The position numbers were made by a program, and so were the translations under genes. The notes beneath the pieces are model-generated. The model was not told the DNA's origin, made no database searches, and was given only the letters and a program-made list of their open reading frames with translations. From Thuidium tamariscinum (lineage: Eukaryota; Streptophyta; Bryopsida; Hypnales; Thuidiaceae): a stretch of 64,000 nucleotides of DNA. Each line of letters opens with the position of its first letter. The stretch's first letter is position 1. The stretch is taken from positions 3,040,501-3,104,500 of the forward strand of contig OZ019759.1 in NCBI GenBank assembly GCA_947034885.2, in the 5' to 3' direction. This document shows, piece by piece, positions 1-64,000 of this stretch.

Positions 1-165
1 AGTTAAAATGAGTCCTCTAAACTAGAGAGAACACAATAACGTAAAGACCATATGTTATCCTCGAGTCGATGATAACATTGCATCACGTCATTCAAGCTAC
101 CGCATTAATCATAGACAAGTATCCTCGAGTCGAGGATACTTACTTCACAGGGTTTCTTTACTTAC

Positions 166-1530
166 CTTTGCAGCGAGCATGAACTTTGCTCCCGGAAAGA
201 CCCCTAGCACGTTCTCGTTTGGTTTCGCAAAATCCCGCAGCATGTCCAGGTAAAACTCCATGCGCAACTCGGTAGGCTCTATCCGCCACTTCGCCTCCGT
301 GTTCTTGTTCCAGTCCCAGTAATACGGGTTCTGCAGGGGAGTAGAGTACTTAGACTTCACCAGCGCACGACTGGCGGACGCAAATTCGTTGTTCTTCTTG
401 AACAAGAAGAGTAAAGGCACGTCCGGAGCCGTGAGGCAGTTCGTCACATTGTCTAAGAGCTCTGCTCTTCCTGGGACATAGGTGGACGACACGCACTCAA
501 AAATTTTCAACTTCAAGGCTGCAAAGGCTGTTGCCGCCTCGATGTCGCTTTTCCCCTTTAAGATAAACAGCCACACATTCAGTGTTGTCATCTTCGGCTT
601 CAAATTCAAAGCCATGAAGCTCAAAAAAGGGTCGATGGCGCTTTCTTCTTCAGAGGGTATGCCTCTCGGGGCTTCTTTCAAATCCACCAGGGCAAAGTTT
701 ACCTCCCGGGAATGATAAGTGTACGACGAGTTGGTCACCAGAGCTTCAGCGCCAACATCAATCCTCCGAATCTGAACACCTCCTTCTAGTTGAGGAAGTT
801 GATATTTCAACTTCATGAACCTGGTGAACATAAAAAGTACCTGGGGAAATTGCTTCTCCAGGTCTTTTGCCCATTTCAACCAAGCATCGTTGCGGAGACG
901 ACGCTTGAAATAATCCGCTCCTGGATGCGTTAGAAGGAAATCCCATGAGGCCGATGTGAATCTGTGCCTTGCCTTCCAGGACTTCCAAGTACCGTCAATT
1001 ACATCCCCACCATCATCTATGACCTGCAAATCGGGATTGACGGCCATCAGATCTTGGAGCACAACTTTCTTGCGCTTCCTCCGCTCCACCCACTCCTTGT
1101 GGGTCATATTGTCTAGCACGAGAACTTTGGTTGCGGTCACTGACACCTTCGGATAAATTGCTAGACGACCAGGTGTTTTACCGAGTAGATGCACTGCGTT
1201 CACTCCGAAGTCCACGTCCGTAAAATGCCCGAAGTGCTTGAAGAACTCCCTCTTAAGGGACATGCTCTTTATCTTGAATCCTTTCGCCACTTTGTAAGGT
1301 TTCAAGGCGCAGGGGTCAATTAACTCGCCCTTGGAGTGCTTTGTCAAGAACGACTCCCAGTGCACCCAAAGGTTGTCGGGCAAGGTGATGATCTGAATTT
1401 CATTTTTCAGATCGGAGGTGCCACTGATTTTAGCGCCGTCTCCCTCTGGATTTATATTTTGGAAGCGCTCAATCACAGCATCCGTGAAATTCTGCAAGAA
1501 TTGCGTAGCATCAAAAGTTGAATGAAACAT
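166..1530 (-). CDS. ParB-methyltransferase-like gene A, C-terminal exon (gene continues off left edge)
   Basis: Open for about 440 codons without a stop. The likely acceptor is at 1492-1493 (TTCTTGCAG), so the exon probably starts at 1491 rather than at the ATG at 1530. It ends at a strong donor (AAAG|GTAAGT) with 166 as the last exon base. The pattern fits the permuted N4/N6 DNA-methyltransferase fold. A strand-plus-acidic segment (FALVDLKEAPRGIP) stands where the catalytic (D/S)PPY motif belongs. A stretch ending NPYYWDWNKNTEAKW follows, then TELRMEFYLDMLRDF and ENVLGVFPGAKFMLAAK, resembling the KP..L...I..F...GD.VLDPF.G.GTT..AA region of these enzymes. The catalytic motif and the FxGxG glycines are not canonical, so activity is doubtful. 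Related genes lie at 31581-40174 and 24600-28567. The fold assignment is inference from motif order. Confidence 0.6.
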
Positions 1531-1806
1531 TTTAAAAATACTAGGACTTTATCCTCGATGCGATGATACGTTAACTGTGACTCAGATGTGAAACATGGAG
1601 AAAATTGCTGACGAAAAAATTGAATTGAAATAACATTTCAAAGTAACAAAACGCAGAGCCAGCTTATCACTGAATCGACGATACGGGTTCTGGATGGCAC
1701 AATACCTTGTACTTTGTCAGCTCGAATACTGACTTATTCTTCCTCGAGAAGTCTTCCGTGCGCACATCCGTCGGATGCTTATTGGTGATCCAAATTCTTC
1801 GACAGC

Positions 1807-3129
1807 TTACGATTTGGTTTCCCCAAGTTGGTTGGCGTGGTCCAAGTGATTTGTGCAATTATAAAACTTGGATATATTGCGCAACTGATTTCCATCTAGA
1901 GTCCAAACAATGTACGCGTCCCACGTCTTGAGTTCCACTTTCCTTGCTTCTCCACAGCCAGAAATTTGTAGCTCTTGCGAAGCTGTAATGCTGTGCTGCC
2001 CGTTGATAATCATGAACTTCCCATTCTTGATTTTGTCCCATGATTGAGGCTTCCTTTTCAAAAGCTTCTTCTTAATCACTAGTATTAGGCAGACTTTCTG
2101 TCGTTGATTCACATCAATCAGTTGGACGAGCTCCTTCTTCACAGCGTCCACGATGTCCCTTTGCAAGGTGCGAATGACATACTCAGGACTAGCTATAATG
2201 CACTGTTTGATGTCGATCTTCACAGTCTCTTGATCAAACAGAAAGCATTTCTGGTGCCCTGCCCAGAAAGTTCTCTAGATTAAAGCGAACTTCTCATGCT
2301 CAGGGACCTCCTCCGCAGTTGATGATGGAGCAACGGACACCGTAGTCAGAGCAAAACCTACACTACCTCCAATAGCAGGGGCACTAATCAGGCTTTTCCT
2401 TTTCTTCTTGGAAGACTCTCCCTCCCCAGATCCAGGAGGGTCTCTCTTTTTAGGCTCGGACCTTGTCTGTCCGGGCTTTCGTGGTCTACTTCCTAACCCT
2501 GTTCCAGTGAGTGATGGGAGGGCAGGATTGTCACTTCCCTGACGACGACCTTGCGAGTGGCCGGCAGTACGACCCACTGCAGGTGCTTTCTCCACATGCT
2601 CCAGTGCTTACCGATCAAGCGTCTGGAAAATTAGGCGCAATCTCGTCGCATTTGATTTGGCGGTGCTGTTCTTCCAAGGCACGTATCCAGCTTTTTGAAA
2701 CTGGTCATTTAGTGACTCCATTTGCGAACCCTCCAGGAATGTCATCAGATTGAAGAGATCAAATTTTCCATGGTAGGAGTTCACATTCAAGACAACGGAG
2801 TAGCAGTGCTCTTTTGGTCTTCCACTGTCGTCCACCTCTCGCAGCACAATCAGAATGTAGTCTCGCTGGTGCTCCTCAATTAGTGTCACTTTCTCTTTCA
2901 TATTCCAAGGCATATACGTATTTGTCCCTTGAACTCTGTAACACAAGTAGACGTAATTTTTAAATCGGTTTACACCGAAACTCCATGTATGAATGTGCTC
3001 CTTGAACTCCCACAGTGTCCCATATGTGTCCTCCATTTTCGTGATGAAGGGTTCGTCATGAAAAGGATTAATGAACGGTTTTAGATGGTGAGATGTTAAG
3101 GAATAGTCGTACGTGTCCGTTTGCTCCAT
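1807..3129 (-). CDS. ParB-methyltransferase-like gene A, N-terminal exons with ParB-like motif
   Basis: Starts at the ATG at 3129. The first exon (3129 to about 2612) ends at a GTAAGC donor and encodes a 173-residue acidic/aromatic region I do not recognise. The next open stretch (about 2595-2275) is a Pro/Lys/Ser-rich linker. It is separated by one in-frame TAG (2277-2275) from a stretch holding FMIINGQHSITASQEL and GNQLRNISKFYNCTNH. That resembles the (D/N)G.HR..A loop and downstream N-rich helix of ParB/sulfiredoxin-fold domains. A possible donor (GTAAGC) lies near 1812. Bacterial and phage proteins that fuse a ParB domain to an N4/N6 methylase have this domain order. The exact splice sites between 2612 and 2275 are unresolved, and the TAG may be intronic. 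P1 palindromes sit in the intron between this part and the next exon and just upstream of the ATG. Confidence 0.5.
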
Positions 3130-3882
3130 TGTTCTTTTCCTCTGTTACCATAACAGTCGCTGGTTAGATTTTGGTATCATCGACTCGGGGATACAAGACA
3201 CTTGTAAATACATAGTAGCAATGCATTAAAATAAGAATTTGAAGAACGAGCAGAATATTATGATAGGTAAGCTAATCATTGTTGACGATGAATTTTGTAT
3301 TCACGGATAATGATTTTTCTGTTTCTATACGGAAAAGGGAGAAGTGGTAGTTTCTTCACAAAACTGAAATCAATAATTTATTTGGCACTATTACCATTTT
3401 GTTGTCAGGCTGACAGGAAGGTTCTAATTTCTTATAACACAGAAGGTTCTCTCACACCCACTTCAGTCATGGGGAAGCAGTTATCCTCGACACGACGATA
3501 ACTCAGTGAAGATGTTTACCACCTACCAATAGCAGGCAAACCTAAATGCTAAAGGGTTATTTTCTTGAATATTAGATAACCGTCTGGTTCCTAAGGTTGC
3601 TCTTCATATTTTGTTGTGTTAGTCAGAAGTACCGATTAGGAGACTCACTAAGGTTATTTAATTTCATTTATCTCTGGCGTCACAACAAAAAGTCACGTTT
3701 GCTGACGTTTTCTGACAATGCTCTTCTGTTCCTCTATTTTGTCTGAATCAACTACCGTTCATCCTCGAGTCGATTATAAGGCATGAGCACTGACATTCTT
3801 GTAATTGTGGGAACTAATCCACTATTGCATCAGATGTTTAATTCAGGTTCCTCAGAGTAGTTTATTTCTTCGTCAGATAGTT

Positions 3883-4140
3883 AAAATTTACCGAAATATT
3901 TTCTAATCATCGTATCGACGATACTTTTCTACAATTTCTTTTGACGTAGTGAAAATTCACCGAAATCTTTTCTTATCATCGTATCGAGGATACTTTTCTA
4001 CAATTGGATTTTGACGTAGTTTAAATATATCGAAAGCTATTCTTATCATCGTATCGAGGATACTTTTCTACAATTTCTTTGACGTAGTTAAAATTTATGG
4101 AAATCTTTTCTTATCATCGTATCGAGGATACTTATCTACA
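3883..4140. repeat. Four-copy ~68-bp tandem repeat, each with one P1 palindrome
   Basis: Direct repeats built on GACGTAGT..AAAATTTA..GAAA..TTTTCT followed by a P1 palindrome and ACTTTTCTACAATT. They are spaced 67-70 bp, with palindromes at 3905, 3974, 4044 and 4112. The array could serve as clustered binding sites for a P1-recognising protein. It lies upstream of gene A. Confidence 0.85.
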
Positions 4141-4299
4141 AGCATGCAAGTCCTGAGCATGACATCGTAATATCATCGGAACGAGGATAACAACTCTACC
4201 TGGTTCTCAACCTTAATTCTAACAAAATATATGGCCTGTCCTACTATCACCGGGTCGACGATAGGTCCAACACCTTCCTCAAAACCCTAATTTCAATGA

Positions 4300-4760
4300 T
4301 GCCTCTTCATTTGCTTTAAAATTGTAAAGGAATTTGAAGGTGTAGCACCTGAACCCATATTCAGCGCATGCCTAAACCCTAAACCTCAGACCACATTCTA
4401 TGGAATGGCAAAGTCATCTTGACATTCATTAGCTTTAAATTTGTAAAGGAATTCAAAGCTGTAGTTCCTGAACCCTTATTGAGCATATGTCTAAACCCTA
4501 AACCTCAGACCACATTCCATGCACTAGCAAATTCATGAGCAGAACTAACCTGTTCTTCGATGACTCCAAAATTACTTCAAAACTAAAAATTCGAGCGCTC
4601 CAAATCTTTGAATTCCACCCTGCAGTAACCATAAACTGAATGCAAAGCAGTAAGCACACCAATTGAAGCAACACACAAGATCAATGGAATCCACAGAACC
4701 CTTAAGCAAACTGAATTCAAACCAAACCCACAAACTGAATTCAAACCCTAAACCCACAAA
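4300..4760. repeat. Duplicated ~130-bp segment with telobox-like AAACCCTAA tracts
   Basis: Two adjacent copies share GCTTTAAA.TTGTAAAGGAATT, CTGAACCC.TATT and CCTAAACCCTAAACCTCAGACCACATTC (4310-4420 and 4430-4530). More AAACCC/CTGAATTCAAAC repeats follow to about 4760. No gene is evident. Confidence 0.6.
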
Positions 4761-5149
4761 CTGAACTCAAAGCATTACCTACAAACTGAATGCAAAGCAG
4801 TACAAGACCAAGTCGAGAAGAAATCCACGCAAGGCGCTAGAAACTGAACTCTAAACCACCAAACAAAAAGTACAAATTCTTCTCACCGGAGGCTCCGCGA
4901 ACTGTCCGCTGCAACCTTGTGAAACCCTGAGAAGAGGAAGGCTGTCCTCCCGTGCGCCTCCGCAAACACAATCGCTCCGAGAACTCCCACGTCCGCTGAA
5001 GAAGATCGCGAACTCTCAATGCAGATGGAAAAGGCAGAACTCAGCCACAGCACGAGCATAAGTAGGCACCACAGAGCATGGACTAACCTCCCAACAACAA
5101 CAGAAAACAAACCTCTTGACGACAACATAAGCAACAATACAGGCCGAGG

Positions 5150-5345
5150 TGAACCTCCCGACGAGGGAGATGAACTCCCAGAGCACGGCCTCGTCCCCGA
5201 GCCTCCCCCGAGCCTCCCTGCACATGCCCGAGCCTCCACCGAGCCACCGCCACATCCGAGCCTGCTGGAGCCTCCCCGAGCCTCCCCCGAGCCTTCCCCG
5301 ACCCTCCCTACGCATGCCCGAGCCTCCCCCAAGCCACCACCATAA
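5150..5345. repeat. GAGCCTCC-type minisatellite
   Basis: Imperfect GC-rich repetition of CCCGAGCCTCC and related units. It gives low-complexity Pro/Ser/Glu reading frames on the plus strand and Gly/Arg frames on the minus strand. These frames have no conserved features and are best treated as by-products of the repeat. Confidence 0.7.
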
Positions 5346-5379
5346 ACCCTACACTTCCTACCGAGTGTACAATTAGTTT

Positions 5380-5760
5380 TTTTGTTTTTGTGATTGTTTT
5401 TTAATTTACACATCCATTATCACAACCTACTACCAAGCCTTCATGTTGTTTTTTGTTTTTTGTTTTTTTGTTAGTTTTTTAATTTACATACATTTTTTCA
5501 CAACCTACTACCGAGCCTAGATTTTGTTGTTTGTTTTTGTGTTTGTTTTCTAATTTAGACACGTATTTTCACAACCTGCTACCAAGCCTTCATGTTGTTT
5601 TTTGTTTTTTGTTTTTTTGTTAGTTTTTTAATTTACACACCTATTTTCACAACCTATTACCAAGCCTACATTTTGTTGTTTGTTTTTGTGTTTGTTTTCT
5701 AATTTAGACACCTCTTTTCACAACTTGCTACCGTACCCACATTTTGTTTCTTATTGTACA
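5380..5760. repeat. ~75-bp tandem repeat, about five copies
   Basis: Units contain TTGTTTTTGTG.TTGTTTT.TAATTTA.ACAC followed by TTTTCACAACCT.CTACC.AGCC. CACAACCT recurs near 5421, 5500, 5570, 5648 and (as CACAACTT) 5719. The stretch from 5760 to 6600 is AT-rich with nothing I recognise. Confidence 0.75.
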
Positions 5761-6604
5761 TTTCATTTCTATAATGTACACAGCTATTCCCACATCTAAG
5801 CAATTGTACCAATTTAAGAGCGTGCGAATTTTGCTATTTTGTTTTTATGAAATTGACACATAGATTTCGACACCTTAGAGAGAGCACAATATCATTAATG
5901 GAGAGACAAATTATAATGTCGAACAACGAGGATGTGCAAACTCAAAAAGAAATGTACACTCTTCCTAACTTGTTTTTTTTATGAGAAATCCAAAACCCTT
6001 AGTTACTATCGAATTTAATATGAAGTTGAAGGGCCTTTAAGGCAAAATCCTAGTTCATTTGTAGCTTCTTAAAATGTAGTCTACTTTTAATTTAAAGAAC
6101 ATAGATTTGGATGGCGATATTTTTTTATCCATTTAGAGTTTTTGAAAACAATTTTCAAGACCTCTAAACAAAATGGAAAGTCCATCTCCATGTAGCAAAG
6201 TACGCTTGTTCAAAACCTCAATTCCGAAAATTAACATCATTCTTTTCTCTCCTCCATTTGTTGATAGTGAAAACTATACTTCTTTGAAAATTTTACCTAT
6301 ACACTTCGAATTAGTTACAATACTATGATTTGAAGACCTAAATTAGTAGTTAGTAGTACAGAATGAAGTGAACTTCATGGTCGACTATAAGTTTGTGTTC
6401 CAATTTATTACTTGCAATACTAAATTTCATAGATTTTCAAAATATAAAGAATAATAAGATTCATATTACTTCATCATTCATATTACTTGAAAGCGTCTCT
6501 GAATTAAGCGATAAATATTACTTGAAAGTGACTGTCTATGAAGCCTGTATTACCAAGAAATGACTATTTTGTCACAAGTTGACTAAAGTGACTATTTTAA
6601 TTAA

Positions 6605-6765
6605 GGTTTCAAAAGATTTTGGAAATTGAACTACCCCAATTATTAAAATGGATCCAGTTCAAAAGATTTTGAAAATTGAACAATCCCAATTATGAAAATG
6701 GATCCAAACTCAAGAGATTTTAGAAATTGAACTTCCCCAATTATTAAAATGGATCTTGTAAAACC
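6605..6765. repeat. ~60-bp tandem repeat, three copies
   Basis: Three copies of a unit containing AAGATTTT.GAAATTGAAC followed by CCCAATTAT.AAAATGGATC (near 6610, 6665 and 6715). The small reading frame across it only reflects the repeat. Confidence 0.7.
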
Positions 6766-7016
6766 GTTGAATAAAAAAAACAAAAAAAACTTATATGCTG
6801 AAGTGCAATGTTTAATACGAAGTGAATCCAATCAAAATATATTGAATGAATGAAATACTCAGCATTAAAAGGCTTCTGATCACTAAATTTTCAAATAAAA
6901 CCAACGTTGTCACACATTCAAAATTACAAAAGAAAATGTCTAAGCACCAAAAGTTTTACTTTGGTCCGCCTACACATTCATTTTCATGTCTATGGACCGT
7001 TCACCTTAAACACAAA

Positions 7017-9150
7017 CAATGGCAGGGTAGCCAATTTTTTGAATTCCAACAAAAAACAAACAAATTGAAGTTGGGAATGGAAATTTGTCATAAAACATCA
7101 AAGTTCTATGACATTCCAACTTCTTCATATTTCTTTTGGCCCCTCTTTACGTTGAATTTCAAGTGTAATGGCCATAATATTATGAAAGAAAGCCAAACAA
7201 TGGCAGGATAGCCTATTTTTTGGATTCCAACAAAAAACAAAAAATTGAAGTTGGGAATTGAAATTTGTCATAAAACATCAAAGTTCTATGACATTCCAAC
7301 TTGTCCATATTCTTTTTGGCCACCTTTTTACGTTGAATTTCAAGTGTAATGGTTACTATGAAAGAAAGCCAAACAATGGCAGGATAGCCTATTTTTTGGA
7401 TTCCAACAAAAAAAAAAAAAATTGAAGTTGGGAATTGAAATTGTCATAAAACATCAAAGTTCTATGACATTCCAACTTCTTTATATTTTTTTTGGCCCCT
7501 CTTTACATTGAATTTCAAGTGTAAGGGCCACTATGAAAGAAAGCCAAACAATGGCAGGGTAGCCTATTTTTTGGATTCCAACAAAAAACAAACAAATTGA
7601 AGTTGGGAATGGAAATTTGTCATAAAACCTCAAAGTTCTATGACATTCCAACTTCTTTATATTTTTTTTGGCCCCTCTTTACGTTGAATTTCAAGTGTAA
7701 GGGCCACTATGAAAGAAAGCCAAACAATGGCAGAATAGCCTATTTTTTGGAATTCAACAAGAAAATAACAAATGGAAGTTGGGAATGGAAATTTGTCATA
7801 GAACATTAAAGTTCTATGACATTCCAACTTCTTCATATTTTTTTTGGCCCCTCTTTACGTTGAATTTCAAGTGTAAGGGCCACTATGAAAGAAAGCCAAA
7901 CAATGGCAGGATAGTCTATTTTTTGGATTCCAACAAAAAACAAACAAATTGAAGTTGGGAATGGAAATTTGTCATAGAACATCAAAGTTCTATGACATTC
8001 CAACTTGTCCATATTCTTTTTGGCCACCTTTTTATGTTGAATTTCAAGTGTAATGGCCAATATGAAAGAAAGCCAAACAATGGCAGGGTAGCCTATTTTT
8101 TGGAATCCAACAGAAAATAAATAAATTGAAGTTGGGAATTGAAATTTGTCATAAAACATCAAAGTTCTATGACATTCCAACTTCTTTATATTTTTTTTGG
8201 CCCCTCTTTACGTCGAATTTCAAGTGTAAGGGCCACTATGAAAGAAAGCCAAACAATGGCAGGATAGTCTATTTTTTGGATTCCAACAAAAAACAAACAA
8301 ATTGAAGTTGGGAATGGAAATTTGTCATAGAACATCAAAGTTCTATGACATTCCAACTTGTCCATATTCTTTTTGGCCACCTTTTTATGTTGAATTTCAA
8401 GTGTAATGGCCAATATGAAAGAAAGCCAAACAATGGCAGGGTAGCCTATTTTTTGGAATCCAACAGAAAATAAATAAATTGAAGTTGGGAATGGAAATTT
8501 GTCATAAAACATCAAAGTTCTATGACATTCCAACTTCTTCATATTTTTTTTGGCCCCTCTTTACGTTGAATTTCAAGTGTAAGGGCCACTATGAAAGAAA
8601 GCCAAACAATGGCAGGATAGTCTATTTTTTGGATTCCAACAAAAAACAAACAAATTGAAGTTGGGAATGGAAATTTGTCATAGAACATTAAAGTTCTATG
8701 ACATTCCAACTTCTTCATATTTTTTTTGGCCCCTCTTTACGTTGAATTTCAAGTGTAAGGGCCACTATGAAAGAAAGCCAAACAATGGCAGGGTAGCCTA
8801 TTTTTTGGATTCCAACAAAAAACAAACAAATTGAAGTTGGGAATGGAAATTTGTCATAAAACATCAAAGTTCTATGACATTCCAACTTCTTCATATTTTT
8901 TTTGGCCCCTCTTTACGTTGAATTTCAAGTGTAAGGGCCACTATGAAAGAAAGCCAAACAATGGCAGGATAGTCTATTTTTTGGAATCCAACAAGAAACA
9001 AACAAATTGAAGTTTGGAATTGAAATTTGTCATAGAACATTAAAGTTCTATGACAATACAACTTCTTCATGTTTTTCTTGACCCCTCTTTACGTTGAATT
9101 TCAAGTGTAAGGGCCACTATGGAAGAAAGCCAAACAATGGCAGGGTAGCA
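7017..9150. repeat. 176-bp satellite array, about 12 monomers
   Basis: The phase marker AATGGCAG recurs at 13 positions from about 7020 to 9138, with spacings of 175-181 bp, mostly 176. Each monomer carries an internal inverted repeat with arms TGTCATAGAAC / GTTCTATGACA around a 6-bp loop. Monomer pairs form a ~353-bp higher-order unit: the variant with GGCCACCTTTTTATGTTG near 8030 recurs near 8383. Reading frames of about 115 codons on the minus strand are satellite by-products. Diverged relatives occur at 15545-16005. Confidence 0.9.
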
Positions 9151-9814
9151 GATCCCACATATGAAAAGCTCAATTTCTCTAAGTCTTACAAAAGAAAATG
9201 GCAAGCTTGCTATTTCGTTTTCAAAATACCAAGGTCCCAAATGTTTTGGAGTACACGATAATGAAAGGCTCAAAATATTTTCTTCGAGTTGAGAACTTGT
9301 AGAGTATACATGATATACGTTGAAATTTAGTTTCATAGGGAAAACAACCACAAGCTTGCTCATTGTTTTCAGTTTAGGGCTTACTGTTTATAACATTATT
9401 TTGTGGGTTTCTTTTGTTTTCTACCATATAGAGAATTTATTTAGCAATTCTTAAGTGTCACATGGAAACTGTCATAGAACATTCATGTTTTATGGCAATC
9501 TATTTTCTTCCTCTTTTTTAGGGAATCTATCCGTTGTACAATTCATGACATATGAGGTTACTCTCCAGAATTTATGATGCTATTAGGACTAAGAGAATGT
9601 GCATTTGAATTGTGCGTGGATTCTCATTAATATATGATCTTGAACTTTGTTTTCAAAAAACCAAAAAATCAATTACCCTAAAGCTCATATGGAAGTAATA
9701 CTTCAATTTTTCTTGAGCTTCAAAGTTTAATAAACATTATTTTTTCATGAATTGGAATTTAGGGTTTAAGCATTTTGATTTTTAGAGCTTAAATCCTAAA
9801 GCTCATATAGAAGC

Positions 9815-9990
9815 TGCTTGCCCCAAACCCTAAACCCTAATTCTAAAACCTGACCCTAAACTGGAACCCTAAAACCCTCAAAACATGACCCTAAACCTGA
9901 CTTTGAGAACCCTAAACACCAAACCGGGACCCTAAACCGTGACCTGGGAAGCTAAAAAAACCCTGCAAAGCTGACCCTAAATCCTACCCG
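9815..9990. repeat. Degenerate telomere-like CCCTAAA tract
   Basis: Interspersed CCCTAAA and ACCCTAAAC units on the plus strand, degenerating into GACCCTAAACC and GGACCCTAAACC. It is too short and irregular to be a chromosome end. It is better read as interstitial telomere-like or telobox-rich sequence upstream of the DUF7869-like gene. 9150-9815 holds AT-rich unique sequence with no gene seen. Confidence 0.6.
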
Positions 9991-10664
9991 GGTTGCCTAA
10001 ATTGTCTTTTGGGACGTTGGAAGGCCTCAGCGAAGCACATTTAGTGAGACAATTTTTAGAAATGTCCTAGAATCCAAACCTACCTTCCGAAAGTCAACGA
10101 CCAACATTTACAGTAGATTCCTTTAAGGGTTCAAAGAAAGTATTTCCGAAACTTGGTGCCTTAAAGCTGATAGAAGGCATCTCAAAAAGTGTAGAGCAGT
10201 TGCATGAAATTATGGAGGTAGGAGGACGTGCATTTAGGAAGAATTCAAATTTGATCCGTTACGCGGTCTTTTTTCCCGCCTTCTGTGTGAATTGCAAGGC
10301 CAAAGCAAGGCCTTACTGCAAATTCAACCGCTTCTTCGTTTTCTCGTCTTTCTTTCTTGTGTTGTGGCCGCGTGTTTGAATGTTTGCACACAATGCAGTG
10401 TTCTTAAGTCGAGGGCATTATATTTGTCCTTGGTCGTTAGCAGGTATGCGGTCTTTGGTAATCACTTATGTGCGCAGTATGGGATATTGTTTGCGGATGT
10501 GTTCAGTTTTCTGTGCTAGTCCATCAAGTTCTGTTTGTGTGTAAGTTTGACGGGTGTACTCTTACAGTGGGAAACAGCTTCTGGTGAATGGGTCTGAGGA
10601 TTTAGAGTGTGCATCTGTCCCCGAGTTTCTTGGCGGAATTTATGGATCATTGTTGGTAGTGAGG

Positions 10665-11529
10665 TATCGTCGAGTCGAGGATATTGTGCGGTTTTTCAAT
10701 TTCAAAGTAATGTTTTTTATCGTCGTGTCGATGATACCACGCCCAATATCAGTGGAGTACTTCTTTGAAATAGTTACTAGTCTTGATTTCGAGTGACCCA
10801 ACTCACAATTTGGTGTGGGGATCTTAAGTAGATAATGGTTTACTCTAGTAGTTGATCCCGGTATTGTCAGTAGTGATTATCATTGAGTCGAGGATAACGT
10901 ATTCTTTTGGGTCCATATTGGTTTGTGGATTGATGAAGGGGAGTGCTCATTATTTGTGTACCATGTTTCACAAGATGGGCATGACACCTAATTTCGTTTA
11001 TTCATCGAGATTCTTCTCCCAGTATACGAAATGAGGAGTGGATTATTCAAATAGATTTGCGAAGTATCATCGAGTCGATGATATTCTATCGATAAAACTT
11101 ATTTTGGAATCAATATTATGAATGTCATACTCGTCAGGGTTATCTTGATTTCAACTGTTTTTCGAGTACAAGTATGGTGCATCAATTGCTGTCGTTTACG
11201 TATCATCGACTCGGTGATAACTATATTCCTTGTACTCCTATCCTCGACTCCGAGGAGTTCGAGGTCCTTGATGCTTGTGCCGGACTTGTAGACGATAAAG
11301 ATCCTTCTTGTTTTATCATCGAGTCAGTGATAATAAGAATGTCTTTCTGGTGTTGTCATAATTTATGAGGGGGTTCAAATAGTCTCACTTCTTGATTGTT
11401 CTGTTACAAGAGATTTTTAATTGATTGGTCTTTCAATCTTTCCTGGAAGACCAAGAGTGGCTTATAAATTGTAAGATTCTGTATTTCTATGATTTTCTGG
11501 ACTAACATCTTATCACCGATACGACGATA
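10665..11529. repeat. P1 palindrome family, right cluster upstream of the DUF7869-like gene
   Basis: Copies of the same 19-bp palindrome seen at 54-4263 begin at 10665, 10718, 10878, 11065, 11201, 11314 and 11511, with a partial copy near 11239. The copy at 11065 (TATCATCGAGTCGATGATA) is almost perfect. The cluster stops 30 bp before a likely 3' splice site (TTGGTTTTGGCAG, ending near 11561) just ahead of the next gene's ATG. It may therefore lie in a 5'-UTR intron. No copies are seen downstream of that gene. Confidence 0.85.
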
Positions 11530-11562
11530 TGTAACCTGATAATATTACTTGGTTTTGGCAGA

Positions 11563-14423
11563 ATGGATTTGCATAGTCCTGAGGAATTTTCAAATCCAGT
11601 TCCGACGCTTCCAGATGATGTTCAGTTGTGCGAAGGAATCCCTCGTAAGAAATGGGTGTCACAATCTGTTACCCTCCAGAACAATGACGGGGTGGATATT
11701 GCCAGAGGAATTTGTCAGAACGTTGACCCTGATTTGGTGGTTGACCACGATGGGAAGTCACTCAGTGACGACCGAGTTGCTATTCAGATTGTAGAGTCTT
11801 TGAACGAGGAACTCTACTCTTCTGGGAACATGTGGTCGCTGCGCTCTTGGCACATCAAGAGAGTGTTTCTTTATGACGGAGCCTCATTGTACGATCACGA
11901 TCAGACTCACATATACAACACGGCCATGAATCCCTCAAGCAGAAGAGTTCGAAAGGGGGTTTGGACATATGAAACAACTGGTGAAAGGGTTGATCCTGAG
12001 GTTCTTCCTAAGAAAGAACTTCTCCTGACTATGGAGTCAATCACTGCAGTTTCTACTAAAACATGTTGTGAGATGAATTGTGTGCAACCTTTCCCACGTG
12101 CACACATTCAGTCAATACGGACGGAAATATATGGAGGGGATGACTTCAAGGCTCGTAACAAGACACTTCTAGAGGTACATAGGCAGATTCACAAAGACGA
12201 TAGAGGCAAAGAGTGGATAACTTTGAAAGGTAGAGAGGTGTGCCCCACTGCTTGGTGGATTATTCATGGGATTGCAAAGTGTACATTCTATAGGTACAAA
12301 GTGAAAGCAAAAAGTGGGGAGCAAGCAGAGGTTCACGGAAATTTGGGGAGCAAGAAGCCTCGCAAGCATACTGTTCAAGCTACTGCCACACTTCGAACTC
12401 TTATAGAGTCGGATGTTGATCAAATGCCACACAAGACTAGAACACTTGAGTCTGGAGAGAAAGTGATTGCAATGGTTTTACCATCTTCATTTCGTTGGAG
12501 CGAGCAATTAGAAGAAATCAATGCTTCTAATGCAATGTTGGATTTGCCCCCAATATCTTCAAGCGGTTTGAGCAACATTCGTCGTGCTTCTTTTCCAGAG
12601 TATGCTGCAAAAGCACGTGGAGACACCTTCGCTAGGTGTGGAGTGTGTGACACCTACAAGCAATTAAGGAAAGCTTGTGTGGGTGCTGAGTCAAAATTGA
12701 AGTGGACCAATCTTTATAAAACTCATAATGAAGGGCAAGAAGCTCATAGGGAATACTATTATTCCAATCGACGCACTTCCACACTACGGCCCGAAACGAT
12801 GTTGTGCATTATTCATGATAAGATGGATCATTCAAAGACTGCTTCTCCACACTTCTCTCACAAGACCAAAGTGACAAAATCTTTCATGAAAATGCCTGTA
12901 GCAGTTACTAGTATGATTGCTCATGGTCATGGTGATGTGCGCTATGCACACTATGGATTAAGTATTTATCCAACAGATTCAAATCATACTATTGGATCTA
13001 TTGCAAGATTGTTGCGTGATTTGGAAGGAGCGCCCAAGAATTCATCACGCCTGTTATTTTCTATAGAGAGGGACCAATCAACATTGACCAAAGCACTTCT
13101 GAATGGAGCAGAAACTTGCTTAGATTCCCTCCTCCCACCTCCAGAAGAACCCCTTCTAGCTAAACCCCTTCCTCCTGTGTTAATATTGCAATTAGACAAT
13201 GCTTCAGGAGACAACAAGAACCGATATGTTTTTGCTTTTTGCTCTATGCTTGTCTGCAAGGGCATTTTTCGTGAGGTGTATATTAATTTCCTCATTGTAG
13301 GACATACGCACGAAGACATCGATGCTCTTTTTGGTCGTTGGAGCTCGAGATTGAAGACAAGTAGCTATCCAACACTTCCAAGACTCATGAAGTCTTTTAT
13401 GGATTGCGAGACGCACCCAGTGATTCCTCATCTCATTGAGGAAGTTCCTGACTTCAAGGCATTCGTACAAGGGTACTTGGGCACTGGAGGGGATTTTGGG
13501 GGGGGCATTCTAGAGCCCAACAATTTAAGTTTTTCATGGATCCAAACGGATGGCCTTTGATGGAGTACAAAAATTTGTGTAACGATCCAAAATGGTTGCC
13601 AGAGGATGGTAAGGGGATTCGGTTGTGGTCGGAGACTGAAGATGGGCTTCCTATAGTGCCGAGTGGGAATCCTCGACCTCTTGTTCCAGAGAAGATGAAG
13701 GATCTTGAACATGTAAAGAAGGGATTGAATGGTTTTGTTGCGCATTGGAAGAAAATGTCAAATGACGATTACACAGGAGAGTTCAGGCGAAAGAATGGTG
13801 CATTAGAAGATTATTGGAAAGGTGTTCGAGCGGCTCTAGATGCACCTCTTCAAGTGCGTGAAGCATTACTTGATGGTTTTTGGCCAGTTTCTAGGATTGC
13901 TCTGGATGAGACAGATCGGATGCAAAGAGATGGCACATTATATGAGGAAGACGCAGAAGATGTGCCGTTTGTTGGGCGCAGACGTGATCGTCCGCGTCCT
14001 TCATTCCGTATAAATGTGGATACGCATGAAGGTTCTTTTATCGCAGTACGACCCGCTCATGGTGATCCTAAACCATTTTGGCTTGCTAGGGCCATAACGG
14101 CTCCAAGTCTAGATCCAGGGCACATGTATATGATCAAAATTCAATATTGGACGCCTACCTCAAATCGGCACATTAATTTGGATACATATGAGGGATGGGA
14201 TATGAAACAAGGGAATGTGTGGCGTGAGGACACTGCAATCAAGCCAACATGGTCAAGTACGGGTTGTATCTTAACAGCTTGGAAGCCTCGTTTTCGCGAA
14301 AACACTAAAAAACCGAAAGTCTCAATTCCAAATTTACAAGTTGGTATCATTAAGGCATCGTTGGCGGCCTTTACAATCGATGAACGCAACGATGAGGAGG
14401 ATGAGTCTATGGAGGAAGAATGA
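11563..14423 (+). CDS. DUF7869-like transposase-type protein (one gene, frameshifted at a G8 run)
   Basis: Two overlapping frames, 11563-13560 and 13536-14423, make one ~950-codon gene. The first ends shortly after an eight-G run (13498-13505). Shifting frame there gives HSRAQQFKFFMDPNGWP, which runs straight into the second frame and matches what DUF7869 relatives show at this place. Visible features are a CxxC pair (C359, C362), an acidic/asparagine motif LQLDNASGDNKNRY (D545), then INFLIVGHTHEDIDALFGRW (residues 576-595). LDN..G.NKN and GHTHEDID are hallmarks of the DUF7869 family, which I regard as RNase-H-like and transposon-derived; that function is inference. The C-terminus is acidic. 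The ATG follows a likely acceptor. The gene is divergent from gene A and carries P1 palindromes upstream. The frameshift may be a real mutation or a homopolymer sequencing error. Confidence 0.75.
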
Positions 14424-15540
14424 GTATTTCATAGTAGTAGAAGTAGTAGTTAACTTAATTGTTTAGTTTGAAGTATTAGATTATTTTTCCTATTGTAGTA
14501 AGTTACAGATTATGAGATTAATATTTGCATGCATTTAGAGTAAAAGATATGGATTTGTCCATCATCACAGTGTAGTCCATATGTAGTAGATATTGATTTC
14601 TATTAATAGTAAATATATATTTTTGGATTGGATCTCAAAAATTGTATGCACAGAATATTTTCTTGTATAAAGGAACAAATGGCAAGTTTGAGAAGTCAAA
14701 GTGTGATATTATTGAACCTTACATGTACGGTGTAAGAAATAGAAGTTTCCTTTTAAAAAAACATTTAACTTGAAAATGTTTTGAAATATTTTGTTGACCT
14801 ATACAATAACTGGAAGAAGAGATATCGATGTTGATTGTGGATATTTGCCATTGGTAGAAGCAAGATAAAAAAAATAAAGGCTAATTCTTGGCATTTTTGA
14901 GTCTCAATTTAATGGAAAGTCTCAATTTAATGAAAGCTTTTTTTGCCTTAAAATAAAAAATCATTAAAATGAGACTACAATTTGTCTCATTTTAACGAAT
15001 AAGGCCTTGTGGCTAGTCCGCACTACGGTGTAATGATTGTAATCCACTGCCATATATCGTAGGTGGTGGCAAGCATGGTATTGTAATGTTGGTGAGGGGT
15101 ACTCACGAACCTATAAGTATTTATGAAAATACAAATTTTTGAAATGCGTGAGTACAATATTGGATCTATGGATGGGACCTTTGACCTGTAGTATTAAAAT
15201 TAACCAATGTGTAGCTATTGTTATTATTTAAATATGAATATTGCATCGGAATGTTTTCCCCTCTTTTCTAGTACTCCGGTTACAATGCCTCCTCGAACAT
15301 ATATTTGAAACATAGTTTTAACAACTTAGAATTGTGAAGTAGAATTTAATAAGCTAAAAACTTGATTGGGGTTATGCTTGTTATGCCTTTGAAACTAATA
15401 TTATTTTGATGACCCATTTTGAAAATTTTAAAAATTGTCAAGGCAGTACTTGGTCATTTGGGGGTTAAAAGAAATAGAAGACTTACATGTTAGTTTATTT
15501 AAGTTTATGAGAATAGAATAAGAGAGGCCCTAATTCCTCA
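14424..15540. other. AT-rich non-coding stretch
   Basis: 3' flank of the DUF7869-like gene. It contains no open frame, repeat or palindrome cluster that I can support. Confidence 0.5.
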
Positions 15541-15544
15541 TCCG

Positions 15545-16005
15545 TAGTCAAAATTCAATGACATTCCAATTTCTCCAATTGTTCTATGACATTCCAACCT
15601 CTCCATATTTTTTTTGGCCCGTCTTCACGTGAAATTTGAAATGAATAGGCCATTTACAAAGTAGACCCAAAAATGGCTACGTGGCGTATTTTTTGAAATA
15701 AAATCAAAACTAGACAATTTCAAATGTGGAATGGAAATTAGTCATAGAACATAAATGTCCTATGACATTCCAACTTCTCCATATTTTTGTCGTCCCCTTT
15801 TCACGTGAAATTTCAAATGAATAGGGCACTTAGTAAAAAACTCCAAATATCGCAATGTAGCCTATTTTTTGGAATCTCACAAAAAATAGGCAATTTCAAT
15901 TTCCAAATGGAAATTTGTCATAGAACACAAATGTTCTAAGAAATTTCAACCTCTCCATATTTTTTTGGCCCCTCTTCACGTGAAATTTCAAATGAAGGCC
16001 TTCTA
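15545..16005. repeat. Diverged copies of the 176-bp satellite
   Basis: Two to three units carry CTATGACATTCCAAC.TCTCCATATTTTT.. GGCCC.TCTTCACGTGAAATTTCAAATGAATAGG. They also keep the TCATAGAACA / TGTCCTATGACA inverted repeat of the 7-9 kb array. Divergence is far higher than within the main array. The last unit runs directly into the GC-rich block that follows. Confidence 0.75.
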
Positions 16006-16009
16006 CAAA

Positions 16010-16400
16010 GTAGACCGTTGGATTAGGCGGACGGCACCCACCCGATCATGGTCGTCCGTCGGATCGATTGGATGGCGGACTTCCTGTCCGCCTAATTGGG
16101 CGAACGCGTTTCCGACGTGCATTGCGTCGGCGGACGGACTGCTGCCGTCCGACGAGGCGGACGCATATCCGTCCGCCCGTCCGCGGCCGTCCGATCGCGC
16201 GGACGCCCGATCTTACGGCTGTCTGATCACACGGACGCCAGATCCCACGGCCGTCCGATCGCGCAGACGCCAGATCGCGCGGACGCGTGCGCGCCATCCG
16301 ATCGATCGGCGGACAGCGCCTCGTCGGGTCGTCCGCACAGGTTTAGGGCGTCCGCCAAGGTATAAGAGGGGCGGTTTAGGCCGTCCGCTCCACTCTTGTT
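16010..16400. repeat. GC-rich block of GTCCG/CGGAC inverted motifs
   Basis: An abrupt GC-rich island in AT-rich DNA, packed with GTCCG and CGGAC. Several form small hairpins, such as GGCGGAC-TTCCT-GTCCGCC near 16074 and CGTCCG-ATCGCG-CGGACG near 16190. Overlapping Arg/Ala/Pro-rich frames on both strands are composition artefacts. A comparable block lies at 20505-20855, on the other side of the kinase-like gene. Confidence 0.75.
16357..16372 (+). promoter_or_regulatory. TATA-like element upstream of the kinase-like gene
   Basis: GGTATAAGAGG about 185 bp before the start codon, at the edge of the GC-rich block. The position is plausible for a plant core promoter. Sequence alone is the only support. 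Confidence 0.3.
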
Positions 16401-16548
16401 TTCTCCCTTGCATTTTGCAAGCATGGAGTGGAAAGCTTGGTGGCTTAAGTTCTTAAGTCTCCATTGGTTCCCCTCCTAGGGAAAGCAAGGGTGACATTAT
16501 TGGGGCCCCCTTGTTGCTTTTTTTCGAAGTTTTGACGTGATTTTTATC

Positions 16549-18051
16549 ATGATGGGACGAACAAAGAAGGCGGGTAAAAGGAAACTGGAGGAGGTGGCAG
16601 GTCCATCTAAAGAGGAGGCAAAAGCAAATAAGCCCTCTGAAGCATTGAATAATATGATGATTAAAGTAATCGTGGACTTCTACGAATCGGAGAGCACGAT
16701 GTCCTTGCAGATGAAGTATGTTCGCTACAATGAGGACTGTCCTAAAAAATTCAAGGACGACATGTGGCAACGGTTTATGGATGCGGTTTCTGTTCCACAA
16801 TGGCACAGTGAGATGGATAAGAGTGGCTTTGAGCAGTTATTAAAAAATAAGGTGCATGACGCGTTGTGGAATGCAAAGGCCATCTTAACGAAGTATGGAA
16901 AGCATCACCGTGAACATGATGCTGCATTTCAACAAGTCATTCTAAGGGCTGAATTGTTTGTCGGCCGATGTGCTCCATTCGCGTCTGCCAGGAACAGACG
17001 AGGATCTATGGGTTGGTGGAAAACCAAGGATGGAATGGTTGAATTGACGGAAGGCAGGAAGCATCTAATAGCACTTCCAGGCACGGCGACCGTGATTTAT
17101 TGTGATGATGTCGTGACCAAAGGTGGGTACGCAACAATTCAGAGGGTGCAAATTCGGGGATGCCGTGAAATACCTGAGTATTGGGAGTTTGCAGCAAAGC
17201 TATCTAATGTACAGCAGACGCTACCTCATCTTGCAAAGGCGGAACACCAAAACGAGTCCATGGCGGTGCGGATTGGCCATCCCGGAGTGATACGGTTTTA
17301 TGCAGTTCATGCAAGGAGGAATGAAGGATATGCATATTGGTGGAATGGCGGGACCTTGCGGAAGATGATGCATTTGGATAGAACTTATCCAGACAGCATA
17401 CGTATGCACTTGCAATATAGCTCGCCAACGGATGCGGATGTCATTGCCGCGGATCATCTTGCACAATTTCGGAAGAAACGTACGGAGCTAGCATGGGCGT
17501 TGTTGCATATCATGCATGCGGTGCACGATGCAGGATATTTGCACAATGATATCTCACTGGACAACATTATGTTGCACTTTCCCGCGGACGAGTCGCGCGT
17601 GTACATTGGAGTGTGCGATTGGGGCATGACTTTGTACGTTACAGAACCACCCATGTCATTGTACGTGTTCACATCCAAACAAGAGATGGATGCTGCTTTG
17701 CAAAACCGTTGGTGGGTGACCTCGAAGATTGCATATTTGCATGAAAAAGACAAAAATGTGCAAGTAATTCCAAATTTATCCATTGCAACGGAGGAGTACG
17801 CGGTGTGCAAAATAGCCATGGCAATTAACAGGGATTGCATGTCAGAGGAGTACCACAAGTTGAACATGGAAACGACAAGCATGAGCAAATTTGATCACCA
17901 AGCCTTGGCAATGTCATTTCATGCGTACTTGGAGCGCCCTTGCAAAGACGGCCCGGAGAATGCGGGCGGTTTGGCACGCATCATCAATCGTTGGACCAGT
18001 ACTTTCAACTGGCCTATTCCCAATGAACACTTTCGGCGTTCGTATGAATAG
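16549..18051 (+). CDS. Divergent protein-kinase-like protein
   Basis: 500 codons from the first of two adjacent ATGs (16549; 16552 also possible), ending in TAG. A basic N-terminus (GRTKKAGKRKLEE) suggests nuclear entry. The second half carries a kinase fold in order: glycine-loop-like GGYATIQRV (about residue 192), a VAIK-type lysine in EFAAKLSN (K217), a C-helix/HPN-like GHPGVIRF, the catalytic loop YLHNDISLDNIM (H332, D334) and DWG in place of DFG (D357). Key residues are therefore present although HRD is HND. The N-terminal ~190 residues match nothing I recognise. It is intronless, lies in a transposon-rich region and is bracketed by GTCCG/CGGAC blocks at 16010-16400 and 20505-20855. It may therefore be cargo or a component of an unrecognised mobile element. 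Substrate unknown. Confidence 0.7.
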   Translation: MMGRTKKAGKRKLEEVAGPSKEEAKANKPSEALNNMMIKVIVDFYESESTMSLQMKYVRYNEDCPKKFKDDMWQRFMDAVSVPQWHSEMDKSGFEQLLKNKVHDALWNAKAILTKYGKHHREHDAAFQQVILRAELFVGRCAPFASARNRRGSMGWWKTKDGMVELTEGRKHLIALPGTATVIYCDDVVTKGGYATIQRVQIRGCREIPEYWEFAAKLSNVQQTLPHLAKAEHQNESMAVRIGHPGVIRFYAVHARRNEGYAYWWNGGTLRKMMHLDRTYPDSIRMHLQYSSPTDADVIAADHLAQFRKKRTELAWALLHIMHAVHDAGYLHNDISLDNIMLHFPADESRVYIGVCDWGMTLYVTEPPMSLYVFTSKQEMDAALQNRWWVTSKIAYLHEKDKNVQVIPNLSIATEEYAVCKIAMAINRDCMSEEYHKLNMETTSMSKFDHQALAMSFHAYLERPCKDGPENAGGLARIINRWTSTFNWPIPNEHFRRSYE

Positions 18052-18659
18052 ATCGGCATAATATAGTAGCATACGTAAGTATAGAATGATATGTAGTCTA
18101 TGTTATAGAGAGAATGTACACGTGTGGCATATATAATACGTAGTATATATACGGAGCACCAATGTATGGCAACCCAAATGAAATCTATTATATTTTTTGA
18201 ATTATTGAAAGCATTTGAAAATTTCAGCTATTAATGTTTATGATCTTTGATACTTGATAGGCAAACGTATTCATGGGTGGGGGAATGAGATCAATAGTAT
18301 TTATTGTTGGTAGATGTTGTTCTGCACATAGATACTTGATAAGGTTGTGTAACAATTTGCATGATGTATAAGGTCTAAGTAGTAAGTAAGGTAGAAGTAC
18401 CTATTAGCGCCCTGACTTGCAATCTGAGTATGTTAGGGTGAACTTCAAGAGAGTTATATATTTTTTAGAGGTGTACAAACGTTTCACAAATGAAATTCAA
18501 ATGACAAAATTCTTTTTGCGGAGCTCTGAGAAATTTATGGCAATTTTAAATAAAATCATGACATGGACAGATCATGATTCAAAATTCGAAAATGCCATTA
18601 ACCCCAAAAGGACTGGTGCTCGAAATGCACTTCAAAATACTAAAAACTTGTCCCGAAAG

Positions 18660-20172
18660 GAATGTCAAAAATCAAAATCTTCATGATTAAATTTTTTTTA
18701 AGAAAACCAACTTGTCGATCTTTTTGTTAACTTGTTCAAGTAATAGGGTACATTGTTCCAAAATTTTATTGTGAATTTCCCCACCAATTAATATTTGCAA
18801 CTAAAAAGATGACTAAAATTTCTCTCAAAATCATTTGAATTTCCTCATAGTGATATAAAATTCATAGTTTCAAGTAATAAAAATATAAGATTGATGTTTG
18901 AACAAAATAAGATATGCTTATTTTAGCTTAAGGATGATATTTGACCAAATAGAATAGAAACTATGAATTTTATCGATATAAAATTTATATTTTGGTTTCA
19001 ATTGATTTTGTGCCGATTTTTAATTGAAACAAAAATAACAAAATCAATTGAAACAAAAATTTGATTGAAACAATAGTTGATTATCAATAGAACCAAAAAT
19101 GGGAGCAATTGATTTTGAGAAAAAATTCTAATCGTTATCATTTTTTTACAAAAATTAAAAATAAATATAGGAAAACTAGCAGAAAAAATCCGAAATACTT
19201 TCAATTTCTTCCAAAGGTACAAGTATAAATGGAGATCACTATATATAATTTTCAATTTGCCTTTAAAAAATTTTGAACCAAAAACTACAATAACAAAGAC
19301 CTCAAAGTCAAATTTGGCTATTAAAGAAAATTAAATTTTTGATTTTATACATTATGAAGAGAAATTCTATTGTAAAATTCTACTTTCTACATATTCTATT
19401 TTTCTACAAATTGCTTGATGAAAACTACATATTATTGTAATAATTTTAAAGTAAAAAGTTAAGAAAATTATATCAATTATACTATATATTGGAATAGTTT
19501 GAAATTTTCACCATTAATGAATGTTAAATGGAAAACTGAATATTGCAATTGAAATTAAGGATTGATCTTAAAACGAATAAATATGAATGAAAAAGACAAT
19601 GTATTGTGTTTGACGGATTTCAACATATAGAACTTGCAATTGCAATAAATTTTTCAATTCTTGGAATTTTTCAAAATTTTAAGTTCAAATAAAAAGAAAA
19701 GTTTTCAAGCTTCATTTTCTTATTTTAAGTCAAATACCAAAATGGCTATATTGAAAGTTAGAATCAAAGTTGAACAAGGCACATCCACTTTTTTTATGCC
19801 TAAATTTTAGGGGTTAATGTGGAATCAATGTAACCACATAAAGATGTTGTTTTCAAGATTATTATTATTTTATTATTTTCATCATTATTTTAAAATTATT
19901 TTAATACTACTTAATATTCAATATTTTTACTAGTAAAATTTAAATTTCTTGAATTTAGAAACAAAATTATTAATTTTTTTAGTATCAGTTTAATAGGGTC
20001 ATTTGCCATCATTGATGACTACTGACTATTAATGCCTAAAGGAATTATAAAATCAAAATTTTCATCATTAATTTTTTTTTTGGAAAACCAACTTGTTGAT
20101 CTTCTTGTTAACTTGTTCAAGTAATCAAGTACATTGTTCCAAAAATTAATTATGAATTTCCCCACCAATTGC
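18660..20172. repeat. ~130-bp direct repeats (18660-18790 and 20045-20172)
   Basis: Both copies contain AAAATCAAAAT.TTCAT, AAAACCAACTTGT.GATCTT, TTGTTAACTTGTTCAAGTAAT, GTACATTGTTCCAAAA and TGAATTTCCCCACCAATT, in the same orientation about 1.38 kb apart. The AT-rich DNA between them has no open frame. They could be remnants of a segmental duplication; I see no LTR-type ends (no primer-binding site or polypurine tract). Confidence 0.65.
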
Positions 20173-20504
20173 AAGTTCAATGTGCCTAAAACCGCCTACT
20201 TTCACTACTTGTACATGTTGCTTTTTGTAGCCTTCAGCAATGTACAAAGGGTGTATATTGCAGGGGTGGGCGTTTTCAAAGCCCTATGCCCTTTCAACTT
20301 CAAAAATTCATAACTAATTCGACAAAACTTCAAAAATTATAAAACAATTTCGGTTAGATGTCAATTCCACTTGTCTTTCAAAGGCAATTTACTAGAAAAT
20401 ATTTTAAGACGTTTCCCCTCCCCAAAATTCAATTTCAGCTCTTAAATTGACTAGTTACCTTATACGGTGAAAAGTTTTAATTTTTTTTTCAAACATTCTC
20501 ATCA

Positions 20505-20855
20505 GGGTCGATGCGGACGCCATCACGGATGCGTGGCGGACGCGGTCGGTTGGAGCGGACGGGATCGCTTTCGTGGCAGACGTCGGCGGTCGAGGCAAAC
20601 GCTGAGACGGGCGCAGCGGACGGGACCTCCAACGCCGGCGGTCGGGGCGGACAGGCGGTCGGACGGGACCTCCGACGCCGGCGGTCGAGGCGGACGGGCG
20701 ATCGGACGGGACCTCCGACGCCGCGGTCGGGGTGGACAGGCGGTCGGACGGGACCTCTGACTTTGTATTTTACCGTGCGCACTAAATAAGGAAATTCAAA
20801 TGTCACAGGACGTTCGCGGGGTGCCGGACGCTAGACGCTGGACGTCCGCACAGCC
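20505..20855. repeat. GC-rich CGGACG tandem block
   Basis: Contains a ~50-60-bp unit repeated about three times (GGTCGGACGGGACCTCCGAC within GGCGGTCG.GG.GGAC, from about 20636 to 20760). GTCGGA and TCCGAC form inverted arms around 7 bp, recalling the GTCGGATCCGAC palindrome of elements E1/E2. It joins abruptly to the 5'-truncated SWIM-MULE copy at about 20855. Arg/Gly/Pro-rich frames are artefacts. Confidence 0.75.
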
Positions 20856-22978
20856 CTGCTTCATCACTTGGAGCATTAATTGGCATTTTGGCATTTTCGT
20901 TATTTACAGTGGGGAGGCTTCATGACAATGGTATGTGTCTATGTGAATCTTATTTTGATTTATAAATTATATTTTGTATTCTTATTTAATTAGACAATTG
21001 TTCACTTGAATTATACAGAGGAAATGATTCTTTTTACTTTCAATGTCTTTTAAAAAAAATTCTAAAACAAATAATTTCCCAATGCTTCTAAAGATAATTT
21101 ATAGTATAAATTTGAAAGATTTCTTAAAGGAAGTAGTATAGGGAATCAATGAGGCACTTGTTTCATCCAATGGCTATAAGTATTTTCTTATAAATCTTAC
21201 AGTAAGGCATACGTGGAAATACTAACTGCTTGAAGTTTCAATCATTTAGTATTTTTATTATATTATAAATTGATATTTTATGTAAAATCCGTCAGATCCG
21301 ACGGATTCCCTCACGTACTCCACATTTAGAAAAATATAATGTTACGAGGTTCAAAATTGGTTGCCATTGAAGCACTCTTTGATGGTACTATGTTTCCAAT
21401 TTTTTCTCAAGTCAGATATTTGAAAATCCTAAATCCATAATACTATTTAATTCTTCTTTGTGATTGTACTTTCCTAAACCCTAAACCATACTCAAATTCT
21501 TAGAAGTATAGAGAGCAATTTGAGATATAATTTGTATAATAATAGCAAATTGTATTTTGATTCATGTTTGCCTGTGGTTGGAATTCTAGGGTCGTACTTT
21601 AGAAGAGATGATAGACATGCCTTTTTGTAATTTGTCGGAAACGATCCACAACAAGTGGCTACAAATGTCGGGGGAAAAAGGAAACAACTTATTCGACGCC
21701 ACTTGTGATGATAGTATTCGGGCTTGGATGCAAATGACAAACTACCGAGCATACCTTAGAGGACATGCATGTGGGTCAGGACCATCAAAGGGAGAATTGA
21801 GGTTGAGGGCGGCTAGGCGTAGTGGGTGTCCAAAAAAAATTGCTGAGGCATTGAATACATTGCCAGAAGCACATGGTGTGGGAACTCGAGTACCTCATCT
21901 AGAAGGAGAAGAAATTTTTGGGAGCACAAAGAGGAGGCTTGATGTACCTATTGGTGATGCTGGAGATTCACATAGACCAGACAAAGTCAACTTCTTGCAA
22001 CCGCGGGTCCGAACTAGGTCTACAAAGGTTGTAGAAGATTCAATGGAAGGCACTAGAAATTGCAATGAAGTCAATACCTCCAATTATGTGACGGTAGCAT
22101 TTGAAACCGATTGTGACACATCCAAGTGGCACATTGCAAGGATCAACCACAAATCAAATGCAAGATGCTGGGCTCAACAACGGACATCAAACATCAAGTG
22201 TACCTCAAAGATTGCCAAGGGTGGAAAAGGAACCCCTGCTCCTACTTATCGCGGCAGGAAAGAAGAGTATGGAACCAAGCGCCCGGTGGTCGTGGATTTT
22301 TAGTTTTATTGGGATGTCATTGAACGATGTGTGAAAGGTATTAAGAGGAAGTGGGTCATTGATAGGCCAGAGCTGCCTGAAGTTTGGCCTATTCTAACGG
22401 GGACCAATTTGAATCGTGAAGAAACCTTACTGTTACAACATGCAGGCTTCCGTCTTCAAGAACAGCCTACATTATCGCCACGTGAACTTTTTGCCATGTC
22501 TAAGATTTTTGAGCCTATCTTCTTCACCCAACCATGTCCACCAAATGCCGATGTGCACCCTACAATGAGGAACAACCGAACTATCAAAAGACTTGCAAAT
22601 CCTCCAACCGTAGAGCAACGCAACAAATGGGAAAGTGCTTCAAATATTACAGGGGAAATTCTAGGAGTGACCCTCGTACCTCTTCCTGGACTTGGTGCAA
22701 TAGTGGTGCTACAGATTGGAGTGGAGTCCAACAAAAATGTATATCGAGTTACTATAGGTACATTCCCTACATGCACATGCCCTGACTTTGTCAATATGAT
22801 AGTATCTGCTGTGGGAGGCCGAGCACAATACGTGAATTGCAAGCACTTGTATTATTTGTATAGGTACTTCTGCAAGATGGATATTCATGATGACAAATTG
22901 ATTCATGCACCTAATTATAGCTTTAATGAGTTGAAGCTAAACCTAGTTTGGGCAGGGATCATCATTATTTCAAAGTAA
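20855..22978 (+). pseudogene. SWIM-MULE transposase copy 1 (E1), 5'-truncated
   Basis: Homologous to the C-terminal half of the copy at 40714-44345. A remnant of exon 1 (FRYLQWGGFMTM, ending 20930) is followed by an intron (GTATGT donor; acceptor ends 21589). Exon 2 starts at 21590: NLSETIHNKWLQMSG, GTRVPHLEGEEIFGSTKR. It is open except for one TAG at 22301-22303, where copy 2 has tryptophan (DFW). The C-terminus keeps the SWIM zinc signature TCTCPDF...VNCKHLYYLY (CxC...CxH). The catalytic core and N-terminal domain are missing, cut off at the junction with the GC-rich block. E1's right terminal repeat follows at about 23420-23512. Confidence 0.8.
21286..21307. repeat. GTCGGATCCGAC-type palindrome inside the E1 intron
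   Basis: AATCCGTC-AGATCC-GACGGATT has 8-bp perfect arms around a near-palindromic centre. It sits in the intron of the E1 transposase copy and is the same palindrome class found repeatedly in E2. Confidence 0.7.
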
Positions 22979-23419
22979 ATATGATTAGTTTCTTGGAGTG
23001 TAGTACATTCATGGTGTATTCTTTACATGTGCTACAAATGAAACTATGAAGTGATGGAGCCCAATTATGAACATTGACCTTCTTTGGAGTACATTTATAT
23101 TATTCTAATTTCTTTTTCTATCCATTTTTTACAGTTGCCCATTTTCATTCCATCCAATCCAAAAATTCCTAAACCCTAGAACAAGGCACAAGAGTCTTTT
23201 GTATTTGAAGTGTTTGCCCTGTTTTTAATTGACCCCCAAATCCTAAATCCCAAAACTTAAATGTATAGATGATATTATTAATGGTCCAAAAATACGAGAT
23301 TTCACAAAAATCCACGGTTATAGGAGACACGGTCATGGGTAGCAAAATTTACTATAAATAGTAATTTCTTGTTGAATTTTGGAAAAAAAACTGACTGAAA
23401 AAAAATTCTAGTCCAAATT

Positions 23420-23512
23420 TCTAAAAAAAGGCTACTTCATGCTCACCGCTCACAACTTTCCCGCTCGCAGCTCACAGGCTCACCGCTCCACGCTCGAATG
23501 CTAGCGTCGTTG
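23420..23512 (+). mobile_element. Right terminal inverted repeat of element E1
   Basis: GCTCACCGCTC..., CGCTCGCAGCTCACAGGCTCACCGCTCCACGCTCG and the terminus CTAGCGTCGTTG (23501-23512) closely match the right end of E2 (50280-50376) and the E3 terminus. The ten bases after it (GCCCACATTT) would be the target duplication. I find no matching left end in the window, consistent with E1 being truncated on the left. Confidence 0.75.
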
Positions 23513-24599
23513 GCCCACATTTCATCTAGAATAATCTTCAAATCTATTTACGTCAAATTATGAAGTCAGAGAAATAAATGATTATTGGATAACGTATCAT
23601 TGACTCTATTAATAGTGAATATTTAGTACTTGATTTGGCTATTTTAGATTGTTGAGGGATAGTTTATGTTTGAATTCCATAGGTGGTTACTTTAGTAATT
23701 TCAAGGCTCACTACATCAAAGATTCATGAAAATGACAATTATTTTGATTGGAAAATTACAATTATTCCACTTGGTTTTGACTGAAGAAACAAGTTGTACA
23801 CCTTTAGAAAATACATAGCACTTTTGGAATTAATTCCAAGATAGTCAAAACTCAATCACGATGTTAATAGGCTTACCTTACATAATTGCATATTAGAAGT
23901 CTGGCTAATTTTAAAACACAATAATTTTAGTTTGAGGTAATAATTCAATTCCAAACCCACACCATTAGATAAAACTGTATACATTGAATAGAAAGCTCAA
24001 TGCAATAGAACTTCTAATATATCTTGCTGTTTCAAGGTTGCTAGCAAGCGAGCCTAGGAGTGTGAGCCTATGAGCAGGAATTTTTTTTAAGGAAAAATTT
24101 CATTTTGGACCTATGACTATGGATAAGTGAAGGGGGGCTCATGACTGTGGTTTAGTGTTTTAGGGTGAAGTTTATCAATCTTTTCAAGTTAGAATTTGGT
24201 GTTTAGGGGAGAACGTTGAAATGTTGTTGGTTAAAGGATAATTCATACAATGAAAAATGAAAATGAACACCATAAAGTACCAAGATGTAGCTATAAAACA
24301 CACAAATCCAATCAGAATAGAAGGCAACATACAATAGTTTGACTCACGGAATATGTCAATTCCGTGAGTCTAAATTGTTGAAGACTCAATCTCAAAATGA
24401 GAACTCTTTGATAACTTAGAAGACTCTCTACCCTCATATGTTGATCCATCTATAAATTATAAAACATTTAGGGCATACATATGTGTCTTTATGATGTTTT
24501 GGTTTAGAGGAACCAAAAGTCACAAAGGCACTAGCCATTTGCTTTGCATAGATGGGAAGGTCAAAAGTTTCTTGAGGACTCAAAAAGAAGACTTTGTTT

Positions 24600-27500
24600 C
24601 AGTATGTCGCTCCTCGATTTGATGCCATATGAGTAGAAGACAATGACGTAGTTGTTGTCTTAGAGATGCTTGTACGCAAAGCTGAAGGTAGACTGGAGGG
24701 CCTCATCTTCAATGTCTTCATTCTAATTGGGCACATCATCTTTAGGAAAAGACAACCCTGGGATAGGCAAGTTCTCAAGGCAGTCGAAGAAGACAACATC
24801 TACCCCCAATCAAGTGTTCTACTGCCTTTAGAAATATTTGTTTTTTGTCGTGGACACGTGCCAAGTGCCAACTTGAAGTACATCAGCAAATGAAGAAGTA
24901 GCATGTACACTATTGATGTTAATGAGACAAAATGAACAATGACCAATTTGATGTTTACAGAGAGTACTTTCCTCAATAAGGCCAAGACTTGTAACAAGTG
25001 GGCTTGTTGGAGTCCATGTCTTCCACAAGTTCTACGATGGAGACATTGAGGATCAAGTCTTTGGATTTGATGAACTCTTTGTTGGTGAGAAGAAATCCTT
25101 GAGATACATGAGTGATGACCTCCTCCAAGAGCTCTGATAAAGTGGCCTTCCTCTTGACTCCACTCTGAAATCCAACCTAGAGTTGAAAGTCTTGATCAAT
25201 TGTGGAGGATGCTAGGACTTGGGCGGTCGCCTTTGCCTTCTTCTTCCTCTGTTGTTGGCCTATTCCTTCTCCTTTCCCTCTCTTTTTCCATGAGCTTGGC
25301 AAGTCTCTCCACTTCCTTCTTCTCCTTGGCATTGAGTAGAACTTGGACTCGTGCTTTCTTCTTCATGTCGTTAGCATCCCTCCTCTGAATGGCTTTCCTC
25401 CTCTGCCTATCCGTCAAGCCAATGAACTCATCCACTTCCAAGTCAATGGCCCCTTTGCCCTCCAAGTATTCTCGTAGTTGTACCTCTGATTCATGGGTGA
25501 ATCCCACAAAGCATTCCAAATATGACGTTCCTCCATTGAGATGAGCAGTGGTGAACATGCATAGCTGGCTCGCGGAGAACATGCAATCAATGGAGTTGCG
25601 GTCCAACCATGAGGACAAGAAAGGTGGCAAGCCCCTTCATTCGATTGCCCCCTTTTCTTGGAGCTCATACTTGAAGTACCTGCCACGCCGATCAATTGAA
25701 TGAATAGAGAGAATTAACAAATTCTAGCAACCAATATCTTGTTGAGTTTTAAATGGTATATCCTTCAACAACAAACATGATAGAATTGTAAGCAACGAGG
25801 TCAAAGCATAAGGCAAATGACTTTAGAAAAACATTGACCAATGTTTAAAGCATACCGGCAAAGAACTCTTTGGACCACTAAGTTGGAGCCCTTGTAATTT
25901 ATGAATGAATCTTCTTTCTTAAAGTAATTAGCACCTTTGAAGATAGGTCCAAATCCTTGGTCCCAGATCTTCCTCCTCCATTCCTCAATGTAAACAGGCA
26001 ATGTCTCTGGCTACTGCAAGACCATCATGTCAATTTTGAGATTGTTATGTCTGACCATCCCATTGAAGTATTGGACTGAAGCATCCTCGATTTGTAGAAA
26101 ATGTTGATTAGAACAAGAAACTCATTTCATGTACAAAAACATGAGATGCAAAGAAAGTACCTATAAGCACTTCCACCAAAAAAAATAACAACATGAATCT
26201 AAAATGGTATAAACAAATGAACTTATCCCTACATACCAGACGTACTTGTTGAAGAATGGTTCGAGATGTGATTTAGCGACGGGTTTGGCTAGGAACTTTC
26301 TAGCATCATGAGACGGAATGGATGTATTCTACCACTTGAGGAACTTCATTTTGTGGTATGGCGTCGTATTGCAGGTGACCAGCATCTTCAATTTCTCGAG
26401 TATCATTTCGGACACCTCATTGGAGCTTCAATGCCTCTTCACCTAGACAACCACGAAGCCATTGAATTTCATTTGAATGCAAGGAAGAATGACAGTGAGA
26501 GAAGACATGATCAGTGAAGCAATTCAACTAACCTCTTCAAGGAATTGCATTCCATAAGTAGGATTGGCAATGGTGAGGAGCTTGATCATCTTGACATAGA
26601 ATTTGACATTCTTTTTCTTGGCTCTTACCCTTATGGATAGAGTTTTCCCTTTTGCAATTTGATTCTTAGGTGATGTTGTCTCTGTGTACCTTCAAAGCGC
26701 TACATCTACTAGTTTCCATAGCAATTTCTTATTGTCTATTCCCACATTTTTTTCAAACCTTATATAGCAAATGAAAGAAACCAAGGCAATAACAAGAAAC
26801 AGAGAGTGGATGTAAAGGAGAGGCCTTTTGTAAGTCTTACCTTGAAGATGAAGGAAGTAAAGACCTCTATAGATATAGAGTACTACGTCCTTTTTTCTGG
26901 CAGTGCAATACATTTCTTTCTCTCCAAAGGCCTGAGCATTTCATTGAACCTTTCCATAGGCAATAGGCCATACTCTTGCACTTAGTAGAGAGTGTGTACA
27001 AGGTTGGTTTTGATGTGTGAATCCTCTGTGGATCTGTACATTCCATCCAATTTAAATAAGGTAAGAATTGATTGTCATTGTGTAGAGCAAGATGCAATTG
27101 AAAATACAATGTATGGAAGACAAGCAAGAGAAAGTAAAGTTGTTTTCATGCACCTACTTATTGATGTTGTGCATGACCTACATAACAAGCTCAATTTTTT
27201 CCTTCGTGTTTAAGAGAATGTTGTCCACCTCATAGTACCAATCACAGTTGGTAGCATACATCCTGGAAATGACGTTCATCCATACAAGGAGTCAATGGTT
27301 TCCGTGATAGACAAAGAACTTAGAGTTCTTGAAGTACTTGAGAGCTGGATTGGCATCCAGTTGGCTCTCAAACTCTACATTTTTGCGTTTCTACAAAGGG
27401 TCCCACTCATCCATTTCCTCCTTGGTGAACTGTGAGGATTCTCTCGCCTCATTGGTGTAGACACATAGAAGACAGCTACGTCATCTCAATATCCACCTGT

Positions 27501-28567
27501 GAATCCCCTCTCTAGGAACTGGATGTTGCATGAGAAGGTGGGCAGAACCATTAGCATAGCAAACATCCTACAAAGAGGAATAGTGAAGTGGAAGGTCTTC
27601 TCGGGCTTCATCCTCAAGGCATTGATGGTGGTGATGGAGTCCACCTTCTACAGCCTTTGGAGGTTGTCTTCAAGGAGGTCCTTTTCTTCATCGTCACCCA
27701 TGTCATCTCCCTTTAACATCTCTACGTCTTCTTCACCCCCCACTCTAGGTTGATTGAAGTCTCCATCCCCCTTAATGTCGGGTTGAAGGTTATCTTCTCT
27801 TCTAAGAGTCTCATGATTCTATCTTCTTGCTTTTTAGCTACCGGTGTGACATCCATTTGCAAATCCAATTCCATCACTTAATAAAAAGGGACATTGAATG
27901 AATACATAGGACATCATTGATCATTGATGAGCCAAAATAGTGAACTCTTTACATCAAATTGGAAGTCCAAAATGACTACCGTTTTGATTGCAAAAAAAGT
28001 TCCCTAAGTAGTAGGCTCAAGGAGCTCTTAGAACTACATGGGCAATTTGTAGTGCCATTCAAATACTAACAACATTAACCTTATTGTCGGTGTCTAAATC
28101 TGAGCTGAGAATAATGATGAATTCTCCCTCAAAATGCAGTCTACCACTATCATTTGAGTCACTCAACTTGTGCAACTCTAGACTTATAATGGACGTGCAT
28201 GTCTGTGGCTTTGAGCTATACTTGGTTTCTAAACTCTTGGGAGAAAACTCAACCTTCTTGTGCTTGCGATTGAAGCCCGCGACAAGGTGACCTGGCCAAT
28301 TAGTATTGCGGGTGTGCATAGAGACATCCAAGGCATCTACAATATAATTTGCTACACTCATGATGTCCTCAAATCTTACCAGATCGGTAGATCCTCTTCC
28401 TCCTCCTCTTCCTCTTCATCTTTGGATTCTCCAACCACCTCTTTAGCATCTTTTGGAATCTTTGCCTCGAATGGACCTCTTTCATATAAGGCTTGAATGG
28501 ATAAAACTTGGCCATTGGCACCAGCAACGCCCTCATGAGCATGAATGCCCTCACTCTGACATTCCAA
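24600..28567 (-). pseudogene. Decayed ParB-methyltransferase-like gene of E2
   Basis: Exon-sized remnants in the same order as the E3 gene. An acid-rich exon lies at about 28567-28370. IPLCRM near 27580 and VFYVSTP near 27460 are matched in E3 by IPLCRM and VFYVSIS. FFVYHGNH near 27300 corresponds to the ParB-like FFIWDGNH of E3. DSHIKTNLVHTLY near 27020 matches ENAHVKTNLVHKLH. YIEEWRRKIWDQGF near 25970 matches YIEKYHIILWDQAF. VDVVFFDCLENLPIP near 24790 matches LDLIVADVPDGLPIP at methyltransferase motif IV. Several stops interrupt these frames, so no protein is expected. An additional open stretch at 28361-28059 has no clear counterpart in E3. Lys/Glu-rich sequence at 25630-25196 corresponds to the charged linker. 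Confidence 0.75.
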
Positions 28568-28913
28568 CCATGGAGAAAATTAGAAATAGAAAAATGAAGG
28601 GGTTTGACTACAAGAGATGAAAGAAATTTGAAACAATTGGGTGCCAACTTTGGACTAATTTCTAAAACACCGAGTGAGGGTCAGCAAGTTTGGCTTGATA
28701 CTACAGGTTCAAAATATGTATACACAAATGGGGTCCCCCCGCACAAGGCAACGCGCACATGGGGATGGCACACACAAAGTTGGACTTCAATGCTCTATAC
28801 TTGCCAAGAAATCAATTGAAAACCTTATGTTGGCCCTAAAATAGCATTAGGAACCTGGAAAAATTGCACACAAATAAAAGAATTAATAAAAATAATAATA
28901 ATGGAATTCACAA

Positions 28914-29013
28914 GGGTACCCAAAACTGGGGTACCATGAGAGATCCAAGAATGTTGTACAATCGGATCCGACAGTACTTTCTCTAATATCCTATGGTACC
29001 CCAATTTTGGGTA
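28914..29013. repeat. ~100-bp hairpin with central ATCGGATCCGAC
   Basis: Outer arms GGTACCCAAAACTGGGGTACCAT and its inverse near 28990-29013 close on the palindrome around 28960. One of a set of related hairpins in E2 that share outer GGTACC-type arms and a GGATCC core. Confidence 0.8.
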
Positions 29014-29268
29014 CCTAATTGAGATTTCAAAGAAAATTAGAAATTTGCAAAAAATGAAATTTCTTAAGAAAGCATCATTTGTAAAGAATCTACTTACATG
29101 GCCATTGATTTTCAAAAATAAAGTGCCAAAGAACTCAATCATGAAAGATCTAATATATGGCATTGAGTTTAGATCAAGGCTTTTGCAAGCCAAAACCCCC
29201 CAGGCATTTGAACTAAAAACCCTGAACTAAAAATGGTTTCAGAGATTTTTATAAAACATATTTCTCAA

Positions 29269-29366
29269 TGTACCAAAACTGGGGTTACTACGAGATACTC
29301 TAGGAAACACCGTCGGATCCGACGGTGTTTTCTAGAGTATCTCGTGGTACCCCCAATTTTGGCATA
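29269..29366. repeat. ~98-bp hairpin with central CACCGTCGGATCCGACGGTG
   Basis: An almost perfect inverted repeat: ACCAAAACTGGGG...CGAGATACTCTAG...ACACCGTC on the left mirrors the right arm. The centre is a perfect 20-bp palindrome. It is strong enough to form a cruciform or a folded transcript. Confidence 0.85.
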
Positions 29367-30171
29367 CTGAGTAGTTTAAACAAGTCGTTTTTGAAAAAAA
29401 AAAAAACCCACCAAAAGGGTGTGTTTATGCGCTGAAGTACAACACTTCTAGTTAGTTTTGATAGAAAATTGGATTGAAGGTCACAAGTAAGAGAAAAATG
29501 CCCTCAAACAAGCTTATTTGACTCTAGCATGTCTGGAATCAAAAATTTATATGTAATTAGAAACTCATCTGAAAACTAAAGCAAATTCTTTCGGATACAA
29601 TTATCAAAGGTATAAAGACCTAATCCAAGAAAGGCTATCCAAGAATTCTACAAAAGAATAATGTATGTAGAATCAAAAATCAATTGAAATTTCAAAGCTC
29701 AAATTTATTGTCCTTGGTAGGCTTAATCAAATGTAAAATTTCAATTCCTAAATTCCCTCTCATAGCTATAAGTATCTCATTAGGAACTTCTTCAAAGGTT
29801 CTAAAATCTGAAATTGGAACAGTTGAGTAGACCCAGATATTCTGAAAAAAAATGATTCTTATTTTTAGGCATCTACAGTCTTTTGTCATTGGCAAGATGG
29901 AATCATTGAAGCTTGAGTGCACAAAGTCCAAAGATAGAAAATGGCAAGTATTCACTTTACAAAGTGGTATGGCATGGTCATTCACTTTGTAGCTAGAGTT
30001 TTAGTTTATTGAATTTGACCTCTGATTCTAAAACATGAGCAGTATTTTTCAGATCTTGAACTGTTAAAAAATTTCACTTGAATGATTACTTAGCTTATAG
30101 AAAGAATAACTAAAATGATCAATGTTCATCAAAAGAGCATCCTTTGAAAGTTCAAGATTTCTACAAAAATA

Positions 30172-30265
30172 TCACAATGGTATCCAAAATTGGGATACCA
30201 TGAGATACTCCAAAAAGAAGTAGGTTTTTTTTAGGTATCTCATGGTACTCTCATTCTAAGTATCC
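30172..30265. repeat. ~90-bp hairpin lacking the GGATCC core
   Basis: TTGGGATACCATGAGATACTCC and GGTATCTCATGGTACTCTCA are inverted around a diverged centre. Same family as the 28.9 and 29.3 kb hairpins. Confidence 0.65.
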
Positions 30266-30329
30266 AACCACCCCATAAAGTTCCATAAGATCCAACAGAC
30301 CATTTAAGGTACTTAGTGCTCCCCTCTTT

Positions 30330-30705
30330 TACGTACCCAATTGAATTCAAAATTAAGGTTTTGGTCATAGTTTCAAATATTTTGAAAAAAATTCCTTTGA
30401 AAAAGTTAGTGGTATCAAAACTAGAAGTATCTTTCAACATCCCATAAAGTTCAATTGGATTCAATAGACCTTTATGGGGTGCTTGGAGGTGCCCCTCTTT
30501 TAGGTACCCTGTTGAATTCAAAACTATCTTCTTACTCATGGTTTCAAAACATTGAAAAAATACTTTTGAAAAAGTCAATGTTATAAAAACTAGAATTAAT
30601 TCTTAGAGTCCTATAAATTTTATTTGGATCCAAAAGAAATTGGAGGATGTTTGGAACTACCTCTCTTTTAGATACCCCGCTGAATTTCAAAACTATCTTT
30701 TTGGT
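30330..30705. repeat. Left arm of E2's large internal inverted repeat
   Basis: Segments such as AAACTAGAAGTATCTTTCAACATC and TTTATGGGGTGCTTGGAGGTGCCC recur in reverse complement at about 45690-46070. Within the arm the same ~175-bp unit is repeated about three times. E3 inserted at its inner edge, splitting the palindrome. Confidence 0.8.
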
Positions 30706-31130
30706 CAGGAATGCTAGAATGTGAGCAGTGAGCAGTGAGCGGTGAGCAGTGAGCAATGGGGTGAAGTTGGATTTGGTACCCCATGACTATGGAAATCGAG
30801 TGATTTGAGTTGTGAAATTTGACTATGAGTCCTATACTAGTTCAAAAAATATAAATATTTATTGATAAAAACGGGATTCAAAGTTGTGGTGATCAATCTT
30901 TTGTAAGTACTCAAATGAATGTCGATGGATAATTGACTTAAACAAATGAAAGTGGATGAATGTGGATGAATGTGGATGAATGAATTATGCTTTTCAAATA
31001 TATGAACAGGACAAAAAAACGAGCACAGATTTAGGGGTTCCTCGGTACCAAGGAGGCCTTTCGTTCCTCCAAATTTTTATGTGGTTAATGACATAAATGA
31101 AAGGCCTCCTCGGTACCGAGGAGGCTTTTT
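30706..31130 (+). repeat. E3 left terminal inverted repeat
   Basis: Runs from CAGGAATGCTAG through GTGAGC-type repeats and three GTGGATGAAT units to two P2 palindromes (31040-31053 partial, 31104-31125 full). The reverse complement is found at 44719-45244. Confidence 0.85.
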
Positions 31131-34100
31131 GGCCCTCCAAATTTTTGTGTGATGTTTAATGAATTAAACAATTGTAATATTTCTAGGGCATAAATTATTA
31201 AAAAATAATACATGTAAAATTATTATTTAACCTTGAATAATTTGTTTTTGTTTTTCATTGTGTTGAGGTCCCTTGGGCTCTCCCTCAATCCTATTTCAAC
31301 ACTAGTGGTAAACAATATGATAGAATCATACAGACATAAAGAGAGAGATGTTTTAATATATTCTATAAAATTAAAAAAATACAAGAAAAATTATTATGGA
31401 TATGGTGTATGAGAGAAGTGACAAATGATATGAAGCACATTAAAAAAGTCTACTATCAATCAAGTTCTAAAGACATAAAAGCAATGTAAGACAATCAAAA
31501 AAGACAAAGTACCAAAATATTGTGTAGTGGCCCTTTTAGTCTCACTACATGGAATTAATAAAAGCATACAATGAGAATAGTTAAGACTCAAAAACAAAGA
31601 TTGAACTACTAACACATCCAGAAGACGTGTCACTCGAAGTGGCACTGAAACCACTATCAGTGCTGCCACTGCTAGTAAGAGCAATAACCTCCTTTGCCTC
31701 ATAATCAATGTATCTACGCACATTAGGGTCATATCGAGCTAAACTAGGGACTTCCATAGGACTATCCCCGTTTGCAAGGTCGATGGCCATTTCCTCAATG
31801 TAACATAGTAAGGAAAATGGACTTGAAGGACTAGGAAAGAGGTCTACCAACCTGCAAAGATGAAAAAAAATGAAAAAAAATGAATTATTGATAATCAAGG
31901 AAATAAAATTGAAATTGAGGCAAATTAGAAAAGGGTAGGACTTACGTACACATGCGATTCTTTGCAATCCTCTTTGTGGGTCTTTCCTTCACGGTTTTAG
32001 AGGTTAATGGTTCCTTTCGTTTCTGCCCCGTAGAACCCTCAGTGGAAATCAGAGAAGTGAGTGGAACTAGAACAACTTCAAAGATTTCTTCATCGGCCTC
32101 GAGAGCAATAAGGTGACGCCCACTTCGACGGCAAGCATGAACGCTTGAGCCTAAAAACAACCAAATATGACGCATGAGAAACAAAGCAAATTAGTGAAGA
32201 ACAAAAATAATCTTAAATCAAAAACAAAGGAAGATTGAAGGTGATACCAGTTGATGCATTGCAATCCAACACTACATCTCCCGACTTGGAAAAGCTCTCA
32301 ATAAGAAGTTGCACAAGAATTGGGTCTTTTTCACGAGCTCCTCTCTACATTTTATCCCCATTCTTCAAGGCTGTAATCGAAGTGGTATAGTTGTAAAGGG
32401 CACCTTGCCCCACAATATCAGTGCCCAGATTACTCACGTCCCGGTTGACTTCAATGGAGAATTTGGATTGAAGAGGCATGTCATAGTATGACTCTTTCAC
32501 GTAGAGGATAATCCAAAACCGCTTAGTCTGAAAAAGTAATATATGAAATTAGCATGAGATAAGTCATCAACGTCCACATGAAGTAACATCACAAAATGCA
32601 CTAAAGTTAATGAATAATAGTTAATAAATGTTGAATAAAGAAACACCATTTTGAAAGAAGCAGTTGAAGTATTACAACTTAAGGAATAAAGAAATGCGAA
32701 GAATAAAAAGACAAAATAAATGGATTGAGAAGGCTAGAAACCATTACCGTGTGAGTGTGTTTTCTGTATGATGTAAGTAGCATATCGTTGACGTCCCACC
32801 AATCATACAACGTTGTGAAACCGTATGCTTCAGCAAGAGCATCCGTTGCTTGCCGGACATCTGGAATATCAGGGTGGAAAAGCAGAATCGCCCCATCATC
32901 TTGGAGTGTATCACGAGCCACCTCAAATATGGATTCCGGCTAATCCTCCGTTAATGTATTCCAAGTGGGAATCAAAGCTTCCATATTGGGGATTGGAAGA
33001 CCATCTGGCACATCTGCCACGATAAGATCAAGGCAAGCCTCTTTCTTTGGTATACCACCAAGGAGTTGTTCCTGACCACGACCCACCTATTCAAGTACCA
33101 ACACAAAGAAAAAATATCTTTAGAAGATATATTAGCACATGACAAAGAATATAACAAGGAGTTGTAGAAAATACAAAAGAGTGGAAGGGCCAAATCTTTT
33201 GAGCAAATGACAAGAGCTGTGAGAACTCGGGGGAGGGTTGTTGGTTATTGACCATGAACTGCATGATGGAGTGAACAGAAGTCTTCAATAGGAGGACTTT
33301 GGCATCAACTCCATGTGTGTCAATGCGTTTAGCAGTTTTCTCATAAAGCTGAGATGGTGCAAAGATCTCCGTGGATATTGATGGTAATTCTGATGGACAA
33401 TGCTTTGGATTATTGGAATTGCCAGGGTTGATGGGAGCCACTGAAATTGTCTCCGAAACACTGACAACACCTCCTACTGCCTTGTCCTTGCCTTTTGAAC
33501 TACTCCCCTTGGCCTCCTTGGTTTCAATTTTCTTTGGTGCCTTAGAACCTTTAGTGTCTTTGCCTTTCTTGGTAGTTTTCTTCGTGTCTATCTCAGATGG
33601 GGCATCTTCAGCACTATCTTCATCAGAATCCTCCTCAGGCACTTGGGTTGAGGAAGCATGAAGAGCCTTCTCAACTTCTTCTTCACTTGGGGCAAACTTC
33701 TTCGAGCATTCCAAATACCAAGGACATGCGGTGTGCTCGATAGAGTTGAAACTCCGTACCTGCCCAGGTGTAAACATATATGAATCCTTCAAGGCTTTCT
33801 CCAACCAACCTCCAAATAATTTGGGAAAAGACTTCTTGTCGATGGCTTTCTTTGCAAGGAGCTCTCTCTTGAAATACCTTCATTAAAGATAAATGCAAAG
33901 TTAGAGAAAAAAATGTCAAGTAGGTTGTGTCAAAATTTGACGGCTTCAAGTTTGAAGGAAGCCATTCAAGAAGTCACAATATAAAACAATCAAAAGACCT
34001 AGTCGCCCGTTGTCCATGTCTAAAATTCTAAACGTTGAGGTGAACACATGAAGGTCAAGTTTCTAAAGGGATTTAAATAAAATAATCACTTTGACTAAAA

Positions 34101-34238
34101 AGGCCACGGACCACAACAATTGCATATACAAACAACTCAGAAACTCCTCCAGAACTTCCAATCATCCCAAAATTTGGCCCTATTAATATTTCTCGGGTTC
34201 AATCAAGTAAAGCAATAAGTCACGAAAGTAATAGGTTA

Positions 34239-37200
34239 GCCTCCTCGTTACCGAGGAAGCTAGCTTTCTCTCAATCTTTTTTGAATTTCAACTTGACTAA
34301 ATTGTGATATTCAACCCAAGCATTTGTGACATTTGCGATAGACTAAACTAATGACTACAGAGCAATTAGTCTCGGAGTCCTTGTCAATTGATAATAATAA
34401 AATTTAACATTTGATTCACATTGTCTTGCTTGAAAATTAATTTGAGAAGGTAATTAGCAAATTTACCGGTACTGCAAACGTTGCATAGCTCTCTTAGCAC
34501 CATCTTGTGAAGGAAATGGCTTGAATCGAGAGTATTCCCCTGACTTCCAAAAAAAGAAAGAAAATGCCTGATCCCACAAAATAATGTGGTATTTTTCAAT
34601 GTACTCTTCAATTTCGTCCACATCATCTCTCGCTTTCCAATCCACCAAAATCTCCTCTGATTTCATTGTCTCGTTCACAGCTTGAGCGGTCACAAACTCC
34701 AACTACAAGCATGATTAAAAGAAAAATTAGTTGCATTACAAGTAAAAGTACCTCGACATACTATTTATCAGCTTAGATTAAATGATTAGCAAATCACCCA
34801 ATTCAACTTCCTCACCTGAGCCCAAAAAGCTGCCTTGGTCAACTACACTTCTAGTTTCTCGTCTGTGACACCAGCTGCTGGAAATCGTAAACCTACACGA
34901 TTCAAATCTCCGGAGTTCCACCAATTCAACCACTTAACCTTGAATTGGGGTTCCACAATCGTTGATGAAATCTTTTGGAGTTTCTCAAGTGACATCTTAG
35001 GCTTCTCAAACTGGCTCTAATGGTAATATATCTGGAACTCAAATATGAAAGACTCATCAGCTAAGAGACAATTCAATATTCAATTTAAAGAACATTCAAA
35101 AGTTATCAAATCATAAAAGAGACTTGACTTTCTTTTCTATTATTATATCATTTGGTGTCAAGTTCAAACAGTATCAATTTCATTAATGAAATTCAGACTA
35201 ATATATACCATTAGGTTAGCAAGAGTTTCTAAAATAAACTTCAACAACACTCATTAATATTTAAATTCTTATTGAAGAGAAGAAATGCACACATCCAAGA
35301 AGTACACAAGATGTGCATCAAGAGCACATTCACCGTGACAACTTCACAATAAACTGAGAGAAAATGAAGGCAAAGTAATTTGCTTACTGCTTCTAGAAAC
35401 TTAGGGCCATGCTTGGGATTGGCCACGCTTATCATTTTGTCAAACTCTGTTCGATAGGACTTCACTCTTGCTTGTAAGGCACTTTCCATTGCATCATGGA
35501 TGCCACGAGCAGTACGGTCTGGAATTGCTGTCTTCTCCATGTACAATCTAGCGGCTTCATCCCCAGCGGCGGAGACCTCTTGCTGCATATATTCAATCAC
35601 AAATAAGTCTGCATTCCATCAATTACACAAAACATTAAAGAAAACATAACAGCATGATAACAACTCTTACCCAATTCAAGAATTTGATGAAGACCTCCGA
35701 AGTCAGTGGATACCATGGATATGGTTTTGGACGAGTCTCACAGGCTTTGTACTCATCCGCTGTGAGTAACTCTTTGAAATCAGGTAACTTCAAAACCCCA
35801 TACGAACTGATGTGATGTAGTTTATGTACAAGGTTTGTTTTGACATGCGCGTTCTCGGTAGACCTGAAAAATAATTCAAACTAGTTAGAGGTTCACTCAA
35901 AAACAAATCTACGAAATCTACATAAAAGATAGTTATATAAATTTACCTGTTTACGTCGTTCATTGCATTCAAAAGAATGCCAGTACTGCCCTTTGATGTG
36001 AGGAGTATAGAGTCCACAGAAAAATGCCATTCTGCCTCATCAGAATGCAAACGTGAGATGTAATTATTCCAGGCATGGAACCTATGGTTTCCATCCCAGA
36101 TAAAGAACATATGGCCGGATAGAGAAGACAAGTGGCTATTTTGAGATAATTACCTCTCAAATGTTTCGTTCTCTTTGAGCCAATGACGATCCCAACTTCC
36201 CATCATTTCCTCAGTAACAAATTGAGATTTCCCAGCATCATCTGATATGGATACATAGAACACTCGGTCGCCTTCACGATAACCATGGACAAACTCTGCC
36301 TCCAAACGCCTAACATCGGAGTGGAGAAGTGGTCGGACCAGCGGCAATGGAATCATTCTACAAAGTGGAATATGCAAGCGAGAGGATGCAATTGGTTTGA
36401 ATCGCAATTCCTGTATTATAGATACAGAATCAAGCTTCTCCTTCACTCGGAAGGCATTCTCTGCCTCATCAATGCTGAGTCCAGCCATCATATCATTTGC
36501 CAAACTCGCCTCATTTCTTGTTGTACTTTCATCACCCATAGTCGAAAAGCCCGCAATTTTGACAACACCTTCTTCAAGATGTTCATTGGACGTCACATTG
36601 CCTTCAACTCCAACATCCTCGTCTCGGATACTTTGCATTGGCTCACACTGCGGAGCACCATCATCCCCAACATTCTCCAATGGCACATTCTCGTGCTCCA
36701 TATTTCCAATATCCATCTGCCAAATAAAAAATGGCTCTAATTAGAAATCATCCATTAGACGTTGCATTAATCCAAGTTGCAAAATAACAAGCAGAAGCTC
36801 TCGAGGTCATATGATAGACCACCACAGCTTGTCCGACCAGCTTCCAATGCTGAAGACTCCGTAAGTGTTCCTCGGCACCGAGGAGGACATTGTGCATCTC
36901 CCACAAATCAAAATATACTAAGCCTGCATGCGTTTGGCACAATCAAGTGAGCCTCCGTGAGGGTTCTTCGGTGCCGAGGAGGCCTCAGAGCATCTCCCCC
37001 AACTCAAAACGACTGAGACTGTCACCTGATCGGCACAATCATTTGAAACTCCCTGTGGGTTCCTCGGTGCCGAGGAAGCCTGAAAGCATCTCCCCCAAGT
37101 CAAAATTGATTGAGCCTGCCACCTAGTTGTTACAACCAAGTTAGCCTCCATGTAGGTTCCTTGGTGCCGAGGAGGCCTCAAAGCATCTCCCAGGAAATGA

Positions 37201-38386
37201 AAACCCGATCCACGAGGACTAACGCTCAAAAATACTAAATGTTACACCCCCAAACCAATCAGGTGCCCGTAATTTAACGTTGGTGGAACAACTCACAAGC
37301 AAAAACCGACATAGTAGACAAGAAAAGAGAAAACAAAATTGGATATACAAGGTGATACAGTCTAAAGTTGCACCTCCTCGGTGCCGAGGAGGATCTGCAG
37401 TGATCAGGAAAATCACTCTCCATTCTCCCTGCTATCGTTCTTGAGAAGGGGCCTTGCTCTCGATCCAAGTCACGGAGTTGGACCAGAGATCAAATGACAT
37501 CTAAGGATCCGATGCGGGAGTGAGAACCCACAGACAAGATATCGACTATGAACTAGCAAACCAGAAATTGTATGTGAACCAGGGATTCGTGATCAAATGA
37601 GAACCAGCAAACGATAAATCAATGGACCTCCGAAAGGATCCTCGGTACCGAGGAGGATTTACTTTCAGCAACGAACAAGAATTCCAATCTGTGAACAGTA
37701 CCGGGGGAATCAAAGTCGACCTATACACGAGAATAATTAACTACAAAAGAATAACTCAATATTCGGCCTGCGTAAGAAAATAACTCAATCCACAATGTTG
37801 AACTATCTGCACACAGGAGGTCAATCGGAAACAAGCAGCTTGCACAAAAACCAGCAGTACAGGGGACGTGCGCACATCAGCTTTTCATAATCAAACCCTA
37901 AACCCAGATCTTTGCACTTGAAGCAGAGAACCAGAGATTCAAGATCTTTGCACCGGAGATCGAACAAGATCCAGTATCAAACCGGCATCGAGCTAGAATC
38001 AGCATCAAATATCCACTAGTGAAGTGAGATCAAACGTGAAGCACCGAACCACGATCAGGGCTGAAACCAACAAACTAGAAGTTGAAGCGCCACCGAAGGG
38101 GCTCCTCGGCACCGAGGAGGATTGAACCAGATATTAGAGATCAGAATGAATCTCTGTGTGAAAGCCACCTACTCTCCAATGCTTTTAAGTGTCAGAGGCC
38201 TTGAGTGCGCATTTCGTTGCGACCGAGAGTTGAACGGCGGCTCCCGCATAACCTTCGCCATGGTGCCATCGCTTGTACTACGGCACACAAGTGCTTGTAC
38301 TCGGCTAGTTCACATTAAACTGCGTGCAGACGGGACTTAGCAAACGCAAATAAGCTAACAAATGCGATCCTCGGTGCCGAGGAGGA
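34239..38386. repeat. P2 palindrome family in E3 introns
   Basis: Copies of CCTCCTCGGTACCGAGGAGG (centre GGTACC, GGTGCC or GGCACC) at 34239-34260, 36869-36887, 36964-36982, 37061-37079, 37158-37175, 37373-37393, 37639-37657, 38103-38121 and 38368-38386. A degenerate one lies near 38751. Apart from 34239, all are in the 3.1-kb intron 1 of the ParB-methyltransferase-like gene. Further copies are in both terminal repeats and at 44448-44469. None is seen outside E3. Confidence 0.88.
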
Positions 38387-39195
38387 TTTACTAAAACGAA
38401 GGTGATTCCTGTAAGTTCCGCAAGCCCTGCCAAATGATCCAAATGTTTCGACCAACTCTACCACAAATTGGACAGTCGCATAGGTTCCCAACAAGCTTGA
38501 AAGCATACCAGAAATTCGTAAAGTTTTCAGATCCCTTGAAATTCACATGCACTGCTCTATGAAATCTTTCACCTCATACTGCTCACGCTGAAGGTTGAAA
38601 ACGGCAGATGTAGCATCTAGTGTTATCTCGCACACTCACTCGCTTTGAATCCTCATATGGCTGAAACCCTAAGAGTACTCGTGCATTCTGTGCTCAAAGT
38701 CCAGTGAGCAGTGAAATCAAACCAGTGAAGCGGTACCGACACCGAATGGGGTCCTCGGTTCATCAGCTGATTCTACTAGCGAGATTGCACTGACCAACCC
38801 CGTGCAACAAACATGCCCGCAGGATCCAATCTCGAGAATCGATCCGCAAATTCCCTCGCCTACTCTCCGATGCTCAGGAAACCCTAGCGACGGACACAGA
38901 ACGCAATCTTTTCAGCCTTATCCCTACCTATTGCGACGGGCAATGAACTAGAACCTCTTTCGGTTCTTACTAAAAAACTTCATCCATCATTTACCGCGAT
39001 GCCATCACTTCATTTAAGGGAGTTACCACTTTGGGGTTTGGAAATGAATGCTAGTGTTTCCAACATGAATTAATATAAAATGAAATAACAAATTTTTGAG
39101 CAAATTGTTGGTCTATTTTTTTGGAATCTATATGTTTCTAACTTGAAAATTTTGCAAAACATACTTATAAGTATTAAATCATTAAAGTGGATAAT

Positions 39196-39640
39196 CATGC
39201 ATGTCACTAAGTGCTTTAACCTCTCATTCTTATACTTAAAACACTTAAGCACAAACGATATTCAAAGTAAAATAGATGTCACTAAGTGCTTTAATCTCTA
39301 TTCTTATACTTAAAACACTTAAGCACAAACGATATTCAAAGTAAAACAGATGTCACTAAGTGCTTTAACCTCTCATTCTTATACTTAAAACACTTAAGCA
39401 CAAATGATATTCAAAGTAAAATAGATGTCACTAAGTGCTTTAACCTCTATTCTTATACTTAAAACACTTAAGCACAAACGATATTCAAAGTAAAACAGAT
39501 GTCACTTAGTGCTTTAACCTCTATTCTTATACTTAAAATACTTAAGCACAAACGATATTCAAAGTAAAACAGATGTCACTAAGTGCTTTAACCTCTATTC
39601 TTCGATTTTAAACAGTTATGCATATACATTATTCAAAGGA
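39196..39640. repeat. ~75-bp tandem repeat, six copies, in intron 1 of the E3 gene
   Basis: GTCACTAAGTGCTTTAA (one copy has TTAGTG) recurs about every 74-75 bp from 39203 to about 39575, followed by ATTCTTATACTTAAAA.ACTTAAGCACAAACGATATTCAAAGTAAAA. Each unit can fold through AAGTGCTTTAA / TTAAAACACTT. Confidence 0.85.
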
Positions 39641-40174
39641 ATATGCATGTCTTCCAAAAAATATGAAGAAATCATTTCTGTCAAAATCAGCAGAAAACTA
39701 ACCCCCTACAATGCGACCAAAACAACAGAAATTTCAAATTTTCTACTAGTGATACAATCCTATGATTAGGCAAACATAACCCAAACATAAAAGAAAGCCA
39801 TGGATTTTAAAACTCACCTCCGGAGATTGGTCCGACACACTTTTTTGAAAAACAGGTAATTGAGTCAATGATTCAAACTCTTCTTCTTCAGCACCACTAG
39901 GTTGCCCTCTTCCATCTTTAGAGTGAACTGATGAGTTGAACTGTGATTCTAACAAATCATTCTTGGAATTGTCATTGAACCTACCACTCTCAATATTTCC
40001 CTCCTCCACTGCGCCCTCACCACCCAACATCTCAAATGTAGCAGCCAAAGATGTTCCCCTCGCTTCTCCAAGCCTGGTTTGATAACGTCGAGCCATTCTA
40101 GACCTCTCAAGTTGTTCAAGAGTAGAAAACCTAAGACCTCTCCTCTGTCTCATTTGCTTTGGCCCTTCTCGCAT

Positions 40175-40713
40175 TACTCCCTACCTATATGGCCACCAAG
40201 AATGCTACACATAACTCGAACTTGCATCATCTACTTATCCCTAGTCTTCCTCTTCTACTTTCTAAACTGCCATGTAACAGACATCTTACTCACTAGCTTA
40301 GACTCATCCATTTAATTAATTCATCGTCTCAATCCTTTTGAAAAATTTAATTCATCAATGCCTAACTGCATTTTGAATGTTCCTGACATCTTACTTGCTT
40401 GAAATTTGAAATCTCTCTTTATCTAAACTATATTTAGTAACGGCATTCTATATACGCCTTTGGCAGCCGTCTAGAGTACATCCATGTTTTGAATGTCCTT
40501 ATTAAGATTCTTTTAAAATCAAAATTCACCAAGATACAGTATCACACTAAATCGCCATGTACCTACTTCCTTAGTAATGTCATTCATTTCTTTTTAACCG
40601 CTCTCTAAAATTTGAAATTCTACAAAATTCCACTACCCTTGAATATACTAGATTTTCTACAAAATGAGACCTCCCAACAAAACACACAATCAAATACCTT
40701 GTATGCACTCATT
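40175..40713. promoter_or_regulatory. Bidirectional intergenic region of E3
   Basis: About 540 bp between the ATG of the ParB-methyltransferase-like gene (40174, -) and the likely ATG of the transposase (40714, +). Both genes must be driven from here. I see no unambiguous TATA box and no P2 palindrome inside it. Confidence 0.5.
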
Positions 40714-43700
40714 ATGGCCATGGCTACCATTCACGGTGTAAACCGCTCCGTTCCCTTGTCGCTTCCTGTAGATGATGATGGTGTTGTATGGATTTCCGAT
40801 GCAATGCTCTCCCAACGTTTTAGATTACTTAGAACATCCATGTGGTTAGAACAGGAAGTTTATGATGCTGAGGGTTTAGAAGTAGTTTCAACAGTATTGC
40901 AGAAGAAAATAGTTAAGGATACAGAGCTAACCTGGAGACTCCCGGTTGGGAAATTCAGAGTTTTTGGCTATCCAATGAATAGTCCCTTGATTCTTACCTC
41001 AGAGTCTAGTAAGTCCACAGTCCACACAACTTTCCCAGCTACTGTCAAGCTTGAGGGCTCTACTAATGACATCGTTGTTTTGAGTGAGTCATTTGATGAT
41101 GATGTCCTCCCTGGCACAAGAGTCCCAGAGTATTCTTTTTTCTCTCCAATCATTGAAACTGTCCTAGAACGTGAAGAGAGCGAATCGCAATCCCTCTCAA
41201 GCTTGCCCTCGCAAAATTCCAGACCGCCTTTACATCGTTTTATGGAATCCTCTTCTGTTCTTCACTGTCTTAGGCAATTGCAAAGTAGACCACATGGGAA
41301 GAATGACATGAAGTTCCTAAATTTAGATACTCTACGTTGCGAAAAGGTCAAGTACCTCCCATCAGAATTTAAAGGGGATGTGCTTTTCGAGCTCCCTCCT
41401 CTCCCTTCTTCTACTTCTCCATCTATAGCTCGCCAAATGGAAGGCATGGATAAACGATTCGATGGACATGTATGGACCAAAACTTACACGACTAACATTG
41501 TGAATGATTTTGGTCTCACGTTTCGATCTTCTAGCTGTGTTGGTCACCTATAGTGTAAGAACAACGCTTGTCCAAGGTTGCGTCGCAGCGGCTCATGTAA
41601 TGAAATAGAGTGGGAGGGCCTTTCCCCGCATGTCTTTCCTCTTGGAAACATCCCTCCGCTAAAATCGACCCTAGTTTGCCGGATCTATAAGTCTCCTCCA
41701 TCTTGCATTGAATCATGTTCGGCTAGGATGTACTACGTTGTCAACAAAACTGGTATTGGTAGGGCCTACATCCATATAGGTACACACCAACATCCTATTG
41801 CTAAAGGCACATGCCGCGAATCCGTTGAGAGACTCAATCAGCTTGTAAGTAATGAAGTCTCCAAGACTCCTATTGCAAAGAATTCCGCCATTGCTCTAGC
41901 TGCTAGTAAGGAATTCTTGTCAAATGAGATCTTTGCACTTGACCGGGAGGGCACACCCGAACCGCTTCGTGGAGACTCCCTGGTCAAGGTTATGGAGAGG
42001 TTTCGAATTCTTAGTTCTCCAAACATTAGAAACACTATCTCTTCCTTCCGACCCACTACTAACGGAGGACCGCTTGACAATATCATCAAACTGAAGTTGA
42101 AGAGTCCCTACGCATATATCCAAGACAGTATCTTTCCAGGACAAGGTAAAGAGAAGGTTTACTTGTTCAAGATGTCGGAAGAAGGCCCAGGTAGTGGTGT
42201 CGACCTCGTCAAACGTATGCAACCTGGTGGAGACCTCCAGAACTCTTAGATCATGTTTGACCACGTCAAACGAGTAAGGGGCTGGACAACAATGGCCGCC
42301 CATGTCTATGACTCCGAATATTGTCGTGTGATGAGCATTGCTGTCTGTGATATGCAAAGCGAGGATGTTGAGTCCCAGAAGTTAATGTGGCAGTCATTGA
42401 ATAGGTTGATGGCACGCCATGGAATCCCGAACACTAACTTCAAGGGCTTCATGGCGGACAGCGCACAAGCAAATTGGAACGCTGTTCGCATCATCTACGG
42501 GAATGGCGACCCAACCGTGAAAATGGTGGACAGAGAAAGATCTTGTCTCCTTCATTGGGTGACATCTCTAAACAGACACACGAATAAGCTTATCAAACCT
42601 GAGTTTCGAGAACAACATGTGCGCCTCTACAAACAATACAAGGACGCAAAGACATCAGAAGAGGCAGAAGAACTTTACCTTGGCATCAAAGGTTGGTGGC
42701 TATCATCGCGAGCGGTGTCTGAAGATGCAGTGCGCGAATTGGACGACTGGTTGGATTTTTGGCACTTCCGCTATCGCCAGTGGGGAGGCTTCATGGACAT
42801 GGTATAACCCTAAACCCCTTATACCTAATTTCTAACTCTAGTTGCTGTGCTGTTGTTTTGCATGTTAACCCTAACCCTAAACTACTCATTTTCTTTCATT
42901 TTAGGCATTGTTGTACTAAAAACTTAAATGTGTGCTGTTACAACCATGTAATACAGAAACTAGACATTGAGCAATTGGCGGAAATGCCATCTTGCAACCT
43001 TGCTGAGACAATACACAACAAGTGGTTGCAAATGTCAAGCAACCGGGGGACTTGCCTCTATGTAGCTACGACGGACGACATGATGCGTGCTATGATGCAA
43101 TCCACCAATTATTGGGCATTCCTTCAGGGTCACTCATCTGGCACTGGGCCCCACCTTGATGAGCTTCGTCTTCGGGCTGCCAAGCGATCAAACGATCCAG
43201 TGAAGATTGTTGTTGCAATTAGCATGCTTCCTAGGGCAGAAAGATTCACCACTAGGGTTCCCCACTTAGAAGGTGAAGAGGTCTTTGGATCAAGTAAACG
43301 AAAGTTAGATCTTCCGCCCGGATCAGAAGAAGACTCCCATCGGCATGACAAAGTTAACTTCTCCCACCCCCGTGTTCAAACCCGTTCAACACGAGCCCGA
43401 ACTGACGCTGGGACTTCAAACGTCATCACCACTCCCACTAAATCTACACCATCCTATCTTCCGCATGCCACTTCTATTCTTGAGACAGAGTGCAATCCAT
43501 TGCAATGGCACATTGCACGTTGCAAGAAGGTGGGGAAGAAATGTCACAGTGTTCAATTGGGGCAGAAAAAGAAATGTGGTGCACTCGTCTGCAAGGATAA
43601 GAAGAATGGTACTCCTGCACCAAGTTATAACGGTCGCATGACTGAGTATGGAAGTAAGGCAATCATCATATTTGATTTTTGGTTTTGCCCCGATGATATC

Positions 43701-44345
43701 TTGCGATGTGTTTACGGATCCAAATGTAAGTGGGTGTATGACTGGCCTGTTCTTCCAACAATTTGGCCTGTTGCCCATGGCACCAATCTGACCAAGGGCG
43801 AGATCCTCGCTTTAGAAGAAGGAGGCTTCCAACTACAAACGAAGGACTTTGACATGTCTCCCGGACGCCTCTTCCAAAACTCAACCACAGTAGCTGTTGC
43901 TGACATTGTGAGTCCAAGTCCGGAAGGCTCTGCTTCACATCCTACCAAGCGATATGGCAGGACCATTAAGCCGTTTGAAGGTGCTCCAACTGTAGACCAT
44001 CGCAACAAGTGGGAAACAGCCCGAAATGTCAAGGCTATTGTGAAGAACGTGACGCCAATTCCTTATCCCGGTTATGGGAGAATCATCACCATGGATTCAG
44101 GTATCTATCCCAAACAGAAGACATATATGGTGTCTCTGTGTGACTTTCCATCTTGCACGTGTGAAGATTTTGTTACAATGAGCAGTGGAGCACTGGGCAA
44201 ACGAAAAGCATGGGTGAATTGCAAACACTTGTATTATGTCTATCGATTTCTATGCAAGGCAAACTCTGAAGACGATAAGTACATACATGCACCAAGTCTT
44301 AGCTTCAACGAAGTACAGATCCTTCTCCACCATAGTAATCTTTAA
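40714..44345 (+). CDS. SWIM zinc-finger MULE transposase of E3 (two in-frame TAG codons)
   Basis: Exon 1 is 40714-42801 from ATG (MAMATIHGVNRSVPLSLP). It is followed by an intron (ATG|GTATAA donor, ATACAG acceptor) and exon 2 at 42957-44345; 1158 codons before the stop. All parts are in one frame, broken only by TAG at 41551-41553 and 42247-42249. A Cys/His-rich, GCM/FLYWCH-like DNA-binding region lies around 41530-41800 (CKNNAC, CIESCSARMYYVV, IHIGTHQHPI). The DDE-type core begins IMFDHVKR (D516), with GFMADSAQANW (D582). The C-terminus carries a SWIM zinc signature SCTCEDF...VNCKHLYYVY (CxC at 44154-44162, CxH at 44220-44228). This architecture is typical of MULE transposases, and the element's 10-bp duplications agree. 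The two TAGs would block a full-length product unless bypassed. 24 bases after the first and 3 after the second, reading resumes. Confidence 0.85.
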
Positions 44346-44447
44346 GTTTTATCTTTCTTACTCATACTAGTCCTGGCAAGTTATTGCCCTTTTTTATCAT
44401 GTAATCGTGGATATCCTAAATTACACAAAAATTTGAAAGGCCAAAAG

Positions 44448-44469
44448 GCTTCCTCGGTACCGAGGAGGC
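44448..44469. repeat. P2 palindrome downstream of the E3 transposase
   Basis: GCTTCCTCGGTACCGAGGAGGC about 100 bp after the transposase stop codon, outside the terminal repeat proper. Confidence 0.85.
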
Positions 44470-44718
44470 TCATATGCCTTCACAAGGAACTTGTGAACTT
44501 CAATGATTTTAGTTTTTTTTATCCTTTTTTGTATCCACTAAAGTTCATGTGGCTCATTGAGTTATCTTTGCAACAATGGATGAAATTCTTACTCTATATC
44601 CTAATGAACGATTTGTGAAGTTGATAAAAAACTTGTAAAGTGCCGTCTTAAATTTTTTTTTAAATGCCATTTGTTTTTATAAAAGAAAATGATTTTTACA
44701 AATTTATTATGAAGGCCA

Positions 44719-45244
44719 AAAGGCCTCCTCGGTACCGAGGAGGCCTTTAGTCTCTCACTATAATTTTTGACTTGAACAAAGGCCTCCTCAGTACCGAGGA
44801 GGCCTTTTGTCTCTCAATGTAATTTTTTTTAAAACCAAAAGGCCTCCTCGGTACAAAGGAACCCCTTAACCTATGCTCCTTGTTTTGTCTAGTTCATTTC
44901 ATTAAAAAGAATATTTCATTTATCCACATTCATCCACATTCATCCATTTACATTCATTTGAGTACTTTGAAAGATTTACAATTCCAGCTTTGAATCCCCT
45001 TTTCGACAACAATTTTGGTTTTCTTTGACAGATATAGGAATGACAGTCAAATTGCACAATTCATACCACCCAATTTTTGTGGCCATGGGATACCAAATCC
45101 GAGTAGAAAATCCACAATAATGGATAACAAAAATTAATTTTTTAGTAAATTCAAAATATTTTTTAAAAATATGTTCCAAAATTAGAATATTTTGAACTCA
45201 CTGCTCACCGCTCACTACTCACTACTCACATTCTAGCGTCGTTG
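44719..45244 (-). repeat. E3 right terminal inverted repeat
   Basis: Mirror of 30706-31130, somewhat longer. It has P2 palindromes at 44719-44748, 44778-44806 and 44838 onward, then ATCCACATTCATCC repeats, CTCACTACTCAC-type repeats and the terminus CTAGCGTCGTTG. Confidence 0.85.
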
Positions 45245-45304
45245 TCTTTTTGGTCATGGTTTAAAAAATTTAGGAAATTTTCTTTAAAAAAAATTCAAGG
45301 AGCC

Positions 45305-45395
45305 CAAATTAGGGGTACTCTGAGGCACCTCCAAAAGGGCCATCGGATCCAACGGACCTTTTTGGGGTGCCTCATGGTACCCCCAATTTAGGTAC
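45305..45395. repeat. Hairpin with central ATCGGATCCAACGG in E2
   Basis: AAATTAGGGGTACTCTGAGGCACC and GGTGCCTCATGGTACCCCCA are inverted around the GGATCC core. Same family as the hairpins at 28.9-29.4 kb on the other side of E3. Confidence 0.8.
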
Positions 45396-45549
45396 CTTTC
45401 TGAGTCTAAAATCAATTTTTTGGTCATAGTTTAAAAAAATTTGAATTTTTATTTATTAATTCATCATATAATTCTCTTGATTAATTCTTAATATAGGAAA
45501 AAAAATTAAAAAAATTTAGACTATGACCAAAAATTTGATTTTGGACTTA

Positions 45550-45655
45550 GCAAGGTACCTAAACTGGAGGTACAATGAGGCACCTCAAAAAGGTCCGTCG
45601 GATCCGACGGCCCTTTTGGAACTTGGAAGTGCCTCATAGTACTGCTAATTTGGTA
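45550..45655. repeat. Hairpin with central GTCCGTCGGATCCGACGG in E2
   Basis: Outer arms AAACTGGAGGTACAATGAGGCACC mirrored by GTGCCTCATAGTACTGCTAATTT. The centre is a perfect CCGTCGGATCCGACGG palindrome. Confidence 0.8.
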
Positions 45656-45689
45656 TCCTTTAATTTTTTCTTAAAAAAATTTCCTAAGT

Positions 45690-46070
45690 GTTTTAAATCA
45701 TAACCAAAAAGATAGTTTTGAAATTCAACAGGGTATCTAAAAAGAGAGGTAGTTCCAAGCATCCCCCAATTTCTCTTGGATACAACTAAACTTTATAGTA
45801 CTATTACAATTAATTCTAATTTTGATACCATTGACTTTTTTTAAATTATTTTTTTAATTTTTTGAAACCATGACTAAAAAGATAGTTTTGAAATTCAACA
45901 AGGTATCTAAAAGAAGGGCACCTCCAAGCACCCCATAAAGGTCTATTGAATCCAATTGAACTTTATAGGATGTTGAAAGATACTTCTAGTTTTGATACCA
46001 TTGATTTTTTCAAAGGTTTATTTTTCAAATTTTTTGAAACCATGACTAAAAAGATAGCTTTGAAATTGAG
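45690..46070. repeat. Right arm of E2's large internal inverted repeat
   Basis: Reverse complement of 30330-30705 with high identity; for example GGGCACCTCCAAGCACCCCATAAAG mirrors the left arm. Before E3 inserted, the two arms were separated only by the ~430-bp hairpin-rich stretch at 45255-45690. Confidence 0.8.
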
Positions 46071-46689
46071 TAGAATATGACATTCACTTTGTACCAAGTG
46101 CAAAAGTATAGACTTTTGCTGGTGAATGATTCAAAAATCTACTTACTTAGCCTCACAAAGAAGAAAAGGTGTTTTGAAAGCATGGTTTTCAAGAAATGGT
46201 ACATCATACTTATGGAGGTTTTTACATCATTTTTTAAAAGAAAAATACGTTGTTCTTCAAGAAATTCAAATCCTTTTGCTTGGCATGTTTTTGAAACTTT
46301 TTTGATAACTAAGTGAAAAAATGGGGTAATCATGCACCAAGATATTTTTCAAGTAGCACATGTTGCAATGAGAAAGTATACTAATGCCACACCAAAAAGC
46401 AACAAAAGGCTAAAAGAGGTCATTCATGCTGTAAGGATGAGAGCAAAAGAGAGAACTAATACTTTGATGGTAAAAATGGACAAACTACTATTAGTAGTGG
46501 CTCATCCCTCTAATAGGCTTGGCTTCCTTAAAGAGGTGAGTTAAACTTCAAGATATTGTATGACTTTGCTTTTGCTTATTTTTCATTTTAAGTTTGACAA
46601 AAAAAAATGGATGTATTGCTAATGTAGATGGAAAGGCATTAGAGCATGAACGAGATTCTTGAAATGACATTGGAGAAGGTTCTTGAATT

Positions 46690-49600
46690 GATTCCTAAAA
46701 TGACACTTGTGACGCAAAGATTTACTATTATTGTAGTGACAACCTTAATTTGAGTAGGGCTGTAATTCTTATAGGAAATTATAGTCACTCAATAGAAAAA
46801 ATCATGTATATAGACTCTACAAAAGAAATTACTATACTCATTGCAAATGAAGTTGCTAAAACCTCTATAGCCACAAATTCCACCATTGCCTTGTCCACTA
46901 GTATAGATTTCACGAACCACTCATTTCACCACAGAAAGGGAGTGAAGTAGATCTTGAAAGGAGAGGAAATAGAAGGGGTCATAGATTGCTTCAAGTTTCT
47001 AAATAGTAGTATATGGAATATCATCTCCTCTTTATGTTCAAACAACCAAAAAGGGTTCATTGACATCATTATGACTATAAAGAGGGAATCCAAGTTTGAA
47101 TTCATACACTATAATATCTTCCCAAGCCATAGCAAAGAAAAGGTTTACATCTTCAAAATGCTCATTGAAGGACCTAGAAGTAGAGTCGACTTGATGAGGC
47201 ACATGCAATTTGGAAGTGATCTACATAATGCGTAGATAATGTTTGACCATGCAAAGTACATGAACAATTGACCACCATGGCTTGCCACTTGTTCAACTTT
47301 CAGTACAAGAAAGAAATGACTATTGCAATTTGTAGCATGCAATCAAAAGATATAGAGATTCAAGTGTAGTTTTGAAGGTTGTTGAATGCTAAAGTGGAAA
47401 AAAAAAGAGTGCATATGCCAAATTTTAAGGGGTTCATGGTAGATAGGGCTATGTTCAATTGGAATGTGGTTTGCATTGTTTATGGTAGTGGTTCTGCAAA
47501 TGAGGTCTTAAAAAATCATGAGAGGGCTTGTTTACTACATAGGAATAATTCATTTGCAAACTTATATAGAAGCACATCAAGTAAACATTCCAACAATAGT
47601 ACATTACAGTATGTAAACAATACAAAGAATCAAAGACTTTGAATGAAGTGAAGACATGCTCACTTGCAATTAGGTCATGGTGGTTCTCATGTAGAGTTGT
47701 AAGTGAAGATTCATTTCATTACTTAGACCACTAGCTTGCATTTTGGCATATCTAGTATTTACAATGGAGAGGCTTCATGACAATGGTAATTGAATCTTCT
47801 TTTGGTATTGAAAATATTTTTTTATTCTATTAGAAATTGAGGACTAGAGATTTGAATTTGATAGTGGAAGAATTTTTTTCATAACTAGATCTAATTAGTG
47901 AAATATTTTAGTGCAAGTGATTGGAAATTTATGGTAATAAGAATTTGAAAGGTTCCAAAATGGGACTAGTATGGGCCATCACTTTGACATCCATCGGATT
48001 TGACGGCTCTAAGTATACCTTCATTTTCAACTCCCCCTTCAAATAGCTTCTAGTAATGACCATTTTGAATCACGTTCTAGTTGAAGATATAATCCTTTAC
48101 TATTTTTATTCTTATATAAAAATGAATTGTATTTAGAATCCATTGGATTTGATGGTTCTAAATATCTCTAATCATTGCATTCTATAAGTGGTACCTTGGA
48201 ATTTAGAGCAACTTTGACAACCTACTTCAAGGTACAATCTTATTAGATTTTTAATCTCATATAAAAAATCAGGATACTACAAATTTCTTAAATTCTATTT
48301 ATTTATTCTTTTCAATTATACTCTTTTAGACCTAAAACCTTGTACTAAAATGCTTGCAACTACGCAAAGCAATTTGAAATATAATTGGCATGACAATAGT
48401 GTTTCCATTTTGTACTCATTTTTTGCTATAATTGGATTTGTAGGGTCTTACTTTAGAAAAGATGACATATATGATTTTCTATAATTTGTCTAAAATGGTA
48501 TATAATAAGTGGCTATAAATGTTAGGAAGAAGAAAAAACAATTTGTTCGATGCATCTTGTTTTGACAATATTTGCACCTGGATGCAAATGACAAACTGCT
48601 GAACATCCCTAAGCAAATATGCATTAGGGTCAAGATCATCAAAGGGAGGAATTGAAGTTGAGAGGTGCAAGATGCACCAGATGCCTCAAAAAAATTGGAA
48701 AAGTATTGAATACATTGCCAAAAGCACATGGTGTGGGAACTTGAGTACCACATCTGGAAGGAGAAGAATTTTTGGAAGCACAAAGAAGACACTTGATGTA
48801 CCTATTGGTGATGTAAGAGATTAATATAGACCAAACAAAGTCAACTTTTTGTAGCCCTACGTTCAAAACTTCAAATATGGTCTAAAAAGGTTATAGAAGA
48901 TTTAATAAAAGGTACTCAAAATTGCAATGATGTCAATCCTCTCTACTATGTGACGCTTGGTAGTATGCAAATGCGATTGTAACACATTGAAGTGGCATAT
49001 TGCAAGGATCAAATACAAATTGAGTGCAAGATGCTTTGCTCAACAATAGACATCAAACATCAAGTGTACTTCAAGGATTGCAAAGGATAGAAAGGAAACT
49101 CAAGCTCCAACATATCATGGTAGAAAATAAGAGTTTTGAACTAAGCAAGAGGTGGTGGATTTCTCGTTCTGTTAGAATGACATTGAATGATGTGTAGAAG
49201 GCACAAAGAAGAAGTGAGTAATTGATTAGCTAGAGCTACTTGAAACTTAGCCTATACTAATACGGACCAATCTCAATCAAGAGAAGACCTTACTCTTATA
49301 GGATGCAAGTTTTTACCCCCACGATTGGCCCACATTATTGCCAACTAAATTCTTTACAATGGCTAAAATTTTTGAGCTTGTCTTTTTCAACCAATCATGT
49401 CCACCAAATCTAAATGCACATCCAATAGTAAAGAACAATCAAACAATTAAAAGACTTGCAAATGATCCAACTAAAGAACAATAAAACAAATGGAAAAGTG
49501 TTGGAAATATTAGAGGACAAATTCTAGAAGTAATCTTTATACCTCTTCTAGGACTTGGTGTAATAGTGGTGTTGGAGACTAGGGTGGAGTGAAATAAAAA

Positions 49601-49847
49601 TGTATATCAAGTGACAATTGGTATATTTCCTTATATCCTATATGTATAAGTTCTAATTTTATCAGTATAGTGGTGTCCCTTGTCAAAAAAAAAGTGCAAT
49701 GTGTAAATCGTAAGCACTTATACTATTTATATAAGTAATTTTGCAGGATGGATATTCATGATGACAAATTCATTTATGCACTTAGATATAGCTTCAATGA
49801 CTTGAAGCTATTACTAGTCCAAGTAGAGATCATCATTATTTCTAAGT
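46690..49847 (+). pseudogene. Decayed SWIM-MULE transposase copy 3 (E2)
   Basis: Collinear with copy 2. CDAKIYYY..., ILIANEVAKTSIATNSTIAL and KEKVYIFKM...RVDLM (46690-47235) lead into a TAG (47233-47235) and IMFDHAK, the catalytic start. The exon 1 end ERLHDNG near 47785 and the exon 2 start at about 48444 keep the same intron position. Exon 2 is closer to copy 1 than to copy 2 (for example SIKCTS/NIKCTSRIAK, FFNQSCPPN, QTIKRLAN) but has many stops, mostly explained by C-to-T or G-to-A changes, plus small indels. The SWIM region is scrambled. It is a dead relic of E2's transposase. Confidence 0.8.
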
Positions 49848-50279
49848 AGGTATGGTTAGTTTTTGGTGTGTATTACATTCATATTGTATTTCTTTACATA
49901 TAGTGCAATTGAAATGATATATTCTAATTTTGAAGGCATCTTTTTTGGCATCTGTTTCTATTTTTTGACCTTTTTTTAATTCACTCACTTTTGGAATTGT
50001 CCATATACATTCCGGGTAGTGAAAAAAATACAATTTACCATTGGAATGTGATACAAGTCTTTGTATTTAAAGTGGTTGGCATATTCTTTGCTATGGTTCA
50101 GAAACAAATTTCCTAACCTCTAAATACATAGCACTAAACAATAATTGCCCAAAAGTAGAGGATTCTATGACAATCCATGGTTATAGGAGGCACGGTTATA
50201 GGTACCAAAATTTACTATAAATAATAAAAAATTTGTTCTAATTTTTGAAAAAGTCAACCAAAAACAAAATTCAACTAAA

Positions 50280-50376
50280 TTTTTTCCAAAAAAAAGTGCT
50301 TCAAGTTCACCACTCGCAACCTTCACGCTCGCAGCTCACAAGCTCACCGCTCCACACTCGAGCACTAGCGTCATTG
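50280..50376 (-). mobile_element. Right terminal inverted repeat of E2
   Basis: CACGCTCGCAGCTCACAAGCTCACCGCTCCACACTCGAGCACTAGCGTCATTG, nearly the same as E1's right end. The adjacent CTTGTTGTTT pairs with CTTGCTGTTT at 24023. 50377-51260 holds only AT-rich sequence with short frames and no gene I can support. Confidence 0.8.
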
Positions 50377-51263
50377 CTTGTTGTTTGCCCTCTGTGATGA
50401 AATATTGATAGTTGCTCCCAACCTAAGCTACATACAAGGTTTAATAAGTAATTGTCATGCACCCACAAAGTAGAAGGGAATGGAAAGTGTTTTGGTGACT
50501 CAAGCGAGTACAACGTGTCTAATGTTTTTTGTTTGTAAAACATGTGCGGAATTAATGTTCTTTTCTTTGTATCGTATAATGTGAATTTTGTTATCTTGAA
50601 TGGCGGTATTCAAAATGCCATTTTTGGAACGCACGGTCTAAGCTGAAAATAAACATGTAGGACCGGTATGATTTTTTTGAAAGTTTTCACATGCATAGAT
50701 TTCTAAAATACATGATACATTCAGATGTTAGGCCGCACGGTCTGAAGCATCCTGAACAGCCATATATTGAAGACACCTACTACTCATACGAATTCCAAAA
50801 ATCAATAACATTTGTACATCAGATCACGCGCTGTGAACCTTAAAAAGTGTGAAAGTAATGGAATACATGCGCTATAAAATAATTCTCGATTTTTTGCTCA
50901 TTCCTATTGAAATAGCTATTTCCATATATTTTTTGACAGAAAGAAGGCCTTATTGCTTTCAGGGTTATACCTCATCATTTTTCCATAGAGTGCAATCTAT
51001 ACTTACACCCCATTTCAATTGGCCCAAATCACTCATAACTTCCATTTCTTTTGCAACATGTAAAAAAATTTTGAATTTCTTTTCTTGGAGCATTCAACAG
51101 TAGTATCATATACCTAACTTGTATAAAGATGTTTGGTATGAATTCCTGAAAATTAGACTACAGAAGTTGCAAGATATTTGCAACTAGAGCTTTGTCGATT
51201 TCAAGTGGACAAATAAATATTCTTGAATTGGCTCATCAGGGGACTAGATTATTTGACTTTGAA

Positions 51264-51430
51264 TTTTTACTTTTGTTGAAAATTGTTTTTCCTATTTTCA
51301 ACAAATAAAAACATTAAAGCACCTATTTTCTAGAACAGAACTCTACGTCCAAAAAACATCCTAGAAAGTATTTGCTTTAACGTTTGAATTTGTAGAAAAT
51401 AGGAAAAACAATTTTCAACAAAAGTAAAAA
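51264..51430. repeat. Hairpin element with ~58-bp inverted arms
   Basis: 51264-51321 (TTTTTACTTTTGTTGAAAAT...TTAAAGCA) and 51373-51430 are inverted with few mismatches around a 51-bp spacer that itself contains TTTCTAG / CTAGAAA. It may be a small foldback or MITE-like element. No terminal duplication is evident. Confidence 0.8.
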
Positions 51431-52350
51431 TTGTCCATTTGGGAAGACTTTTTGGTGATGCAATTTGACCACAAAAATGAGGTCAAAATCATTTCTAATG
51501 TTTGGAATTGCATGCACAAAGAAGGCCTATTTGCACGAATGTGGAGGATATGAAATAATGCATTTTTAGATTTCCTTTGCTAGAAAGATGTATACCTATT
51601 AAGAGAAGATACCATAGAAATGTCGGCTAAAAAAAATTAATACTAACCGCTCAGTAGTACTAAAAACCCCACTATGTCAAAGTGTGACAAATTAACAAAA
51701 TCAACTTTTTAATATGAAATGATTTTTAAAATTTTTGAAAAATAAGAAACTCAATTTTTGTCACGATCTTTAGAAATATATTTTTTGATTTGGGCATTGG
51801 ATTCATACATGGAAAGTTATAGCGCTCCAAAATCAGAACGCAACGAAACTGCTAGGTGTTTTGTGCAATCACCTTCTATAATTATATCAAAACCATCAAA
51901 TCTTGGAAATCCCAAAACAAGGGGATGATGGATTAGAATTGTGATTGTCATGAACTATCCTGACTGTAGTTTAAAAAATGCAATAATTCAATCTCATGTT
52001 TATTTCAATGAAGACACTTGTGTTGGTTTCGTTTTCATTTTCACTAGTTTTTTAATAGGAAAAAATTTATAACGGATTTAAGGCAATGTGTTGAACATTT
52101 CTACGTTACCATCTCAAGAGACCCTCATTTCAAATCCAATCCAATAAACAATACTGAACATATGATAGTCATTTTCTTCCATTTGAATTGTAAAGGAATG
52201 TTTAGTAACTACTACCTCCTAAGTTTCAAAATTTGTGGAAAAAATAGGTGATAGCAACGATGTGTCTAACCATATGCAAAGCAAATGAATTTGTAAATAA
52301 CACTATGCAATTGTCAATTGTATCACAATTCTACAATTGTATGCCAAATA

Positions 52351-52921
52351 CTACCTCCATCCCAAAATGATCTTCCTATTTAACAAAATATTATGGATTA
52401 ATGCCAAAAATAACATTTAAAAGTCCCCTTTGGATTTGAAAGCAAGTTTGGTTTACTCTTTAAGTTAGTATCTTTGAAATTTTGAGTTTTGAAAGCCTTT
52501 TCCAAAGTGTAATTCTCTAATATTGAAAAGTAGAATTTTGGAGGCATTTTCAAAAAGCACGAGTAGGCACTTAAATTTTGAATTCGAGGTTTTTATTTTG
52601 TGGGTGATTAATATAGGCCTAAGACCATGTATAAACCTTTGTTCCATCTACCAAAGCTTCACCTCCTTCAAGTAGGCAACACTCAAAGAGATGCAAGAAA
52701 TACAAACAAAAAGTGTTGATTAACCCCTTTAGTCATTTCTTTTGTCTTTTGATTGATGATTTTATAAATGGAAGGGAAATTATTGCTTAAAGTTTATTTT
52801 GCTAGTCTTGTATAAGAATTAGAATCCAAGTCTGACAAATTTTCATATCGGAAAAGGCAACAAGATCATTTTGGGACAAAAAATTAGGGCCAACATGAAG
52901 ATCATTTTGGGACGGAGGGAG
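52351..52921. mobile_element. Stowaway-type MITE (~571 bp)
   Basis: Left end CTACCTCCATCCCAAAATGA and right end TCATTTTGGGACGGAGGGAG are inverted and flanked by TA (52349-52350, 52922-52923). The CTCCCTCCGTCCC terminus and TA target are diagnostic of Stowaway (Tc1/mariner-derived) MITEs. The interior has no transposase frame. A second copy of the inner repeat (AAGATCATTTTGGGAC) lies near 52862. Confidence 0.88.
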
Positions 52922-53544
52922 TACTAGTTATTGATGGTTTTCCAGAAATCCTCCATTTTGGACAAGAATCTTCTACATTGGGGGATAATGGCCAGCCTTT
53001 TTTTTCCCGGCACCGTGTAGCTACATTGCACCATTTCAAATAAATGTCTTTTTTTTGCCAAATAAAAGTAATCTTTTTTTGCCTAAAATTTTCTAAAATC
53101 TCTTAAAAATATGGATGAAGTTACCAAATTTGGATGAAAAAGTGTCTGAATATGACTGAAAAGTGTTTTCAAGCCCCAAAGATGGATGAATGTCGAATTA
53201 CAATGCTTCACCATCTTGACACTTTCTCAAAAAGTAAAAGAAAAGGGCTGGTAACGGTCACTAGCTTTGGGACAGGCTTGAGTGGCCTCTGTAGCTCTAG
53301 AGGAAGTTCGGAATTTTTCCCCTGACGTTTAGGTTCGGCCCAAACCTAGACGGCCGTGCCAAACCTGGTGGCATCGGTTGGTCGTCATCTACACGGGATC
53401 AGGGTCTAGCGCTCATTTCAAGGTTTTCTGTTTTGCTCTTCCTCTCCCACCGCTCTGTCTCCCTGCTGCACCGTGAGAAATCTTAGTTGCTCTCTCTTGT
53501 TTTGTGTCTCCTTGCTGCATGCGCTTCTTAGTGTTTGTTGTGTT

Positions 53545-53665
53545 TCAGCATTCTGTTGATTGTGAGCGTGCGCGAGGGAGTCCCTTTGAACGCCGACGTT
53601 TTCTGTATTTCACCATTTTGTTCATTGTATGCGTGCGCGAGGGAGTCGATTTGAACGCTGCCCTT
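53545..53665. repeat. ~76-bp tandem duplication
   Basis: ATT.TGTT.ATTGT..GCGTGCGCGAGGGAGTC followed by TTTGAACGC occurs twice, near 53550 and 53625. Overlapping short frames are not convincing genes. 53300-54000 otherwise looks like mixed low-copy sequence. Confidence 0.65.
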
Positions 53666-54325
53666 TCCATTTTCCTTTGTCCGCAACGACTGGACCAACT
53701 CTTCTCTCGTTGCGTCGTGTTGGCAACTCCATTGCCGAATCGATTGCGCCACACCGAATTGATTGTGACGTAAGATCCTCCTTCTTTACAGCTGCACTTG
53801 TTCAATGTAGTTTCAGGCACTCATTTTAGTTATTGAGGGAGTTGGCAAGCAGAATGGTGCTTGTGTTTGGATTTTATATTGGTTCAATCACGGTTTGGAA
53901 TTTTTGTTGCTTTAGCGTTTGAAATGTGAATTGCCTAGTGTCACAGTCCGAAAATATCATGTAAGTAAAATAGGAAGATAGTTTATAGAATAGTTTAATT
54001 TTTCAAAATTTTTAGGTTTAGATATGGGGAGGAGAAGACATTTAGAGTCTTTTTACCCTGGGATCCGTCTAAACCGAATTGACCAAGGAGAGTTTCCGAA
54101 TTGTGAGTGTAAGTTTCCGGATCCAAATTCCTCAGTATCCGGAATGGAACTTTCCGGAGGACAGAAGTGGACAAAGACGGATCCGGTACACTCTAGGGCG
54201 GATCCGAACTAGTTCCGGATGGACGGCACCTACAGGTCTACGCTGCCGACCTACGGAAACTAGCGTAACGGCTCGGGAACGACACACCGTTCCGATGAGA
54301 ACCGGGAACGCAGGGTACCGACTGG

Positions 54326-54334
54326 TATATAAAC
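54326..54334 (+). promoter_or_regulatory. TATA-like element upstream of the coiled-coil ORF
   Basis: GGTATATAAACC about 180 bp upstream of the start codon at 54507, in GC-richer sequence. A reasonable core promoter candidate for the following gene. Confidence 0.45.
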
Positions 54335-54506
54335 CACTCCGCCCCACCTCATTTTCCCTTTTCGATTTGGCAAATCGAGGTACGCTTGTGTGCAGGTTTT
54401 GGAGCGCATATAGAGAGAGAAAGAGTGGTGAGCAGTAGAGATCGGTTCCGGGTTTAGTTCAGGGTCGGTGCCAACCGCACCGACAAGTTCCGACTCGGGC
54501 AGAGAA

Positions 54507-56507
54507 ATGGCGAGCTCCTCCAATCCGAAACGGATGGTGGTGACTGCCAAGGCGATTTCGCCACTCATCTCTTCCGATCCGCAGCATCGGAAGGAGTTAG
54601 AGGATGATTTAGTCTTCCTAGGGTGTGAGGGTCTAATCCAACGCCCGTGGAGTGTAAAGAGTGACGAGATGGTGCAGGAACTCCTCACGGGAGTTCCAAA
54701 TTAGTACCAACTCATGGTGAGGGGTAGACCGCCTTCATGGTCGCCGGAAGTCTAGGCGGAAGTTTACGGGTTTGAGAAAACCGGATTAGGTATGGCTCCC
54801 CAGACGGACAAGTTTAGCGTCACGAAGTTCCGGAATCCGCCCCACTCAAAGGATGGATATTCGGTTCCGGATTGCACGAATGACTGGCATAGACGGATGT
54901 TGGAATTCCTGATTCTCATCCTCTACCTGGAAAAGCCTACCCGTGTCACTGTGACAGTAGCAAACACCATTTTCGGATGTTTCGTGAAGCAGATAGTCAA
55001 TTGGAGCCTAGTCCTCCAGTATGTAGTTAATTGACTAGCCAAACATGTTGGATGGGAGAAGACCAGCCCTATCAGCGCCTACTTGTTCCATTTGTACTAT
55101 CACAATGACATACTCAGCGGACCGGAAATCCTCTCCTATGAGACCGGAGTTCAGATCCTAAGGTACGGCTTGATGGATGAAGTGGACAAGGATCCGGAGG
55201 ATCTAGAGGACGAGCGGATGGAAGAAGAACCTCAGGAGCTGAAGCCGGCCAGCCAACCGGAGCGGAAGGCGGAACGGAAGAAATCCACGACGTCGGATAA
55301 GAGGGGCAATCCAGACCCGGATCCACCCGGATTGACTCCGGGTAAGAAGAAGAGGAACCACTTCGATACCGTCATCCGACACGCCATGATGGCACATGCG
55401 GGTAGCAACAATCACCAAGCAATACTCAAGCAGATCTACGTCAAGCTGGGCGGAGTAAAGATCGAGGACATTCCGGAAGTCTTGGACCATCTTCCGACTC
55501 ATGAGGTGTTACGGAAGAAGGACGAGGAGATCCGGAAGTGGGAGGAAGAAGCCCGGATCCAGACGGATTGGATCCGACAGGCGGAGGATCTGACCCGAGT
55601 AGTTGAAGAAGGGCGGAAGAAGGCGGAAGAGGAGCGGAACGGGCTCCAGAGCACGGTGAGCTATCTGGAGAGTGACCTTAGTGTCGCCAACGGAAAGATC
55701 AGCGAAGCTACCACCCTGGTCCACAACCTACAAGGATTGGTGGCCTAGCCGGCGGAAGTAGTGGTGAGGGCCCAACTGTTTTCCGCCCGGTTGATACAAG
55801 AGGGGCACGTCACCGGATCAAAGCTCCTCACCATCTTGGTGGATTACCAAGCCAAGTTGGAGGGGGTACTGAAGGAGATGAGGGCCTTGGTTGGGTCCCT
55901 CAATCCGGAAATGGGAGAGGGCCTTCCGAACCTGCTCAACCAGCAGGTTTACACTGACTTCAACCCCGGAGCACAAGGATGGATGTCAACGGATTGGAAA
56001 CTGCTCGGTGACTCTCCAGTCATGAAGAACCTCGGCGAACTCGGATCGGATCCGAAGGCGGCCGAACTGTCAACCACACCGACGGATCCGCTCGAGAAGA
56101 AGGCAGCACCACGACTTGACCTGGAGATCCAGATGAAGGCCCTAACGAATCCGGCCAGGGAGAATCCGGCGAGGGAAGATCCGGACAAGTTCGCCCATAT
56201 GAAGGAGCCGGACAAGGTTCCGCACAACACACCAGTCATCCTGGACGACTTGGACAAGGAAGACGACCCGCCCATCATCATCCGTGACGAAGTTGGGGAG
56301 CAGAGTGAATTCCAGGGAGTAGAGTGGTCGGAAAGCTCAAAGGCGGATTCGGAGGAGACCTCGACAGAAGACAGCGGAACGCCGCCGGCCCCGATTTAGA
56401 AGAGGCAGATCCGTTCCGCCACCAAGAAGGCTCCACTTGCCAAGGCAGTGACGCACAGGAGTTCAGTTCCGCCCGCGGGTACTACATCGAAGCGGGCACG
56501 TAAGTAG
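54507..56507 (+). pseudogene. Transposon-like coiled-coil ORF of unknown function, five in-frame stops
   Basis: A single frame from ATG 54507 (MASSSNPKRMVV) to TAG 56505-56507, 666 codons, interrupted by TAG 54702, TAG 54753, TGA 55032, TAG 55746 and TAG 56397. Codon use and composition stay constant across the stops, so they look like point mutations in one gene. The first ~200 residues are compact and aromatic (FLGCEGLIQRPW, YGFEKTGLG, WHRRMLEFLILILYLE). A Pro/Lys-rich linker follows, then a strong coiled coil at about residues 330-415 (EEIRKWEEEARIQTDW, RKKAEEERNGL) and an acidic tail ending in a basic segment. I do not recognise the family. Plant transposons often encode such accessory or gag-like proteins, so mobile-element origin is likely but unproven. 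Confidence 0.6.
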
Positions 56508-57089
56508 GACAAAGTAGAGTAGTTAGACGGCTTTTTGAGATTTTGGATGGAAGATTCCTGGTCGGATTTCCCGGATGTCGGCCCCGATCCGGAACTTTAG
56601 GAATAACTAGCCGGACCTTTCCGGATAATCCGGTTGGGCTCCGATTGGTTGTTTCGGATTTTCTTTTGCCTTGTTGGCATTCCGTTTCTGTTTTTAGGCT
56701 TTGACTTTTGTTTTGATTTGGGCTTTTAAGGGGCAAGCAAGTTAGTTGGCCTGTCATTCCCTCCTAGCACATATTCATGTATTATCATTCCTTTCTTTAA
56801 TCTGAGCCAGCAGGTGAACATTCCAGCTCTGACTTTTGTGTTTGGGATTCTCTTGGTGTGTTTGTTTGAAGTGTTGAGAGTTAAGAGGGACAGGTGAGGA
56901 GGAATTCGGATTTTTAGGCAACTGAGATCTGAACTAAGTGACTAATTTTCGAGAGTCGGGGTCTTGACTCCGAAGTTTGAGCGTGGAGCCTTTAATTTAC
57001 CGGAACGGTGATCCGGTGTGAGTCCAGGAGTGACGCGGAGGAGGTTCTGGAATCACAGGGGTGGATCCGTGCGGAGCTAAGCACACTAC

Positions 57090-60000
57090 TAGAAAATTTA
57101 GTGACTAGATCAACAAAAAATTAATAGAAAGTTGTTGATTTTTTTTGTTTTGGACGTGTTAAACTGGGTGTTTTTCGACACAGAAGTGTTGATTTTTGAA
57201 CAAATAATTGTTACCTGGAAACAAAAAACTATTCAATTTTGAACATAAAACTGTTAATCAGTAACATGAAACTGTTGATTTCAAAGGAAAAACCTGTTAA
57301 TATGTTAATTCAATCACTTCTGTGGTGGCCATTACCATGCTTCCATACATCTTTGTATTACATGATTTATATAATAGTCAGTGTTCATCTTACCTCCAAT
57401 TGCAAAATTCATTGAACTTCATCATTTCCATGTACACCTTCACATTCTTTATAGTTGTTGTATGTCATTCACATGAAGTGCAACCCATGTAAACATTTGA
57501 AACATTATGAACTGAAACTGTATCACCATTTATAATTTCATGAATTTCATTACAACCCTATGCAAATGGCATTTAATATCACTTGCACTGAGAACTCTCA
57601 CTACATTGTTCCCACTGTGGCCCCAAATTCTACAACATCACTTTCATACTATGAATACTGCTTTCCTTCACAATACAATATTGTGAACACTAAAAACACA
57701 TTTCAAAGGCATGCTGCCATACACAAACCTAATAAATCCCCCATCTTAGGATTTCCCTGCATTCCTACTATGTGCCTCTATTTGGTCTTCAGTTCCCAAA
57801 TTACAACTTCAACATGTACTGACAAGTGCCTACTCCACATATAAACTTCTACTCACAACAACAAAGAGGATGGCAAATAACTGTAACTGAATAGTACAAC
57901 CCATCTAATCTTCCATTTTGCATTTATGCAACCCCATTTTCCCTTCTAAAAGTAGTCTACATGAGTCAATTTCTTTACTCATACCCATAGCAATACTAAA
58001 TGATTTTCACATGGTCCAACACATTCCAGCTAGCCATTCCATTTACTGCCTTTATGAATACTTACTTTTCTTCATATGGATGTGAATTGCATTTCATGAA
58101 TGCAGAACCACCTCCTCCATGAACTTCACTTGACAGTTCCTCCACTTCATTATATGAAACATGTTGACACACCACTCTCGGTTGCAAACTCCATTCCTGA
58201 AAGAACAAAACATACCTTACACCTCAATTACCATAGCAATTTGAATGACTTAACCTTTGCTGAGTCTGCAAGATTAAAAAAAATTACTAGTCACTGCAAT
58301 TTCACCAATTCCTTCAAGACGCAATTGATGTTCCACTAACCATACATACTGTTTGCAACTGTGGAACTTTAATTTCTCTGTCCTAGGAACAATGCATTGA
58401 AGGGCCCTCCACTTTGTACATGAAGATGCATACTGAAAGACCAACAAATTCAGTATGTCCTTGCCCTAAAGCTTTGAGAATGGAAACTGGGTTTCGAAAT
58501 TCCTCAAATTCAGACACTTGTAGCATATGCCACATGACCAGCCCTACAGAACTTTTAAATTGCATAAGAGCTTCATAGAAACAAAGAGAAAAACATTAAC
58601 AAACAATCCTATTGCACATTTATGCACAAGTGCTGCACAAGAATACTTTTCAAAAGTCATAATAGCATGCAAAACAAGCACACTCCACCTACCAACCTAT
58701 TGAATCTGAGAATACATCCCAATGACTACCTAATCATTACAATTATCTTTCAGCAGCTCACACCATGACCTTCACCTTCTTCTTTACCTAATGTCGTTGT
58801 GATTTTCCGGACAAATAAATCAATGGCTTCTTCACCATACTTGGGTCCTCTAATCTACAACTTCATCACCAATTTACTGACCAGAAATCACAACCTGAGC
58901 CAATTAGAGTACCCATTACCCTTCTTCCTGTAGTTCTTCACATTGAACATGCCTACCTGCTTTTCTGCTTTCCAGGACATTACATTTCAATCTTCCTTCA
59001 TGCCAATGATATCTTCATATCATACAGAACCAAATTATGTCAATGACATCTCCAAATCATATCTCTCAGACCTACCACACATGTTCATTCATTGGTTTCT
59101 TCTTTGACATTACTGAAGACATTGACATGACACTCCTGTCCTTGTAAACTGCCTCATCCCTCCTCTAAATAGAGGAAGACTTCCAAATTAAAGGAACATG
59201 CATAGAAAACGTCTCTTACTACTACTTCAATATATAACCCTTTTTCATTTATGTGCCATATGCATGCAGCACTCATCACATGCTGTGATTTTCATGAATG
59301 AAAATCACATTTCACTTTCATCATACTAATGGACAGCACTTAAAAATCCTTAAAACTGACTTGGTATTTCCTCAACTCTAGGAAGTCAGTTCACCGAACT
59401 CTCTTTGTACACACCTTCCAATGCTGCCTTCATCTTCGCTCCCCTATCTTAGAGGACTTTTACTGTATGCCTCCATCTGCAATATAGTAGATCATTTCCT
59501 CTCTCCGAAAGGGCTCAGTTCACTGAAGCATGTCCTCCATGTCGTCCTCAACCCTAAGAAGGAGAAGGTAGGACCTCCTGCAAATACATTCACTGACTTC
59601 TCCTACGTCAGACCCCTATCCTTTGCATTTACGAATACACATTCAAGATTAGTCTTCCCTGCTTTCAGTATTTTAAAAAGCAAATATGATGACTGAACGT
59701 TAATAATATGTGGGCTAACACTTGCTCCTGCCATCTTCTATCGTATGATCAATTCATTTAGTGGTTCCTTGTATTCATTTCTTCATTACTTCTTCCTCTG
59801 CCTTCCTTCCTAACATTGCTAACATGACCACTATTAATTTCATGCTGCCCCAATTACAACTAAGGTACACCAAAAAGGAAAAAAAAAACTCTACTTGTTG
59901 GGATGCAAGTGAAATAGCCTGAGGGAATTACTGCTTACATTCACTGAACTTATCCTCTTCCAACCTATTTTTTAATATAATACTATACTAATAACGCCTG

Positions 60001-63000
60001 GATAAAAATGTCACTTCATCGTGGATGCATGGCCTGTCTTCTCGGGAAATTTTTTCCACAGTTTTCCTTAATTTGGGCTTCTCTCTATATCTGTTTCAAA
60101 TATCTTCAACATTTCCAAAATCAAAAACCTCTGACAAAAAGATTCAATAATTTCGACAGTTTCACAAGTGCCTCGTCTGTACATGCCTAGCAAGTGCACT
60201 CTTTGCACATAGGTTAGTATTCACCTTCTACCACACCCACATACTCACTTTGCATCACCGCATTCCTGCGAGCTCTCCATACCTTCCTTTCTTCACCTCC
60301 TCCGATCTCGCACTTCTCGTTCTCACTATACGACTGCTAATGCTATTGAGGTAGTCCACAGTGCCCACGACTAATTCCACAATGCTTGCTGGAGACCACT
60401 CTTTCCAGACAACAATGACGACATCTTCTTTTCACAAATTGGTGTGTTCCTTCTACCTTAACTTATTTGTAATTTCTCCTTTACTACTGTTTTGCAATTC
60501 TCTTCCTGTTTTAATTGGAACTCCTTGCTTCTTCATCAGAAGGTTCCAGTCTGGTTTGTGCACGACCATGGAGACAAGTTCCATAGAACAGTCTAACTCG
60601 GGTATGGAGGACACAGACCTCAGTGGCAGGTGAACGTGAACGTCAAAGTCAATGTCACCTGTGTCACTGAAGATGCGAAAGTATCTTTCGGAGACGGTTG
60701 GGAAAAATTCGCACGCTACTACAATGTTCGTGAAGGAGATTGCCTGAAGTTTGAACTGGTTGGGAAGTCGTGCTTCAATGTCTCACATGCTCGGAATAAG
60801 GAAAGTGTTGCTTCCTGCTCTGTGCCAGAAGTGGTCGACAACAACTGAACATGACTCTGGAAGGACTAGAATTCTCCCAACTCCGCCGTAAGTTACCAAT
60901 CACATGCCTTGTCAGCCACCACTCAGTTCTACTACCACAGTTCTTGGTTTCAGAGAACAGCGGAACCCAATGGTCACACAAGTACAATAGATGTACCTGC
61001 GAAATCTAAGGCACATGTAAGATTGGCCTTTGAAAGGATCAGACTTATCAAAGGTTGCCTTATTGTATGGAAGTAGTTAAAATGACTATTGTATGTTGTT
61101 TTCTCATGATCACGTAGTCATTTTACTTCTCTCTAGCAAACTATCCAATTCCGAAATGTTTCAAGTTTCTACTGTGTAATTGAAACTGATTTTGACCTTC
61201 ACAGCTTCTTTATATTAGACAAGCAATTCGTAATCCTACCTCCCTACCGCTTTCCGCACAATTGTCCTTGCTTAGGCATCTTCGTTTTGGTACATGTCCA
61301 TGTGCTCACCACAGTTCACATAATCATACGACAATTTCCTTCGCTAGGAGACGCTGATTACTTTGATTCTGATCACCTGCATAAGTCTTACGCTCTATTC
61401 ATTGAGAGATTGCCTTACAACTCCACCTTCCTTACATTAAAGCACTGCAGCATGAATTTTGTCGAACTTACATGAAATACATTCTATATGAGCAAAAACG
61501 TTTCCCCATATTGTCATATTTGAACTCCTCAAAGACTGACAAACTGAGCACACCCTCCTCGCTTAGTTACGAGTTCTGTAACTGGGACCGCTTAAGGAAC
61601 ATTATTCAACAACCTAATTCCTAAATAGTACCACATACCGATGGACCAAGCCTACTTTCCTAGCATAGCATCACGTACACCCTACGTACCTGATTGAATA
61701 GGTTTGCATGATTGCCCACTACTTCGGTCTTCGCATTGTTCCTCTCAATTGGTTTGGGAGTTTAGGAACTCACGCAATTTGAAACAAAGACACCACGTCA
61801 CGTAGCACCACCTTACACAAACATCAACTCAATTGGATAATTGTATACTCTCAGAGTTCTTCTTAGTCGTCACTGATGATTCTGTGTCTGCATATTATTA
61901 CATTAATTACATCAAGATTAGTATGTACGTCATTGCACCTAAATTCAAATATGCAACTTCAAAAACACTTTGCACTTTGGGAGCCGGTCCAGTGGCTCCA
62001 ATCTGCTGAAATCGACGGTCCTGCAACTCCATCCATTCTCCTTCAAAAACTTGACGAATCACAAACTGAGAGAGACAATACGGGGAGCCCTTTTTGTTTT
62101 GCCGAATACTATAGAGTGCTTACCGGCTCGAATCAAAACATTCCCAAACGCAGTGAGGAACTTCATTTCAACACATGCTTGTCAATAACAAATATATTAA
62201 CTGAAACAGAGTAATAACATACGTGAAGTAGCTCTTACATGACAGAAAAGAAAACAACACTACTCACGTTTCAAGAAAACAATTAAATAACTACCTTTTT
62301 GCCTTTTTTTAGCCGTAGTATATTTTCTCCCTCCGCTACAAACAAAGATAATAGGAACCAAACTTTGTTTCTTGTCACCTTCAATCTCGTGAATCTTCTG
62401 CACCAGAAAACCATTGTCTTCACCTACACAACCAATAATAAGCAAACCCATTAACAATGTCAAAGTGTTATATTCCCTGTATTCCTAACAAAAAAGAGCT
62501 GCTCTGTACGGATGCAAAGCGTATTCAATTAAAGGAGCACATTCTACTGCAGACAAACCCAAACATAGACACCACAAAAAGAACAAAACCCTATGACTAC
62601 ATATTCTGTCAGCACTCACGATTTCCACACTTTCAACAAAATACCGATAAGCCATGCAAACCTACGGCAACAATTTCAGTACGGGCGTGTTAATTTCAGA
62701 TCAGTCCTTGCACAGCAACAGCTACACTTCTTTCTGGCCATCGCTATTTAAGAAACTAATTCTAGTCTCCATGCATGGAATTCTTTGCAATCGTTCATTC
62801 ATTGACATAATTTGGACGCTTGGACCTCAAAGATAAAGAACACTTGCCTCTGAGCAATTGACGGTTGGATTGATGTCGCACATCTTCAGAGAAGATTGGA
62901 TGCGGGCATGGCATTCTCTGAAGACATAAAAAGGACTTCAATTATTCAACGGAAGAACTTTTAATTATTTCACTCTCACCGACCTCCACAGGGTGCCCTT

Positions 63001-63600
63001 CTACCTCGCCCTCGCTCCATCTAAATTCATATTTTTATACTTCCAGCACCAGACAATCACAGTATAATTGAGGTTCAACTAACTCATCCTCTCTTCAGTA
63101 TGAACTTCCTCAAATGTACTACCATGTGATGCCATGATTAAATCCCTTGTCCACGCTCCACCATAACTACTTCGCACTACAACAACAAAGTGGTGGGCAC
63201 ATGCGTCATCCTGTAAACAACAGGCCCCACTTTCACATCCACTAAAAGGTTGATGTATTTTGAAACAGAATTAGAAAATTTAGAAATTGATGTGGACCAA
63301 GCTAGATAGGTGGAGAAGCAATCATACTTTCCTACATCGAACTAAAGGAATGACAAACTTTTTGCACATTCCATCCTATCATGCTGGACATGCTCTCGTG
63401 CAATAATAGTCCACAGCAAAACCATTATGATATCATACCGTATATCCTTCAGAAACCTACGATTGCAAATTTGTTATGAGAGCTCAACTGACGGTTTCAT
63501 TCTTCTCCCGACTGCTTTCCTTCATCGTCGGTGAGAAGCACACTTCTTCCTCATGTACTCCTCTGTGTAACTGTCTGACTTGTTCCCCATCTCCACGTAC
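57090..63600. other. C-rich, G-poor strand-asymmetric stretch without long ORFs
   Basis: For more than 6 kb the plus strand has clearly more C than G and frequent CTTC/CATTTC words. No frame exceeds about 110 codons. The only part I can assign is the B3 exon at 60540-60848. A short minus-strand open stretch (62463-62260) between plausible splice signals may be another exon but matches nothing I know. Confidence 0.5.
60540..60848 (+). pseudogene. B3 DNA-binding domain exon (REM-like) with an in-frame stop
   Basis: After a good 3' splice site (TTGCTTCTTCATCAG, ending 60539) the frame reads KVPVWFVHDHGDKFHRTV, a TAA at 60594-60596, then PQWQVNVNVKV and VSFGDGWEKFARYYNV and REGDCLKFELVG. This is the typical order of plant B3 domains: PxWF, RTV.L, W.V.V, FG.GW..F...., GD...FEL. 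It stops at TGA 60846-60848. The start of the B3 fold would be on an upstream exon that I cannot place. The TAA implies a broken copy unless an intron removes it. B3 proteins are plant-specific transcription regulators in the nucleus. Confidence 0.75.
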
Positions 63601-63606
63601 TTTGAT

Positions 63607-64000
63607 CAGGGTTGCTAACATGTGAGCCTGTGAGCCTGTGAGCAGGAACTTTTTAAAAAAAAAAAGTGGATGAGGATCTGTAACCGTGGATTTACCTATG
63701 ACCGTGGTTTTGAAAAATCTATGCTGTTTTTGGATTGTTAGGGTTTAGGATTTAGAAATTCTTATCTAAAAATTTTGAGTTCATCAAAATAGCTTGTATT
63801 TCCAAATTTTGGATGAAAAAAATTGAGTAGCCTTAGGATCATACGTTTGTTTCCATTCTTCACCTTTTATTTCTTGAAAGTATACTGTATTTCGAGAAAC
63901 ATGAAATATTTTATCCACTCACCTATTATTGAAGACGGAGACATTATAAGAGGTGAATATTTATTTCATTCCCCATTTTTTTTGTCAAAGACATTGTAGG
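63607..64000 (+). mobile_element. Left terminal repeat of another E-family element (E4), running off the window
   Basis: CAGGGTTGCTAACATGTGAGCCTGTGAGCC...GTGAGCAGGAA then AT-rich sequence and CCTATGACCGTGG. This matches the order seen at E2's left end (24033: GTTGCTAG, GTGTGAGCC, GAGCAGGAA, CCTATGACTATGG). The ten bases before it (GTACTTTGAT) should reappear at its far end. Confidence 0.75.

Follow-up and report, generated by a model that had tools for sequence, protein, structure and literature searches.

Individual transposon families of this moss carry their own short palindromes repeated in noncoding DNA, and these palindromes are probably operators for a protein encoded by the element, most likely one of the ParB type, which would serve self-regulation or anti-silencing. 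This reading is supported by palindrome identity, linkage of the words to element families, noncoding placement, slower divergence at fixed bases and a grammar shared among the words.

Distribution of the palindromes in the window and the genome

In the window (the whole 64-kb stretch of DNA analysed; Table 1), P1 was present at four exact sites and at 20 sites with up to two mismatches, all at 56-4245 (13 sites) or 10665-11511 (seven), with none in the rest of the window or in 20 window shuffles at the same tolerance. The restriction of P1 to the surroundings of gene A and the DUF7869 gene, proposed in the preliminary description, was thus stronger than claimed. No site with three or four mismatches was found in these regions of the window; six related P1 elements contained such sites, 16 and 7 in 120 kb, respectively (cluster Pe excluded). 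Gene A and the DUF7869 gene, whose product is presumed to be the transposase, were jointly present in six of seven P1 clusters fetched from the listed C1 sites other than those at 5.32 Mb and 7.13-7.17 Mb; the remaining cluster, Pe, held neither. The gene A relatives in the six elements had the same layout and 36-93% amino acid identity, and at least 94 gene A matches were found genome-wide. A search of viral contigs with a gene A exon and the DUF7869 ORF revealed no relatives.

Table 1 Features of the window and the evidence on which they were placed
Feature	Position	Strand	Context	Basis
P1 sites 56 and 120	56..138	.	gene A 3' flank or last intron	exact matches
Gene A	145..3129	-	disrupted by stops and by one or more introns; exon blocks near 2608-3129, 1807-2607 and 145-1492 (limits by eye)	ORFs
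P1 sites 1550 and 1665	1550..1683	.	gene A intron	splice sites by eye
Nine P1 sites	3175..4263	.	gene A upstream region; includes four tandem copies (3905-4112)	
Seven P1 sites	10665..11529	.	upstream of DUF7869 gene	
DUF7869 gene	11563..14423	+	paired divergently with gene A; frame disrupted at about 13.5 kb	Pfam PF25273, 7.6e-39
GC-rich tandem array with GTCCG/CGGAC	15990..16500	.	upstream of kinase-like ORF	
E1 ParB-methyltransferase gene (broken)	24603..27647	-		tblastn with E3 exons; with Gd methyltransferase part, 49% identity
GTCGGATCCGAC-type sites 28961 (one mismatch) and 29312 (exact)	28961..29323	.	upstream of E1; each the centre of an inverted repeat of about 100 bp	
E3 left terminal inverted repeat region	30258..31153	.	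holds E3 palindromes 31040 and 31108	
E3 ParB-methyltransferase gene (broken)	31946..36716	-	nine exons; exon 6/7 junction unsettled; five in-frame stops	exons by eye
E3 palindrome (one mismatch)	34243..34256	.	long intron of E3 ParB-methyltransferase gene	
Eight E3 palindromes	36870..38382	.	divergent intergenic region; 36870-37159 are tandem copies	
E3 MULE-like transposase gene	40612..44345	+	divergent partner of ParB-methyltransferase gene	SWIM-type C-terminus by eye
E3 right terminal repeat region	44420..46067	.	E3 palindromes 44452-44859; GTCGGATCCGAC-type 45342 (two mismatches) and 45597 (exact)	
GC-rich ORF-bearing repeat, mildly GGATCC/TCCGGA-rich	54000..57083	.		

CCTCGGTACCGAGG was likewise limited to E3 within the window, as had been described: four exact sites and 15 with up to two mismatches all lay at 31040-44846 (shuffle mean 0.05). 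With only six exact sites in 363 Mb (control 3), four of them in E3, this word is near-confined to a rare element. GTCGGATCCGAC occurred at two exact sites, and its reported limitation to E1 and E2 stood for site 29312, which precedes the broken E1 gene by about 1.7 kb, but failed for site 45597 in the E3 terminal repeats. The ParB-methyltransferase gene of E1 is nearest to the GTCGGATCCGAC family; an alternative genetic code does not explain the stops in the ParB genes, since E1 contains all three of TGA, TAG and TAA.

Two further word pairs found no support as independent palindrome families. Both GTCCG-N6-CGGAC hairpins of the window (16147 and 16189; expected 0.4) were beside the kinase-like gene, as claimed, and that locality was rich in GTCCG (10 vs 1.75) and CGGAC (9 vs 1.1). 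However, the stretch is a tandem array and the spaced palindrome, counted at spacing 6 only, was not enriched genome-wide (245 vs 304 reversed), which leaves a private family unsupported. Similar hairpin groups recur among the listed sites (C1:21383682-21383766, C2:8006467-8006551 and C2:8114434-8114518), and the kinase-side hairpins may be part of a copied repeat. GGATCC and TCCGGA, said to occur only at 54-57 kb, were only mildly enriched there, with 11 of 23 window sites (local expectation 5.2; maximum 9 over 20 shuffles) and 13 of 18 (7.3; maximum 11), respectively. The stretch is a repeat, and its part at 54580-57083 shares 81.7% identity with the upstream DNA of the F1 ParB-methyltransferase copy, which itself contains seven CGGATCCG; a link between the repeat and the F1 ParB family is possible but unproven.

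Across 363 Mb, P1 was present at 1225 exact sites against 0 for the reversed pattern, GTCGGATCCGAC at 655 against 1, CTCGGATCCGAG at 292 against 4, CTCGGCGCCGAG at 204 against 2, and CCTCGTCAACGAGG, a word found by starting from the proteins, at 126 against 0. ATCGGTACCGAT, a word of the same grammar used by no family, had no site (reversed 18). Linkage to genes was counted on the matches listed, so the following values are lower bounds. For CCTCGTCAACGAGG, 64 of 97 listed sites on C1-C6 (C7 left out) lay at most 3 kb upstream of one of the 75 listed ParB-type genes, against an expected 0.09%. On the opposing side, a minimum of seven of 23 CTCGGATCCGAG places on C1-C2 and three of the 12 GTCGGATCCGAC clusters from C1 had a listed ParB gene no more than 6 kb away; fetched sequence revealed a ParB gene in two of the nine unlinked GTCGGATCCGAC clusters as well. 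Judged by eye, 18 of the 26 C1 sites of CTCGGCGCCGAG had no listed ParB gene downstream. All three GTCGGATCCGAC clusters fetched from the 12 contained both ParB-methyltransferase and transposase genes, which lie on opposite strands there and in E3. P1 and GTCGGATCCGAC are clearly neither equally common throughout the genome nor unconnected to elements with a ParB-type gene, both in their counts against reversed patterns and in their linkage.

Coding matches contained none of 124 sites (P1, 0/107; GTCGGATCCGAC, 0/17; cluster Pe excluded). The placement of copies in introns, flanks and terminal repeats given in the preliminary description holds for P1 and E3, with the intergenic region as the main place.

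The fixed P1 bases diverged 3-5 times more slowly than other noncoding bases in four informative pairs, and the N positions were not slowed. Differences at fixed, other noncoding and N positions were 15/240, 923/3720 and 12/45 (window-Pa), 5/96, 604/2168 and 7/18 (window-Pd), 13/160, 968/3837 and 15/30 (Pa-Pd), and 6/80, 967/3238 and 3/15 (Pc-Ph). Because the first copy had to contain a near-intact site, core divergence is somewhat underestimated, and the N positions serve as an internal control; three further pairs had a tiny aligned core (2/16, 2/16 and 0/0). Among 111 pooled P1 sites, chosen by pattern match so that only flanks and N positions are informative, the flanks carried near-zero information except at the base next to the site, which held about 0.5 bit on either side.

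Operator grammar upstream of ParB-methyltransferase genes

Analysis of 20 regions upstream of ParB-methyltransferase genes, picked by protein features among the listed matches, revealed 95 TCG-N4-CGA sites against 13.6 expected. This pattern ranked top among trinucleotide half-sites and spacings, with p<1e-3 at 10 of 20 loci, and a nested core, CGG-N2-CCG, was found at nine loci (81 vs 7.2 expected); TCG..CGA at spacings 0-3 and 5-9 was at or below about expectation in these regions. L044, from a subfamily known to carry GTCGGATCCGAC, served as positive control, and 90 of the 95 sites remained without it; L038 was included since no GTCGGATCCGAC is listed nearby. The ParB-like stretches at these loci covered 31-62 residues in 18 of 20; L027 had no match, and L032 had no usable one.

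The N4 was locus-specific: with tandem copies collapsed (at L028 seven sites became one), 64 of 165 within-locus pairs were identical, against a shuffle mean of 21.7 and a maximum of 42 in 5000. The wings also differ between upstream groups, and the nine DNA-level groups of this element type (eight upstream and E3) use about eight different words. Rather than having arisen independently, the palindromes of the ParB-methyltransferase families thus share one operator grammar and vary within it. No TCG-N4-CGA family was found in F1 and F1b, the closest protein relatives of E3 (59-61%). P1 itself reads as TCG-N3-CGA and has only the three bases of the TCG half-site in common with the other words. 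The privacy of each palindrome to its element stands genome-wide for P1 and GTCGGATCCGAC but is not absolute, since both GATC-centred words are present at two of the 20 loci (L035 and L043); on C1, one GTCGGATCCGAC and one CTCGGATCCGAG site are 4.2 kb apart.

Candidate readers of the palindromes

The DGNH and INGQHS boxes of the ParB-type proteins, including the INGQHS box of gene A judged by eye, look ParB-like. Profile and sequence searches for a ParB domain found nothing significant in Pfam or PDB for either protein type, in NCBIfam for gene A or in PHROGs for the ParB-methyltransferase type. The E3 ParB-methyltransferase protein matched the N4/N6 DNA methyltransferase domain (PF01555; 4.8e-08, 33.6 bits vs cutoff 26.7), with a CcrM match at 0.0014 for this protein type, and the PDB sequence search matched the methyltransferase part only. 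Canonical motif IV of such enzymes is [DNS]PP[YFW]; it was absent in all four copies inspected, which have DVPDGL (E3), DCPENL (Gd and Gc) and DCLENL (E1). On its sequence, gene A is not classed as a ParB-methyltransferase, because its exons had no significant Pfam match, methyltransferase domain included; a profile comparison of the two types gave a probability of 1%.

MULE transposons are marked by a MULE transposase domain, terminal inverted repeats and a 9-11 bp target duplication. E3 has long terminal inverted repeats; a Pfam search gave no MULE match, SWIM in the transposase copy at 22331-22978 was below cutoff (E=0.071), and no clean target duplication was seen by eye.

We infer binding, the identity of the reader, reading by a dimer and anti-silencing as follows. 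Each palindrome would be a two-fold symmetric putative site for a sequence-specific DNA-binding protein encoded by the element, repeated as an operator in its introns, its flanks and the promoter region between its divergent genes. The protein most likely to read it would be that of gene A in DUF7869 elements and the ParB-methyltransferase protein in MULE-like elements. Bound dimers may mark the element as self and keep both genes expressible, through autoregulation or by counteracting host silencing, as in the cases of VANC in VANDAL elements and VirB against H-NS. Related families would diversify by word change, in both the N4 of TCG-N4-CGA and its wings, which would direct each protein mainly to its own family. 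We put forward only tentatively, as possible rather than probable, that two unrelated transposon types share a self-recognition code, with ParB-type readers, a TCG-N3/4-CGA frame and family-specific spelling, in which a methyltransferase fold has turned from enzyme to reader and clamp-style loading and spreading block silencing of the own family only.

Binding by the transposase instead of the ParB-type protein, for promoter control and assembly of the transposition complex like the terminal or subterminal motifs of other plant elements, is the likeliest alternative, though still unlikely. E3 palindromes do lie in both terminal repeat regions, transposase genes in the fetched clusters are as closely linked to the words as ParB-type genes, and passages of one source describe Spm TnpA and MURA as lowering methylation of their own element (PMC10398659); the sites are, however, mostly internal, in the divergent intergenic region and introns. 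Moreover, related TCG-Nx-CGA words occur in two element types whose transposases, DUF7869-type and MULE-like, had no mutual match across the fetched clusters, which argues weakly for the accessory protein as common reader. Host transcription factor sites, exploited by the elements or used to silence them, are improbable: the common TCG..CGA core could be read by one host protein family, and L035 and L043 each carry two words, but words differ between element families and the unused ATCGGTACCGAT is absent from the genome.

It is very doubtful that the palindromes, instead of being protein operators, function through DNA cruciforms or RNA hairpins or arose by hairpin-templated repair. Among the 11 intergenic GTCGGATCCGAC sites of the fetched clusters, seven pair at no fewer than 37 of the 40 positions closest to the centre on each side, with arms that vary between sites yet remain complementary; against this, five intronic or flanking sites pair at only 14-29 of 40 and retain the 12-bp core, and palindromy of the P1 flanks ends at about 21 bp. 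Recurrence as a functionless by-product of tandem duplication and transposon copying fits the tandem site groups (3905-4112, 36870-37159 and L028) but is equally hard to credit, given words retained amid unrelated flanks, slow divergence of fixed bases alone and strong enrichment at one spacing only.

Relation to known systems

The preferred reading, an element-encoded operator protein, has a precedent in VANC, the accessory protein of Arabidopsis VANDAL (MULE) elements, which, according to passages of two sources, targets short, often tandem motifs in noncoding DNA of its own family, with different motifs in related families (PMC5735166, PMC10398659). The moss words are similarly repeated in noncoding DNA of their own elements and differ between related families. 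Unlike VANC motifs (YAGTATTAY and AGTTGTCC/AC; 'palindrom' is absent from both main texts; PMC5735166, PMC10398659), they have two-fold symmetry and follow a shared grammar, and the accessory protein is ParB/methyltransferase-like. Passages on Sola1-1_Ec32 of Ectocarpus describe a protein with ParB-like and DNA methyltransferase parts, encoded opposite the transposase strand and suggested to act on its own transposon by binding and modification, report similar proteins in green and red algae, and mention no palindromic target (PMC12477816). The moss protein resembles it in its putative two-domain type, gene orientation and N4/N6 methyltransferase match, but is found in MULE-like elements and has a non-canonical motif IV in the four copies read. 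For opposition to silencing by a ParB-type protein, the working model is VirB of Shigella, a ParB superfamily member described in part of one source as using a palindromic parS-like site, spreading and relieving silencing (PMC10653881); it is bacterial, acts against H-NS and is compared by function. TnpA of maize Spm/En and MURA of MuDR are also element-encoded and, in passages of PMC10398659, tied to loss of methylation in their own family, but they are not of the ParB type.

Sequence-specific anti-silencing by VANDAL elements has already been worked out in Arabidopsis, and for the algal ParB-methyltransferase a function had been proposed but no target was known. The moss provides a natural series, with nine groups and about eight words in one element type and, in a second type, a separate word at 1225 sites; on this series, the co-evolution of a selfish reader with its sites can be tested directly. 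Palindromes restricted to one transposon family offer a search route for such systems elsewhere, and the series of element families supplies candidate orthogonal DNA-binding modules.

Palindromes and their element genes

All palindromes of the preliminary description were re-counted with composition-preserving controls, and the whole genome (363.2 Mb, 19 contigs) was then used as arbiter, with exact sites counted against the reversed pattern (the word written backwards). In the 64-kb window, which spans C11:3040501-3104500, P1 (TATCNTCGANTCGANGATA) had 20 sites at ≤2 mismatches, all of them, as claimed, in noncoding DNA either of gene A or ahead of the DUF7869 gene; these regions contained none with 3–4 mismatches. 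The claim that CCTCGGTACCGAGG belongs to E3 alone likewise held in the window, where all 15 sites (≤2 mismatches) lay within that element: at its two ends in the terminal regions, in a single intron, and in the intergenic stretch separating the divergent ParB-MTase (−) and transposase (+) genes. The exclusivity of GTCGGATCCGAC to E1/E2 failed locally, because one of its two exact window sites falls in the right terminal repeats of E3, the other being upstream of E1's broken ParB-MTase gene. GGATCC/TCCGGA, said to occur only at 54–57 kb, proved a weak claim on re-counting in the window.

Genome-wide counts revealed massive enrichment of P1 (1225 vs 0 reversed) and GTCGGATCCGAC (655 vs 1), refuting the possibility that these two are equally common throughout the genome, whereas CCTCGGTACCGAGG (6 vs 3; four of the six in the window) was nearly confined to a very rare element. 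GTCCG/CGGAC hairpins occurred locally only beside the kinase-like gene, but they lie in a tandem array and GTCCG-N6-CGGAC was not enriched (245 vs 304). Their recurring groups look like a copied array, perhaps belonging to a repeat with the kinase-like gene in it.

Clusters picked by palindrome position alone (seven of P1, 3 of the 12 listed for GTCGGATCCGAC, and one of the two CCTCGGTACCGAGG sites outside E3) argued against palindromes unconnected to element genes. Gene A and the DUF7869 gene were present in divergent orientation in six of the seven fetched P1 clusters (amino acid identity 36–93% by exon and 51–93%), and divergent ParB-MTase and transposase genes in all three GTCGGATCCGAC clusters; the outside CCTCGGTACCGAGG site adjoins a transposase 92–96% identical to that of E3 in the longer matches. 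The seventh P1 cluster, Pe, had neither gene A nor the DUF7869 gene in the 10 kb fetched, and we read it as a remnant or non-autonomous copy. P1 (≤2 mismatches), CCTCGGTACCGAGG and GTCGGATCCGAC (≤1 each) did not co-occur in any fetched locus, and coding matches contained 0 of 107 P1 and 0 of 17 GTCGGATCCGAC sites. In the divergent promoter, a GTCGGATCCGAC core often forms the middle of an inverted repeat as long as ~100 bp, with arms that vary between sites yet remain complementary; intronic cores are without such repeats. Among the listed best candidates for gene A, 39 of 94 matches were on C11, the contig of the window (17.5 Mb, 4.8% of the genome), a strong excess of copies such as a low-recombination or sex chromosome would show.

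Features of the window and of fetched loci
Feature	Position	Remarks
176-bp satellite array	window 7013-9149, 15576-15996	same orientation, both sides of DUF7869 gene
GTCCG-N6-CGGAC hairpin groups	window 16147-16204; C1:21383682-21383766; C2:8006467-8006551; C2:8114434-8114518	same or similar centres, 42-bp spacing
Kinase-like ORF	window 16537-18051	intact, 504 aa, between elements, below Pfam cutoff
Transposase fragments	window 20860-23512, 47715-50376	one family, main aligned stretch 72.8% identical, ~26.9 kb spacing
Weak ParB-like fragment	window 46053-46232 (E=0.019), 46317-46544 (by eye)	precedes 47715-50376 fragment, same strand
Inverted repeat with TACTACCTCCATCCCAAAATGATCTTCC ends	window 52349-52923	resembles a Stowaway-type element
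ORF-bearing repeat	window 53936-57083	81.7% identical to DNA upstream of F1 copy (L025 1-2501); left part 86% identical to L044 (2892-3700)
B3-like ORF	near window 60.7 kb	read by eye; suggests a plant genome
Inverted repeats around GTCGGATCCGAC cores	L020 4797-5464; L022-L023 9384-10062; window 29312	
P1 cluster Pe	L011, C1:19924735-19925342	

A TCG-N4-CGA frame upstream of ParB-MTase genes

E3-type ParB genes were numerous in the genome (242 matches; 973 first-look candidates). A half-site scan of every trinucleotide at spacings 0–10 was run across the 3.7 kb upstream of each of 20 listed ParB copies, chosen by protein features, with L044 as positive control. TCG-N4-CGA was significant in more loci than any other pattern (10 of 20; 95 sites vs 13.6 expected), followed by its nested core CGG-N2-CCG (9 loci; 81 vs 7.2), while TCG..CGA at spacings 0–3 and 5–9 was at or below about expectation and at spacing 10 reached 21 vs 12.9. 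The centre and wings vary by locus (GCTCGGATCCGAGC, CCGTCGGATCCGACGG, CTCTCGGCGCCGAGAG, CCATCGGCGCCGAGGG, CTCTCGGTGCCGAGAC, CCTCGTCAACGAGG, CTCTCGCCACCGAGAG); the spelling of E3 itself, TCCTCGGTRCCGAGGA, has a centre overlapping that of the GTGC group, with different wings. With duplicated sites removed, the four centre bases agreed much more often inside a locus than across loci: they were identical in 64 of 165 within-locus pairs, against a shuffle mean of 21.7 and at most 42 in 5000 shuffles. The 20 loci fall into ~10 DNA-similarity groups, short shared repeats aside, and eight of the ten have a repeated word; CCTCGTCAACGAGG is common to two of these eight (L027; L034 with L042), and both GATC-centred words are present in L035 and in L043. 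F1 and F1b, the ParB-MTase copies nearest E3 by protein, had no TCG-N4-CGA word family upstream. The DNA upstream of F1 consists largely of the repeat found at window 54.6–57.1 kb, and diverged relatives of the ORFs of the 54–57 kb repeat lie upstream of F1b; this repeat is possibly a further gene of the F1-type element family, or a common repeat.

Further words of this grammar were also abundant genome-wide. CCTCGTCAACGAGG (126 vs 0 reversed) had 64 of 97 listed sites on C1–C6 in the 3 kb immediately upstream of listed ParB genes (0.09% expected), its asymmetric centre keeping one constant orientation in each gene's set of sites. For CTCGGATCCGAG (292 vs 4), at least 7 of the 23 places counted on C1 and C2, including four of the five with three or more sites, had a listed ParB gene no more than 6 kb away, but for CTCGGCGCCGAG (204 vs 2), only 8 of 26 sites on C1 were upstream of one (by eye). 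ATCGGTACCGAT, of the same grammar and used by no family seen, had 0 sites vs 18 reversed. On C1, the listed ParB copies with upstream GTCGGATCCGAC (three) and CTCGGATCCGAG (two) showed no overlap.

Constraint on P1

Among 111 pooled P1 sites, selected by pattern, the flanks carried almost no information except ~0.5 bit at the base immediately next to the site, to the left and to the right. Alignment of element copies provides a measure of change at the fixed bases; three further pairs had just 16, 16 and 0 aligned core bases.

Differences between aligned P1 element copies (the window, and clusters Pa, Pc, Pd and Ph)
Pair	Fixed P1 bases differing	Other noncoding	Unspecified bases, same sites
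window-Pa	15/240	923/3720	12/45
window-Pd	5/96	604/2168	7/18
Pa-Pd	13/160	968/3837	15/30
Pc-Ph	6/80	967/3238	3/15

The slower change of the fixed bases is the signature of a maintained candidate binding site. This constraint is not absolute, since six related elements (120 kb) contained 16 three-mismatch and 7 four-mismatch sites, compared with 1 and 1 in other loci (70 kb).

Candidate readers of the palindromes

Read across five stops, the E3 gene matched a DNA methyltransferase domain (PF01555, 4.8e-08) and CcrM (0.0014). Canonical motif IV is [DNS]PP[YFW]; E3 has DVPDGL and the GTCGGATCCGAC family DCPENL or DCLENL. Since the canonical form was missing in all four ParB-MTase copies read, a reading or structural function seems more probable than enzymatic self-methylation. 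A DGNH box is invariant in the N-terminal part of the four aligned ParB-MTase copies and an INGQHS box in all seven gene A copies; both presumably resemble the ParB box. No significant ParB domain match was found in Pfam or PDB (both proteins), NCBIfam (gene A) or PHROGs (ParB-MTase), and profile comparison of the two proteins aligned only these boxes, with a probability of 1%. We therefore use "ParB-type" as a label; its main support is likeness to an architecture called ParB-like plus methyltransferase in Ectocarpus (excerpts of PMC12477816).

A dimeric element-encoded protein binding the palindromes as operators would jointly explain why they are two-fold symmetric, lie in noncoding DNA, are linked to families, are constrained and have diversified. 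The ParB-type protein is preferred as the putative reader, since a TCG-Nx-CGA frame is common to two element types that had no mutual match between their transposases (a presumed transposase in the case of DUF7869). The spacing is 3 in P1, by its own sequence, and 4 in the other words; the common frame is suggestive of this reader, not proof. Binding and modification of their own transposon by ParB-MTase accessory proteins has already been proposed (excerpts of PMC12477816). The literature searched, outside which most subscription journals lie, yielded neither a description of palindromic targets for ParB-MTase-type proteins nor a paper on DUF7869. Motif-specific anti-silencing was known beforehand, being established for VANC. 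By analogy with VANC (excerpts of PMC5735166 and PMC10398659) and VirB (excerpts of PMC10653881), the operator-bound protein would oppose silencing of its element.
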